DNA of 64,000 nt from Sipunculus nudus. Lineage: Eukaryota > Annelida > Sipuncula > Golfingiida > Sipunculidae. The notes beneath the pieces are model-generated. The model was not told where the DNA came from, made no database searches, and saw only the letters and a list, made by a program, of their open reading frames with translations. Within the stretch, counting starts at the first letter, position 1. The number at the start of each line of letters is the position of its first letter. A program made the translations under genes and the position numbers. Where the stretch lies: the NCBI GenBank assembly GCA_026874595.1, contig CM049307.1:80762643-80826642 (forward strand). The letters run 5' to 3'. Shown here piece after piece: positions 1-64,000 of this stretch.

Positions 1-430
1 AATTATGTTTGTACTAGTGTCCTATAAGGCATAATACTTCCCGGATGTATTGAGGTGTGAAACGAAAGCCGTGTTATGAAGGCGGAAATATGTGTATAAT
101 AAGGTATATTTAGGCAGAATGCATAGTTTAATTTTTTTTTAATTAACTTCATCGCATTTCATGTTTTTCTTTATGTAACGGATTGTTTATAGAAACATAT
201 TTATCATTAAATAAGTTGTTAGTTTATGAACATAGGGGATTCTTATTTTATACAAATAGCATTTCGTTAAAATGGAATTTACCGGGTGGTTTTGTGATAG
301 ATTGTTATCCGTTGACAGCTTTATGTATCCCTGTGACGTGGATGTATACATGACGTATTCCTATAATTATCATATAGTCACGCCTCAGGTAGAAAGAGCG
401 GGTAAACTCTGCGTAACTTTTACTTTGGTT
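1..430. other. AT-rich stretch, no gene seen
   Basis: I see no reading frame of recognisable content, no RNA gene and no clear repeat here. It is AT-rich, intergenic-looking DNA. Confidence 0.5.
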
Positions 431-655
431 AGATGTATACTTGGGTAAAGGACCTACCCCGGAGCGGATTTAGAGGGAGCAAGTGGTTGGCGGTCCCTTT
501 TCCTCGACCAAAAATGAATCTATAAAATGTGCAAAGTCTACTAATACTCCCGGCCCACTTGTTGCCCTCCAGCAAGGATATGAGAATCTAATCTTCCAAG
601 GTCATGTATACCCATTGTTGTTCGATCTCTTGCAGTGGCATTCATGGGTGGGGGG

Positions 656-922
656 GGGGGGGGGGGGAAGGAGCGGTCCGTCCCGGCGGCACATGCTGGT
701 GGGGGCATTTGGGGGAATTAATATACTGAAGTAGCTTAAGGAAATGCCTCCAAAAGTACATATTTGACCTTTTTAAATATTATTTTAATTATTGGGGGGT
801 GCGGGAGTGGTCCGTCCCGGTGGCACATGCTGGTGGGGGCATTTTTCGGGAATTAATATACTGAAGTGACCTCCTCCAAAACTACAAAATTGACCTTTTT
901 AAAATTATACTAATTGTTTGGG
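656..922 (+). repeat. Two-copy direct tandem repeat, about 130 bp unit
   Basis: The block that starts near 668 (GGAGCGGTCCGTCCCGG, then a CACATGCTGGTGGGGGCAT segment, then AATTAATATACTGAAGT and TTGACCTTTTTAAA) recurs from about 795 with scattered substitutions. A run of about 17 G at 650-667 precedes the first copy. No coding content was recognised. The open frame across it is a product of the repeat. Confidence 0.75.
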
Positions 923-1660
923 GTTTCTTACTGCAGCACCATGCATAACAAAGAGCTCTATTAGACGTAGCTGCTTTGGGATAAATGAGGAGGAATTTAA
1001 TGATATGCTATTAATATGCGTGAGAAATAAATATCACCCAATGAAGTTTTACAATGTCGAATATAAGCTTTTCTCAAACCGCGTGTACATGAAAAATTCA
1101 ATTAACATATTATATGTGTATCATGAACTGTATTTTTTTAAGGTACACTTCAAAATGAAATAGTATTCTTTTCTGAACCAGAGCGGCCTTTCCTATTCAT
1201 ATTAGCATAGAGGTGACTACTCTGTAAAGAAGGGCGAAAAATTATCTGTTAATGAATTCATCGATATAATCAGTGTCAATCTAAAGCCTATAACAAGGAG
1301 TTTACATGATATGTTCCAATGTGTTGTCCAGTTTTAATTTTTTTCTTTGTAAGAGGGCAACGATTTCTACGATCGTGGCAAAAAGGCACGGCGTTGCTCT
1401 TGCGTTGGAACAAGTCCACGAAACTTATCGATACTATTATCGACACTCCAGGGCAAGACCGTAGATTTCTGGGGCATGGTCACACAGACATTCCGCGATA
1501 CGATTGACTGCTACCATTGATAGTGAACAGATACCATTGTCCATGTGACTGATGAAATTTCCTGTACTTTTTGATCATTATATTTATTCATTTTATTATC
1601 ATCAATTATATAATGTTAATATATTATAATGGGAATCTAAAATAATATAATTATAATAAT
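923..1660. other. No gene recognised
   Basis: The short open frames here look random. A stretch at about 1,370-1,530 faintly resembles a translation-factor GTPase (a TIIDTPG string), but is too short and degenerate to call. Confidence 0.4.
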
Positions 1661-1679
1661 AATAATAATAATGATAATA

Positions 1680-1701
1680 TACATATATATATATATGTAT
1701 G

Positions 1702-1760
<59 letters not shown>

Positions 1761-1761
1761 T
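1680..1761. repeat. (AT)n microsatellite
   Basis: Alternating AT with a short GTAT interruption, preceded by an (ATA)n-like stretch at about 1,650-1,675. Confidence 0.95.
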
Positions 1762-3140
1762 AGACTGTTAGAACTGTTGCGCCTCCTAATCTTTGCAACA
1801 GAACTATTAGTGTCTTCGCCTTAGAAATGACTTTGGTCTTGAACGGTTTCGAATGATGCAAAGTATGTCCTAAGGGGGGTCTTTTAATAGGGGCACACGG
1901 CGCCATACATCAGGAACTACGCTACTCCCTGTAGAAATTGCAGCGCTATCTGTTGTACATGAATTAAATAAACTCGTGTCAAGTACAAAATAATGAACGG
2001 GCAGTTTTATTGTTTAATAAACACTGCTGCCGATTCTGTTTATATCATCATAACTCTCCATTTATATGTCATGTATATGTTATATAACTTGTAAATGAAT
2101 AGCCCCCTTGTTACATCTAAGTTCCCAGTAATTCCCTTTATCCTCATTGCAAAAAAAATCAGTTATTGCTGACATATTTTAGTATGTATATTGCGATATG
2201 CACCAATATATGTGCATCCTTCATAATAGAACCAGAATAAAACCATGCTTTGAAGAACATTCAGATCACAGAACGATATAAAGTCAATCTAAATCGACGG
2301 GCGAACAATTCAGTTATTATTATTATATAATATAGGAATCCAATTTTATGTACAAACTGACAAATTCTCCATTTAAAAAAAAAACATGTTTCACAAACAT
2401 ATAATATACATACAAACAAAGATTAAGTGCGATGAAGCAGAATACTTAAAAACATAGTATATACATATTTCAACCCTTACGCAGCTCTGTGTCTCACCTC
2501 CATTCATCAAAAAAGTGCCTTGACGGAACTTGTTCCTTGCTATTTATTCTAACAACAACTACAGATCTCTCTCTACATTTTAACCAAAAAAATGTAATAA
2601 AATATGCATTCATTTTTTACAATCATTTGTATATTTTAATTGGAACAATTCTCCGGACATCCTCGTCAAAGGTTTTAACAAAAACATATAATTAAATACA
2701 CATGCATTTCGTAAAGTTCAACTGGTAGAATGCTCCATACATAAAAGAACGAGTATTTTCATAATAGGCAAAACCTTTTATATAGTTCTTTTACAGTCTT
2801 ACATTGTCACATCAAGAGTCTTTGACTGATTTTGAATCGTTTAAACTGGTAACAGACACAGACTATGGCAGCTGTGATTATTCTCGGCCATGCTCAAATT
2901 GCAAACTCAAGCATTCACAACAGGAATTTTCCGCAGGTAACAATGAGTATTTATATTAACACACATTCAGTGGATGACTTCAAAGATATCACCTTCCTTG
3001 GCCCCTTTATCATTGCAGGTAAGCACTAATATTGACATTCACGCCTAGGAAGTAATAGTACCTGCCAGTGATATAGTAATCTAGAGGGCATTATCATGAC
3101 AGTTATCTAGAGAGTCGACCAGTAATAATTATGCCGAATA
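1762..3140. other. No gene recognised
   Basis: AT-rich DNA between the microsatellite and the conserved 3' flank of TLR gene 1. No protein similarity, RNA gene or clear repeat structure was recognised on either strand. Confidence 0.4.
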
Positions 3141-3544
3141 ATCAGGAAAGTCAAAGCACTAATGTCACAATTGAATAAGTTAGTGCCTAATGCTCAGAAA
3201 CTAGCTTTAAAAGGTCAATGGGCAGGGAGCTGATTGTGTCTTTACTGTCCTCATTTTTTTCTGTATTCTTCTCTACAATTCTTGAGTCACAGGAATTAAA
3301 TAAAGGTTGCGAACGTTTCCGGTAGGTTGCAGGATAGACAAATAGTGGTTCTCGCTTTAACAGTGGGAGTTACAACATATTCTGACTTTTAATTATTCTA
3401 AGTTTCATGTACAGAAACATATTCAACAGACTTATGGTTTTCTTTATTATACACTTTGTCTACGAGGAAATGCATTAATACCGAACTGAAAATTGTGTAT
3501 ATTAAGGGGCATGTGAAAGGGGGCTGGTATATTGAAATATAGAA

Positions 3545-3548
<4 letters not shown>

Positions 3549-3612
<64 letters not shown>
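3549..3612. repeat. (AT)n microsatellite 3' of TLR gene 1
   Basis: About 64 bp of alternating AT. A tract at the matching position lies 3' of the other two TLR genes (20,355-20,401 and 34,223-34,265). Confidence 0.95.
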
Positions 3613-3620
<8 letters not shown>

Positions 3621-3886
3621 GGATACTATAAATGGCCTTTGGACATGCTACATCCTACCAGAATTGAATTTAAAAGATTAAATAATGTTAGGATTTTGTC
3701 ATTACTTAATATATTTCATGAACTGATTTATTTATTTATAAATTTTATTGAAGTATCATATATACACAGCGTTTTGAGAAGGACTGTGGCAGGGTTTCCA
3801 AATAATGAATTTGTAGGAAATTCCTTTATGTCTAATAGAATAATATGCGATTCACAGGATACTCTTGTAAAATTTTGAATTCGAAG

Positions 3887-6304
3887 CTATTGAGTCTTGC
3901 CCGACAGAAGAAGCATGTTTGTTTGATCTGGACTGCGCATGTAGGTCTCAAGAGGTGTTCCAAGGCTGGATTTGAGTCTCATTTTAAAAGCCGCAATCAT
4001 GTGTGGTTTGATAGGCCAGTCAAGGTAACTGACACTGCGAATCATTGCAGATAATCCGGGTTGAAGCATTTTGCTGTTTTTCATACAGAGCATCTGAACG
4101 TATGGATGAACAACTGCAACCAGCCGACTATGGCGCGAGTTCAGTGAGTGAGCATGCGAAAGCTGGGCTTCTAATTCACACCATCCAGATCTGATAAAAT
4201 GCTTACTTACACAAACTATGGTAGTCCGACTCTTTGATATAGCGTCTAAAATATTTGCTGTGATAGGAAACCCAGGCCGGAAGTGACGATAATGCAAACA
4301 CAAACGGTAAGGCCTTGTTTTGTCTTCTTCTAGCGGTCTAACGATAAACTTATCAACGAAGTCTTCGTCTTTACTTGAGTAGGAAACAAAGGCATCAAAC
4401 ATAAACTCCGCGTTTTCCCGGGCTCCCTCTTGGTTGAGCGTTATAAGATACTTGACCATGGTTAAGTGATACTGAATTTGCCACTTGAAACGGTAAATCA
4501 AGTTCAAGATCGTTATCAGTAATAAAACAGTGACAAAAAGAGCAAAAGCAATCGTATCCTCCATTTTCATTTTCGCACAATGGTTTGTGAGTCTCATGGT
4601 TTCCTTCATGAGAACATGGGTCTTACCATCCTCTCCGGTACAAGTTAATGGTTGAGCATGTGAGTGCAGACCTGTGATGTTAAGCTCGCACATGACAAGA
4701 AAATATAGGTCTTTTAAAACATCACAGGAGCATTTAATCGGATTATGTAACAGGTTCAATTCTATCTGGCTTCCTGTATTCCTGCGTTTCTGAATTGCTC
4801 TCAGAGTATCCAGACCAATATGACTGATATACAAAAACTCATTATCTCTCAGATCAATGTACTCAATAGAGTCCAACCATTGAAAATGTCGGTTTGTATT
4901 ATTAATTTTATTTCCCTGTAACAATAGCCAGCGCATTTTCTTCTGAAAGCGAAATATTTGATCCGGCAAGTTATGTATATTAAGATAAGTCAGTTCCAGG
5001 TAAATCAGATGGGGGTTTCTTGCAAATAGTCGATCAGACATTTTATTTTGAAATACCTCCGATGAGACACTTTTATTCATAAGCAACATTTGCAGGTTCG
5101 GCATTTTGCAAAAGGAACGATCGTCAACATACCGGAGATGGTTATCCCGCAGGTTTAGATATTTAAGAAGAAACGCGCAGCATAAAGTTCCATTCAGATT
5201 TTTCAGTCTACTACCACCCACGTCAAGAAACTGTAGTCCCCGTAACTTAACCCAGTATTTCTGACCATCTACATTGATGGGATGATACCCAAGCTGATCT
5301 ATCACCAAAACACTCAAGTTGGGTAAGAATAAGTCAATCACCACTGTGGCTTGCGTCTTGTTTGGTTTGACAAGATTTGATGTATTAGGATTGCCCGTGA
5401 CAAACTTCCTCCAGTTGAGTGTAGGATGTAGTCCAGGGGGTGGGAGAGTAGGGTTACAGTCTTTCGATATATGTTGACACCCTATGTCTAATTTCACTAA
5501 GTGTTTTAATATGGGAATGAAAAATAGAACATTCCTGTCTCCTACTATCTGGTTATCTCGTAATGACAGATATTGAATTTGCTGAAGATTCAACGCGAAA
5601 CCAGCTGTAACTCTGGCGATTTTGTTTCTTTCTAGGTACAAATGAGTAACATTTGAAATGCATCGTGAGAAATCGGAATCTATTGTAATACCGCTTATAT
5701 ACTTATGTCGAAGAGCGCCATTCAAAGAGATATAAGTGAGATTTCCCGATGCCCCGCAGAATACTTCACCGATATTGGTTATATCTATATTGGTATGGTG
5801 CGCAATAACTTTATTTAAGTTTTGTATCGGTGCAAAAGCCTGTGGCATTATTGTCATCTGAATATCTATATTATCCTGAGTCAGGGATAACAACCTAAGC
5901 TGTTTTAATCCCAAGAAGGCGTCGCTTTCTACCAAGCTTATCTCTTTGTGATTGATCAATAAGCGCTCAAGCTTTTCATAGGAGATGAACGAATTATTTT
6001 TCAGGATGTCTATATCCAGAGACTCAAGATTTAACACAGCAATTGGATACGGGCCAGTGAGATGACGTAACTCGCTTACCGATGGTATCCTTGACAATCC
6101 TTCACATGTCACTTCAGCTTTAGTTTTGCCTTTCTCTGTTGTCAATTTGACACTGCATAGTGTCTTGATATTATTTCCGGTTTGCTGGTTCAAGGGATAA
6201 GTAAATACAGGAAGTATACCTGTGACATCGTGCTTTTTGCTGCTTCCCATTCCCACTAATGCAAGGAAAAATACGGTCAGTATTGCTCTCCTGATATGAA
6301 CCAT
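3887..6304 (-). CDS. Toll-like receptor, gene 1 (LRR ectodomain, TM, TIR), 805 aa
   Basis: Single-pass pattern-recognition receptor whose cytoplasmic TIR domain would recruit TIR adaptors such as MyD88; the ligand is unknown. Residues 1-21 form a hydrophobic signal peptide. Cys50/Cys67 lie in an LRRNT-like segment. Leucine-rich repeats run to about 520, interrupted at about 276-325 by a Pro/Asn-rich insert with Cys276 and Cys283. A single LRRCT follows (Cys525, 527, 555, 576), then a membrane segment at about 583-604 and a TIR domain at about 634-785. TIR box 1 is FDAFVSY (636-642), the BB loop RHFRPG (673-678), and box 3 LDW (761-763). One LRRCT cluster makes it the single-cysteine-cluster type. 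The ATG is chosen because a splice acceptor lies 16 nt upstream (exon starts at 6,320). The whole protein is in one exon, as in many molluscan TLRs. The reading frame is intact. Confidence 0.95.
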   Translation of the reverse strand: MVHIRRAILTVFFLALVGMGSSKKHDVTGILPVFTYPLNQQTGNNIKTLCSVKLTTEKGKTKAEVTCEGLSRIPSVSELRHLTGPYPIAVLNLESLDIDILKNNSFISYEKLERLLINHKEISLVESDAFLGLKQLRLLSLTQDNIDIQMTIMPQAFAPIQNLNKVIAHHTNIDITNIGEVFCGASGNLTYISLNGALRHKYISGITIDSDFSRCISNVTHLYLERNKIARVTAGFALNLQQIQYLSLRDNQIVGDRNVLFFIPILKHLVKLDIGCQHISKDCNPTLPPPGLHPTLNWRKFVTGNPNTSNLVKPNKTQATVVIDLFLPNLSVLVIDQLGYHPINVDGQKYWVKLRGLQFLDVGGSRLKNLNGTLCCAFLLKYLNLRDNHLRYVDDRSFCKMPNLQMLLMNKSVSSEVFQNKMSDRLFARNPHLIYLELTYLNIHNLPDQIFRFQKKMRWLLLQGNKINNTNRHFQWLDSIEYIDLRDNEFLYISHIGLDTLRAIQKRRNTGSQIELNLLHNPIKCSCDVLKDLYFLVMCELNITGLHSHAQPLTCTGEDGKTHVLMKETMRLTNHCAKMKMEDTIAFALFVTVLLLITILNLIYRFKWQIQYHLTMVKYLITLNQEGARENAEFMFDAFVSYSSKDEDFVDKFIVRPLEEDKTRPYRLCLHYRHFRPGFPITANILDAISKSRTTIVCVSKHFIRSGWCELEAQLSHAHSLNSRHSRLVAVVHPYVQMLCMKNSKMLQPGLSAMIRSVSYLDWPIKPHMIAAFKMRLKSSLGTPLETYMRSPDQTNMLLLSGKTQ

Positions 6305-6320
6305 TTTCTTTTGCAGTTGT

Positions 6321-7178
6321 CTGAAACGAGCAATGACAATACATTACAGGGTGATTCTATGGTAAATGTGCAAATTAAAGTTTTAAAATCTACAAAAATG
6401 AGACTCATAAGTTCAAGCCATGGAGCATAAATATAAAGTTTTTAAAAGTAGGCATTATTATGGTCAGAAAACCATTATACTAGTTTGAATTTGTCAAGTA
6501 TATGCATGCCATGTTTGTGTAATGATTGTATTCGTTTATGTAAGGACCCCTCTGTTTTTGTATAAATGACATTATCCTTTTGTGAATGATCGATAACAAA
6601 CGTTCCATTATTCTAATTAAGAATATTTTAATTTTTATCTCAAACGTTAAATATTCATACATTTAAGGCGTTGCATATATTTTATAGATACAGCAAAATA
6701 ACGAAAGTTATAAATTTATTGCCCGGTCTTTGTATAAATTGTAGCTAATGCATGTACCAGTGAATGCATTTTAAAAACATAAAGTTTGTACAACAGATTT
6801 GATATAGTTTGTAAAACAAAGGGGTCATATTTATAAGCACACAATTACAAAATCCTTATACCGGATATTCTTGCTATAGCGGTATTTGCGTAACTTGTAT
6901 ATCAAGAAACTCTGTTTCTCCATTCAAATCCTTTTTATTTAAACATTAATCTTTGAAACTTTATATATTCTCTTGATTCTTGAAACAAAGCCCCTGAAAA
7001 CAATTCACTGTTTTCTACCATGTGGTTGAGGCAGTTTTACTTTTATTTGTAAACACTAAAACACAGCACAGATATTGTCAAGTGGTTCTAAATTAGCCAA
7101 CTAGAAAAAATAGCAAATATGAGATGACACATATCACATAAAACGATATAAAAAAGAAAAACAAAGACGGAATATTAC
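6321..7178 (-). other. TLR gene 1 intron 1 (5'UTR intron)
   Basis: On the minus strand a donor reads TAG|GTAATA (exon ends at 7,179) and an acceptor reads GCTCGTTTCAG (exon resumes at 6,320). The intron is about 858 bp and AT-rich, with no coding content. The same layout occurs at the other two TLR genes, which supports the splice sites. Confidence 0.65.
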
Positions 7179-7340
7179 CTACCCTTGTCTCGCGATTTAT
7201 TAAAATCTCGAACTGAAGAATCCACGGGTATAGAGCATGTATAGCCGACCGGTCAATTTGTTTCAATTGCTATACGCATGACACCTTTGTTATACTATAA
7301 CGAAGGCAACACGTCACTTACAGACCAGCAGTTGATGAAC
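7179..7340 (-). other. TLR gene 1 noncoding first exon (5'UTR)
   Basis: The donor at 7,178/7,177 and the adjoining exon sequence are conserved with the noncoding exons at 23,806 and 37,670. The upstream edge (about 7,340) is a guess from a TATA-like string, TTTTATATAA on the minus strand, near 7,367-7,376. No start codon in this exon joins a long open frame. Confidence 0.45.
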
Positions 7341-7361
7341 TGATAATATTCACGAATCCGT

Positions 7362-7378
7362 GGTTATATAAAATATCG
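7362..7378 (-). promoter_or_regulatory. Possible TATA element of TLR gene 1
   Basis: The minus strand reads TTTTATATAACC. The aligned place at the other two loci reads TTGTATAACT, so the element is only partly conserved. Its position upstream of the noncoding exon fits a core promoter, but this is inference. Confidence 0.25.
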
Positions 7379-8150
7379 CCCACACCTTCAGAGAAATATT
7401 GCTGTATATGCTGATATTTAAGATTAATTCTCGCCTTCTAAATAACCTGCTATACATACCGGACACTGACCCACCGACACCATGTATTCATGACTCATGA
7501 CCAAAAAGGAAAACTTCAGCAACCCCCCCCCCCCCAAAAAAAAATACCATTTATACTCATAGTTAAGGATAATCGTACCAGCAACTTCCCGTATAAACCA
7601 TTGTGCTTCAGGTCAAAGTTGAGGTTATACTAAAGCTAATAAAAAGAACAAGCGTAACTGTGTCAACGTGAAATTTACTCAGTGGATTTATCCGTGCACC
7701 TACTCCGGTTCAAATGTTCATTAGCAGAAACTACGGAAATAAAATTACCAATGTTTAATGGGTACTGGTTACCTTTTCTATCAATCATCATACATGATTT
7801 AGTCTCCAATGCCCAAAAGTAGGAGATATTTTGCAGACTTTTTTGGAAGAGTATGGATTACTTTTAAACAATAAACTTGAATACACCTAACTTGTGCACC
7901 TACCCTCTGGCCTGTTTCTTTTTTAGAGCGATGAGCGCATGATGTGGGGCGTGGACAAATGCGTATGTGATACTCAGACTCGTATATTTCATAAGTTTTC
8001 ATGTTTTGCTAGCCTCGTTTACCAATATTTCTTATCAGGCCGTCCCGAATTTACGATCATACGTGACTTCGTCATTCCAGACCGCAGCTTCCGATCTGGG
8101 GAGAGATAATATATATAACCGGTGTCGCCGTCTATTGGCGCATCAGTAAA

Positions 8151-9057
8151 ATTTAACATAATATGCGGAATAAAGAAATCATGTTCAATAGAAGAAATAC
8201 AAAAATGGCGGGCACAACATCAGATTTTTCTGCACATTTTGCATTGCCTTTGTTACTTTTGAAAGAAAGGACGGGAAGAGATTCCTTTATCACATCTACC
8301 AATTATTTATTGTAAAATATTTTAGTAGCCGATTTTTTTTTGCCGGATTAAAAAAAAACGGGGTCTGCAGCACCCTAAAATATACACATTCTGCCGGTAT
8401 TTCCGGCAGTCAAAGAATCATCCGGTAAAGGGTTTTCTTGATAATTTATTTTGTGGACGTAATTACCGCCTTTGAAGGTATTGTACATCCGAGTTCCATT
8501 ACGGATTGGGATAAAGCGTTAGCACTCGATTCGATATTATTCTGTATCCAGGTGCCACGGAGGCCCGTTGTCGACCACACAGGCAGGTTCTGGGTGTCTA
8601 ATCAACCACATTGCTGGGTCATAATACAGAGAGGAAATCACCCAAAACACGATCGTTTGTGAGTGATACACGATTACGACCCACAACCTTCCAATTAAGC
8701 CTGCAGAAGACTCATCCGGGAGTGGGCAGACCGTAAAAAAATCTCACCATCTCAAGGCTTAAGAACTCATGACCTCGAAAGTCTATTCCATAGAGAGCAG
8801 AAGCCTGTTAGGGGCCGGAAAACTTTGTAGATGTTTAGTTGGTTTAAGGGAATACCATTCTCGATAGACATTTTGAGCAACAATTGGTAAGTTTCTAGAC
8901 ACTTTCTATTCGTAATAACTGGTGATAGAATTACCTTTCATTTATTTAAGTTACAAATTGTTGATAATTTACATTGTCTTGCAAACTTACCATATTCTGT
9001 TCTCACAAATCACTGTAGATGCATAACGTGTCTGAATTATCTTTGGAAATGATTTCA
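8151..9057. other. No gene recognised
   Basis: Past the conserved TLR upstream region I see no coding similarity, RNA gene or strong repeat. One open frame at 8,438-8,662 has no recognisable protein features. Confidence 0.4.
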
Positions 9058-9082
9058 TATATAAATATATATATATATATAA

Positions 9083-9118
<36 letters not shown>
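9058..9118. repeat. (AT)n microsatellite
   Basis: Alternating AT with an AAATAAAT interruption. Confidence 0.95.
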
Positions 9119-9122
<4 letters not shown>

Positions 9123-9239
9123 ATAATGTCTGCTGATCCAGGGCCTGATAATAGGCAGCAATAACGTTACCTTCCCCGGTGTAAATCACCGTTTTCTAAT
9201 AGCTCACAGGTTCCCCTTGATAACCTACCTTGTATACAA

Positions 9240-9490
9240 ATCAATGATTTAGGAAAAGGAGGGGTCAAACCAAGGTTGGCTAATGATAAAACCTAAAAAG
9301 GTCAATAGGTCCGAAAATGGGGGATCCAAGCCGCAAAATATGGGCTGAAACCCTTAAAGGTTGCGCAGTTGAAAGGGGGGGGGTCCGGGTCCCCCTTGAC
9401 CCTCTAGATCCGCTTCTGTTCTCAAAAATACTGTATGGCAGAAGGCATGCATCTACGATCTCCTCCCCTTTGCAGTCCACAACCACTGAG
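9240..9490. repeat. Fragment of a dispersed repeat with a poly-G tract
   Basis: Contains a poly-G run at about 9,376-9,384 and a CTAGATCCGCTTCT string. A GGATCCGCTTCTCAC string next to a poly-C run occurs at about 49,782-49,815, so this is probably a remnant of one family. No coding content was recognised. Confidence 0.35.
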
Positions 9491-10241
9491 ACCTGAAAAG
9501 GTGTTAAGATAAATGAATAGTTTCAATTATATTTATCTATATTATACTTGACTGTGCTGCCATTCATGTAATACTGCTCCACCGCTGTCGGGTCGTTGGC
9601 CATGTTTTTCTATAAATATGAGGAATTTGACTTTAAACTGCGAAGGTCTATCGCAGCGCGGTCTTACATCAATGATCCCCTAATTTAAATGTTAAACCGT
9701 ACCATCATGAGAACTGGCAATATATGCTAGAGCACGGCCCCCAAGGGGAAATAATTAAAAATCCTACTATTTTGTCTAGTAAGTAAGTTACAATGGCAGA
9801 AAAAAAGACGGGCACTCCGTCAATAGGGACGTTTTCTCCTGCAGTGACAACGAAGGATGGCGTCTTCAGCTGACGCTGTAGTAAATCATATTTATGGTAC
9901 CCAATACCATAATCATCTAAATAAACAACGTCTATCAAAATGTGCCTTTGAACTGGTCACTTCAGTCAATGTATAGTGACAAAAAAAGGCTGTGTCCTCA
10001 GATAAATAAATTTATTCCAATTCGTTGCAAGTTAAGGTACTGATTTCCTTATGTATAAAATAACTACTGGAGTGCCTGCCTGGGTCACTGACAGTAGATT
10101 TTTCAAATAAACTGGCTTTGTTCAAATAAAAATTGTCAAAAACCTATTTGCTCCCTTTCTTGGTACGACAGGATTACCGAGTAATTATATGCAATATTAC
10201 CGGCTTGGTATTTTTCTCGGCGAATCATAAGCATTAGTCAC
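9491..10241. other. No gene recognised
   Basis: The open frame at 9,705-9,938 (minus) was examined because it lies next to a GST relic, but its residues do not match any GST exon. Confidence 0.4.
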
Positions 10242-10321
10242 CAAAGAGGTTGGCAAAGTAACAGTTGATGGCATGGTTTGACACATTCGGACCCCATCAG
10301 GAAACTGTCCAACCGGCGCCA
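10242..10321 (-). pseudogene. Relic of sigma-class GST exon 2
   Basis: The minus strand shows an acceptor (CTATTGTCACAG), then codons for a VGQFP string, a DGVRMCQT string, and after a frame change HAINCYFANLFG, ending at a GT. It aligns along its whole length with exon 2 of the intact GST gene (50,944-51,036). That exon is 93 nt and this one is 80. The difference is one 12-nt in-frame loss (the VLEV codons) plus a 1-nt deletion that breaks the frame. No other GST exons were found nearby, so this is a stranded, dead exon of a former GST copy. Confidence 0.8.
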
Positions 10322-11697
10322 CTGTGACAATAGTTTCGAATTGGTAACAGGATTTTGATCGAACATTTATGTTACGCCAACATTTTAGGTGATTTTTAGA
10401 ATATAAATTTTCTGGGACAAAGTGTCTCCTTAAAGTTTTTAAGGGAATAGAGGTGATTTCGAGATGATATCGTTGACTAGTTTATAATCTTTTTATAGTT
10501 ACCTTATTGATCGTTTTTCTTTTATGTATACCTCATATTAAGAATATTAAGAAAACTGCCTCATGAAACCATCTTTGGTCTATAGCTTTTTGGATGTAGA
10601 ATGTTTGTACATGGGGCTGATATTAACGAAATTGAATAAATTATTCAGAACTCAGCAAAATTACTGAGAGTGCAGAAAGTATGTTATTCATCACATGGAA
10701 AGGCACTTAACGTCAACTTTAAAGGAAGGGTCATCTGATTAGGTTGATTTTTTTGCTCCATCCATCGTGTGGGCCTGTGGCGTATTGCACGCGGGTTGCT
10801 GGATCGGTGCCCTGTCACTCAAAACGAAATTTAACAATATTGGCGCTGTGCACTCCTCGCTTGGCTGGTACCGGTTCTTCTGGCAACGGATACACGGCTA
10901 CGATAAAGTAGTCTTAATGTCATAATAGGCCGATGCAGTGGAAACTCAGTGGGAACACAATTAGACCTACTATTCAAAAAGAGTAAGGGAGGGGGCAATA
11001 TTTCTGTCGGCAGGGATGTTTCCCGATTCTCCTTCCCCCATGCTTTCTTTATACCTGTAAACATAACCTCGTTGGACTAATCTAAGGCTCGCTGAATCGT
11101 AGGAATTCCCTACGATAATCCTAAACTATGACATAAGAATGATCGCAGGACTCTTCGACGACTGCCTTCGGATAATCCGACCACTATAATTCTCTATTAC
11201 GACTGTTGTTGGGTACCATTTGTCGACAGCATTGACCTTATTCTCCACGACATTCGTAGAAAAAATATAACATATCTGAAAGGTTTTGCGCAACATTCAA
11301 ATCCACCTCTCCCAAACCTACGCCAGTCCCTTCTTTCGTTCAAAGATTAAACCGCACGAAAACAAATCACAGGTTGTAACTGAAAGTGGGCATGTATTGT
11401 TCATAACTGAGTATGGAGCCCGTGTCCTCTGGTGTGAAATTGTGTTGCCTTGTGCACCAAGGCAAGGGCATGTACTGAAAGCTGAGTGCATTAAGGTACA
11501 GGAAGAGGTATGAAATTTACAAATCACATCTTGTACGTTCCAGTGTCACAGGCCCATGGATGTCAATTTCACTTCAACTGACTTAATTCGCTCAAGTTCA
11601 TTGTATGTATCTAGCTGAAGTTACCATTCACAAGACATGGAGGAAGCCAGTGGTAGATCTACAATACAAGCTTCGTGAATTGACATGCCCTACCGTG
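10322..11697. other. No gene recognised
   Basis: The open frames here show no recognisable domains. A 20-base string, CCTCTCCCAAACCTACGCCA near 11,311, also occurs in the LINE fragment near 19,886, so a small LINE scrap may be present. Confidence 0.35.
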
Positions 11698-11705
11698 GTA
11701 GCCTC
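11698..11705 (+). repeat. Left 8-bp target-site duplication
   Basis: GTAGCCTC here and GTATCCTC at 16,551-16,558 match at 7 of 8 bases and directly flank the hAT-like element. An 8-bp duplication is the hallmark of the hAT superfamily. Confidence 0.65.
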
Positions 11706-12721
11706 CAGACATGGGATAATCGTAATCAGTAATCGTAATCAATTACAATCGATTACATTTTTTAAGTAATCTTAATCGTAATTGATTACATTTAATTTTA
11801 AAGCAAAGTAATTGTAATCGTTATCAATTACTCTCCCAATGTTATCGTAATCATGATAATTAGATATGATTACATTGATTACTTTTGTTTTTTTTCCAAT
11901 TTTAAACAGCTACAGTTAATGTTTCTTAAACACTGAACTTTCATGTTTAACACTAAAAAACCATGCAGCTGTTGTGACACCTGACAGCCATCAAATTATA
12001 CTTACGTAGTAGATGTATCTAATGGAAGTTAGGTAGGTTGCTTGTGTTAGCATTCTGCAGTGAAATAAGAGAAGAATAAATAAAATCGGCATTTTAAATT
12101 TAATTTCTACCATATGAAGTTTGTTTATCATAATTTTATTAAAGACCATAGTGAAGTGCTTACTATAATAGCTGTTAATTATACTTACTTGCGTAACTGG
12201 TGATGCAAAAATGAGCAGTCATAGTAAGCCAGGAAAAATTCACCTGCCAGTTAACTCCTGAGCAAATCAGTTCATTAATATATGAGCAAAGACTTTAAAC
12301 CTAGTCATGATTAATTTTCCACATACACCATAAACAGAAACCTTTGTACAACATCTTGACCACACAAACTATATGTTCAATAGCTTACATTGCTTAAATG
12401 CATAAAACAACATATCATAACTTATCATACCTTAAACGTTCAGATTTAACATTTTAAAAGGGAAAATAAACAGACGCAGCCCTATGTCTGTCATGTACAT
12501 GCATCTATACTGAAATATAAAACAAAACTCAAGGATAAAGGGATCCATTTCTATAAAGTATGTATGCCCAGAGCTACTAGCTGCTTTAGCTATAGGACAG
12601 TATTGGCTGACAACATTTCACATCTTATATTTTACAAAAATATAGTCAGTGGTCAGCTAAAACTTGTTAAGTAATGCTAAGCTAATAATAGGCAGGTCAA
12701 TATATAAAAATATATGTTCTG

Positions 12722-12921
12722 ACCCTAAAAAAAATTGCAACAAAAGGTTTTTTTTGCTTAAGCTAGATCTATAGGTCTTCTGCATCTCCAGAAAAAAGTC
12801 TCCCGAAATCGGAACTCGGGAAAGGGGTGAGATTACATTATTTCAAGATGGCGGTTGACCAGAATTTCAAAGGTCTACAACCCTTTTATGCTCATTTTAA
12901 CCCCATAAATGTATTAAAAAC
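12722..12921 (+). repeat. Internal inverted repeat, left arm
   Basis: Reads ACCCTAAAAAAAATTGCAAC, then CAAAAGG, CTCCAGAAAAAAGTCTCCC, GACCAGAATTT and CATTTTAACCCC. The right arm (15,747-15,920) carries the same blocks in the same order on the opposite strand, with indels between blocks. Confidence 0.8.
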
Positions 12922-12923
12922 AA

Positions 12924-15548
12924 TTGAAAACAATCGTGTTGATGCTTTGTAGCTTTCATACACTAATGAACATGCTTGGCGCCATTGGGACCCTCATGGC
13001 AGGGTCTGGTCTCCAAGACGTTTTTGAAGAGGTTTATGGAGAGAATGCTGTGAAACATATAATGACGGGGAAGTCCGTTCAACGTGGTTTCAGGGGCCAT
13101 CTGTTAGTTAAGAAGTGCTTAAATGGGATATTGGTCACTGAATTGACGGACCAGTATGCAGATTTTTGCAGGGATTGTCACTGAATGTGATGAACTCTAC
13201 AGTTCGTTGTTAACAGGAGACACGACTGCTGAGTCTCTCGTCTCTGAAAGTGGAGGTGGACAGAATTCTCAAAGAGATAAAGAGTGGCCTTGCTGAACGG
13301 TCGCGGACAAGCAAACTTTTGCTTTCATACATGGGTATGATTAAAGCAGCAAGAATGCTTGTATATGCAGATAGAACAGGTTCATGGGCCACATATCTCT
13401 GGGCTTTAGGGCAATATCTACCTATTTTTGCAGCAGCAGGGCATAATAATTATCTGAAGTCAGTATATCTGTATCTGCTAGAGATGAAAGACCTTGAATC
13501 TAGACACCCAGAAGTGTTTAGAAAGTTCATGGAGGGATTCCATGTAATTCGAAGAACAGATCAATTTTGGGCTGGACTTGGAGCAGATCTTGTGATTGAG
13601 CAGACTTTGATGAGGTCACTGAAACTCTCTGGAGGTCTCACAAGAGGAAGCGGTGTAACTGAAGAGCAGCGTACCCTGTGGACAATGTCAGCACCCGTGT
13701 GTTCGGAATACAGTGCTGCTTTACAGGAATTGACTCATAATGTGTTTACTACAAGTGAGCAGCATAAAGAGGGGTCAGAGGCAAGGATAAACAGGGACCA
13801 GTCAGACTTGTCAAAGATCAAAGCCAAACTCGAGTAATCTGGCCAATGTTCACAGAACAGTACTTTGCGCAATATTGTAACAGGCTTAGTAGCTCATGAC
13901 TGATGATGTTGATGACTTTCAAAGCGCATGACAGAAAGTGATCGATAGGTTTGTGGGGCAACCAGTATTTACATATTCTTTTAGAAGAAAGGACAAGGCA
14001 AAAGCACGTGGTGACTCATCCGCTGTCAAAGTAGCACCAGACAAGTCCATAGGCCCTGCATTGCTGTTGCAGAGACTGATTGCGATTTCTAGGGCTGGAG
14101 ATGTGTTTTTGGAAAGTGCACTTGAATTTGAATTAAGTCCATTTCCGCCAGCTCTATTTGAGGCAAAGTATGTCCTCAGAAAGCCAGAAAAACCCCAACT
14201 GACCAGAGCTATTGAAGAACATGCGAAAGGGCAGCCTGATAAACCTGTAACAACTGAAATTCCTAAGACTGACAATTATGTTTTAGATGGGGGTTCTCTT
14301 ATTCATCGGGTCTCATGGACTAAAGGCAATACCTATGGTACCATCGCTGATTCTTATGTAGACTTCACCTTAAGAACTATGGCAAAGCTACTGTGGTGTT
14401 TGACGGATACAAAGATAATATACCGTCCATCAAGGATAGTTGCCATGAGAGGCGTCAACAAAAATCGCAACCATCAGTCAGTGTCACTCCAGAAACAAAA
14501 TTTATGGGGGAAACACAACTTTCTGGGAAGGGGAAGCAACAAACATGCACTGATAAATGTCATAAGTGCCAAACTGCGGGAAAAAGGCTGCGATGTTGTG
14601 AGCTGTGAGGGCGACGCTGGTCGGGAAATTGTTCAAGCTGCCATTGCAGCTTCTGTGTATGGGCCCACCACTCTAATTGGAGAGGACACAGATTTGTTGA
14701 TGCTTCTCCTGTGTTTCATGAATCCAGATAATAAGAGCTTGTTTTTTCGCTCTGACATGAAATCTGAGACACTATTCATGTGTACAACATTAACAAACTC
14801 AAAGTCTTGCTTGGGGAACCACTGTGTTCTCACTTGCTATTTGCTCACAGCTTTACAGGATGTGATAAGACTTCGCGGATATATGGTGTTGGGAAAAAGC
14901 CACTTTTCCAGAGGTTGGTTAAAGGTGAGAAAGATATAAAAATCATGTGCAGTTTGCTTTACCAACCCTAGTGAGACATGTGAAAAAATTGAACAGACTG
15001 GGCATAAAGCCATGATTTTGCTTTTTGGTGGAAAAGCATCCGATGAATTGGTTGGTTTGAGGCAACGTGTATCGAAAAAGGTTGTTTCTGTCACAAGTTT
15101 TGTGGCCCCAGAACCCCCCCCCCCCTCCCCCACTCCATCAGCCACTAAGTACCAGTCTCATAGATGTTACTACCAAATAATGACATGGCTCGGCAAAGAG
15201 AGTGATCTTGATGCTACACAGTGGGGTTGCCAATATGAAAATAGCCAATTCCGTCCCATTATGACTGCGAAATTTCCAGCGCCGGACAGCCTGCTGAAGG
15301 TTGTTCATTGCAATTGCACAACTGGATGTACCTCACGACGCTGCACCTGTCAGGTATATGGCTTACCGTGTACATCTGTGTGTGGGCAGTGTCAGACTTT
15401 GTCTTGTGAAAACCCGTTTAACCAGTCTTATCTTGTAGATTCTGACAAAGACCAAGACGAAAACGATGACTCTGAATCTGATGTATGTACATGGTACATG
15501 GAAATGTACAATGTAGCCTGCCTAGCCCCGTGCAATGACGTCACATGA
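12924..15548 (+). pseudogene. Frameshifted PIN/FEN1-like plus CXC-type multicopy protein
   Basis: This belongs, by recollection, to a large multicopy family of uncharacterised marine-animal proteins. Segments appear in changing frames: 12,924-13,184 (GAIGTLMAGSGL region), 13,250-13,837, 13,938 to about 14,390 (YVLDGGSLIHR), about 14,393-14,540 (VVFDGYKD), 14,549-14,779 (GPTTLIGEDTDLLMLLL), 14,780-14,971 (FAHSFTGCDKTSRIYG) and 15,012-15,548. VFDGY, EGDAG and EDTDLL line up with the three acidic motifs of PIN/FEN1-like nucleases. The second motif has Gly where this family, as I remember it, has Asp. The tail at about 15,300-15,415 is a Cys-rich CXC-like region (CNCTTGC to CGQC). At least five frame changes show it is dead. 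The N-terminal part of the family is missing. Confidence 0.75.
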
Positions 15549-15746
15549 AGTCAACTTGATTCAAGCCTGATGTAATTCTGTTGAAAGACCTGGTTGTGTA
15601 GTATTTCTTATATATTACTAACAAATTGCCCAAGTCAAATTGCTCTAGACGTAAAAGTAGTTGCTCATGACGTCGACATGGATTCATGATGACGTCATAC
15701 AGAACTTTTATTATGCTTATTTGGTTTTGGTATCATGTTTCTATCT

Positions 15747-15920
15747 GTTTGTAATACATTAATGGGGGTTAAAATGAAGCATTAAGGAGTTATAAACGAG
15801 TAAAATTCTGGTCGACGGCCATCTCCCGGGCTTCGAATTTGGGAGACTTTTTTCTGGAGATCTTTAAGACCAAATAAACAATATGAAATCATAAAACCTT
15901 TTGTTGCGATTTTTTTAGGT
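15747..15920 (-). repeat. Internal inverted repeat, right arm
   Basis: Reverse complement of 12,722-12,921 with indels. It lies just downstream of the CXC ORF, so the two arms bracket the ORF and could be the terminal repeats of a nested element or inner parts of one long terminal repeat. Confidence 0.8.
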
Positions 15921-16550
15921 AAAACCAGATATTGATCTGACTATAAGCTGAAAAGGGTGAAGAGCATGTTTATGGAGATAGCATAAGATTTCCATGGAAC
16001 TACAGAGGGAGTCCAGTTCTTTTCCAGGAGGTATATAGTTATCAAAGAGAGCATGGCTTCTGTGTAACATATATTGTTTGCTCATGCAGTGTTCTAAACC
16101 AGCCATTAGTCTTTGACAGATCCATGAGGAGAACACGTAAGGCTTTGTGGGTTATGCTGTCCAGCCGGTGACAGAGCCTGATGCAGCCCCTGTAGTAGCA
16201 TTTGAAATGATATAAATCATTTCTAGTTATTCTTCCGACTATTTGATGTATCTCATATCTTGATGAGGCTAACTATTAGATCTAAATACTCTGCAAGTTT
16301 TCTTTTCTTTGATGGATTTGAATTAAGGTTAGAATAGAGTATACAATTCTTGTGTTATCTTTTGACAATATTAAGGTTTGTAGTAATGGCTGTAATCATG
16401 ATTACTGTTTGAAGTTATCATAAAGTAATCGTAATCATAATCGATTACATGAACTTATTTTGGTAATCGTGATTGTAATCGTAACCGTTTGCATTCAAAG
16501 TAATCGTAATCGTAATCGATTACACATATCAAGTAATCGTCCCATATCTA

Positions 16551-16558
16551 GTATCCTC
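16551..16558 (+). repeat. Right 8-bp target-site duplication
   Basis: GTATCCTC, 7 of 8 identical to 11,698-11,705. It is repeated at 30,417-30,424 because it lies inside the tandem duplication. Confidence 0.65.
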
Positions 16559-16598
16559 ATCCTTAACCTCAGTGTCCGAAGATGTTTTTTAACCGGCA

Positions 16599-16678
16599 CT
16601 TTGTCACCTTTTTATACACATTAAACGTATAAATTGGTATAATTTTATACGTTTAATGTGTATGAAAAGGTGACAAAG
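16599..16678 (+). repeat. Hairpin: 35-bp inverted repeat with 10-nt loop (unit A)
   Basis: Left arm 16,599-16,633 begins CTTTGTCACC and right arm 16,644-16,678 ends GGTGACAAAG. The arms match at 34 of 35 positions, and the one mismatch would be a U-G wobble in a plus-strand RNA. The loop is TTGGTATAAT. It lies 40 bp past the right duplication of the hAT-like element and is followed by CGTCCGTCCGTCC. Confidence 0.9.
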
Positions 16679-16689
16679 TCTGTGCGTCC

Positions 16690-16972
16690 GTCCGTCCTTT
16701 CGTCGGTTATGCTCCCCAGGAGTCAGATGGATTTTCCCGAAACCCAGCCACATGCTTACGCTAAAGTGATCAATGGAAAATCTAGGGACTCTCTCGATTT
16801 GACCCGATCATGATATCAGCGGTCATGCCATCATAGGTTCATGATCTGTCACATTGATCATAACTGATAAAATGGAAATTCTTACAATAGTTGTGGTGAA
16901 AATATTTCCTTTTTTGCAACGGCAAGGCCCTATATAATTCCACGCGTGATGTAGCCCTCCATTATAAATATC

Positions 16973-17037
<65 letters not shown>

Positions 17038-18440
17038 GTTTAGGATAAATTAATACATTTAAACATCAATTGTTAGTAAACATTTGCAAGTTCATCATGT
17101 ATATTACAAAAACCCTCAAAAACTTAACATTTTGCGCTTAGCAAAATATTGCACAAGTTAACGGGTCTTCAAGAGACCCGTTAGCTTAGCGGAAATTGAC
17201 ATCTGGTGAAGTTGCAGTGGAAGCTGCATTGTAAAGTTTAAGGTCAGATATATAAGCATAAGTTTGGACAAGGCAGTCATAAGGGATGTAATGTGACTAC
17301 AAGATGTTATAATTCCCAATGACGAACCTCTTTTAGCGTGTATATCTAACCTTACCTTGAAAAGCCTCAAACAAACTGTTTCCATTTCATTTGATTTTTG
17401 GCGAGCGCTAATCACAACCTGTAGATGAAATAACCGAATTTGTACCTAACGAATTTGTTGTGCAAAGGCGATTTATACTCCTTCTTTTTTAATTGTGGAA
17501 TCCGGAAGTCTTAAAATTCCTGTTCGCCAAGGAAAAAGAGCATGCGCGTGGTTTCTGTAGATCACTTTGCATCAATGAAACTTGAATTTAACCATATTGA
17601 TGCAGTAAAATAGGAATCGTTTATTTTATTATTGTTTCATTATTTAAAGTTAATGTTGCTAATTAAAGAAACGTACATAAACAGGAAATTTTGTTTGAAT
17701 TTGTTAATTTACAAAAATCATAGTCGAACAGATAAATTTGAATATCATATGAGAATGTATGAAAATTAAAAGAAAGCATTAATAACCCTGTATTGAAATG
17801 TCATCGACTTTTTGTATTATAAAAGGTTGTTTCGGTGCTCCGAGTCAATTGTATTTTTTTACCTTGTTAAAGATTGGACTAAGACACTTGGTGTGGAAAA
17901 GATGATTCTGTTACAGAAAGATATTTCTGATAGATAACTAAGAAGTTGAATTTTGTCTACATATATCCCAAATACATATATTAAACCTTCCGTTTGGGAA
18001 ACAGCTGATATCCTTGAAGGTCAATGACGAAGTGACGCCTAGTGGCTGCACTTGCGGTCTCTCCTTAAATATTGGTTGGAGATAGTAAAAAAGTGTTTTT
18101 AGTGTATAAATTGATAGAGTAAGGTTGCAACAGTCAAGGATTATATAGGAGCTTAATTTTAGCCGAAAGAAGACTGAAGTGAACTCAGTTTTTCTCCAGT
18201 TGTATGCTCAGTAGAGGCCCTAGTACCCGGCACGACAAAACTGTGGCCAGCCACCAGTGACTTTCTGACCAGTTTTAGATGATTGGCCACTACATTTGAT
18301 CGGTCTTTGTATGTCCGACTAAGGACCCTTGGATTGTGTTCTAAAACACTAACAAAAAGAGGATTTACTGGTGTCACGATACGCATAAGGCACATTCACA
18401 AGGTAAACCACTGTTGCATGCAAACATAAACAAATCATCT
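16690..18440. other. Unit A: no gene recognised, one (AT)n tract
   Basis: Contains an (AT)n tract at about 16,975-17,032, one repeat unit shorter than its twin at 30,840-30,901. Open frames are short and without recognisable content. Confidence 0.5.
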
Positions 18441-18454
18441 GAAGTTGACTGGAA

Positions 18455-19945
18455 TAATCTTTTTAAAGTGGACATTTCACACTTCTATCGAAAATAGAAA
18501 TAACATTGTAGATAATAAAAGATTTGCACTGATGAAATCAGGGTCGATTTCAAAGAAGGAAACAAATATATGCTCTTTTATATTGGACAATAATATGCAT
18601 GTGTGTGCTCTCACTAAAACTTGGCTTAGAGAGGATGTGCCTGGTTAGATATCACTGAGCCAAATGGTTCCATATGCCTTCAGTTGTATCCATTATCCAA
18701 GGCCAGCAAACGGTGGTGGAGTATAACTGATATTCCACCAAAGACTACGTCTCAAAAGAGCATCTGAAAGGAGCACAGTTGGTAACTCCTTTGAGGCTCT
18801 TTACAGTTACATATCCAGTATATTTACTTTTCGCATCATGGTTGTATATTGACCACCGCCATCGAGGAAAAATAATTGAAAACCGTCTCAGTTTCGTAGT
18901 CCCTTGAATACTACTCCTCATTTTGTGGTAACATAGTCATTACGGGAGATTTTAACATTCATGTAGATAATAATAATGATAAATATGCTGAAGATTTCCT
19001 GTTTTTGAAACATTCTTTTGGGTACCGTAAACATGCGATTCAGATGACTCACAGGCGAGGACATACTTTATACTTGATTCAACCACGTGAATATGACATT
19101 TCAGTTATTCAGAATATTCATACATGGGATCCAGTCATTCAGATCACATGGAAGTCTGTGGGGCACTGCAACTTGCACAGCCTAATCAATGGGAGAGTTA
19201 TGTGAGATACCGAAAATTGCGATCACTTGACCACATTGCTTTCATGCAGGAATTAACTAAATCTTCTGTATGCGAAAAAAAAGTGACGATGCTGATTCTT
19301 ATAATGATGCTGTTGTTTTGTGTTACAATAATGTACTTTGTGAAATTCCTGACCAGGTATTACCTGAGAGAACACGGAAGATAGTGATTTGTGAGGAATC
19401 AAAGAGGATCGATGAACACTTAAGAGAGGCAAAGCAGAGGATAAGTCAAATGGAGCGGTTGTACAACAAAACGACGCTGGAAGCTTATAAACAGATATTT
19501 ATTGAACAAACGAAAGTGAAAAAGTGACTGATCACGATTTTTAAACAAAATTGGTATGGTGAAGTGATTGACAACGCCAGTCATGGTGGAACTCTTTCTA
19601 TAGTTGCTAATGAACTTTTAGGTCGTTCGAAGAAACATTTTTGTGTTACCTGATTATTCCTCAACTGAAGAAATTATGTCCAGATTTGGTGATTATTTTA
19701 TCAGAAAAATCAAACCAATTCAGGACGGTATAGAACACAGTCGAGAATTAGATGCAGAGGGTCTTATACCTCAGTGTGAGGTTTACTGGACTCAGTTCAC
19801 ACAGGCCGGTGTTCATAATGTTTGTTAACTCATCCGATCCTCCCCTAACATGTCCGACGGGCTTGACCCAGTTCCGACCGAGCTACCTCTCCCAAACCTA
19901 CGCCAAATACTCAGGAAAGTCAAAGCACCAGTGTTACAGTCTAAT
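18455..19945 (+). mobile_element. LINE (APE-type non-LTR retrotransposon) 5' fragment, unit A
   Basis: Broken frames show an endonuclease-like order. CALTKTWL lies near 18,610. Near 18,700 there is an RPANGGGV string, and near 18,850 VVY followed by PPPSRKN. ITGDFNIHVDN lies near 18,940 and RRGHTLYLI near 19,050. A linker-like LPDYSSTEEI string at 19,644 precedes FGDYFIRKIKPI, then a DPVP string near 19,866. These match the order in CR1/L2/Jockey-like LINEs. The reverse transcriptase is absent: the similarity stops in the linker, where the conserved TLR 3' flank begins. Stops and frameshifts make it dead. Confidence 0.7.
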
Positions 19946-20352
19946 AGGTTGTTGCTGTGCTCATAAACCAGCTTTCAAAAGTCACTAGGCAGGGATTTGT
20001 TAAATAACCTATCCTAGGAGCTCATTCTGTCTTCACTGTCTTCATTTTTTCTGTATTCGTCTCTACGATTCGTGAGTGACAGGGATAAAATAAAGGTTGC
20101 GAACGTTTCCCATAGGTTGCAAGATAGACATATAGTGGTTCTCGGTTTAACAGTGGTAGTTACAACAAATTTTGACTTTTGAATTATTCCAAGCTTCATG
20201 TACAGAAACAGATTCAACAAACATGTTTTTCTTGATCATACACAATATCTACCAGGTAATGCATCAACACCGATCACGAAATCACGTATATTACCATTAA
20301 ACAATATATAGGCATGTGAGAGTGGGCTTGTGTGATGAAATATTGAATATAA

Positions 20353-20354
<2 letters not shown>

Positions 20355-20401
<47 letters not shown>
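20355..20401. repeat. (AT)n microsatellite 3' of TLR gene 2
   Basis: Same position relative to the gene as the tract at 3,549-3,612. It is 4 bp longer than the twin tract in unit B. Confidence 0.95.
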
Positions 20402-20402
<1 letters not shown>

Positions 20403-20688
20403 TTACTTAAAATGGGTTGTGGACATGCTGAATTCTACTAGAAAGGCATGTATAAGATAAAAAAAAGTTCGGATTGTGTCATTACCTAATATATTTCATG
20501 ATTTCATTTATTTATTAATAAATTTCATTGGAGTGCCTTATATACACAACGTAATTTAGTAGGATTGTCACAGGGTCTCCAAATAATGCATTTGTTGGAA
20601 ATTTCTTAATGTTTCTTAATGTCCAATGGTATAATATGCGCCCCACAGGATCCTATCTGGTAAAATTCAAAATTCAAAGCTATTGCGT

Positions 20689-23109
20689 CTAGTCTGTCAG
20701 AAGAAGCATGTTTGTTTGGTCTGGATTGCACATGTAGGTCTGAAGAGGGGCCCCAAGGCTGGCTTTCAGTCTCATTTTAAAAACCGCAATCATCTGTAGT
20801 TTGGTAGGCCAGTCAAGGTAACTGACACTGCGAATCATTGCAGATAGTCCGGGTGGAAGCATTTTGCTGTTTTTCATACTGAGCATCTGAACGTATGGAT
20901 GAACAACTGCAACCATCCGACTATGGCGGGAGTTCAGTGAGTGAGCATGCGAAAGCTGGGCTTCTAATTCACACCATCCGGATTTGATAAAATGCTTACT
21001 CACACACACTATGGTATTTCGACTCTTTGATATAGCGTCTAAAATATTAGATGTGATAGGAAACCCTGGCCGGAAGTGACGATAATGTAAACACACACGG
21101 TAAGGCCTTGTTTTGTCTTCCTCCAGTGGTCTCACGATATACTCATCAACGAAGTCTTCGTCTTTACTTGAGTAGGAAACGAAGGCATCAAACATAAACT
21201 CATCGTTTTTCTGGGCTGCCTCTTGGTTGAGCGTTATAAGATACTTGACCATGGTTAAGTGATACTGAATTTGCCACTTGAAACGGCAAATCAAGTTCAA
21301 TATCGTTATCAGTAATAATACAATGGCAAAGAGAACAAAAGCAATGGTATCCTCAGTTCTCATTTCCATGCAATGCTTTTCAAGTCTATTGGTTTCGCTC
21401 AGGAGAACATGAGGCTTCCCATCCTCTCCAGTACAAGTCAACGGTCGAGTACTCGAGTGCAGTCCCGTGATGGTGAGCTTACTCCTGATAAGAAAGTATA
21501 TTTCTCTTAACGCTTCACAGGAGCACTCAATTGGATTGTCTAACAAGTTCAATTCTATCTGGCTTTTTGTATTCCTGCGTTTCTGAATTCCTTCCAGGCT
21601 ATCCAGACCAGTACGACTGATATATTGAAACTCATTATCACTCAGATCAATGTACTCAATAGAGTCCAACCATCGAAAATGTCGGTGTGTATCATTTATT
21701 TTATTTCCTTGTAATAATAGCCAACGCATTTTCTTCTGATAGCGGAATATTTGATCCGGCAAGTCATGTATATTTAAGTAAGTCAGTTCCAGGTAAATTA
21801 GATCAGCGTTTCTTGCAAATAGTTCATCAGATATTTTATGTTGAAAGACTTCAGGGGAGACACTGTTATTCATGAGCAACATTTGCAGGTTCGGCATTTT
21901 GTAAAAGAAACGATCGTCAATATGCCCGCACTGGATATCCCGCAGGTTGAGATATTTGAGACGGAACGTGCAGCAAAAAGTTCCATTTAGGTATTTCAGT
22001 CTAGTACCACCAACGTCAAGAAACTGTAGTCCATGTAACGTTAACCAGTACTTTTGACCATCGACGCCGAAAGGATGATACCCAAGCTGATCTAACACAA
22101 CAACACTCAAGTTGGGTAAGAATACTCCAATCACCACTGTATCTTGCACCCTGTTCGGTATAATAGGATTTGATATATTAGGATTGCCGGTAACAAACTT
22201 CCCCCAGTTGAACGTAGGATGTAGTCTAGGGGGTGGGAGAGTAGGGTTACAATGTTTTGCTATATATTGGCACCCTATGTCTATTCTAACCAAGTGTTTT
22301 AATGCGGGAATAAAAAATAATACTTCCCTGTCTCCTACTATCTTGTTATCCCGTAATGACAAATATCGCAGGTGCTTTAGATTTAATAGGAAACCAACTG
22401 TAACTCTGGCGATTTTGTTTCTTTCTAAGTATAAGTGGGTAACATTTGATAGGCATCGTGAGAAATCAGGTTCGACAGTAAGACTGAATCTTAATGTATG
22501 CTTAAGGGCACCATTCAAAGTAATGCGGGTGAGATTTTTTGATGCCCCACAAAATAAATTACCAATGTTGGTTATATCTATGTTACAATGATCTGCAATA
22601 ATTTCATTTAAGTTTGGCATTGGTTTAAATGCATGAGGCATAAACGTCGTCTGAATGTCTTTATTTTTCTGCCAAAACGACAACACCCTGAGCTTATTTA
22701 ACCCCAAGAAGGCGTCACTCTCTACCCGGCTTATCTCTATATGATTGATGAGCAACCGATTCAGGTTTTGATAGGAGATGAAGGAATTATTTTTCAGGAT
22801 GACAATATCTAGAGACAGGAGATTTAACACAGCTATTGGCCACCGCCCGGTGAGATGACTTAACTCGCTTGCAGTTGGTATCTTTAGCAACCCTTCACAT
22901 GTCACTTCAGCTTCAGGTTTGCCCAGTTTTGTTGCAAATTTGACATTACATGGAGACTTGTTGTCTGTTACAGTATGCTGGTGCGAAGGATATGTTAATG
23001 CAGGACTGACGACTGGTCTTATAAGTCCGACAGTGTGTCCTTTTCTACTGGTTTTGGCCATTACAGCCAGAAAACATGCGATCAGCATTGCCCTCATGAT
23101 ATGGATCAT
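20689..23109 (-). CDS. Toll-like receptor, gene 2, 806 aa
   Basis: Same architecture as TLR gene 1. A signal peptide covers about residues 1-19. LRRs run to about 524, with the Pro/Asn-rich insert after Cys280/Cys287. The LRRCT uses Cys529, 531, 559 and 580; a membrane segment lies at about 587-608 and a TIR domain at about 638-789. Box 1 is FDAFVSY, the BB loop RHFRPG, box 3 LDW. The open frame extends 13 codons further upstream, to 23,148, but those codons run through a clear splice acceptor (TTGTTCAATACAG, exon starting at 23,124). I therefore start at the second Met (23,109), which aligns with the start of gene 1. Against gene 1 the TIR differs at 16 of about 155 residues, while one 180-residue LRR stretch differs at about 50. 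The frame is intact. Confidence 0.95.
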   Translation of the reverse strand: MIHIMRAMLIACFLAVMAKTSRKGHTVGLIRPVVSPALTYPSHQHTVTDNKSPCNVKFATKLGKPEAEVTCEGLLKIPTASELSHLTGRWPIAVLNLLSLDIVILKNNSFISYQNLNRLLINHIEISRVESDAFLGLNKLRVLSFWQKNKDIQTTFMPHAFKPMPNLNEIIADHCNIDITNIGNLFCGASKNLTRITLNGALKHTLRFSLTVEPDFSRCLSNVTHLYLERNKIARVTVGFLLNLKHLRYLSLRDNKIVGDREVLFFIPALKHLVRIDIGCQYIAKHCNPTLPPPRLHPTFNWGKFVTGNPNISNPIIPNRVQDTVVIGVFLPNLSVVVLDQLGYHPFGVDGQKYWLTLHGLQFLDVGGTRLKYLNGTFCCTFRLKYLNLRDIQCGHIDDRFFYKMPNLQMLLMNNSVSPEVFQHKISDELFARNADLIYLELTYLNIHDLPDQIFRYQKKMRWLLLQGNKINDTHRHFRWLDSIEYIDLSDNEFQYISRTGLDSLEGIQKRRNTKSQIELNLLDNPIECSCEALREIYFLIRSKLTITGLHSSTRPLTCTGEDGKPHVLLSETNRLEKHCMEMRTEDTIAFVLFAIVLLLITILNLICRFKWQIQYHLTMVKYLITLNQEAAQKNDEFMFDAFVSYSSKDEDFVDEYIVRPLEEDKTRPYRVCLHYRHFRPGFPITSNILDAISKSRNTIVCVSKHFIKSGWCELEAQLSHAHSLNSRHSRMVAVVHPYVQMLSMKNSKMLPPGLSAMIRSVSYLDWPTKLQMIAVFKMRLKASLGAPLQTYMCNPDQTNMLLLTD

Positions 23110-23124
23110 TTTCTTGTCTGCTGT

Positions 23125-23805
23125 CTGTATTGAACAAGAATAAGACATTAATATCAGGAAACTAGTTTTTGTTATTCAAATTTGATAATTAAAAAAAGTA
23201 AACAATGATCGATTATCGATCGATCAGTCCAGGGAGCTTCGACATAATGTAAAAATATATAAACCACATGTTCACTCTTGTATCTTGGTCGATTTTAAGA
23301 TCACCATTCATATAAAAAAGTATATTAAGGTTATCATAAAAGTTCAAGGACACGCTCGGTTCTTCGAACGTTATCCACCACGGCTCACATTTCTGCTTTA
23401 GTGCTGGTTGCTACGTTATGTCCTGTTTTTCACGTGTTTTATCAACACAGAAAAATTTTATTTCTCTTGATAATATATCTTGACGACAAAAATACTTTTT
23501 CAGCAAATACACAAAAAGGTAATGAGATAAATAAATAATAATATATGCCAGTCACCCATAAAATCGATTAATCGACACACGACTTCACAAAATCTTCTTT
23601 TCATATATATATATATGTGTGTGTATATATATATACCTGATATACTTAATATAGCAATATTTATGTAAATTCAAGATCACCATTGTTGTTATCATCAGTT
23701 TTTTTCTTTAATTAGACCCCAGGAATGCGTACATTTTCTGTCAATATTGGCACATCCAGAAGAAAAGAAAGAATTAAAAGGTAAAAAACAGCAAAACAAA
23801 ATTAC
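23125..23805 (-). other. TLR gene 2 intron 1 (5'UTR intron)
   Basis: Donor GCAAG|GTAAT (exon ends at 23,806) and acceptor TTCAATACAG (exon resumes at 23,124), both on the minus strand. It is 681 bp long, AT-rich, with a short AT/GT tract near 23,605-23,635. Confidence 0.65.
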
Positions 23806-23877
23806 CTTGCCTCCGTTGCAGCACAGAAGTATTCTTTGTCTCTCCGCTTACTTAAATCTCAAACTGCAGTATCTGTG

Positions 23878-23880
<3 letters not shown>
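23806..23880 (-). other. TLR gene 2 noncoding first exon (5'UTR), at least its 3' part
   Basis: Conserved with 7,179 upward. The 5' limit is uncertain because a 58-bp (AT)n tract (23,880-23,937) sits where the exon start or core promoter should be, and the conserved upstream sequence resumes beyond it at about 23,950. Confidence 0.45.

Positions 23881-23937
<57 letters not shown>
23880..23937. repeat. (AT)n microsatellite at the TLR gene 2 first exon
   Basis: About 58 bp of AT, 60 bp in unit B. TLR gene 1 has no such tract at the aligned place. Confidence 0.9.
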
Positions 23938-23939
<2 letters not shown>

Positions 23940-24104
23940 CTATAGAGGACCGGTCGTTATATTATTTACGATCACGTGCCAATAGACCAGCAGTTGATGA
24001 CTTGTTGATAATGAATGAATACGAATCCGTAGTTATACAAAATGTCGGTTAGTTTCAGAGAAAAACTGGAGATGTAGATGCGGGTAATTTTAAGATAAAA
24101 TCTT

Positions 24105-25580
24105 ACTTGTTAAATCAGATGATAACATCGGTCGCTGATCTACCCACACCCTGAACTCATGACTTACACCACCAAAATATATAACGAGAGGGTAGTTGGC
24201 AGAGCTTACATATAACTTTAGCAAGTCCAACAGCTAACAAACGTCTATACTATAAATATAATAAATAACAAATTAGTGTTTAAATTTTGTCAAAGTAATA
24301 CATGGTAGAAAGGATTAACTATTGAGTTTTATTCGTTGCGTATATTGTGTTTAACGATATGTCATTACCATATTTACCAATTATTAAATGCTGGTTCACT
24401 ATAAGATACTTTGATCAGATAGAGCAAAAGATGAACCCACGTTAGTATATAATTTTTAACAGTATTCTACTACATAAATTACAAAATAGGATAATAAATT
24501 TCACTTCAGGCCAGGGTGTGTGTATTGCATGAAGCCATTGACAAATACAACAAACGCATGTAGTATGTCCAGAATAAATTTGGATTCACTTAAATACAAC
24601 AAAAATTAAAATCTGCAAAACCCTTTAAAATGAGGGTTCGTAAATGGAGTGCCCGTAAGGAATTAAACCCATACTGATTAAATAAAAACAAATTTTCAGT
24701 TTTTTATTTAGCAACCCAGGGTTGGCCCCCTGGAAAATGTATCCATTTGGGCTGTATCAATACACCGATATACGGATACGAATAGATACGCAACGTCGAT
24801 ACGGTTACCGATGCGCTTTACATACTGTGTCGGGCGTATCGAGGTTAACAATGAATGCTAATAAAAATTGATACAAGACTACTTAACCGGAACTACTTAT
24901 AAATCTGTTCCCCCCTTGTATTTGTTATTTTAGCTGTTAAGACTTAAACGAAACATATGTTTTGCCATATTATCGACTGGATAAGAAATATATATAAGCA
25001 TATCAGGGTTCCGATGACAGGTCGGCGAGTGTGAGCGATATAAGGAGAATATTACTGGCATGAGCCTTTCTAAGGGGCCAATCCACCGGAGTTTGTGGCA
25101 GAAGCCTCCTGATCCGCCCGCCGCTTACGAAAATGAGAGAGTATAAACCCCACCCTGAAAATCAAAATTTTCCTAAATGTCATTTTCCAGCACATGATAC
25201 AGTATATTTATTTTTGTGAAGAATTCTTAGCTCAGTTTTCAACACCGTTTTATTTATGTTTTAAACTTTTATAGGCAAACACTCATGATTATTCGATTCA
25301 TTTAGGCAACTGAAACAAACGATTTCCTAATTTTTTTTTATTATGAGATGCCAAGTTGAAAGAATATTAATTCAAATATGAAATATTAGAAATTGGAAAC
25401 GGAAATCCCGAAATGGCTATATATTTGTTCAAAAGTACGCGTCTTATTCCCCTTAAAAATGAGGGTGGAGAATAATATTTTGTCCAATCATACTTAATCC
25501 TAATCCCTAAAAGTGTGGAGGACAGGTCCACTTCTCTTGACACGAGGCCTATGGTTTCGCTGAAGTAATGAACTCGATAC

Positions 25581-25640
<60 letters not shown>

Positions 25641-25840
25641 ATTACATATTGCTACTGTTATTTTTTTTAATTATGTTATCACAAGAGGGTATGTATATTT
25701 CGTTCTATAACCCATCATTTTATCTCCACATGACTCAATTGTAAGTGAAACTTTTTCTCGATGTGCTTATATACCGGTTATATTATCATATTATTATTAA
25801 ACATAAACCACTATTTCATAATGTTTGTTCAACATCAGGA
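24105..25840. other. Unit A: diverged noncoding stretch
   Basis: The first base that differs steadily from unit B is at 24,105. No gene was recognised. A stretch near 24,760-24,850 has GATACG/CGATAC-like sub-repeats that suggest an old transposon. A mixed (AT)n-(GT)n tract lies at about 25,582-25,641. Confidence 0.5.
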
Positions 25841-25945
25841 GGTAATTGTTCGGGGCTAATAGCCCGGGGGTAATAGTTTTGGGTGGTAGTTGTCCGGGGG
25901 GTAATTGGGGGGGGGGCGAAATTGTCCGGGGGGTATATGTCTTAA
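25841..25945 (+). repeat. G-rich minisatellite, GGGGGTAATTGTCC-like units (unit A)
   Basis: About six imperfect units of a GGGGGTAATTGTCC motif. The same motif makes up the right arm of the large inverted pair at 59,050-59,850, and its complement the left arm. The open frame through it is a product of the repeat. Confidence 0.75.
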
Positions 25946-26574
25946 AACCAAATGCAGCATCCATTTGCAAACACGGCATTCTTCTCTCGAGAAAAAAAAT
26001 TCTGCCAGAAGCGCTCAGAAGATTGGAATATAAAATGTTAAACTGAAACTTTAGCAGCAGACGAAAATGTGGCACCAGCTTGGTCGTGATGATTGAATTA
26101 ATTGTGGTTTCGTCATTTCATTATCACTAGACAAAGACAATTAACATAAAACGATTGATAATGGGAACCAGTCATCTTTATCTTTCCATCATTACACATA
26201 ATTTATTAACCAATTCCCAAATGTAGGAAGTATCTCGCAGACTTTTGCAAGAGCATGGATTACTTTCCAATGGTTAACATGAAATATACTTTAACGTTGG
26301 ATCTACCCTCTGGTTTATTTCTTCAGCTCTCTGACTGCATGGTGTGGCTGTGGGTAAAAAATAATGAGATGCACACGTAGAGCCGTATATTTGTGAGATG
26401 TCCTGTTTTGCTGGCCTTGCTTATCAATATCACATATGAACCCGTCCCGGATTTCCGATCAGTAGTATCTTCGTCATTCCAGACCGCAGCACATGGTCCC
26501 GGGTGGAGCTAATAAAAAACCGGTGGCGCCGTCTGTTGGCGCATCAGTATAAATCAACACAACATCGTGTGTAT

Positions 26575-27998
26575 CTGGGTTGGGTCCTATTACACAGGTT
26601 CTATTACAGTTACTCTTACTTCTTAATCCACTTTTTACTTTTACTATTTCTTTTACAACATTTGATCATCTATAACTATTGCTATTACTTGGTTTCCATT
26701 AGTTTTACCATTACTATTCCTTTACTTACAAATAGTGATACAAGCATATGCAGACCTTGCCCCCTACATAACCCCAGTGATACTTTAATATGTTCGTATA
26801 TTTAAACTGTGGTTTTTTAAATTTTGTCCTAAATTAAAATAAAAAATTATATAGTTTTAAATCTTTCAGTATAAATGAGCTTTCTTTTGCAATTAATGCG
26901 CTTAATTCAGCTAAGTGCAGCATTATTTTCAGCCAGTTCATGATCAGTCCAACATAAACCAAGTTTCGGTAGGTCCATATTCACCACGGTTAATGACACT
27001 TTTACATTTAATCATTCATTTCACACAATGTTCAACAGAAATTTAAATAAAATAAACTTCATGTTAAGCCAGTTTAAAAGAAAAAGGGTAAGGTTTGTAT
27101 AATCATGATAGACAAAAATATTTAAATAATGTTTGGGGCAATTTAATATGATTAAATATTATCAGTACCAGTTCAACACAACATAAATCCAGTAATATAT
27201 ATATGTTATCTTTTCATTATAGAATATACAATGTGCATGTAGCCCATCTTGCTTGTAGCATTCAAATTGAACCTATTCATGTTCATCAAAACACAGAAGT
27301 CTGTGAATTTTCTTGTCTACATCAAATTATTACATCTCGCCAGGTGAGTCCATTTCGATTTTTCTTGAGCAGGTGTTTATTGAACATGAAAAAAAAAATA
27401 GATTTTCAAATACGATCAGGAAGCCATTGTACATAGACTGCAATACTGGTTAGTACAAACAGGGCCTCATTCACTGTTTGTGGCACCACTATTTATTATA
27501 GTTATAAACTTATCAAAGGTTTTGAATCAGACTGTCTACCTCTGAAGTACTCAAACATCAGCAACACTGCAGCAGCACTGTCTTGCTTTAACTGACAGTT
27601 ATTTGCTCCACATTTGTGAAAACTGACCAAGTACTAATGCAGCGTATACTCACCAACCTTAGTTAATGGATCTGTAAACAAATCCAGGGTTTGATCTAAT
27701 TGGGTATCACCTCAAACCAATGCCCGATGCCCCGTGTCCACTGGACCATGACAGCATTTAGCATCAACTAATCACACTACAGCTTTAGCCTTTTCCTGTG
27801 ATTCAGTATAATCATCCTACCACGCTTTGTTCATGTGTTATAACATTTAAAGTAATAGTTATTATTCTATGATTTAGGGTCCTATTACTTTTACTAATAC
27901 AGATTAAAAATTTCTTGTCTTTTACTTTTACTATTACCCTGAAAACTAGTAATTTTCTTCAACCATTATTATAACATATAAGTAATACCCCATCCCTA
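26575..27998 (+). mobile_element. Short hAT-like element, unit A
   Basis: The left end reads CTGGGTTGGGTCCTATTAC. The right end, read inward, is TAGGGATGGGGTATTACTT, with CTATTAC/TTTTACT-rich subterminal sequence at both ends. Flanking 8-mers GTGTGTAT and GGGTATAT match at 6 of 8, but the right flank runs into an (AT)n tract, so this support is weak. No transposase was seen. An exon-like segment at 27,223-27,343 has an acceptor (TTTTCATTATAG) and a strong donor (CAG|GTGAGT) with an open frame of unknown content. Confidence 0.5.
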
Positions 27999-27999
27999 G

Positions 28000-28000
<1 letters not shown>

Positions 28001-28044
<44 letters not shown>
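28001..28044. repeat. (AT)n microsatellite (unit A)
   Basis: Directly follows the right end of the short hAT-like element. Confidence 0.9.
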
Positions 28045-28046
<2 letters not shown>

Positions 28047-29183
28047 GGAGGTCTGTCCCGTTGTTTTTATAGACGCCTTTCTAGGCGCTCACGCGTCATA
28101 ACGTCTTTCTGCAGTGACGTTATCCGTGGCGGTCACGTTATACGTCGTAACCTTTTCGGCCAGCTCTGCACTCGTCTGTCAAAAACAACCCTGTGTTTCT
28201 GTTCAGGGTATTAAAATTAATTATATGTTTTTTTTGTGAAAATAATGGGGGCTGGCTGGCAACTATTGCTTTTAAGTTTTTTTCTACCATGAAAATGGCG
28301 TAAAGTTTCGTTATATCTCACTTACTGGCACATGCAGAATTGACAACAAATGGTTAAAACATATATAACCATTTTTTTCTACCATGAAAGTAGCGTAAAG
28401 TATCGTTATATCTCATGCACTGGCACATGCAGAATTGACAACCAATAATTAAAACATAAGACAACAAACGTTGTATACATCGAATTAGTCAACAGTTTGA
28501 AAGGATCCTCGAAATAAGTGATATTTGTAATTCTTCTACATGTATTATTGACATGCAAATCAGATTAAATAGGACTACAGGTGTCAAAATCTCAAGATGA
28601 ATTATGCAACATGCGGGCCCGGCCGCCGGTTATTACATGGGGGATTCCCCTTCGAAATGCATGAAAGTCACGCGTGCTTACACCAGATCCGAGATCGTTT
28701 AATAAAGAAAAAAATAGCAGTTTCCTTAAATATCACATTATCTTTGTTTATATTTTTTTGCCTAAAAGAAGACAACAACAGATCGGTATCGCGATAGAAA
28801 TTATAGAATGAAATCGTTTTTGCAATGTGAAAACAGATGTATGTTTCCCCTCCCTATTCGCCTCACATCCCCTAATTTTAGGAATAAATAATGACTTATT
28901 CAAAAGTCACAGCATTCACATATAATTTTTATTCCGGTTAATTTGACTTGAAGATTAAGGTCAAGGTCACAGGTTTTCGAACACCTCTGAGATATTGGTA
29001 GAAACAATTAAATTAAAGAAGATATAAATCCATCGGGGGTCAGTGAAAATCACTGGCCCTAACAGGAAAATAAGTTAACCCCGAAATTTAAATATACATA
29101 TTTTTTTCAATCTAAGTTAAAGCACGGTTTGAACAACATATGTTAAACTAGATATTTCTGGGCACCTCAGGTAACATGTGGTA
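28045..29183. other. Unit A: distal noncoding end with a two-copy repeat
   Basis: No gene was recognised. A CTACCATGAAA(A/G)T block with TATCTCA and CTGGCACATGCAGAATTGAC follows twice in tandem (about 28,284-28,374 and 28,378-28,470). The unit ends 37 bp into a repeat whose start reads AACTAGATATTTCTGGGCAC. Confidence 0.6.
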
Positions 29184-29414
29184 ACAACTGGATGTACCTC
29201 ACGACGCTGCACCTGTCAGGTATATGGCTTACCGTGTACATCTGTGTGTGGGCAGTGTCAGACTTTGTCTTGTGAAAACCCGTTTAACCAGTCTTATCTT
29301 GTAGATTCTGACAAAGACCAAGACGAAAACGATGACTCTGAATCTGATGTATGTACATGGTACATGGAAATGTACAATGTAGCCTGCCTAGCCCCGTGCA
29401 ATGACGTCACATGA
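29184..29414 (+). pseudogene. CXC-type protein, 3' fragment in unit B
   Basis: Duplicate of 15,318-15,548. It begins inside the Cys-rich tail because the duplication breakpoint cut the ORF. The visible residues keep CTSRRCTCQVYG and CGQC. Confidence 0.8.
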
Positions 29415-30416
29415 AGTCAACTTGATTCAAGCCTGATGTAATTCTGTTGAAAGACCTGGTTGTGTAGTATTTCTTATATATTACTAACAAATTGCCCAAG
29501 TCAAATTGCTCTAGACGTAAAAGTAGTTGCTCATGACGTCGACATGGATTCATGATGACGTCATACAGAACTTTTATTATGCTTATTTGGTTTTGGTATC
29601 ATGTTTCTATCTGTTTGTAATACATTAATGGGGGTTAAAATGAAGCATTAAGGAGTTATAAACGAGTAAAATTCTGGTCGACGGCCATCTCCCGGGCTTC
29701 GAATTTGGGAGACTTTTTTCTGGAGATCTTTAAGACCAAATAAACAATATGAAATCATAAAACCTTTTGTTGCGATTTTTTTAGGTAAAACCAGATATTG
29801 ATCTGACTATAAGCTGAAAAGGGTGAAGAGCATGTTTATGGAGATAGCATAAGATTTCCATGGAACTACAGAGGGAGTCCAGTTCTTTTCCAGGAGGTAT
29901 ATAGTTATCAAAGAGAGCATGGCTTCTGTGTAACATATATTGTTTGCTCATGCAGTGTTCTAAACCAGCCATTAGTCTTTGACAGATCCATGAGGAGAAC
30001 ACGTAAGGCTTTGTGGGTTATGCTGTCCAGCCGGTGACAGAGCCTGATGCAGCCCCTGTAGTAGCATTTGAAATGATATAAATCATTTCTAGTTATTCTT
30101 CCGACTATTTGATGTATCTCATATCTTGATGAGGCTAACTATTAGATCTAAATACTCTGCAAGTTTTCTTTTCTTTGATGGATTTGAATTAAGGTTAGAA
30201 TAGAGTATACAATTCTTGTGTTATCTTTTGACAATATTAAGGTTTGTAGTAATGGCTGTAATCATGATTACTGTTTGAAGTTATCATAAAGTAATCGTAA
30301 TCATAATCGATTACATGAACTTATTTTGGTAATCGTGATTGTAATCGTAACCGTTTGCATTCAAAGTAATCGTAATCGTAATCGATTACACATATCAAGT
30401 AATCGTCCCATATCTA
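29184..30416 (+). mobile_element. hAT-like element, right-hand fragment (unit B)
   Basis: Copy of 15,318-16,550 including the right inner arm, the GTAATC cluster and the right terminus (CCCATATCTA, ending at 30,416), followed by GTATCCTC at 30,417-30,424. The left part is absent because of the breakpoint. Confidence 0.85.
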
Positions 30417-30464
30417 GTATCCTCATCCTTAACCTCAGTGTCCGAAGATGTTTTTTAACCGGCA

Positions 30465-30544
30465 CTTTGTCACCTTTTTATACACATTAAACGTATAAAT
30501 TGGTATAATTTTATACGTTTAATGTGTATGAAAAGGTGACAAAG
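30465..30544 (+). repeat. Hairpin: 35-bp inverted repeat (unit B)
   Basis: Exact duplicate of 16,599-16,678. Confidence 0.9.
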
Positions 30545-30838
30545 TCTGTGCGTCCGTCCGTCCTTTCGTCGGTTATGCTCCCCAGGAGTCAGATGGATTT
30601 TCCCGAAACCCAGCCACATGCTTACGCTAAAGTGATCAATGGAAAATCTAGGGACTCTCTCGATTTGACCCGATCATGATATCAGCGGTCATGCCATCAT
30701 AGGTTCATGATCTGTCACATTGATCATAACTGATAAAATGGAAATTCTTACAATAGTTGTGGTGAAAATATTTCCTTTTTTGCAACGGCAAGGCCCTATA
30801 TAATTCCACGCGTGATGTAGCCCTCCATTATAAATATC

Positions 30839-30905
<67 letters not shown>

Positions 30906-32322
30906 GTTTAGGATAAATTAATACATTTAAACATCAATTGTTAGTAAACATTTGCAAGTTCATCATGTATATTACAAAAACCCTCAAAAACTTAACATTT
31001 TGCGCTTAGCAAAATATTGCACAAGTTAACGGGTCTTCAAGAGACCCGTTAGCTTAGCGGAAATTGACATCTGGTGAAGTTGCAGTGGAAGCTGCATTGT
31101 AAAGTTTAAGGTCAGATATATAAGCATAAGTTTGGACAAGGCAGTCATAAGGGATGTAATGTGACTACAAGATGTTATAATTCCCAATGACGAACCTCTT
31201 TTAGTGTGTATATCTAACCTTACCTTGAAAAGCCTCAAACAAACTGTTTCCATTTCATTTGATTTTTGGCGAGCGCTAATCACAACCTGTAGATGAAATA
31301 ACCGAATTTGTACCTAACGAATTTGTTGTGCGAAGGCGATTTATACTCCTTCTTTTTTAATTGTGGAATCCGGAAGTCTTAAAATTCCTGTTCGCCAAGG
31401 AAAAAGAGCATGCGCGTGGTTTCTGTAGATCACTTTGCATCAATGAAACTTGAATTTAACCATATTGATGCAGTAAAATAGGAATCGTTTATTTTATTAT
31501 TGTTTCATTATTTAAAGTTAATGTTGCTAATTAAAGAAACGTACATAAACAGGAAATTTTGTTTGAATTTGTTAATTTACAAAAATCATAGTCGAACAGA
31601 TAAATTTGAATATCATATGAGAATGTATGAAAATTAAAAGAAAGCATTAATAACCCTGTATTGAAATGTCATCGACTTTTTGTATTATAAAAGGTTGTTT
31701 CGGTGCTCCGAGTCAATTGTATTTTTTTACCTTGTTAAAGATTGGACTAAGACACTTGGTGTGGAAAAGATGATTCTGTTACAGAAAGATATTTCTGATA
31801 GATAACTAAGAAGTTGAATTTTGTCTACATATATCCCAAATACATATATTAAACCTTCCGTTTGGGAAACAGCTGATATCCTTGAAGGTCAATGACGAAG
31901 TGACGCCTAGTGGCTGCACTTGCGGTCTCTCCTTAAATATTGGTTGGAGATAGTAAAAAAGTGTTTTTAGTGTATAAATTGATAGAGTAAGGTTGCAACA
32001 GTCAAGGATTATATAGGAGCTTAATTTTAGCCGAAAGAAGACTGAAGTGAACTCAGTTTTTCTCCAGTTGTATGCTCAGTAGAGGCCCTAGTACCCGGCA
32101 CGACAAAACTGTGGCCAGCCACCAGTGACTTTCTGACCAGTTTTAGATGATTGGCCACTACATTTGATCGGTCTTTGTATGTCCGACTAAGGACCCTTGG
32201 ATTGTGTTCTAAAACACTAACAAAAAGAGGATTTACTGGTGTCACGATACGCATAAGGCACATTCACAAGGTAAACCACTGTTGCATGCAAACATAAACA
32301 AATCATCTGAAGTTGACTGGAA
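30545..32322. other. Unit B: no gene recognised, one (AT)n tract
   Basis: Twin of 16,690-18,440. It contains (AT)n at about 30,840-30,901 and both substitutions that separate the near-identical tracts (31,205 and 31,332). Confidence 0.5.
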
Positions 32323-33813
32323 TAATCTTTTTAAAGTGGACATTTCACACTTCTATCGAAAATAGAAATAACATTGTAGATAATAAAAGATTTGCACTGA
32401 TGAAATCAGGGTCGATTTCAAAGAAGGAAACAAATATATGCTCTTTTATATTGGACAATAATATGCATGTGTGTGCTCTCACTAAAACTTGGCTTAGAGA
32501 GGATGTGCCTGGTTAGATATCACTGAGCCAAATGGTTCCATATGCCTTCAGTTGTATCCATTATCCAAGGCCAGCAAACGGTGGTGGAGTATAACTGATA
32601 TTCCACCAAAGACTACGTCTCAAAAGAGCATCTGAAAGGAGCACAGTTGGTAACTCCTTTGAGGCTCTTTACAGTTACATATCCAGTATATTTACTTTTC
32701 GCATCATGGTTGTATATTGACCACCGCCATCGAGGAAAAATAATTGAAAACCGTCTCAGTTTCGTAGTCCCTTGAATACTACTCCTCATTTTGTGGTAAC
32801 ATAGTCATTACGGGAGATTTTAACATTCATGTAGATAATAATAATGATAAATATGCTGAAGATTTCCTGTTTTTGAAACATTCTTTTGGGTACCGTAAAC
32901 ATGCGATTCAGATGACTCACAGGCGAGGACATACTTTATACTTGATTCAACCACGTGAATATGACATTTCAGTTATTCAGAATATTCATACATGGGATCC
33001 AGTCATTCAGATCACATGGAAGTCTGTGGGGCACTGCAACTTGCACAGCCTAATCAATGGGAGAGTTATGTGAGATACCGAAAATTGCGATCACTTGACC
33101 ACATTGCTTTCATGCAGGAATTAACTAAATCTTCTGTATGCGAAAAAAAAGTGACGATGCTGATTCTTATAATGATGCTGTTGTTTTGTGTTACAATAAT
33201 GTACTTTGTGAAATTCCTGACCAGGTATTACCTGAGAGAACACGGAAGATAGTGATTTGTGAGGAATCAAAGAGGATCGATGAACACTTAAGAGAGGCAA
33301 AGCAGAGGATAAGTCAAATGGAGCGGTTGTACAACAAAACGACGCTGGAAGCTTATAAACAGATATTTATTGAACAAACGAAAGTGAAAAAGTGACTGAT
33401 CACGATTTTTAAACAAAATTGGTATGGTGAAGTGATTGACAACGCCAGTCATGGTGGAACTCTTTCTATAGTTGCTAATGAACTTTTAGGTCGTTCGAAG
33501 AAACATTTTTGTGTTACCTGATTATTCCTCAACTGAAGAAATTATGTCCAGATTTGGTGATTATTTTATCAGAAAAATCAAACCAATTCAGGACGGTATA
33601 GAACACAGTCGAGAATTAGATGCAGAGGGTCTTATACCTCAGTGTGAGGTTTACTGGACTCAGTTCACACAGGCCGGTGTTCATAATGTTTGTTAACTCA
33701 TCCGATCCTCCCCTAACATGTCCGACGGGCTTGACCCAGTTCCGACCGAGCTACCTCTCCCAAACCTACGCCAAATACTCAGGAAAGTCAAAGCACCAGT
33801 GTTACAGTCTAAT
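32323..33813 (+). mobile_element. LINE 5' fragment, unit B
   Basis: Duplicate of 18,455-19,945 with the same stops and frameshifts. No differences were seen by eye. Confidence 0.7.
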
Positions 33814-34220
33814 AGGTTGTTGCTGTGCTCATAAACCAGCTTTCAAAAGTCACTAGGCAGGGATTTGTTAAATAACCTATCCTAGGAGCTCATTCTGTCT
33901 TCACTGTCTTCATTTTTTCTGTATTCGTCTCTACGATTCGTGAGTGACAGGGATAAAATAAAGGTTGCGAACGTTTCCCATAGGTTGCAAGATAGACATA
34001 TAGTGGTTCTCGGTTTAACAGTGGTAGTTACAACAAATTTTGACTTTTGAATTATTCCAAGCTTCATGTACAGAAACAGATTCAACAAACATGTTTTTCT
34101 TGATCATACACAATATCTACCAGGTAATGCATCAACACCGATCACGAAATCACGTATATTACCATTAAACAATATATAGGCATGTGAGAGTGGGCTTGTG
34201 TGATGAAATATTGAATATAA

Positions 34221-34222
<2 letters not shown>

Positions 34223-34265
<43 letters not shown>
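34223..34265. repeat. (AT)n microsatellite 3' of TLR gene 3
   Basis: 4 bp shorter than the twin in unit A. Confidence 0.95.
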
Positions 34266-34266
<1 letters not shown>

Positions 34267-34552
34267 TTACTTAAAATGGGTTGTGGACATGCTGAATTCT
34301 ACTAGAAAGGCATGTATAAGATAAAAAAAAGTTCGGATTGTGTCATTACCTAATATATTTCATGATTTCATTTATTTATTAATAAATTTCATTGGAGTGC
34401 CTTATATACACAACGTAATTTAGTAGGATTGTCACAGGGTCTCCAAATAATGCATTTGTTGGAAATTTCTTAATGTTTCTTAATGTCCAATGGTATAATA
34501 TGCGCCCCACAGGATCCTATCTGGTAAAATTCAAAATTCAAAGCTATTGCGT

Positions 34553-36973
34553 CTAGTCTGTCAGAAGAAGCATGTTTGTTTGGTCTGGATTGCACATGTA
34601 GGTCTGAAGAGGGGCCCCAAGGCTGGCTTTCAGTCTCATTTTAAAAACCGCAATCATCTGTAGTTTGGTAGGCCAGTCAAGGTAACTGACACTGCGAATC
34701 ATTGCAGATAGTCCGGGTGGAAGCATTTTGCTGTTTTTCATACTGAGCATCTGAACGTATGGATGAACAACTGCAACCATCCGACTATGGCGGGAGTTCA
34801 GTGAGTGAGCATGCGAAAGCTGGGCTTCTAATTCACACCATCCGGATTTGATAAAATGCTTACTCACACACACTATGGTATTTCGACTCTTTGATATAGC
34901 GTCTAAAATATTAGATGTGATAGGAAACCCTGGCCGGAAGTGACGATAATGTAAACACACACGGTAAGGCCTTGTTTTGTCTTCCTCCAGTGGTCTCACG
35001 ATATACTCATCAACGAAGTCTTCGTCTTTACTTGAGTAGGAAACGAAGGCATCAAACATAAACTCATCGTTTTTCTGGGCTGCCTCTTGGTTGAGCGTTA
35101 TAAGATACTTGACCATGGTTAAGTGATACTGAATTTGCCACTTGAAACGGCAAATCAAGTTCAATATCGTTATCAGTAATAATACAATGGCAAAGAGAAC
35201 AAAAGCAATGGTATCCTCAGTTCTCATTTCCATGCAATGCTTTTCAAGTCTATTGGTTTCGCTCAGGAGAACATGAGGCTTCCCATCCTCTCCAGTACAA
35301 GTCAACGGTCGAGTACTCGAGTGCAGTCCCGTGATGGTGAGCTTACTCCTGATAAGAAAGTATATTTCTCTTAACGCTTCACAGGAGCACTCAATTGGAT
35401 TGTCTAACAAGTTCAATTCTATCTGGCTTTTTGTATTCCTGCGTTTCTGAATTCCTTCCAGGCTATCCAGACCAGTACGACTGATATATTGAAACTCATT
35501 ATCACTCAGATCAATGTACTCAATAGAGTCCAACCATCGAAAATGTCGGTGTGTATCATTTATTTTATTTCCTTGTAATAATAGCCAACGCATTTTCTTC
35601 TGATAGCGGAATATTTGATCCGGCAAGTCATGTATATTTAAGTAAGTCAGTTCCAGGTAAATTAGATCAGCGTTTCTTGCAAATAGTTCATCAGATATTT
35701 TATGTTGAAAGACTTCAGGGGAGACACTGTTATTCATGAGCAACATTTGCAGGTTCGGCATTTTGTAAAAGAAACGATCGTCAATATGCCCGCACTGGAT
35801 ATCCCGCAGGTTGAGATATTTGAGACGGAACGTGCAGCAAAAAGTTCCATTTAGGTATTTCAGTCTAGTACCACCAACGTCAAGAAACTGTAGTCCATGT
35901 AACGTTAACCAGTACTTTTGACCATCGACGCCGAAAGGATGATACCCAAGCTGATCTAACACAACAACACTCAAGTTGGGTAAGAATACTCCAATCACCA
36001 CTGTATCTTGCACCCTGTTCGGTATAATAGGATTTGATATATTAGGATTGCCGGTAACAAACTTCCCCCAGTTGAACGTAGGATGTAGTCTAGGGGGTGG
36101 GAGAGTAGGGTTACAATGTTTTGCTATATATTGGCACCCTATGTCTATTCTAACCAAGTGTTTTAATGCGGGAATAAAAAATAATACTTCCCTGTCTCCT
36201 ACTATCTTGTTATCCCGTAATGACAAATATCGCAGGTGCTTTAGATTTAATAGGAAACCAACTGTAACTCTGGCGATTTTGTTTCTTTCTAAGTATAAGT
36301 GGGTAACATTTGATAGGCATCGTGAGAAATCAGGTTCGACAGTAAGACTGAATCTTAATGTATGCTTAAGGGCACCATTCAAAGTAATGCGGGTGAGATT
36401 TTTTGATGCCCCACAAAATAAATTACCAATGTTGGTTATATCTATGTTACAATGATCTGCAATAATTTCATTTAAGTTTGGCATTGGTTTAAATGCATGA
36501 GGCATAAACGTCGTCTGAATGTCTTTATTTTTCTGCCAAAACGACAACACCCTGAGCTTATTTAACCCCAAGAAGGCGTCACTCTCTACCCGGCTTATCT
36601 CTATATGATTGATGAGCAACCGATTCAGGTTTTGATAGGAGATGAAGGAATTATTTTTCAGGATGACAATATCTAGAGACAGGAGATTTAACACAGCTAT
36701 TGGCCACCGCCCGGTGAGATGACTTAACTCGCTTGCAGTTGGTATCTTTAGCAACCCTTCACATGTCACTTCAGCTTCAGGTTTGCCCAGTTTTGTTGCA
36801 AATTTGACATTACATGGAGACTTGTTGTCTGTTACAGTATGCTGGTGCGAAGGATATGTTAATGCAGGACTGACGACTGGTCTTATAAGTCCGACAGTGT
36901 GTCCTTTTCTACTGGTTTTGGCCATTACAGCCAGAAAACATGCGATCAGCATTGCCCTCATGATATGGATCAT
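34553..36973 (-). CDS. Toll-like receptor, gene 3, 806 aa (identical to gene 2)
   Basis: The translation shows no difference from TLR gene 2 over all 806 residues, and the antisense frames match too, so synonymous changes are also absent as far as I can see. Architecture: signal peptide, LRRs with a mid-ectodomain insert, one LRRCT, membrane segment, TIR with FDAFVSY, RHFRPG and LDW. The start is placed at 36,973 because the 13 upstream in-frame codons cross the splice acceptor (exon starts at 36,988). The noncoding first exon, intron and flanks are copied as well, so the gene should be expressible. It is either a true second copy that doubles dosage, or an assembly duplicate of gene 2. Confidence 0.95.
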   Translation of the reverse strand: MIHIMRAMLIACFLAVMAKTSRKGHTVGLIRPVVSPALTYPSHQHTVTDNKSPCNVKFATKLGKPEAEVTCEGLLKIPTASELSHLTGRWPIAVLNLLSLDIVILKNNSFISYQNLNRLLINHIEISRVESDAFLGLNKLRVLSFWQKNKDIQTTFMPHAFKPMPNLNEIIADHCNIDITNIGNLFCGASKNLTRITLNGALKHTLRFSLTVEPDFSRCLSNVTHLYLERNKIARVTVGFLLNLKHLRYLSLRDNKIVGDREVLFFIPALKHLVRIDIGCQYIAKHCNPTLPPPRLHPTFNWGKFVTGNPNISNPIIPNRVQDTVVIGVFLPNLSVVVLDQLGYHPFGVDGQKYWLTLHGLQFLDVGGTRLKYLNGTFCCTFRLKYLNLRDIQCGHIDDRFFYKMPNLQMLLMNNSVSPEVFQHKISDELFARNADLIYLELTYLNIHDLPDQIFRYQKKMRWLLLQGNKINDTHRHFRWLDSIEYIDLSDNEFQYISRTGLDSLEGIQKRRNTKSQIELNLLDNPIECSCEALREIYFLIRSKLTITGLHSSTRPLTCTGEDGKPHVLLSETNRLEKHCMEMRTEDTIAFVLFAIVLLLITILNLICRFKWQIQYHLTMVKYLITLNQEAAQKNDEFMFDAFVSYSSKDEDFVDEYIVRPLEEDKTRPYRVCLHYRHFRPGFPITSNILDAISKSRNTIVCVSKHFIKSGWCELEAQLSHAHSLNSRHSRMVAVVHPYVQMLSMKNSKMLPPGLSAMIRSVSYLDWPTKLQMIAVFKMRLKASLGAPLQTYMCNPDQTNMLLLTD

Positions 36974-36988
36974 TTTCTTGTCTGCTGT

Positions 36989-37669
36989 CTGTATTGAACA
37001 AGAATAAGACATTAATATCAGGAAACTAGTTTTTGTTATTCAAATTTGATAATTAAAAAAAGTAAACAATGATCGATTATCGATCGATCAGTCCAGGGAG
37101 CTTCGACATAATGTAAAAATATATAAACCACATGTTCACTCTTGTATCTTGGTCGATTTTAAGATCACCATTCATATAAAAAAGTATATTAAGGTTATCA
37201 TAAAAGTTCAAGGACACGCTCGGTTCTTCGAACGTTATCCACCACGGCTCACATTTCTGCTTTAGTGCTGGTTGCTACGTTATGTCCTGTTTTTCACGTG
37301 TTTTATCAACACAGAAAAATTTTATTTCTCTTGATAATATATCTTGACGACAAAAATACTTTTTCAGCAAATACACAAAAAGGTAATGAGATAAATAAAT
37401 AATAATATATGCCAGTCACCCATAAAATCGATTAATCGACACACGACTTCACAAAATCTTCTTTTCATATATATATATATGTGTGTGTATATATATATAC
37501 CTGATATACTTAATATAGCAATATTTATGTAAATTCAAGATCACCATTGTTGTTATCATCAGTTTTTTTCTTTAATTAGACCCCAGGAATGCGTACATTT
37601 TCTGTCAATATTGGCACATCCAGAAGAAAAGAAAGAATTAAAAGGTAAAAAACAGCAAAACAAAATTAC
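36989..37669 (-). other. TLR gene 3 intron 1 (5'UTR intron)
   Basis: Same donor (exon ends at 37,670) and acceptor (exon resumes at 36,988) as gene 2. It is 681 bp long. Confidence 0.65.
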
Positions 37670-37741
37670 CTTGCCTCCGTTGCAGCACAGAAGTATTCTT
37701 TGTCTCTCCGCTTACTTAAATCTCAAACTGCAGTATCTGTG

Positions 37742-37744
<3 letters not shown>
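37670..37744 (-). other. TLR gene 3 noncoding first exon (5'UTR), at least its 3' part
   Basis: Copy of 23,806-23,880. An (AT)n tract at 37,744-37,803 follows on its upstream side. Confidence 0.45.

Positions 37745-37803
<59 letters not shown>
37744..37803. repeat. (AT)n microsatellite at the TLR gene 3 first exon
   Basis: About 60 bp, one repeat unit longer than in unit A. Confidence 0.9.
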
Positions 37804-37805
<2 letters not shown>

Positions 37806-37968
37806 CTATAGAGGACCGGTCGTTATATTATTTACGATCACGTGCCAATAGACCAGCAGTTGATGACTTGTTGATAATGAATGAATACGAATCCGTAGTT
37901 ATACAAAATGTCGGTTAGTTTCAGAGAAAAACTGGAGATGTAGATGCGGGTAATTTTAAGATAAAATC

Positions 37969-39435
37969 TTTCTTGTTAAATCAGTTGATAACATCGGTCG
38001 CTGATCTACCCACACCCTGAACTCATGACTTACACCACCAAAAATATATAACGAGAGGGTAGTTGGCAGAGCGTACATATAACTTTAGCAAGTCCAACAG
38101 CTAACAAACTTCTATACTATAAATATAATAAATAACAAATTAGTGTTTAAATGTTGTCAAAGTAATACAGAGGAGAAAGGATTAACTATTGAGTTTTATT
38201 CTTTGCGTATATTGTGTCATTATCATATTTACCTATTATTAAATGCGGGTTCACTATAAGATACTTTGATCAGATAGAGCAAAAGATGAACCCACGTTAG
38301 TATATAATTTTTAACAGTATTCTACTACATAAATTACAAAATAGGATAATAAATTTCACTTCAGGCCAGGGTGTGTGTATTGCATGAAGCCATTGACAAA
38401 TACAACAAACGCATGTAGTATGTCCAGAATAAATGTGGATTCACTTACATACAACAAAACTTAAAATCTGCAAAACCCTTTAAAATGAGGGTTCGTAAAT
38501 GGAGTGCCCGTAAGGAATTAAACCCATACTGATTAAATAAAAACAAATTTTCAGTTTTTCATTTAGCAACCCAGGGTTGGCCCCCTGGAAAATGTATCCA
38601 TTTGGGCTGTATCAATACACCGATATACGGATACGAATAGATACGCAACGTCGATACGGTTACCGATGCGCTTTACATACTGTGTCGGGCGTATCGAGGT
38701 TAACAATGAATGCTAATAAAAATTGATACAAGACTACTTAACCGGAACTACTTATAAATCTGTTCCTCCTTGTATTTGTTATTTTAGCTGTTAAGACTTA
38801 AACGAAACATATGTTTTGCCATATTATCGACTGGATAAGAAATATATATAAGCATATCAGGGTTCCGATGACAGGTCGGCGAGTGTGAGCGATATAAGGA
38901 GAATATTACTGGCATGAGCCTTTCTAAGGGGCCAATCCACCGGAGTTTGTGGCAGAAGCCTCCTGATCCGCCCGCCGCTTACGAAAATGAGAGAGTATAA
39001 ACCCCACCCTGAAAATCAAAATTTTCCTAAATGTCATTTTCCAGCACATGATACAGTATATTTATTTGTGTGAAGAATTCTAAGCTCAGTTTTCAACACC
39101 TTTTTATTTATGTTTTAAACTTTTATAGGCAAACACTCATGATTATTCGATTCATTAAGGCAACTGAAACAAACGATTTCCTAATCTTTTTTATTATGAG
39201 ATGCCAAGTTGAAAGAATATTGATTCAAATATGAAATATTAGAAATTGGAAATGGAAATCCCGAAATAGTTATATATTTGTTCAAAAGTAGGCGTCTTAT
39301 TCCCCTTAAAAATGAGGGTGGAGAATAATATTTTGTCCAATCATACTTAATCCCAATCCCTAAAAGTGTGGGGGACAGGTCCACTCCTCTTGACACGAGG
39401 CCTATGGTTTCGCTGAAGTGATGAACTCGATACCC

Positions 39436-39467
<32 letters not shown>

Positions 39468-39650
39468 ATTACATATTGCTACTGTTATTTTTTTGTTTAT
39501 GTTATCACAAGAGGGTATGTATATTTCGTTCTATAACCCATCATTTTATCTCTACTTGACTCAATTGTAAGCGAAACTTTTTCTCGATGTGCTTATATAC
39601 CGCTTATATTATCATATTATTATTAAACATAAACCACTATTTCATAATGT
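37969..39650. other. Unit B: diverged noncoding stretch
   Basis: Twin of 24,105-25,840 with frequent substitutions and indels. The microsatellite near 39,435-39,468 is mostly (GT)n here but mostly (AT)n in unit A. No gene was recognised. Confidence 0.5.
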
Positions 39651-39656
39651 ATGTTC

Positions 39657-39765
39657 AACATCAGGAGGTAATTGTTCGGGGCTAATAGCCCGGGGGTAAT
39701 AGTTTTGGGTGTTAGTTGTCCGGGGGGGTAATTGGGGGGGGGGGCGAAATTGTCCGGGGGGTATA
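39657..39765 (+). repeat. G-rich minisatellite, GGGGGTAATTGTCC-like units (unit B)
   Basis: Twin of 25,841-25,945 with slightly longer G runs. Confidence 0.75.
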
Positions 39766-40389
39766 TGTCTTAAAACCAAATGCAGCATCCATTTGCAAAC
39801 ACGGCATTCTTCTCTCGAGAAAAAAAATCTGCCAGAAGCGCTCAGAAGATTTGAATATCCAATGTTAAACTGAAACTTTAGCAGCAGACGAAAATGTGGC
39901 ACCAGCTTGGTCGTGATGATTCAATTAATTGTGGTTTCGTCATTTCATTATCACTAGACAAAGACAATTAACATAAAACGATTGATAATGGGAACCAGTC
40001 ATCTTTATCTTTCCATCATTACACATAATTTATTAACCAATTCCCAAATGTAGGAAGTATCTCGCAGACTTTTGCAAGAGCATAGATTACTTTCCAATGG
40101 TAAACTTTAACGTTGGACCTACCCTCTGGTTTATTTCTTCAGCTCTTTGACTGTATGGTGTGGCTGTGGGCAAAAATAATGAGATACACACGTACAGCCG
40201 TATATGTGTGAGATGTCCTGTTTTGCTGGCCTTGCTTACCAATATCACATATGAACCAGTCCCGGATTTCCGACCAGTAGTATCTTCGTCATTCCAGACC
40301 GCAGCACATGGTCCCGGGTGGAGCTAATAGAAAACCGGTGGCGCCGTCTGTTGGCGCATCAGTATAAATCAACACAACATCGTGTGTAT

Positions 40390-41819
40390 CTGGGTTGGGT
40401 CCTATTAAACAGGTTCTATTACAGTTACTCTTACTTCTTAATCCACCTATTACTTTTACTATTTCTTTTACAACATTTGTTCATCTATTACTATTGCCAT
40501 TACTTGGCTTCCATTAGTATTACTATTACTATTCCTTTACTTACAAATAGTGATACAAGCATATGCAGACCTTGCCCCCTACATTACCCCAGTACGTGAT
40601 ACTTTAATATGTTCGTATATGTAAACTGTGACTTTTTAAATTTTGTCCTAAATTAAAATGAAATTCAATAGTTTTAAATCTTTCAGTATAAATGAGCTTT
40701 CTTTTGCAATCAATGCGCTTTATTCAGCTAAGTGCAGCATTATTTTCAGCCAGTTCATGATCAGTACAACATAAACCAAATTTCGGTAGGTCCATATTCA
40801 CCACGGTTAATGACACTATCTTTAACATGTAATCATTCATGTCACACAATGTTCAACAAAAATTTAAATAAAATAAACTTCATGTTAAGCCAGTTTTAAA
40901 AGAAAAAGAGTAAGGTTTGAATAATCATGATAGACAAAAATATTGAAATAATGTTTGGGGCAATTTAATATGATTAAATATTATCAGTACCAGTTCAACA
41001 CTACATAAATCCAGTAATATATATATGTTATCTTTTCATTATAGAATATACAATGTGCATGTAGCCCATCTTGCTTGTAGCATTCAAATTGAACCTATTC
41101 ATGTTCATCAAAACACAGAAGTCTGTGAATTTTCTTGTCTACATCAAATTATTACATCTCGCCAGGTGAGTCCATTTCGATTTTTCTTGAGCAGGTGTTT
41201 ATTGAACATGAAAAAAAAATAGATTTTCAAATACGATCAGGAAGCCATTGTACATAGACTGCAATACTGGTTAGTACAAACAGGGCCTCATTCACTGTTT
41301 GTGGCACCACTATTTATTATAGTAATAAACTTATCAAAGGTTTTGAATCAGACTGTCTACCTCTGAAGTACTCAAACATCAGCAACACTGCAGCAGCACT
41401 GTCTTGCTTTAACTGACAGTTATTTGCTCCACATTTGTGAAAACTGACCAAGTACTAATGCAGCGTATACTCACCAACCTTAGTTAATGGATCTGTAAAC
41501 AAATCCAGGGTTTGATCTAATTGGGTATCACCTCAAACCAATGCCCGATGCCCCGTGTCCACTGGACCATGACAGCATTTAGCATCAACTAATCACACTA
41601 CAGCTTTAGCCTTTTCCTGTGATTCAGTATAATCATCCTACCACGTTTTGTTCATGTGTTATAACATTTAAAGTAATAGTTATTATTCTATTATTTAGGG
41701 TCCTATTACTTTTACTAATACAGATTAAATATTTTTTGTCTTTTACTTTTACTGTTACCCTGAAAACTTGTAATTTTCTACAACCATTATTATAACATAT
41801 AAGTAATACCCCATCCCTA
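40390..41819 (+). mobile_element. Short hAT-like element, unit B
   Basis: Twin of 26,575-27,998 with the same ends, diverged by substitutions and small indels. Confidence 0.5.
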
Positions 41820-41820
41820 G

Positions 41821-41822
<2 letters not shown>

Positions 41823-41871
<49 letters not shown>
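41823..41871. repeat. (AT)n microsatellite (unit B)
   Basis: Follows the short hAT-like element, as in unit A. Confidence 0.9.
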
Positions 41872-41873
<2 letters not shown>

Positions 41874-42957
41874 AGGTCTGTCCCGTTGTTTTTATAGACG
41901 CCTTTCTAGGCACTCACGCGTCATAACGTCTTTCTGCAGTGACGTTATCCGTGGCGGTCACGTTATACGTCGTAACCTTTTCGGCCAGCTCTGCACCCGT
42001 CTGTCAAAAACAACCCTGTGTTTCTGTTCAGGGTATTAAAATTAATTATATGTTTTTTTGTGAAATAATGGGGGCTGGCTGGCGGCTATTGCTTTTAAGT
42101 TTTTCTCTACCATGAAAATGGCGAAAAACTCACTTACTGGCACATGCAGAATTGACAACAAATGGTTAAAACATATATAACCATTTTTTTCTACCATGAA
42201 AGTAGCGTAAAGTATCGTTATATCTCATGCACTGGCACATGAAGAATTGACAACCAATAATTAAAACATAAGACAACAAACGTTGTATACATTGAATTAG
42301 TCAACAGTTTGAAAGGATCCTCGAAATAAGTGATATTTGTAATTCTTCTACGTGTATTATTGACAGGCAAATCATATTAAATAGGAATACATGTGTCAAA
42401 ATCTCAAGATGAATTATGCAACATGCGGGCCCGGCCGCCGGTTATTACATGGGGGATTCCCCTTCGAAATGCATGAAAGTCACGCGTGCTTACACCAGAT
42501 CCGAGATCGTTTAATAAAGAAAAAATAGCAGTTTCCTTAAATATTACATTATCTTTGTTTATATTTTTTTGCCTAAAAGAAGATCACAACAGATCGGTAT
42601 CGCGATAGAAATTATAGAATGAAATCGTTTTTGCAATGTGAAAATAGATGTATGTTTCCCCTCCCTATTCGCCTCACATCCCCTAATTTTAGGAATAAAT
42701 AATGACTACTTCAAAAGTCACAGCATTCACAGATAATTTTTATTCCGGTTAATTTGACTTGAAGATTAAGGTCAAGGTCACAAGTGTTCGAACACCTCTG
42801 AGATATTGGTAGAAACAATTAAATTAAAGAAGATATAAATCCATCGGGGGTCAGTGAAAATCACTGGCCCTAACAGGAAAATAAGTTAACCTCGAAATTT
42901 AAATATATATATTTTTTTCAATCTAAGTTAAAAGCACGGTTTGAACAACATATGTTA
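41872..42957. other. Unit B: distal noncoding end
   Basis: Twin of 28,045-29,146. The first copy of the CTACCATGAAA tandem block has lost about 20 bp. No gene was recognised. Confidence 0.55.
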
Positions 42958-44396
42958 AACTAGATATTTCTGGGCACCTCAGGTAACATGTGGTATCCAC
43001 AGACATTTAACCCCCCCCCCCCCCCCCCTCTTTAAGAATAGGCCCCCAATCCTTAACTGCATATACTGACACTCGGCAAGCGATTATGGTTTCTTCCATC
43101 TATCATCTTGAAAAAAAAAACAAAATTTTCAACAAATATGGGCAAATACGGTGAATCAGAGCATTAATTTAGTTTACGGAAACTGAAAGGTAGGTGGCGC
43201 CACCTGTCTGGTTTATGAGAAAATTTTCCAAGATGAATTGACATAGCAAATTTAAGACCAATACCTTGAACCACTCGGAGATATGAGCAATTTACAACCA
43301 TAACACATGTACAGATGGACGCCACGGCAAAACGATTGCAGCTGGCGCCACCAGTCCTGAGTACAAGATGGAGGAGTCCAAGATCTATGGATATGCATAA
43401 TTTCAGGCCAATAAGGCAAATCATTCCTGAGAAAAGAGCATTAAAAAATTTACAGAAACCGGAAGGTAGGTGGCGCCACCTGTCTTGTTTACGAGAAAAC
43501 TTTCCAAGATGGATGGACATGCTAAATTTTAGACCAATATCTTTAACCATTCCGGAGATAGAAGCAATTTTCACCAAAAGCACATGTACAGATGGGCGCC
43601 ACGCCAAAACGACTGCGGATGGCGCCACCAGTCTTGAGTACAAAATGGAGGAGTCCAAGATCTATGGATATGCACAATTTCTGGTCAATTTGTCCATTAG
43701 TTTTAGACTAAAGTGCACACAGTACTGTCAAGTGGCAATGATGAGGTATTAAAAAGCGTGAAAACAAGAAAAGGACAGAAGGTGGCGCCACCTGTGTTCC
43801 GTAGTAGACAAAGCTATGCACAATCTTCGGTCAATTTGATTTTTGGACCAATCCATGCATCTCTTATTTTGAGATATTTGGGATTTTGTGTGATTTTCAT
43901 CATATATGGCAATATTCAAGGGCAAGGCCACTCTCATAGGTAAAGTCATGACCCCAATTTAAATATACATCATCCCATAATCCATGTCTATGTATGTGCA
44001 TAATATGGAAGAAATCTGTACATTATATTTACTTATATTGCTCACAGTACTGTTAAGTGGCAATGATGGTGGTATTAACTGGCACAAATACAAGAAAAGG
44101 ATAACAGGTGGCGCCACCAGTTTCTGGTACATGACAACACTATCCAAGATCTTCGGCTAAGTTGATCTTTGGATCAATCCATGCAGGAATTCTTGGTATA
44201 TTTAAGAATTTGTGTGTTTTTACCAAACATGGACCTATTCAACGTCAAGGTCACTCTCCTGGTAAAAGTCATGACCTCATTTTAAATAGGCTTCGTCCTC
44301 TCACCCATATCTATGCACAAATACGGTAAAGATCCGTAAAATATTTCTTGAGTTATCGCGTCCAAACGGAATCTCTGCGGCGGCGGCAGAGAAATT
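42958..44396 (+). mobile_element. Repeat element A, copy 1 (AACTAGATATTTCT start, CTGCGGCGGCGG end)
   Basis: The first 150 bp (AACTAGATATTTCTGGGCAC, a poly-C run, TTAAGAATAGGCCCCCA, CATATACTGACACT, TTTCTTCCATCTATCA) match 53,652-53,790. The body holds units with GGTGGCGCCACC and CAAGTGGCAATGATG, and the 3' part ends in a CTGCGGCGGCGGCAGAG block near 44,376-44,392, as at about 55,667-55,690. It is non-coding. Long open frames at 43,164-43,752 read through tandem units and are not genes. The class is unknown. Confidence 0.6.
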
Positions 44397-44915
44397 GTTA
44401 AAATTCAAATATATTCATACAAACCTTATAACAATACTTCCTTAGTATAATATTATAAAGCTAATAAGGTAAAACAAAGCCAATACCACTTCTTGTTACG
44501 CTACCGGAGAGATTTAAATTTACATCATCATGTGTTGAGAATCCCAGAAGAGGTATTGTTTTAATGCCGTGTAACAATTGTCCAGAAAACCTCTATAACC
44601 TTTGTTTGAGTATTAACTTATGCACATGTTCTTTTTATCAATTTACCATGCGTTCATATGGTTCATAAAAAAGTCTGGAGAGGGAATGTAGCCAGGAATA
44701 AATGGTTCAAATTACAGAATTACACTGAATTCGGCGAGCGTTTATGTCGAAACTTGAATATAATAGCCAACACTGCAACACAAGTTTTTATTGCTTAAAC
44801 CTATTGGTGAAACCTAGGCACCGACTTTAATTTAAATGTTTTATTCAAGTCTGTTAGTGCAGTCTCCGGCCCATGTATATTGGTGACCCTTTAGCTAGTA
44901 ATTTAAGCGAAAGAA
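44397..44915. other. No gene recognised
   Basis: AT-rich DNA between repeat element A and the tRNA-like segment. No coding similarity was seen. Confidence 0.4.
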
Positions 44916-44924
44916 CACGATATA

Positions 44925-45000
44925 ATCACTAGACATCAGGATGATAAAACGCTGGGTTCTCTCCGCTGACGAACCGGGTTCGATCCCTGGGGTAGACAAA
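44925..45000 (+). repeat. tRNA-like segment (tRNA-derived SINE head or tRNA relic)
   Basis: CCGGGTTCGATCCCTGG folds as a T-arm, with a 5-bp stem (one G-U) and the 7-nt loop TTCGATC, and contains a B-box-like GGTTCGATCCC. Just 5' lies GCTGGGTTCTCTCCGCT, a possible anticodon arm with loop GTTCTCT and one mispair. The D-arm and acceptor stem are not convincing, so this is not called as a functional tRNA. Confidence 0.4.
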
Positions 45001-45052
45001 GTATCATTTTTTGTGGTGGTGTACCCTAATATAAGGGCCGTATTTAGCTCTT

Positions 45053-45100
<48 letters not shown>
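45053..45100. repeat. (CT)n microsatellite
   Basis: About 48 bp of alternating CT. Confidence 0.95.
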
Positions 45101-45105
<5 letters not shown>

Positions 45106-45437
45106 AGGAAATTAAACTATATTTTTTCTCCTCGTCTGAAAAGCTTAAAGAAATAAAAATCTTATTATCACTGTAAGCAAAATCAGTCATAATGTATATA
45201 GTGTTTCAGGTAGAAACAACAACCGTGAAAAAATTAAAAAATCAGAATATTGACAACGAACTTTATTCGGTTTGTGTATAGTTTTTTGGTTCCGTTTTGA
45301 ATTTATTATAATAACAACGGACTCAGTACAAGATATTGTCAAGCACAGTTGCTTTATCATTCATACCGATCCCAAATGTTTCATAAATATTTTACCTTTA
45401 TAAACCTTACAGTCTTTAACTTTAACCGCTGCCTTAT

Positions 45438-45641
45438 TTATTTTTTACCATAAAGACCTCGGAAAACCTCAATGGGGATGGGACTGAAGTTTTGGTTTTC
45501 CCGCCACTCTTTGATTTGTGGGTAGTTCTCCACTCTGTCCATTAAAGCACCGAGTTTGGGCGTCCTTCCAAAGTCAATGGTGACTTCCCAGCTTTCTATA
45601 AACCGTATCATAACGCACACTGTCAAATCTGCCCAAGTAAG
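45438..45641 (-). CDS. GST sigma, coding exon 5
   Basis: Acceptor GTATTTACACAG, then LTWADLT in phase 0, ending in GLYGKK and a stop at 45,438. An AATAAA-type signal on the minus strand lies at about 45,302-45,307, which would give a 3'UTR of roughly 130-160 nt. Confidence 0.92.
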   Translation of the reverse strand, partial: LTWADLTVCVMIRFIESWEVTIDFGRTPKLGALMDRVENYPQIKEWRENQNFSPIPIEVFRGLYGKK

Positions 45642-48600
45642 CTGTGTAAATACAAAACAAGGTAACGATAACAGTAGTGAACGGTCAAACCTAGGGATCT
45701 TGAAAACTGATAAATGTGACAGAAGCGAAACGATTACCGATGGCTCTGGGAAGAATCGATAAAATTGAAAATAAAATAATGAAAAATGAAACACAGTATG
45801 AAAGATGTAGGAGTATTTAATTGCATTTAATTAAATGAAAGTGAAATATTTAGACTTTTTGCTGGCATCATCAACAAAACACGATGAATCTCCATTATCA
45901 CTCATCCATGGCTTTCATGCTTGGCGTTTATTTCTTATATACCCATTTGTCATAAAATATTCATGGTTAATCGGCAATTTTTGATCGAAATGCATGCGAT
46001 AATAATCGATATCATGATAAGGCTGTTGTTGTAATGAACTCATTTTATGTGTCCTAACATTAAAAGCACACAAAAGTAGGATTAATGTAGGAAAAAACGT
46101 TTAAAATAATATTTAAGTAGGTAAATAAAAGGAAAAGTAGGACCAAAACTTAAAGCAGAACAGTCTTATCTATGCTCCTTATTGGTAAACGCAGGTGAGA
46201 TAACAATTATATAACTGTAATAACAGTGATGTAACTGAGATAATATAAGCTTCGTATGCTCTTTTTTGTACTAATACAGTAATCCAATAGCAAATGATGG
46301 TTGATTTAAAATAACACAAGCACACCTTCACAGCAATTACAGGCATATACAATCGTATACATCACAATTAAAAACATATAAAAAGGTATTCATACAGATT
46401 GCATGAATACTGTATATTCATACAGATGGCATGTATACTTAATATTCATACAGATGCCATGCATACTGCATATTCATTCAGATGGCATACATACTTCGTA
46501 ATGTTCGTATTCATACAGATAGAATGAATATTTCATATTCATACAGATGGCAAGCATACTTTATATTCATACTGATTTTATGCAGCCTTCGTATTCATAA
46601 AGATGGCCCGGTACTTTGTACATGTACACATTGTAATCATAAAGATGGTATGCATACTTTGTATTCATACAGATTGCGTGCATACTTTGTACATTTATAC
46701 ATAAAAACCATCACTATGTATACTCACGTCATCTCCAACAAAGAACCCGTCTCCTCCGTTATTTTGTATCAGTATGGCCTCTAATTTGTCCAACATGTCA
46801 GGCAGCTTCTCCTGTTCATACTTTTTCTTTTTATCCTCCTGAAATTTAATAATACTTTGCAACATTATATGATAAACTCGAATCTTAAAAAAGTTGAACC
46901 TTAATCTTAACAAGTGACCCATGGGTTATGACGCTCAGCTGACTGGGAAGATATTCGCAAAAGGAAATTTTATCATCTGAATGGTAGTTTATACCCATTC
47001 AACTGAAGCATCAAATAGATTAACCAACAGCCCAAGATTGTGTATGTATTTATATATCTCAAAAATAGAGAAAAAATGTGTAAACTTAAAAAAAAATACA
47101 GGTGGCACCACCAGTCTGCAGAAACTAATAAAAACACTTAATGGTCAATATCCATGTAAAGAATCATGGTGATCTCTGCATTAGTTATTCAGATAGTTCA
47201 GCTTTTGTATCAAATTTTCCATTATTCTGAGGAATACTTCGGAGTCCTATAGCTTAGGATATGGGTAACAGAGACCTAATTTCAGGTTTCCACAGACAAT
47301 TTTCATGGGCCTCCTTGCATGACAAGAATGAAGATTCTAGGTCCAGTTGTTACAATTTGTACCCTGTTGACAGATAACCACATCTTAAAAGGTCTCAAAA
47401 ATAGAGAAAAAAAAATCGTAAAAATTTGAAAAAAAATAGAGGTGGTGCACCCAGTCTGAAGAAACTGATGAAAAACCTCATGATCAATATGTATGCCAAA
47501 AATTATGACCACCAGTGTTGTATTGATTGAGATGTTGCAGTTTTTGTATCAAATTTTTCATTATTCTTGGGGGTATTTTGGAGCCTTACAGCTTAAAGGA
47601 TATGGATAAGAGAGATAACCTTATTTCAGGTTTCAATAGAGACTTTTCATGGGTCTCCCTGTGTGCCAAGAATGAAGATTCTAGGTCCAGTTGTTATGAT
47701 TTGTGCCCTGTTTACAGATAATCATATCTTTAAAGGTCTCAAAAATAGAGAAAATAATTCTTTAAAAAAAACGAAAAAAAAATACAGGTGGTGCCACCAG
47801 TCTGTAGAAACTGATGAAACACTCCATGATCAATATCCATGCAAACAATTTTGGTGATATCTGCATTAGTTGTTCAGATATTTCAGATTTTGTATCAAAT
47901 TTCCCATTATTCTGAGCTGTACCTTGAGTGCCATAGCTCAAATGATATGGGTAACAGAGACCTAATTTCAGGTTTCCAAGGAGACTTTTCATGGGTCTCC
48001 CTATGTGTCAAGAATGAAGATTCTAGTTCTAGTCGTTACGATTTGTACCCTGTTGACCGATAACTACATCCTTAAAGGTCTCAAAAATAGAGAAAAAATT
48101 GTAAAAATTTAAAAAAATACAGGTTGCGCCACCAGTCTGCAGGAACTGATGGAACATATCTTGATCAATATGTCTGCCAAAAATCATGACCATCAGTGTT
48201 GTATTTATTGAGATGTTGCAGTTTTTTTGTAAAATTTTTCATTATTCTGGGGGGTAATTGGGAGCCCCAGAGCTAAAAGGATATGGGTAACAGAGACCTT
48301 ATTTCAGGTTTCCATGGACACTTTTCATAGGTCTCTCACTGTGTCAAGAATGAGGATTCTAGATCCGGTCTTTACGATTTGTTCCCTGTTAACAGATGTT
48401 CAAATTTTTAAAGGTCTCAAAAATAGAGAAAACATTCCGTAAAAAAATCGAAAAATACAGGTGCCGCCACCAGTCTGCAGAAGTGATGAAACATCATATG
48501 ATCAATATGTATGCCAAAAATCATGACCATCAGTGATGTAGTTAATGAGATATTGAAGTTTTTGTATGAAATCTTTGATTTTTCTGGGGGTACTTTGGGG

Positions 48601-51600
48601 CCCCATAGCTTAGAGGATATGGGTAACAGAGACCTTATTTCAGGTTTCAATGCAGACTTTTCATAGGTCTCTCAGTGTGTCAAAAATGATGATTCTAGGT
48701 CCAGTCTTAACGATTTGTGCCTGGTTAACGGACGGAAAGACCGACGACGGACAAAGAGTGATCGCTATAGCTCAGACGACTTACAGTCAGCTGAGCTAAA
48801 CACTTAGAATTATAAACTTATGTAAATGATTTTCGGGAAAAATATTCTGTATATCCCCACCAGTGCTATATTTATGTCTAAAAATTGAAGGTTAAGATAC
48901 ATTTTAGATGGTATAGTGGTATGCAAAGATGTTCCTTTAAATGTTAAGAGCGAGCAAGCTTGTGTATTGCCAACTTATCACTGTAGGTATCTCCCGGAAA
49001 CTGACACGTACGGCGGAATATTATGACACCGGGTAAAATAAAACGTAATCTTGTGCCCCGATAGACGTATCTCAGTGCCAGCTCTTATCACTTAAGCCGT
49101 AATGTAGTTATACAATTTGCCGCGAGGTGAAAGTACCTGTTCTATGCGTTGCAACACAGCAAGAGCATGTTTGATGGCTCTGTTAGTGGGAGGAATAAAG
49201 TTTTAACCATTGCTTCGACTGGGCCAGTCTAGTAACCTTAATGTCACGTTAAGTTTACGTCAGGTACACAGAGCTAATAGAGCGCTGCTGAGTGAGTAGT
49301 GTACATAGCTTCTGTAATAAAACAAACTTATAACTTCAATATCATAAAAGGGTACTTCGTGTATTCTAATATCATACCTGGATTTCAAATCCGTTTTCTC
49401 CAAAGACAGTGGGAAAGAATGGTTTCAAGACATCCTCCGCACAGTCGACGATCATATCTGCTCGGAGTTTATCCAACGGCGTTTTGCCGGCATAACCTGG
49501 TTAATGGAAATAAGTTTACTAAATTACCTGTTACATAGAAAGTTACGCGCATTTGAGATAGCTGCCATACCATTATACTATTAACCGCTACTATTCTATA
49601 TTGGCATGTAGTTATTGTGGTATATGACCCCAAAACGTGTTGATTAAATTCAAATCGACTATCCTTGATTCAAAATGTTCTGCCGCGTGGTCACCTACAA
49701 AATGTTGGGCAATAGTATTTCCGACGCGACCTGTGAGAAGGGAATCCCTTAAAAAAGGTTAGGGTTGTTGAAAGAAAGGACCCCCCCCCCCCCCCTTCTG
49801 GATCCGCTTCTCACAGATCGCGTCGGAAACACTATTGCCCAATATTTTATAGGTGACCACGCGACAGAACATTTTGAATCATCTGAGCTATAGCGAACAA
49901 ATTTTGTCCGTCGTCCATCTGGTCGTTCGGTTGTCCTTAACAAGGCACAATTCGTAACCGCTGGAAATAGAAACTTATAACTCAAAAGCCATCGAGGTCC
50001 ACAGGAAATCTACGAGGAAACCAGACATTAGGTCACTGCGACATATATCCTTCGAGCTTTGGGCTCTTAAAAATACACATAAGCTCGAGTTTCTGAATAA
50101 CTAATGCATTGATTGCCTTGATTCTTTCCATGCATCTTTATCATGCAGAGTTTCATGAGTTCCTGAAGACTGGTGGCGCCATCTGTATTTCATTATTTTT
50201 ACACAAATTTTTCCCTATTTCTGAGGACTTCATCTCAGGCAGTCTCCCTGTTAACAAGCCAAAAATAATAACTGTTAGACCTAGAAATATTTAACTGTAC
50301 ATCTAGAAAGTTCCTGAGCAAATCTCCTTGGAAACCCGAAATTAGGTTTTGGTGACCTATATTTTGCGAAAAACGGGCCGATTTTGAGAGTATATCTTTG
50401 TAATATCTTTCAACATGACATTCTTGGAGGTCAAGGGTAAATCTTTTGAAAATCTCTAAAAGATTTCTTGTGAACCTGAAATAATGTCACTATTGTCCCG
50501 ACGCGACTGTGTAAAGAACATAATTTTAACACTCTATTAGACATATGGGCACTTAGTGTAACAGTTGGACGAAGAAACTGCTAACTTGGCATCAAGGGAG
50601 TTCCTGGTAAAATCTTCTTAGACAGCCTAAATAAGGTCACTGTAACCTATTTCTAAGGACTATTGGCAAAATGCAAGATTTTGAGCACTCTGGAAGTCAT
50701 TTTACCCAATGTTCCAGAATCCTTGGATTCAGCTTAGCTTCATGCCCCGTGGGCCACTTGTTTAGTTTTTGTCATTAGTTATCCTAGGTTGGACCCCTCC
50801 CTTTCCTAAATCCCGGATTTCTACCCTACCATGTCATGACGGTTTTCTTGATTTATAATTCATTTGACAGGAGCCCCACCTATATGGGAAAATATAACTA
50901 ATACTATGGGACAATAAGAGATACACTAAATGGTGTGACTTACCGAATTGATTGGCCAAGTAACGGTTGATAGAATGACTTTGGCAATATTTGACGCCGT
51001 CCACTTCCAGAACGGGGAACTGTCCAAACGGACTATCTGTAATAGGAGGACACAGCCTTAAGTGATGGTACATGGAATTGAATATGAATGTTGCGGGTTT
51101 TTATTTACCATTAATTGTGCTATCTATTGGACAAACAATACTAGATGTTCAACTACAACTAGCGTTTACCTATAAAAAAAAAAGAGAAACTGTGTTCGAA
51201 AACATGATGGTGCTTAGGGGAAGAGCCACTTTATCAACGCTCATTTCTACGTTTTAAATTATTATTTTCAATCCACATGTAATGATTGAAGAACAAGTTT
51301 TTTTTACCAGTCCATATTAAACGGTACTTCTGCCTAAAATACCAACCTGTCAACTCGTTTTGTAAGTACGTATTTCACGTTTACATTTACATCAAGACAA
51401 CTGAAGTCCGTACCACCGTAGAACTTCGTTTATCCGACAAGTTTGGGGAACCGGGTTTTATTCGGATAATCGATCGTTCGGATAAAGGATTGCGCACGAT
51501 TCATCATGACTGCCCTTCGCCCGGTGAGCATAACACATATAATCACCGACAAGATTTTTTTTACAATGTAATCATTTTATTATCATTCATATATCATCAA

Positions 51601-52271
51601 TCATTTTATCATGTAAATACATGCTAATTGATCCTGGAAAATCATTGCCTTCAACTAATTCAGGCCCAATACAATAACTTCATGAGGTGATAGAAAGTTA
51701 TGGGTTGAGAATTAAAGTTTGCAAAAGAATAGGCAGTGGCTAAAAATGACAGTTTAAGCAGGAGCTTACTGTATACTAAATGCATCATTACACTTTTTTT
51801 GTATAAATATTTTTGTTGTTGAAAGCCCCTCCATTTTCTAATGATACCTTAAATATATGTACACCTGCAGAATTTCATTCTGATTTCGGTGACTGGGAGG
51901 TATCACACGCTTATTTTATGTTCTGGTGTTAAACAGGCCCGGTGACTTCCGCACCTGCGGGCCCTGGGCTTCTAATCGTCAACATTGCTTGGTCAAGTAG
52001 GGCCCTGAATGCATGAAAGGTGCTGGTTTATGTTCACATTTGAAGTGTTTTACTTGAGTGCCTCAAATGTTAAAAGAGAGTGACTGCCCATTGTTGGAAC
52101 CCCCGAAAGCCGCACTTGGTTATGATAATCATACGTACTAGGTTTCTCATTCTTCAGTTCGGGAATATCAAACCTGTAGTCCTCGTATTCCTGTCCCCCG
52201 AGATGGAAGAGCATGCGAGACACCTCCCCGCGGGCCTTCAGGTTCAGGTAGCTCAACTTGTATTTCACCAT
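45438..52271 (-). CDS. Glutathione S-transferase, sigma class, five coding exons, 219 aa
   Basis: Cytosolic enzyme that conjugates glutathione to electrophiles; sigma members include haematopoietic prostaglandin D synthase and cephalopod S-crystallins. Coding exons on the minus strand are 52271-52139, 51036-50944, 49496-49378, 46838-46728 and 45641-45438 (stop included). All junctions are GT-AG, and the phases join exactly: 44 codons+1, 2+30 codons+1, 2+39, 37, then 67 plus stop. The N-terminal thioredoxin-like half has the catalytic-type Tyr8 in YKLSYLNL, an ARGE string, GQFPVLEVDG and QSHSINRYLA. The helical C-terminal half has GYAGKT, DMIVDCAEDV, GDGFFVGDD|LTWADLT and PQIKEW. The length is near the usual 200-210. 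A splice acceptor 9 nt before the ATG implies an upstream noncoding exon. Introns are full of repeats. Confidence 0.93.
46386..46700. repeat. Minisatellite, about 31-bp units (TATTCATACAGATGGCATGCA)
   Basis: About ten imperfect units of TATTCATACAGATGGCAT followed by GCATACTT. It lies in the last GST intron and stops about 28 bp from the exon 4 donor. Confidence 0.85.
46728..46838 (-). CDS. GST sigma, coding exon 4
   Basis: Acceptor TAAATTTCAG and donor GAC|GTGAGT. 37 codons in phase 0, from EDKKKKYEQEKLP to GDGFFVGDD. Confidence 0.9.
46905..48810 (+). mobile_element. Repeat element B, copy 1: terminal motifs around a 340-bp tandem array
   Basis: The left end reads AACAAGTGACCCATGGGTTA, then GACGCTCAGCTGACTGG. 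The core is about five tandem units. The right end has GGACGGAAAG and GACGACGGACAAAGAG, then CGCTATAG and a two-part hairpin (48,769-48,797), ending in CTAAACACTTA. Both ends contain GCTCAGCTGACTG in inverted orientation. It is non-coding and lies inside the GST intron between exons 4 and 3. A pearl-like or Helitron-like nature is possible but not shown. Confidence 0.6.
47040..48740 (+). repeat. Tandem array, five units of about 340 bp
   Basis: The anchor CTCAAAAATAGAG occurs at 47,058, 47,394, 47,738, 48,080 and 48,416, giving spacings of 336, 344, 342 and 336. Each unit has a GGTGGCGCCACCAGTCTG-type string, a CATTATTCTG block and TAACAGAGACCT. Small open frames here are read-throughs of the array. 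Confidence 0.92.
48811..49377. other. GST intron 3, unique part
   Basis: Between repeat element B and exon 3. No repeat or gene was recognised. Confidence 0.4.
49378..49496 (-). CDS. GST sigma, coding exon 3
   Basis: Acceptor TTAACCAG and donor CAG|GTATGA. With the preceding G it encodes GYAGKTPLDKLRADMIVD and on to ENGFEIQ. Confidence 0.92.
49667..49880. repeat. Long inverted repeat: 74-bp arms, 66-bp spacer
   Basis: Left arm 49,667-49,740 begins GATTCAAAATGTTCTGCCGC and right arm 49,807-49,880 is its reverse complement with 5 mismatches, all transitions. The spacer holds a poly-C run and a GGATCCGCTTCT string. It lies in the GST intron between exons 3 and 2, directly abutting repeat element B copy 2. 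Confidence 0.93.
49881..50770 (-). mobile_element. Repeat element B, copy 2 (reverse orientation, truncated)
   Basis: Read on the minus strand, it starts AAACAAGTGGCCCACGGGGC near 50,767 and ends GGACGACGGACAAA, then CGCTATAGCTCAGATG at 49,881. It contains one GGTGGCGCCA(T)C site at about 50,171. The terminal hairpin is cut off where the 74-bp inverted repeat begins. Confidence 0.55.
50944..51036 (-). CDS. GST sigma, coding exon 2
   Basis: Acceptor TCCTATTACAG and donor TTCG|GTAAGT. It encodes SPFGQFPVLEVDG, then KYCQSHSINRYLANQF, the glutathione-binding region. The dead exon at 10,242-10,321 is a relic of the same exon. Confidence 0.93.
51380..51510. repeat. Possible Tc1/pogo-type MITE remnant
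   Basis: CTTCGTTTATCCGACAAGT and, further on, TTCGGATAATCGATCG resemble the ends of pogo/Tigger-like elements as I remember them. No matching second terminus was found. Confidence 0.25.
51511..52138. other. GST intron 1, no other feature recognised
   Basis: AT-rich intron DNA between coding exons 2 and 1. Confidence 0.4.
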
Positions 52272-52280
52272 GTTGATTTT
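52139..52280 (-). CDS. GST sigma, coding exon 1 (with 9 nt of 5'UTR)
   Basis: Acceptor AAATGATTCAG puts the exon start at 52,280, with the ATG at 52,271 and donor CCTA|GTACGT. An in-frame upstream Met at 52,289 lies on the intron side of the acceptor, so it was not used. Confidence 0.92.
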
Positions 52281-52567
52281 CTGAATCATTTAAAATAATA
52301 AAATAATAATCTGTAACATGTAAATAATATAATAATTTATGAGTCCTAAAGGAGTGAGTCCTAAGGGGGTAAATTTCCATATCTTTCTCTTAATTCTGTG
52401 GAAATGTCTACATTATTTGGAGAATATGCCCAAGGGTTTGTCACTACGCCATCTACCAGAAACAACGCCAGAGAACTCTGCTTATTAGAACACGGCCTAC
52501 GGAACACCCGCCCCCAATGCAGAAATTTGTAATATGCTAGTTACTGATGACCTACATAAAGCAAAAC

Positions 52568-52569
<2 letters not shown>

Positions 52570-52651
<82 letters not shown>

Positions 52652-52653
52652 AC
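52570..52653. repeat. (AT)n followed by (AAT)n microsatellite
   Basis: About 55 bp of AT followed by about eight AAT units. Confidence 0.95.
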
Positions 52654-53487
52654 TGAAGGCCCAGGATGAAGAGTGAAGCAATAACAAAGCCGGTCACTAT
52701 AGGTCCGAGACAAACTGCAAAATACGCAGCGGTCATATTTCACTCGTTGTAATCTATTTCATTTTTATTTTTGTGGAATGAAATTGATCAGTTGCAATGG
52801 TATGAGACAAATGTGTATAAGGAGTGTCAAGTCCGAACTCCTTGGCCGGATACTTGAATATAGCCCCTGAATGCATCACATTTAAAACGTGTAAATGAAA
52901 AAAAAACGCTTGTAAAATCGGTGTTATTGCTATACGAGGAGGGCATGCAGTTATCCTCGTTCATGTGGTGGTGTGTCTTTTGTTTACAACATAACTCACC
53001 CAATCAGTGACGAAATCTTATGAAATTGTCAAGGTATTTCGGGAGTGGGGCAGTGAAGAATCGATAAGATGTTGGTGTGGATCCGGCACATGATCCGTAC
53101 TCAAGGTCGTCATAAAGGAATGTTCACAAATGCACAGTACATAAGCACAAATGAAGCTTGGAATATGGGCCGAATAAGTGAATGGAAACACGGTTTTGTC
53201 AGCATCCAACAAAAGAGACACCCATTCCATTCCTAAAACTGCAGGTTTCTAGTGTCACTGTGTGTGTTATAGTAGGTTGTGCAGCATATCAGAGTACACT
53301 GACACATATCTGGACTGACACATATCAGGAAGAAAGGTTGCCGACGTTCAAGCGGAATATATGACGTTTTAGAAGATAAGGGCGACAACCCTTGACAAGG
53401 CGCTGTGATAACCCTATCAGCATGTGTAGCTCACGATATATATTGTCATCAGGGGCGGATTCGGAGTGGGTGCCAGTTTCAAGCTAA
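52654..53487. other. No gene recognised
   Basis: Probably part of the long 5' intron of the GST gene, if the exon at 60,679 belongs to it. No domains or repeats were recognised. Confidence 0.4.
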
Positions 53488-53651
53488 ACAAGTGACTCAG
53501 GGGTCATGACGCTCAGCTGCCAAGCATGACCTGTGACATCATGGGCTGCGATTCTCAACTAATAAAATTGTTGCAGAACCTATATGCCAATTTTGTTTAA
53601 ACTTTCTACATTGCCATAAATTCTTATCATATATGTCTGGTTAAAACATAG

Positions 53652-55690
53652 CGAACTAGATATTTCTTGGCACCGCAGGTGCCAGATTATCCCAAGACAT
53701 AGTAGCCCCCCCCCTTAAGAATAGGCCCCCATTTTTAGCAGCATATACTGACACTTGGCAAGCAATTATTGTTTCTTCCATCTATCAATCCACAATCTTT
53801 TTGAAGATGTTCTGTGACCTTGACCTTTGACCTCATGACCCAAAAATCAATTGGGGTCTCGCTTTTTCAATGGGACATATATAAGTCAAGTTTGAAATCT
53901 TTACATCAATAAAAGCATTGTAAACCTGGAGCAAGTTGACGACAAAACAAAAGTTACATGGCTCCTGAGAGGGAAAATGTTAACTGAAACATGTAACTTT
54001 ATTGTTGATACGAAGAGATTTTATGCTGATATACAGAACTAATATGCCAGGTTTTTCATACTTGTTGAACAATTGTTATTGTGATCAATATGTTTACTAA
54101 GGTTCTTAGCGTACTATGTGTTGCATATTATTTTGCATTATCGTTTACCATTGTATGTTTGAGTTTAAATTCATTCATATATATTATTATTACTATTATT
54201 ACTATTTGTATCTTATTTATATATGTCCGTGGAGATCACCTAGTGGTCCATGTGTACCGTGTGTTATCCACGTAAAAATAAATAAAGGTTATATAAAAGC
54301 AGGAATTATCATCCAGCAACTAATTTTTGGACAGATGGCTCCTGTGACTTTCACTTTTGACCTTGTGACCTCACAATTGACAGGCGTCTTCCTCTATTGG
54401 CAGGGGAACTGTATGTGCAAGATGAAATGTCTGAGATGTTTGGCTGAAAATGCATCCACATCTTTTTGAAGATGTGTCCTGTGACCTTGACCTTTGACCT
54501 CATGATCCCAAAATCAATTCGGGTCTTGCTTTTCCAATGGGACATATACAAGTCAAGTTTGAAATCCATACATCAATAAAAGCAGGCATTATCATCCAGA
54601 AACTAATTTTTGGACAGATGGCTCCTGTGACCTTCACCTTTGACCTTGTGACCTCAAAATTGATAGGGGTCTTCCACTCTTGGCAGGTGATCTATATGTG
54701 CAAGATGAAAGGTCTGAGATGAAATGTTTGGCTGAAAATGCATCCACAATCTTTTTAAAGATGTGTCCTGTGACCTTGACCTTTGACCTCATGACCCCAA
54801 AATCAAGAGTCTTGCTTTTTCAATGGGAAATATATAAGTCAAGTTTGAAATCAATACATCAATAAAAGCAGGAATTATCAACCAGAAACTAATTTTTTGA
54901 CATTTAGCTCCTGTGGCCTTGACTTTTGTTCTTGTGACCCCAAAATTGATATTGATCATCCACTATTGGCAAGTGAGCTATATATTCAAGATGAAAGACC
55001 TTGAAAGTTTGGCTTAAAATGCATCCACAGTATCTTGTAAGATGCAAGTCCAGTGACCTTGACCTTGGACCTCATGACCCTAGAACCTATAGGGTTCTTA
55101 CTTTAGTAGTGGGCCATATATAAGTCACGTTTGAAATCCATATGGCTATCAACACTGGAGATATCATAAGAGGTGTGTGATTTTCACCAAATATGGACAC
55201 ATTAAAGGTCAAGGCCACTCTCATGGTAAAGGTCATGACCCAAATGTAAACAGACCTCATCCCATAGCCCATCTCTCTACATGTGCATAATATGAAAGAA
55301 ATCTGTCCATTAGTTTTGACTTATAATGCTTACAGTACTGTCAAGTGGCAATTATGGGGGTATAAAAAGGCGTAAAAACAAGAAAAGGATAATAGGTGGC
55401 GCCACCAGTTACCGGTATATCACAAGGCTATCCAAGATCTTCGGTCACCTTAATTTTTAGACCAGTCAATGCAAGCTTACTTGAGATATTTAAGAATTTG
55501 TGTTATTTTCAGCAATAATGGACCTATTCAAGGTCAAGGTCATTCTCCTAGCAATGGTCATGACCCCATTTTAAATAGGCTTCGGCCCCTTACCTATATC
55601 TATACAAATGTAAAGTTTGAAAAAAATCAGTGAAATATTTTTTGAGTTATCCCACTCACAAGGTTTTTCTGCGGCGCCGGCGGCGGCGGG
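53652..55690 (+). mobile_element. Repeat element A, copy 2
   Basis: Starts GAACTAGATATTTCTTGGCAC, with TTAAGAATAGGCCCCCA and TTTCTTCCATCTATCA as in copy 1. Its 3' part matches 43,720-44,392 (CAAGTGGCAAT, GGTGGCGCCACCAG at 55,395, CTGCGGCG). It is expanded by about three units of 290 bp. Confidence 0.6.
53805..55150 (+). repeat. Tandem array, units of about 290 bp with TGACCT runs
   Basis: TGACCTTGACCTTTGACCT or a close variant recurs at about 53,815, 54,482, 54,771 and 55,055. Units share TCAATAAAAGCAGG, a CAGATGGCTCCTGTGAC block and TATAAGTCAAGTTTGAAAT. About 330 bp of unrelated AT-rich DNA (53,950-54,280) interrupts the first unit. Confidence 0.85.
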
Positions 55691-56930
55691 AACGTCATGA
55701 AACCATAGTGTCCCGACTTTGTCTGGGGATACAATGATGGTCTAAGCAAAATGTATGGTTGTTGAGCTATCAGGAACTAATCCCATAGCTTGCTCGATAC
55801 CTGTCAGTCTCAAACGGAATACCACACAGGCCACATTTAAGATCAAAATATAGCAAAAGATCAAGAAAATCCATGCAAGAATTATTGTGAAACGGGTGCT
55901 TCCATATTAATTTTTATTCAATACAAGCCAACTGTACTGAACTTTCATAAATGATGGTCATATTTATTAAGAAATCTTTGACCCAATGCAAGATAACATT
56001 AATATACATCCCACTGCATTCACTTTAATAGTTCTTGAGATAATATGTTCTAAAGGAATTTAAAGATGGCTTACTGGTGGCCATATTGGATTTCTGACAG
56101 GTTGGAAATTGAACAACAAACATTCTCTTAAAGGGACCAAATATCATAAAAAAATCACAGAAACTGCCCTGGCAAAAGGATTTCTAAAATGGCTACTTGG
56201 CAGACATAATGGTTTTCTGAGAAGTCTGACATTTGATATCACACATCCTCCAATAAAACACTAAACTTGAAAAATTGCTTCAAAGAATGTAACAGTTATG
56301 AATGTCCAAAACAATTCAAAAGGTATGATCAGGTTGGAGGGCTTTCATATCAGATTTATGAACATGCAAATGTAAAAGTGCAAGTCCAATTTGTTTTAAT
56401 TATCAGCTTGCTATTTAATGGGGTCAGCAGGGTAGGTAAACTGCAAAACCTAAAAGAAAAGAAATGCAGAAAGCATCACTAAGAGTCTTGTAATCAAATA
56501 AAGCCATCCTAAATCCAGGTAAAGACCCACATATTATCAGAACAAACACTTGCTGGTATATCTGATGATTTGTATAATAATATTCAGATATCTAGAAAAC
56601 TAAGTTTATTGCTATGATTCCATGACATAAACTGCAAAATGTTCCCATCATTTTATAAATCAGTAGCTAAACCTTAACACTTAACTCTCATAGTCTTAAT
56701 GCCTGGCCAAAACATTCCGGAAACAGTGTTTTTGTTATGCACTAATGATATATCCTTATCACCCCATGAGCTGATACAAAAGGGAGTCATATATCACAAG
56801 TGTCACTGACAATTATGGGCACATAGTGAGATGTACCAGTTGTGAGTGCCATGGTTATATATATTAGAAAACAAGAAAAATAGAGATGATCTACAAAATA
56901 AGTTATTGTGAACATCCCTGACCTATGACC
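55691..56930. other. No gene; old dispersed repeat sequence
   Basis: Contains repeated fragments such as AAAGATGGCTTACTGG and AAAATGGCTACTTGGCAG at about 60-110 bp spacing, but no clean unit. No gene was recognised. Confidence 0.4.
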
Positions 56931-57785
56931 TTGGCCTTTTGCCCACATATCAACTGGATTCTTTCTAAATGATGGGTAACTACTTACCACTTACATCTGG
57001 CCGGGTGTAATTACTCGGCAACCAATGAGTGAATAACTTAGACCTGCAACCTTTAACCTCCTGACCAGCTGACCTCAAAATCAATTAATTATTTCTTCAT
57101 GCAAAAATACCCATAAATATGAAGTTTGAATCAAATTCAGTGATGCATAGATGTGGCATATGTGAAAGACTGAAGGTTTGGGTTGAACAGTTTCACCAGA
57201 AATATGTTCACAAGCATTTAGAACAATATTGTGACCTTGACCTTTGACCTTTTGAACTCAAGATCAATAGGCTTCTTCTCCTATTGGTAGGCAAGCCATA
57301 TATGACGGATTGAAAGTATAGATTGAAAAGTTTGCCTTAAAACGACTCCACGCAAGAAGAGGGTGCTGTGAACTTGACCTTTGACCTCAAAATCAACAGG
57401 TCTTTTCCCCTGTTGGCAGAGAAGCGATATCAGTGCTGAAAGGTTTGGAATGAAAGGTCTAGCTTGAAATGTGTCCACAACTTTTTCAAAGAAGTTGATC
57501 CTGTGACCCTGACATTGGACCTTGTGACCTCAACATCTATAGGATTCTTCTCCCACTTAGTAGATGAGCTATATGTGAAAGATCAAAGAATTGGGATGAA
57601 AGGTTTGGCTTAAAATGCATCCTGAGGCTTTTCAAAGAAGTTGGTTCTGTGACCTTGACCTTTGACCTTGTGACCTCAAAATAATTATGGTCCTTCCCCT
57701 GTTGGTAGGTGAGCTGTATGTGAAAGATGGAAGGTTTGGGATGAAAATTTTGCCTAAAAGAATTATTTCTGGGGGGTGCAAACAC
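56930..57785 (+). repeat. Tandem array, units of about 130-150 bp with TGACCT runs
   Basis: GTGACCTTGACCTTTGACCT-type strings recur at about 57,233, 57,371, 57,503 and 57,650, separated by conserved GTTGGTAGGTGAGC, AAAGGTTTGG and GCATCCAC-like blocks. Confidence 0.8.
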
Positions 57786-58012
57786 ACCCCATAACTTCGA
57801 GAATATAGGTCGCAGTGACCTAATTTCAGGTTTGCAAGGAGATCTTTTTAGAACCTCTAAGACTGCATAGGGTTCATGGCCCTAGCCCCTACGGTTACGA
57901 TTTGTGCCCTGCTAACGGACGGACGGCCGGCCGGACGGACAGACGGAAGGACGCCGGACAAAGACCCATCGCTATAGCACAGCATGACTGAAAGTCAGCT
58001 GAGCTGAAAACT

Positions 58013-58920
58013 TGTGGGGGGGGGGAAAGAAAAATATACAAGCTCATTACGTAAAAAGCATCAAAATTACCTCAGATTGCACCTAAATTTCCATAAGTTT
58101 CCACAACGGGGTGGGGGTTGGGGTATTGCCAAACTCCTTCGAGCCCCCCCCCCCCCGTCCCCCACCTCCAATATTCGCCCCAAGCGTCCGTTCACTAGAG
58201 CCGTGCGAGTCAGAAATTTATCTCTGCATTTATTGACAAACATGCATGGTACGTCAGTCTCAGGCCGGACATTGATGCATGTGTATATCCAATGCCTCGG
58301 AATAAATCAAGATAATTTCATTTGTTACTGCTATGTATGATTTTGTGAACTATATATAATGAGCCCCATGCGTCATAAATGATAAATGGGACATCTGAAA
58401 ATGAAGTTTAGTTATTGTCTGATTACTGAATACGTTTATATTCATATTAACGTAAGACTTCAGATTTAACATGTGCACAATACATGCTATATTAATACAA
58501 TTATCAAATTATATTCAGTTATGTCCAATGTAAGATGAAAATATATCAAACACACATATAAGGTCACTTAATGATGATACCAGGTACAAAATAAACCATT
58601 TGAAAATACTATATAAAAATATAATCATGCCCCTTGATGAACATTCCATTAGACATTCGCTGTTATAATATTATGTCCCATTAAATCAGGGGCGTCACTT
58701 TCTGGCAAAGAGGGGGATTGTCAATGTAATCACCCCCCCCCCCAGAATAATACAGAATTATAGGCTTTGGTTCCATTTATGAGTTTACTGTGAAATATAT
58801 TATATCTAAACCTGGTTTAGAATTAACTTATCCTGGAAACATTATATTTATATAAGCGGTTTTTTTTTTAATTTATAAATTGAATCGTAACATATATGAA
58901 ATGTGAATAAGTATCATAGG
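58013..58920. other. No gene recognised
   Basis: Has G and C runs near 58,015 and 58,145 and a poly-C run near 58,733-58,743. No coding similarity was seen. Confidence 0.4.
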
Positions 58921-59049
58921 CGGCGAAAGCAAATATTCATTCGGCGGGGGGGGGGGGGGGGGGAGGGTGGAATTTCACCGTCTATGCAAGCGGAAACATA
59001 GCGCACATGGATAAGCTCAATTCAGCGCTTTTTTTCAGCACTTCCTGCC

Positions 59050-59260
59050 GCTCTAGGACAACTACCCCCCAGACAATTACCCCCCGGACAATTACCCCCC
59101 GACAATTACCCCCCCCCCCCCGACAATTACCCCCCAGGACAATTACCCCCTTTGACAACTACCTCCGAGACAACTACCCTCCAGACAATTACTCCCCGGT
59201 ACAATTACCCCCTAGACAACTACCCCCCCCCCCCCCCCGGACAACTACCCCCATGGTATA
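59050..59260 (+). repeat. C-rich minisatellite, ACAATTACCCCC units (left arm of inverted pair)
   Basis: About ten units of GGACAATTACCCCC or GACAACTACCCCC with variable C runs. Its complement forms the array at 59,637-59,850. Confidence 0.9.
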
Positions 59261-59636
59261 ATAACACTTTTAAAATATACATTTTTCAAACTAAAAGTAA
59301 AATATTCCGATTGTAAGTAAAACAAATACCGATGATAATATTTCAGACCAAGCATAGGTGCATAATATGTATATTGTAAAAACAGAAAAAAATCCATCAC
59401 ATTAAGTTTTCATATACCAAAATACCATTCATTCTGATTCATTCTGATCCATTCTTACCAGTCTCTGTAAGTAATATTATAATAAGTAATAGCATGATAT
59501 TATTATCTAAAGTGATTTTCTTTTTATTTTTGTTTGCAATTAATTTTATTTATTTCTTTGGGATTCTGTTCTACTCATTAGCAACACAGAATATATTTAA
59601 ATGTATAACGTGTACTTTAAATCTGTGGTTTATACC
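59261..59636. other. Spacer between the inverted minisatellites
   Basis: About 375 bp of AT-rich DNA without recognisable coding content. Confidence 0.5.
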
Positions 59637-59850
59637 ATGGGGGTAATTGTCCAGGGGGTAGTTGTCTGGGGGGGGGGTAATTGTACCGGGGGGTAATTGT
59701 CTGGGGGGTAGTTATCTCGGGGATAGTTGTCCAAGGGGGTAATTGTTCTGGGGGGTAATTGTCCGGGGTGTAATTGTCTGGGAATTGTCCAGGGGGTTAT
59801 TGTCGGGGGGTAATTGTCCGGGGGGTAATTGTCCAGGGGGTAGTTGTCCT
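59637..59850 (+). repeat. G-rich minisatellite, GGGGGTAATTGTCC units (right arm of inverted pair)
   Basis: About a dozen units of GGGGGTAATTGTCC/GGGGGTAGTTGTCC, the reverse complement of the left arm. Shorter arrays of the same motif occur at 25,841 and 39,657. Confidence 0.9.
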
Positions 59851-60678
59851 GTTGCCACTTCCTGCCTATACTTTAGGGGTGGATATAACATGATGGCGTG
59901 GTCGAACTTCGGAAGGTATATTTACACTATAGTACTTGTAGTAGGCTATAAAAGGCCTGTACAGGAGAAAATACTGACTGTACACAACAGAGAGCAGCCT
60001 ACTTATTGGTTTTATACCAATCGGTTTTTTGGAGAGGAGTTGGCAAAAATGTAATTGTGGTGCCCGGTCTCCCCCCCCCCCCCCCCCCCGATTTTCGCCG
60101 CCTATGATTGAGTATAATATATATACTTGAAATGTGTCATACACGTGCTTATATATTTGAACCGTGTTTATATATACATTTACAAACTGCATTTGTTAAG
60201 AACTCGTGGAGGCGGCGCCTGCTGCTGACATATGAAACCACTCCTGTTTACTTTCGAGGTCATGGACTGAACGCGTCTACAGACTAAACTTGTCAGCAGT
60301 TTGCTGGCTCTTCATATCATACACACGGACACGCTGAACAATTTGCAGCCATAATACAGGAGCAAGAATTACGGGATAAACGCCAAGTGGCCAATAATGT
60401 CAAATACACCTATGCGATTTAACATGTTAGCCTCTTAGCCTCTCCACTGGGGGCTTGCGGAGCGCCACCGTGTGTCTGTGTAAGAGACTATTAAACATGT
60501 GCGCGGAGAGCTTAAGCAACAGTGTTATCATGTTATTTTGGCTCGCCTTCTTTACAATTATATGTCGTAACACTGCAGTAGTAAACCTGTTCACATTATG
60601 TTGGTTGTTGTCGTGTTTTAAGTAATGCATGCAGTATATATTACGTTTATGTTGAGTAAAACACGAATACCAACTTAC
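59851..60678. other. No gene recognised
   Basis: Contains a C run at about 60,071-60,089. Open frames lack recognisable features. Confidence 0.4.
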
Positions 60679-60735
60679 CTAGGTCGTGTGTACGCTGAGC
60701 CTGCCTTGTAGGTTGTGGGTGTCAGCGCTGAATGC
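60679..60735 (-). other. Candidate noncoding first exon of the GST gene
   Basis: A strong donor, CCTAG|GTAAGT on the minus strand, lies at 60,679/60,678. The upstream edge (about 60,735) is inferred from a TATA-like string. The GST coding exon 1 begins with an acceptor, so an upstream noncoding exon must exist. This is the best candidate seen on the same strand, and it would make an intron of about 8.4 kb. Confidence 0.35.
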
Positions 60736-60758
60736 AAGCTGTCCCGCTGTCAGTTGGT

Positions 60759-60770
60759 CAATATATATGA
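60759..60770 (-). promoter_or_regulatory. TATA-like element upstream of the candidate GST first exon
   Basis: CATATATATTGACC on the minus strand, about 25-30 nt upstream of the proposed exon start. Its function is inferred from position only. Confidence 0.3.
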
Positions 60771-60799
60771 GCGCAGACAAACACTCGTGTCGCTCAAAT

Positions 60800-62690
60800 G
60801 AAACTACCGCGGGAAAAGAGCTACAACCAATCCCCACCCCCAACCACGAATGACTTACGGAAATTCTTTGCTTTATCTACACCATGCATTTGTAAATACC
60901 CTGTAATTTCAGTTTTATTTACTTGTTTACTGCTGCTGCAAAATAAATAGCATTTATAAGTCTTTCAAAATAACCAAAGAAATTATCCAGCAGAGAATTT
61001 TGTTCGATCTGTTGTACAACGTGAGGAAACAAAGTTTATTAATTTCCTTTATATTCACTTTTCAACTTAATCAGTTAAACGTTAACCTGTTAAATACACA
61101 CACACACACATACACACCGATAAGATTATTGAATAGTCGCTGCTTGATCCTGGAAAATATAAAATAATATTATACAACATGACCACATTAGGAAGAATGT
61201 CGGAAGCTCGATTTGGGGGGGGGGGGGGAGGGGGGGGTATATCTGGGGCCACTCCGCATCTTTACACATTAAACAACTTTACGATCGGTGATGGGTTTTG
61301 TCGAGTCATCTGTGATGTTTAGTCGTGTCATCCACTAGCCAGGGTTGTTCATCTTGAGGTCAAAAGATAAATATGTGTACATACAAGGCATCAGTAGAGT
61401 AGGAGCCATGTTTAAAGTGTCATAGTGATTGGTGAATCCGTGTGTCATTCCAATCATTCCAGGTCACTTGGTACACAAGTAGTCCATTTATATTCCTCTC
61501 GTCTTGATAAATACTCTCGCACCGCCATTCATACCTGTGCATTAAACATTATTTGACATAACTTGTTTTGGTTTTACAACACTGGCTCATTTGCAGTATT
61601 TCGCATAAACATTTGCGCAATATTATGGCAAGAAAAAGTCCGCATACAGACATACAAACAATGACTGTGATGAATATATTGACATGTATAATAGCACGTA
61701 AACACGCCTAGCTTACACTTTAATAGCTCATGTTTTACACTAATTGATTGCAGCGTGCAGTGTCATTAATTATCTTAATGAATATCATTATGTGTTGCAA
61801 ATACAACCCATTTTGCAGTATATATAGCGGCAAACCCATATGACTGATACCCTTTAAATCACGAATATTTTAAAGGCATTGAAAATGTTTTAATACAGTG
61901 GTCGATGACGTCATATTTGTGGAATTATTATTCTTTCTTATTGTATACACCTGTGCAATGTTGTATACACATTGTCGGGTATTCTATCCTTCTAAGATAC
62001 CACAGTTGTGTTCACTATTCCCAGGTCAGTTCCCCCCCCCCCCCCCAAGTCATGCAGGAAGTGCGAGAACTGCGAGACAACTGCAATCAGTGAATGGTTC
62101 CAAACATACTGGTATACAAATACATTGCGAATGGGACTCGCAATTGTAACAAAATTACCATTGTATTTTGCGTATGTATTGCGAATAATTTACAATTGTT
62201 TTTGCGCATCTCATTTTAACATAGCACAACATTGGCGCGACAGGTATACAACCTCCAGCCGAATTAGTACGCATAAGTGTCTTTTGTACAATTGAGTGTG
62301 ATTGCAAGTGAAAAGTGATGCTAATTCGCACATTTTCCCAGCAGCTGTCGTGTCTCCAAGTAGTCGCACGCTGTCGCAGCCAAGTGAGATTAAGCCTTAA
62401 TGCACAGACATAAATGGCGGTTAAACATAGGCGAGAGAGTTTTATTAAGGCGAGAGGAATATGATTGGACCATTATGTTCCAGGTGAACTGGAATGGTTC
62501 GAGTGACACACGGACTCACTATAGTATTAGCACTGTGGACACGGCTCCTGGCCTGTTCATGCCATTGTGTGTATATCTAACCTTTGACCCCAAGATGAAC
62601 CCTGAATGACTTGACAAAACATCACAAATGACTCGACGAAATCATTACCGATCGCAAAGTCGCTTAAGGTGTAACGATGCAGAGTGGTTT
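60800..62690. other. No gene recognised
   Basis: Includes a short (CA)n tract near 61,097-61,115, a G-rich run at about 61,216-61,238 and a C run near 62,031-62,045. Open frames near 61,898-62,295 have no recognisable domains. Confidence 0.4.
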
Positions 62691-63360
62691 CAGATATACC
62701 CCCCCCCCCCCCCACTCTGACATTCTCCCTATAACTTGATCATGCTGTACACGCTCAGATAATTTTTTATGTAATATTATTATTTTGTTTTTCGAGAATC
62801 AAGCCGTAACTATGGTGTTTTTCTGTCAGTGTGTTATAATTTGCCTTTAGATAATTCTTATAGAAAATACCCTCTTCATAACATTTAGACCTACCCCATA
62901 TGGGCATGTAAAAGCTCCTGCGCATTGCGGTCTGCAGATTTTGAAGCCAACAAACCATAGCCAGCAGGAGAGTTATCTCAGAGTGTCACTGGGGATGATT
63001 AATTGAATTGCATGTGAGGATGAAATTGAACATGAGTACAAAGGAAAAATATAGGTTCGTTTTAATTCATGAAAATTTAACGATAGGCCGAGAAGCCCTT
63101 TCCTGATATTAGGGATGAAATTATATCCGGATCCGGGGGGCAAACTGTTCCCCTTAGATACAATTACCATATTTCTGTCCATTTGACCAGTTAATAGAAA
63201 AACATGAAATAGATTATTATTATACAATTTTATATTTGATAATAAATTTTTACTTTTTTCTTATCAATTTGGGAATTGATTAGCACATACTGTTAATCAC
63301 TTTGTTTTAAAGTAAGTTGAGTCTTGCAAAAGTTATACCCATGCAGGAATCGTTCTCTCT

Positions 63361-63362
<2 letters not shown>
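62691..63362. other. No gene recognised
   Basis: Starts with a poly-C run (about 62,700-62,713). No coding similarity, RNA gene or repeat array was recognised. Confidence 0.4.

Positions 63363-63416
<54 letters not shown>
63363..63416. repeat. (AT)n microsatellite
   Basis: About 54 bp of alternating AT. Confidence 0.95.
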
Positions 63417-63419
<3 letters not shown>

Positions 63420-64000
63420 GCAAGTGGACACAATTTTAAAGGGGGGAAGATATTTTACAGGTCCCATCCCACTGAGTTTTCCACCAAATGCGGGAGCCAA
63501 TTTTTTCATTACATGTTGAACCGGCCCGGTATATAGCGACGCGTACACTGCTGTGGAGGCTAACAACCCTCCGAGGTCAATTTTCCCACGGTTTTGTAAT
63601 ATTATAACTCCATGATATTTCTGACCCTGACAAAATCGACAGTATTCCTGGGAACAAACTGACTATACTTTATAGCTCCCAATGTTAGTAAAGTTAATAC
63701 GTGATATAATTACACTATTATATATATATATGTCAACAAATTCATTCGTAACGTTAATAATAGCTTAAACGTTTAAACCCCATATTCAATTTATGCATGC
63801 ATGGGTCATTGACTCATTATAAAAAACATTCGGAATAATATACTTTTATTGATGACTCATTATAGTGTGGACTGAATATAATCAGTTTCTTATAAAGGGT
63901 TTCACGCAACGAGCCTATACGGGCCCATGTTTGTACACCATATATACGATCAGATGCATTTTCGTTCTTTTTGTAATTATAATTATTTTAGTTTGTAATT
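63417..64000. other. No gene recognised
   Basis: AT-rich terminal stretch with a short (AT)n near 63,720-63,730. Nothing else was recognised. Confidence 0.4.

Follow-up and report, generated by a model that had tools for sequence, protein, structure and literature searches.

Toll-like receptor (TLR) genes form clusters with tandem expansion in invertebrate genomes, and in the 64-kb stretch of the Sipunculus nudus genome analysed here (hereafter the window) LRR-TIR receptors likewise stand in tandem, although the receptor itself shows nothing unusual. As to the arrangement of the copies, one point of reference is the recent tandem (segmental) duplication that recombines inside its own blocks, as in the simulation model of Hartasanchez et al. 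(2014; PMC4132178, represented here by excerpts), which has a single-copy block between the duplicates and a setting in which crossover acts on the whole region. Shared with it would be a pair of near-identical blocks on one chromosome, crossovers within them and an ancestry that shifts along a copy; the copies of the window, in contrast, abut each other, and a crossover is deduced from one step on the one chromosome sampled. A second is the false heterotype duplication (Ko et al. 2022; PMC9516828, likewise in excerpt), which has in common with the locus adjacent, gene-bearing copies and near identity stepping to allele-like divergence. According to the same excerpt, an assembly gap lies between false duplicates ‘most often’, not always, whereas the window contains 0 N and hence no gap between its two copies, although gap filling may have closed one.

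Self-comparison of the window places two units of ~13.8 kb (A and B), each with a TLR gene, next to each other in head-to-tail orientation (Table 1). The left edge of the unit (15,318) falls within a dispersed DNA element, and this border, which is the ancestral state, is uninterrupted in 15 further matches to that element, including three that belong to a single tandem array. Since the element that the left edge cuts is continuous elsewhere in the genome, 29,183/29,184 is the newly made join. One derived junction, head-to-tail copies and an ancestral left border together fit a real, recent tandem duplication. Comparison of the three borders revealed no shared bases, and within 500 bp of the outer borders the matches are only short, low-complexity or weak, the best being a C-rich match of 23 bp that lies ~200 bp off on one side; a repeat-mediated origin of the junction was rejected on these grounds.

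Table 1. Features of the tandem TLR duplication and its surroundings (positions within the window).
Feature	Position	Strand	Description	Basis
Tandem unit, copy A	15318..29183		13,866 bp	self-BLAST and alignment
Tandem unit, copy B	29184..42995		13,812 bp	self-BLAST and alignment
Near-identical tract, A	15318..24104		matches 29,184-37,970 in B but for 2 substitutions and 3 (TA)n length changes	
Diverged tract, A	24105..29183		matches 37,971-42,995 in B; 130 substitutions/5,008 aligned sites, 20 gaps	
Single sharp changepoint	24104..24105		~957 bp upstream of TLR start codon in A	changepoint fit
Duplication junction	29183..29184		blunt, 0 bp microhomology, no Ns; interrupts dispersed element	
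Dispersed DNA element	12688..15943	+	ends approximate; nested in another dispersed repeat	match limits
TLR gene, copy A	20689..23148	-	819 aa, LRR + TIR, one open frame	
TLR gene, copy B	34553..37012	-	coding sequence same as copy A	
Older TLR paralogue	3887..6304	-	805 aa; 75% protein identity to A/B	

The initial annotation had described this repeat as a mosaic, with two substitutions and three (AT)n length changes on the left and frequent differences from 24,105 onwards, and the alignment of A with B bears out both the places and the counts. Over the 8,783 aligned sites of the near-identical tract, which begins exactly at the left edge of the unit, divergence amounts to 0.023% (17,337 C>T and 17,464 A>G), against 2.6% in the diverged tract, a difference of ~114-fold. 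The (TA)n gaps at 16,974, 20,356 and 23,879 all coincide with the three longest (AT)n runs (46-58 bp) that the near-identical tract contains. The best single changepoint falls after 24,104 (1.92 log-unit range 24,030-24,104), and under a uniform substitution model the probability of finding at most 2 of the 132 substitutions left of the break is 2e-54, which upholds the earlier argument that the mosaic is beyond the reach of a single duplication under a uniform clock. The dozen or more changes announced for the first ~330 bp of the diverged tract are present as well (12 substitutions plus gaps of 1 and 12 bp), but the initial annotation had given a 14-bp indel among them. Within the diverged tract, which contains an old dispersed repeat (~26,570-28,040), an AT-rich, misalignable stretch at 25,560-25,640 holds 7 of the 130 substitutions, leaving 123 without it. 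The substitutions of this tract are overdispersed (P 0.001, 0.014 and 0.011 in 100-, 200- and 400-bp bins, respectively), as would be expected for alleles of mixed ancestry. If the locus is real, it cautions that a unit-wide mean identity, here ~99%, can mask two quite different ages.

Each of the three TLR proteins in the window scores above cut-off for Pfam LRR_8, TIR and TIR_2, and the combination of LRR and TIR in one protein predicts each of them to be a Toll-like receptor. TIR matches number at least 150 in the genome, with 150 of 299 candidates scored and all above the family cut-off. There is no need to invoke conversion of A or B by the older TLR paralogue, both substitutions of the near-identical tract lying outside the gene.

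A search of the assembly for a third near-identical copy of 24,105-29,183 or of 15,318-20,000 returned none among the 40 scored candidates per search. For the 5 kb of diverged sequence, no ectopic donor beyond A and B emerged among the 40 candidates scored out of 2,827, where the other matches are dispersed repeats of at most 78% identity over at least 500 bases and shorter, mostly simple-repeat pieces. Young tandem duplications are present elsewhere in the genome, including one array with five TLR units and one with three units of 9,790 bp; having more than two copies, such arrays cannot be merely the two alleles of a diploid. Three further young arrays were examined, and no step up to the 2-3% level occurs in any of them, which is a point against the crossover reading given below. 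Six control comparisons were made within them, four of which have units of the five-unit array in common and lack independence from one another; two of the six are patchy at P < 0.01 (0.007 and 0.002) and one more at 0.03. The counts leave out the comparison of unit 2 with unit 3 in the C9:36.15 Mb array (2 substitutions); they also omit clustered mismatches next to microsatellite gaps in the four comparisons from the five-unit array and, at C2:2.29 Mb, one member of a pair of adjacent mismatches.

The reading that we prefer, at a probability of about one half, is a recent tandem duplication and, after it, a crossover between copy B and a single-copy chromosome that differed by ~2.6%. One haplotype would recently have duplicated 13.8 kb with its TLR gene in tandem, by an event of the blunt end-joining type; later, a crossover inside copy B, at the equivalent of 24,104/24,105, would have joined it to the single-copy chromosome. 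In the product, A and the leftmost 8.8 kb of B would stem from the haplotype that duplicated, and the right 5 kb of B, presumably together with the right flank, from the other. This takes the step to be the work of a crossover and the assembly to be correct, and it equates the 2.6% with allelic divergence by assumption. The initial annotation had proposed gene conversion, a recombinant between haplotypes or a retained haplotig, a list that includes the likely answers and that the evidence ranks without deciding among them. The best fit is a recombinant of a duplicated haplotype with one of different divergence: the identical tract starts exactly at the edge of the unit, the two substitutions set a time scale on which a crossover is to be expected, and other young tandem duplications exist in the genome. 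One sharp changepoint, with near identity from the exact left edge up to it, is what a crossover in B predicts.

These expectations were put into numbers by neutral, panmictic simulation, in which the two substitutions served to calibrate time and r/mu was assumed over a range. For r/mu of 0.1-1 the expectation is 0.24-2.4 crossovers in B, and 23-43% of runs of the crossover model produce a one-step mosaic, a share that falls to 4% at r/mu 3, which counts against a crossover; a break at 50-80% of the unit is seen in 0.4-5.7% of runs. Two random alleles give the observed pattern in 0-0.055% of neutral runs with the break fixed. The simulated advantage of the crossover model over the two-allele model is perhaps ten- to hundredfold and not an exact ratio, the two having been scored on unequal events: the former without a demand for at least 100 differences in the right part and with a break anywhere at 50-80%, the latter with its break fixed.

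A homozygous/heterozygous-like step is also described around false duplications by Ko et al. (PMC9516828, excerpt), which speaks against a crossover and for A and B being two alleles of one locus, set end to end by the assembler in an animal near-homozygous over 8.8 kb and heterozygous over 5 kb. We consider such a retained haplotig rather unlikely. The gapless, blunt junction without shared sequence disfavours it. Overlap assembly alone should not create such a junction. The low yield of the two-allele simulation points the same way, though assembly errors are not random draws, and a second copy of the left flank (8,300-12,700) is absent among the matches listed, which comprise a dispersed repeat and short simple-repeat pieces. 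The exact coordinates given here can serve a read-level check of this possible false gene gain.

Duplicated copies are known to be subject to conversion (Hartasanchez et al. 2014; PMC4132178, excerpt), and the patchiness of the control comparisons is in its favour, as is the inclusion of the whole TLR gene in the homogenised part. An older duplication would then have diverged by 2.6% throughout before recent conversion over 8.8 kb or more homogenised its TLR-bearing left part, which we hold to be unlikely. It would need a tract that is probably of unusual length: geometric tract lengths give P 1.5e-4 for a mean of 1 kb and 0.012 for 2 kb, and 1.5e-4 to 0.17 across means of 1-5 kb, all of these means being assumed. 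Diverged homologous sequence flanks the homogenised tract on the right only, its left end coinciding exactly with the edge of the unit, where conversion tracts need not end.

Unequal exchange between two haplotypes, in which A and B would each derive from a different one and the step would reflect the allelic ancestry of the two, would require a single event for the same anatomy. It is nevertheless very unlikely: haplotypes near-identical over 8.8 kb beside a 2.6% region are as rare in the simulation as the two random alleles above, and the outer borders lack homology at the break, the distant C-rich match being the best on offer. Reasoning alone led us to put aside an older array that unequal crossover first reshuffled and that then shrank to two copies, as it takes more events and predicts a diverged left end. 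A highly doubtful reading is that selection or a biased long-tract process holds the TLR gene, with the upstream region closest to it, identical in the tandem copies and leaves the distal 5 kb upstream free to diverge; there would then be two identical receptors with different distal control regions.

If the duplication with subsequent crossover is real, the locus would be a snapshot of immune-receptor copy number combining with haplotype diversity, in which the duplication has already recombined with allelic variation some hundred times its age.

Global alignment of A and B, the two adjoining head-to-tail units of the tandem duplication, yields 132 substitutions and 23 gaps over 13,791 aligned sites. 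The near-identical part (15,318-24,104 in A) accounts for 2 substitutions and 3 gaps over 8,783 aligned sites, these gaps being 2- or 4-bp changes in (AT)n runs, namely the three longest, and the diverged part (24,105-29,183) for 130 substitutions and 20 gaps over 5,008 sites. Placing a single changepoint after 24,104 gives the best fit and raises the log-likelihood by 123. Together, alignment counts, changepoint and gap positions confirm the mosaic described in the initial annotation, i.e. 8.8 kb of near identity followed by 5 kb of clear divergence; the larger indel noted early in the diverged part is present as well, although it measures 12 bp in the alignment and not 14. Compared with uniform scatter, substitutions in the diverged part are themselves unevenly spread, with variance/mean ratios of 1.70, 1.71 and 2.25 in bins of 100, 200 and 400 bp (P 0.0012, 0.014 and 0.011, respectively), and the stretch 27,180-27,825 contains a single one (27,503).

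Three Toll-like receptor (TLR) genes are found in the window (C2:80,762,643-80,826,642, C2 being contig CM049307.1 of an assembly of 1.43 Gb and 153 contigs), two of them as a pair within the duplication, whose units measure 13.87 and 13.81 kb. As the coding sequences of this pair are identical, they permit no reading of selection since the duplication. Divergence between the older paralogue and copy A (dN 0.14, dS 0.41; Nei-Gojobori) indicates overall constraint. Of the four-fold degenerate sites, 60 of 162 differ between these two genes over the ectodomain part (residues 14-617 of A), against 11 of 69 over the membrane and TIR part (residues 618-817); the fewer differences in the TIR part would fit conversion between TIR parts, and other causes would fit too. 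Elsewhere in the window, the consensus units of two tandem repeats have the palindrome GGTGGCGCCACC in common, and two arrays built from similar 15-bp units, C- or G-rich (59057-59228 and 59639-59849), lie in opposite orientation with about 400 bp between them.

Duplicated units, TLR genes and tandem repeats, in positions of the window
Feature	Position	Strand	Remark
Unit A	15,318-29,183		
Unit B	29,184-42,995		
Older TLR paralogue	3,887-6,304	minus	
TLR, copy A	20,689-23,148	minus	coding sequence identical to copy B
TLR, copy B	34,553-37,012	minus	coding sequence identical to copy A
Tandem repeat	43158-43689		unit length 277 bp
Tandem repeat	47057-48718		unit length 336 bp

The left border of A (15,317/15,318) falls within a dispersed element at about 12.69-15.94 kb, whose end sequences are related and inverted. 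This element is inserted in a second dispersed repeat, the left part of which (about 11.7-12.69 kb) lies outside the unit and the right part (15.94-16.5 kb) inside; the nested pair spans 11706-16549, with the inserted element at about 12,688-15,943. Besides the window, 15 matches cross the equivalent of the border by at least 250 bp on each side (81 matches listed, best 40 candidates scored), three of which come from one tandem array and are not independent; two further matches among the 81 cross it by 28 bp only, and a copy at C13:17.855 Mb is broken right at this point (query 2,519 to 2,627). By comparison of coordinates, both parts of the host repeat adjoin at C3:15.094 Mb, C11:13.998 Mb and C14:39.302 Mb. 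Because the element is continuous elsewhere and the host-repeat parts adjoin at these three places, the left border represents the ancestral arrangement, and 29,183/29,184, which interrupts the element, is the join newly formed. No microhomology, insert or N is found at this join, where the borders agree neither in the bases preceding them nor in those following, and the right border lies 15 bases ahead of an 18-C run. The copy in the window seems to have suffered an internal deletion, as longer copies elsewhere have additional sequence between query positions 123 and 124, amounting to about 2.5 kb in the one at C3:47.88 Mb; two tested ORFs of the window copy (13,938-14,939 and the cysteine-rich 15,012-15,548) gave no Pfam match.

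Searching the whole assembly with 15,318-20,000 returned only A, B, dispersed repeats (reaching at most 91% over some 350 bases, or 83% over 1.4 kb) and short pieces among the best 40 of 567 candidates. The same classes were listed for the diverged part of A (best 40 of 2,827), dispersed-repeat matches of at least 500 bases reaching at most 78% identity. For the left flank (8,300-12,700), the best 39 of 5,082 candidates included no second copy, only dispersed repeat matches over the final kilobase and short pieces. Since only the best candidates were scored for these three queries (15,318-20,000, 24,105-29,183 and 8,300-12,700), the listings are no proof of absence, yet any further copy at 96% identity should have ranked high.

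Most likely, with a probability of roughly one half, the mosaic has an ordinary origin, in which a young tandem duplication would have recombined with another haplotype. A crossover in B with a single-copy chromosome would keep the match between A and B over the part running from the left edge of the unit up to the crossover, and make the two differ past that point, in agreement with the observed pattern. Crossover within duplicated blocks, the same setting as invoked here, was modelled by Hartasanchez et al. 2014 (PMC4132178), and PMC7653742 reports gene presence-absence variation in a mussel. With the duplication's age set, as a conditional assumption, by two substitutions in 8,783 sites, 0.24, 0.71, 2.4 and 7.1 crossovers are expected in B since duplication for r/mu of 0.1, 0.3, 1 and 3, respectively; one-step mosaics in either copy arose in 30, 43, 23 and 4% of simulation runs, and in 4.4, 5.7, 2.6 and 0.4% the crossover was in B alone and broke the unit at 50-80%, the kind observed. 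Under neutrality, with eight settings of 20,000 runs each, two random haplotypes combined at most 2 differences over the leading 8,783 sites with at least 100 over the following 5,008 in 0-0.055% of runs; the crossover and two-haplotype figures were scored on non-identical events and both rest on a neutral model.

This rarity also bears on an assembly artefact, whereby A and B would be two haplotypes retained side by side, though assembly errors are not neutral draws, and Ko et al. (PMC9516828) describe a homozygous/heterozygous-like step of this sort around false duplications. Such a haplotig is unlikely, all the more as A and B adjoin without a gap, whereas false copies most often have one between them, according to Ko et al. 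Somewhat more doubtful still is gene conversion as the source of the near-identical part: a tract of 8.8 kb would have a probability of 1.5e-4 at an assumed mean of 1 kb and 0.17 at 5 kb. Unequal exchange between two different haplotypes is improbable, requiring the same pattern that appeared in 0-0.055% of neutral runs.

Young tandem duplications exist elsewhere in the genome. A five-unit, nearly identical TLR array extends over C9:23.32-23.40 Mb, with aligned blocks of its units 99.0-100% alike and a block beyond it matching them at 88-90%; three tandem units of 9,790 bp each are found at C9:36.15 Mb and two of 4.68 kb at C2:2.29 Mb. At C11:20.3-21.3 Mb, a 5-kb piece has three further copies, one 160 kb away (99%), one 536 kb away (98%) and one inverted (91%); the piece itself and the first two of these are accompanied by TIR matches (20,354,569; 20,515,142; 20,890,922) that keep both offsets. 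All these loci were found via TLR or element matches and are not a random sample. In six unit comparisons within the C9 and C2 arrays, mean rates are 0.03-0.3% and neither side of any best split exceeds 1.4%; a step up to the 2-3% level occurs at the A/B locus alone, one of the four loci compared base by base. Divergence is uneven at P < 0.01 in two of the six comparisons (0.007, 0.002) and at 0.03 in one, and not in the other three (0.10, 0.44, 0.96); patchy divergence is therefore not unique to the A/B pair.
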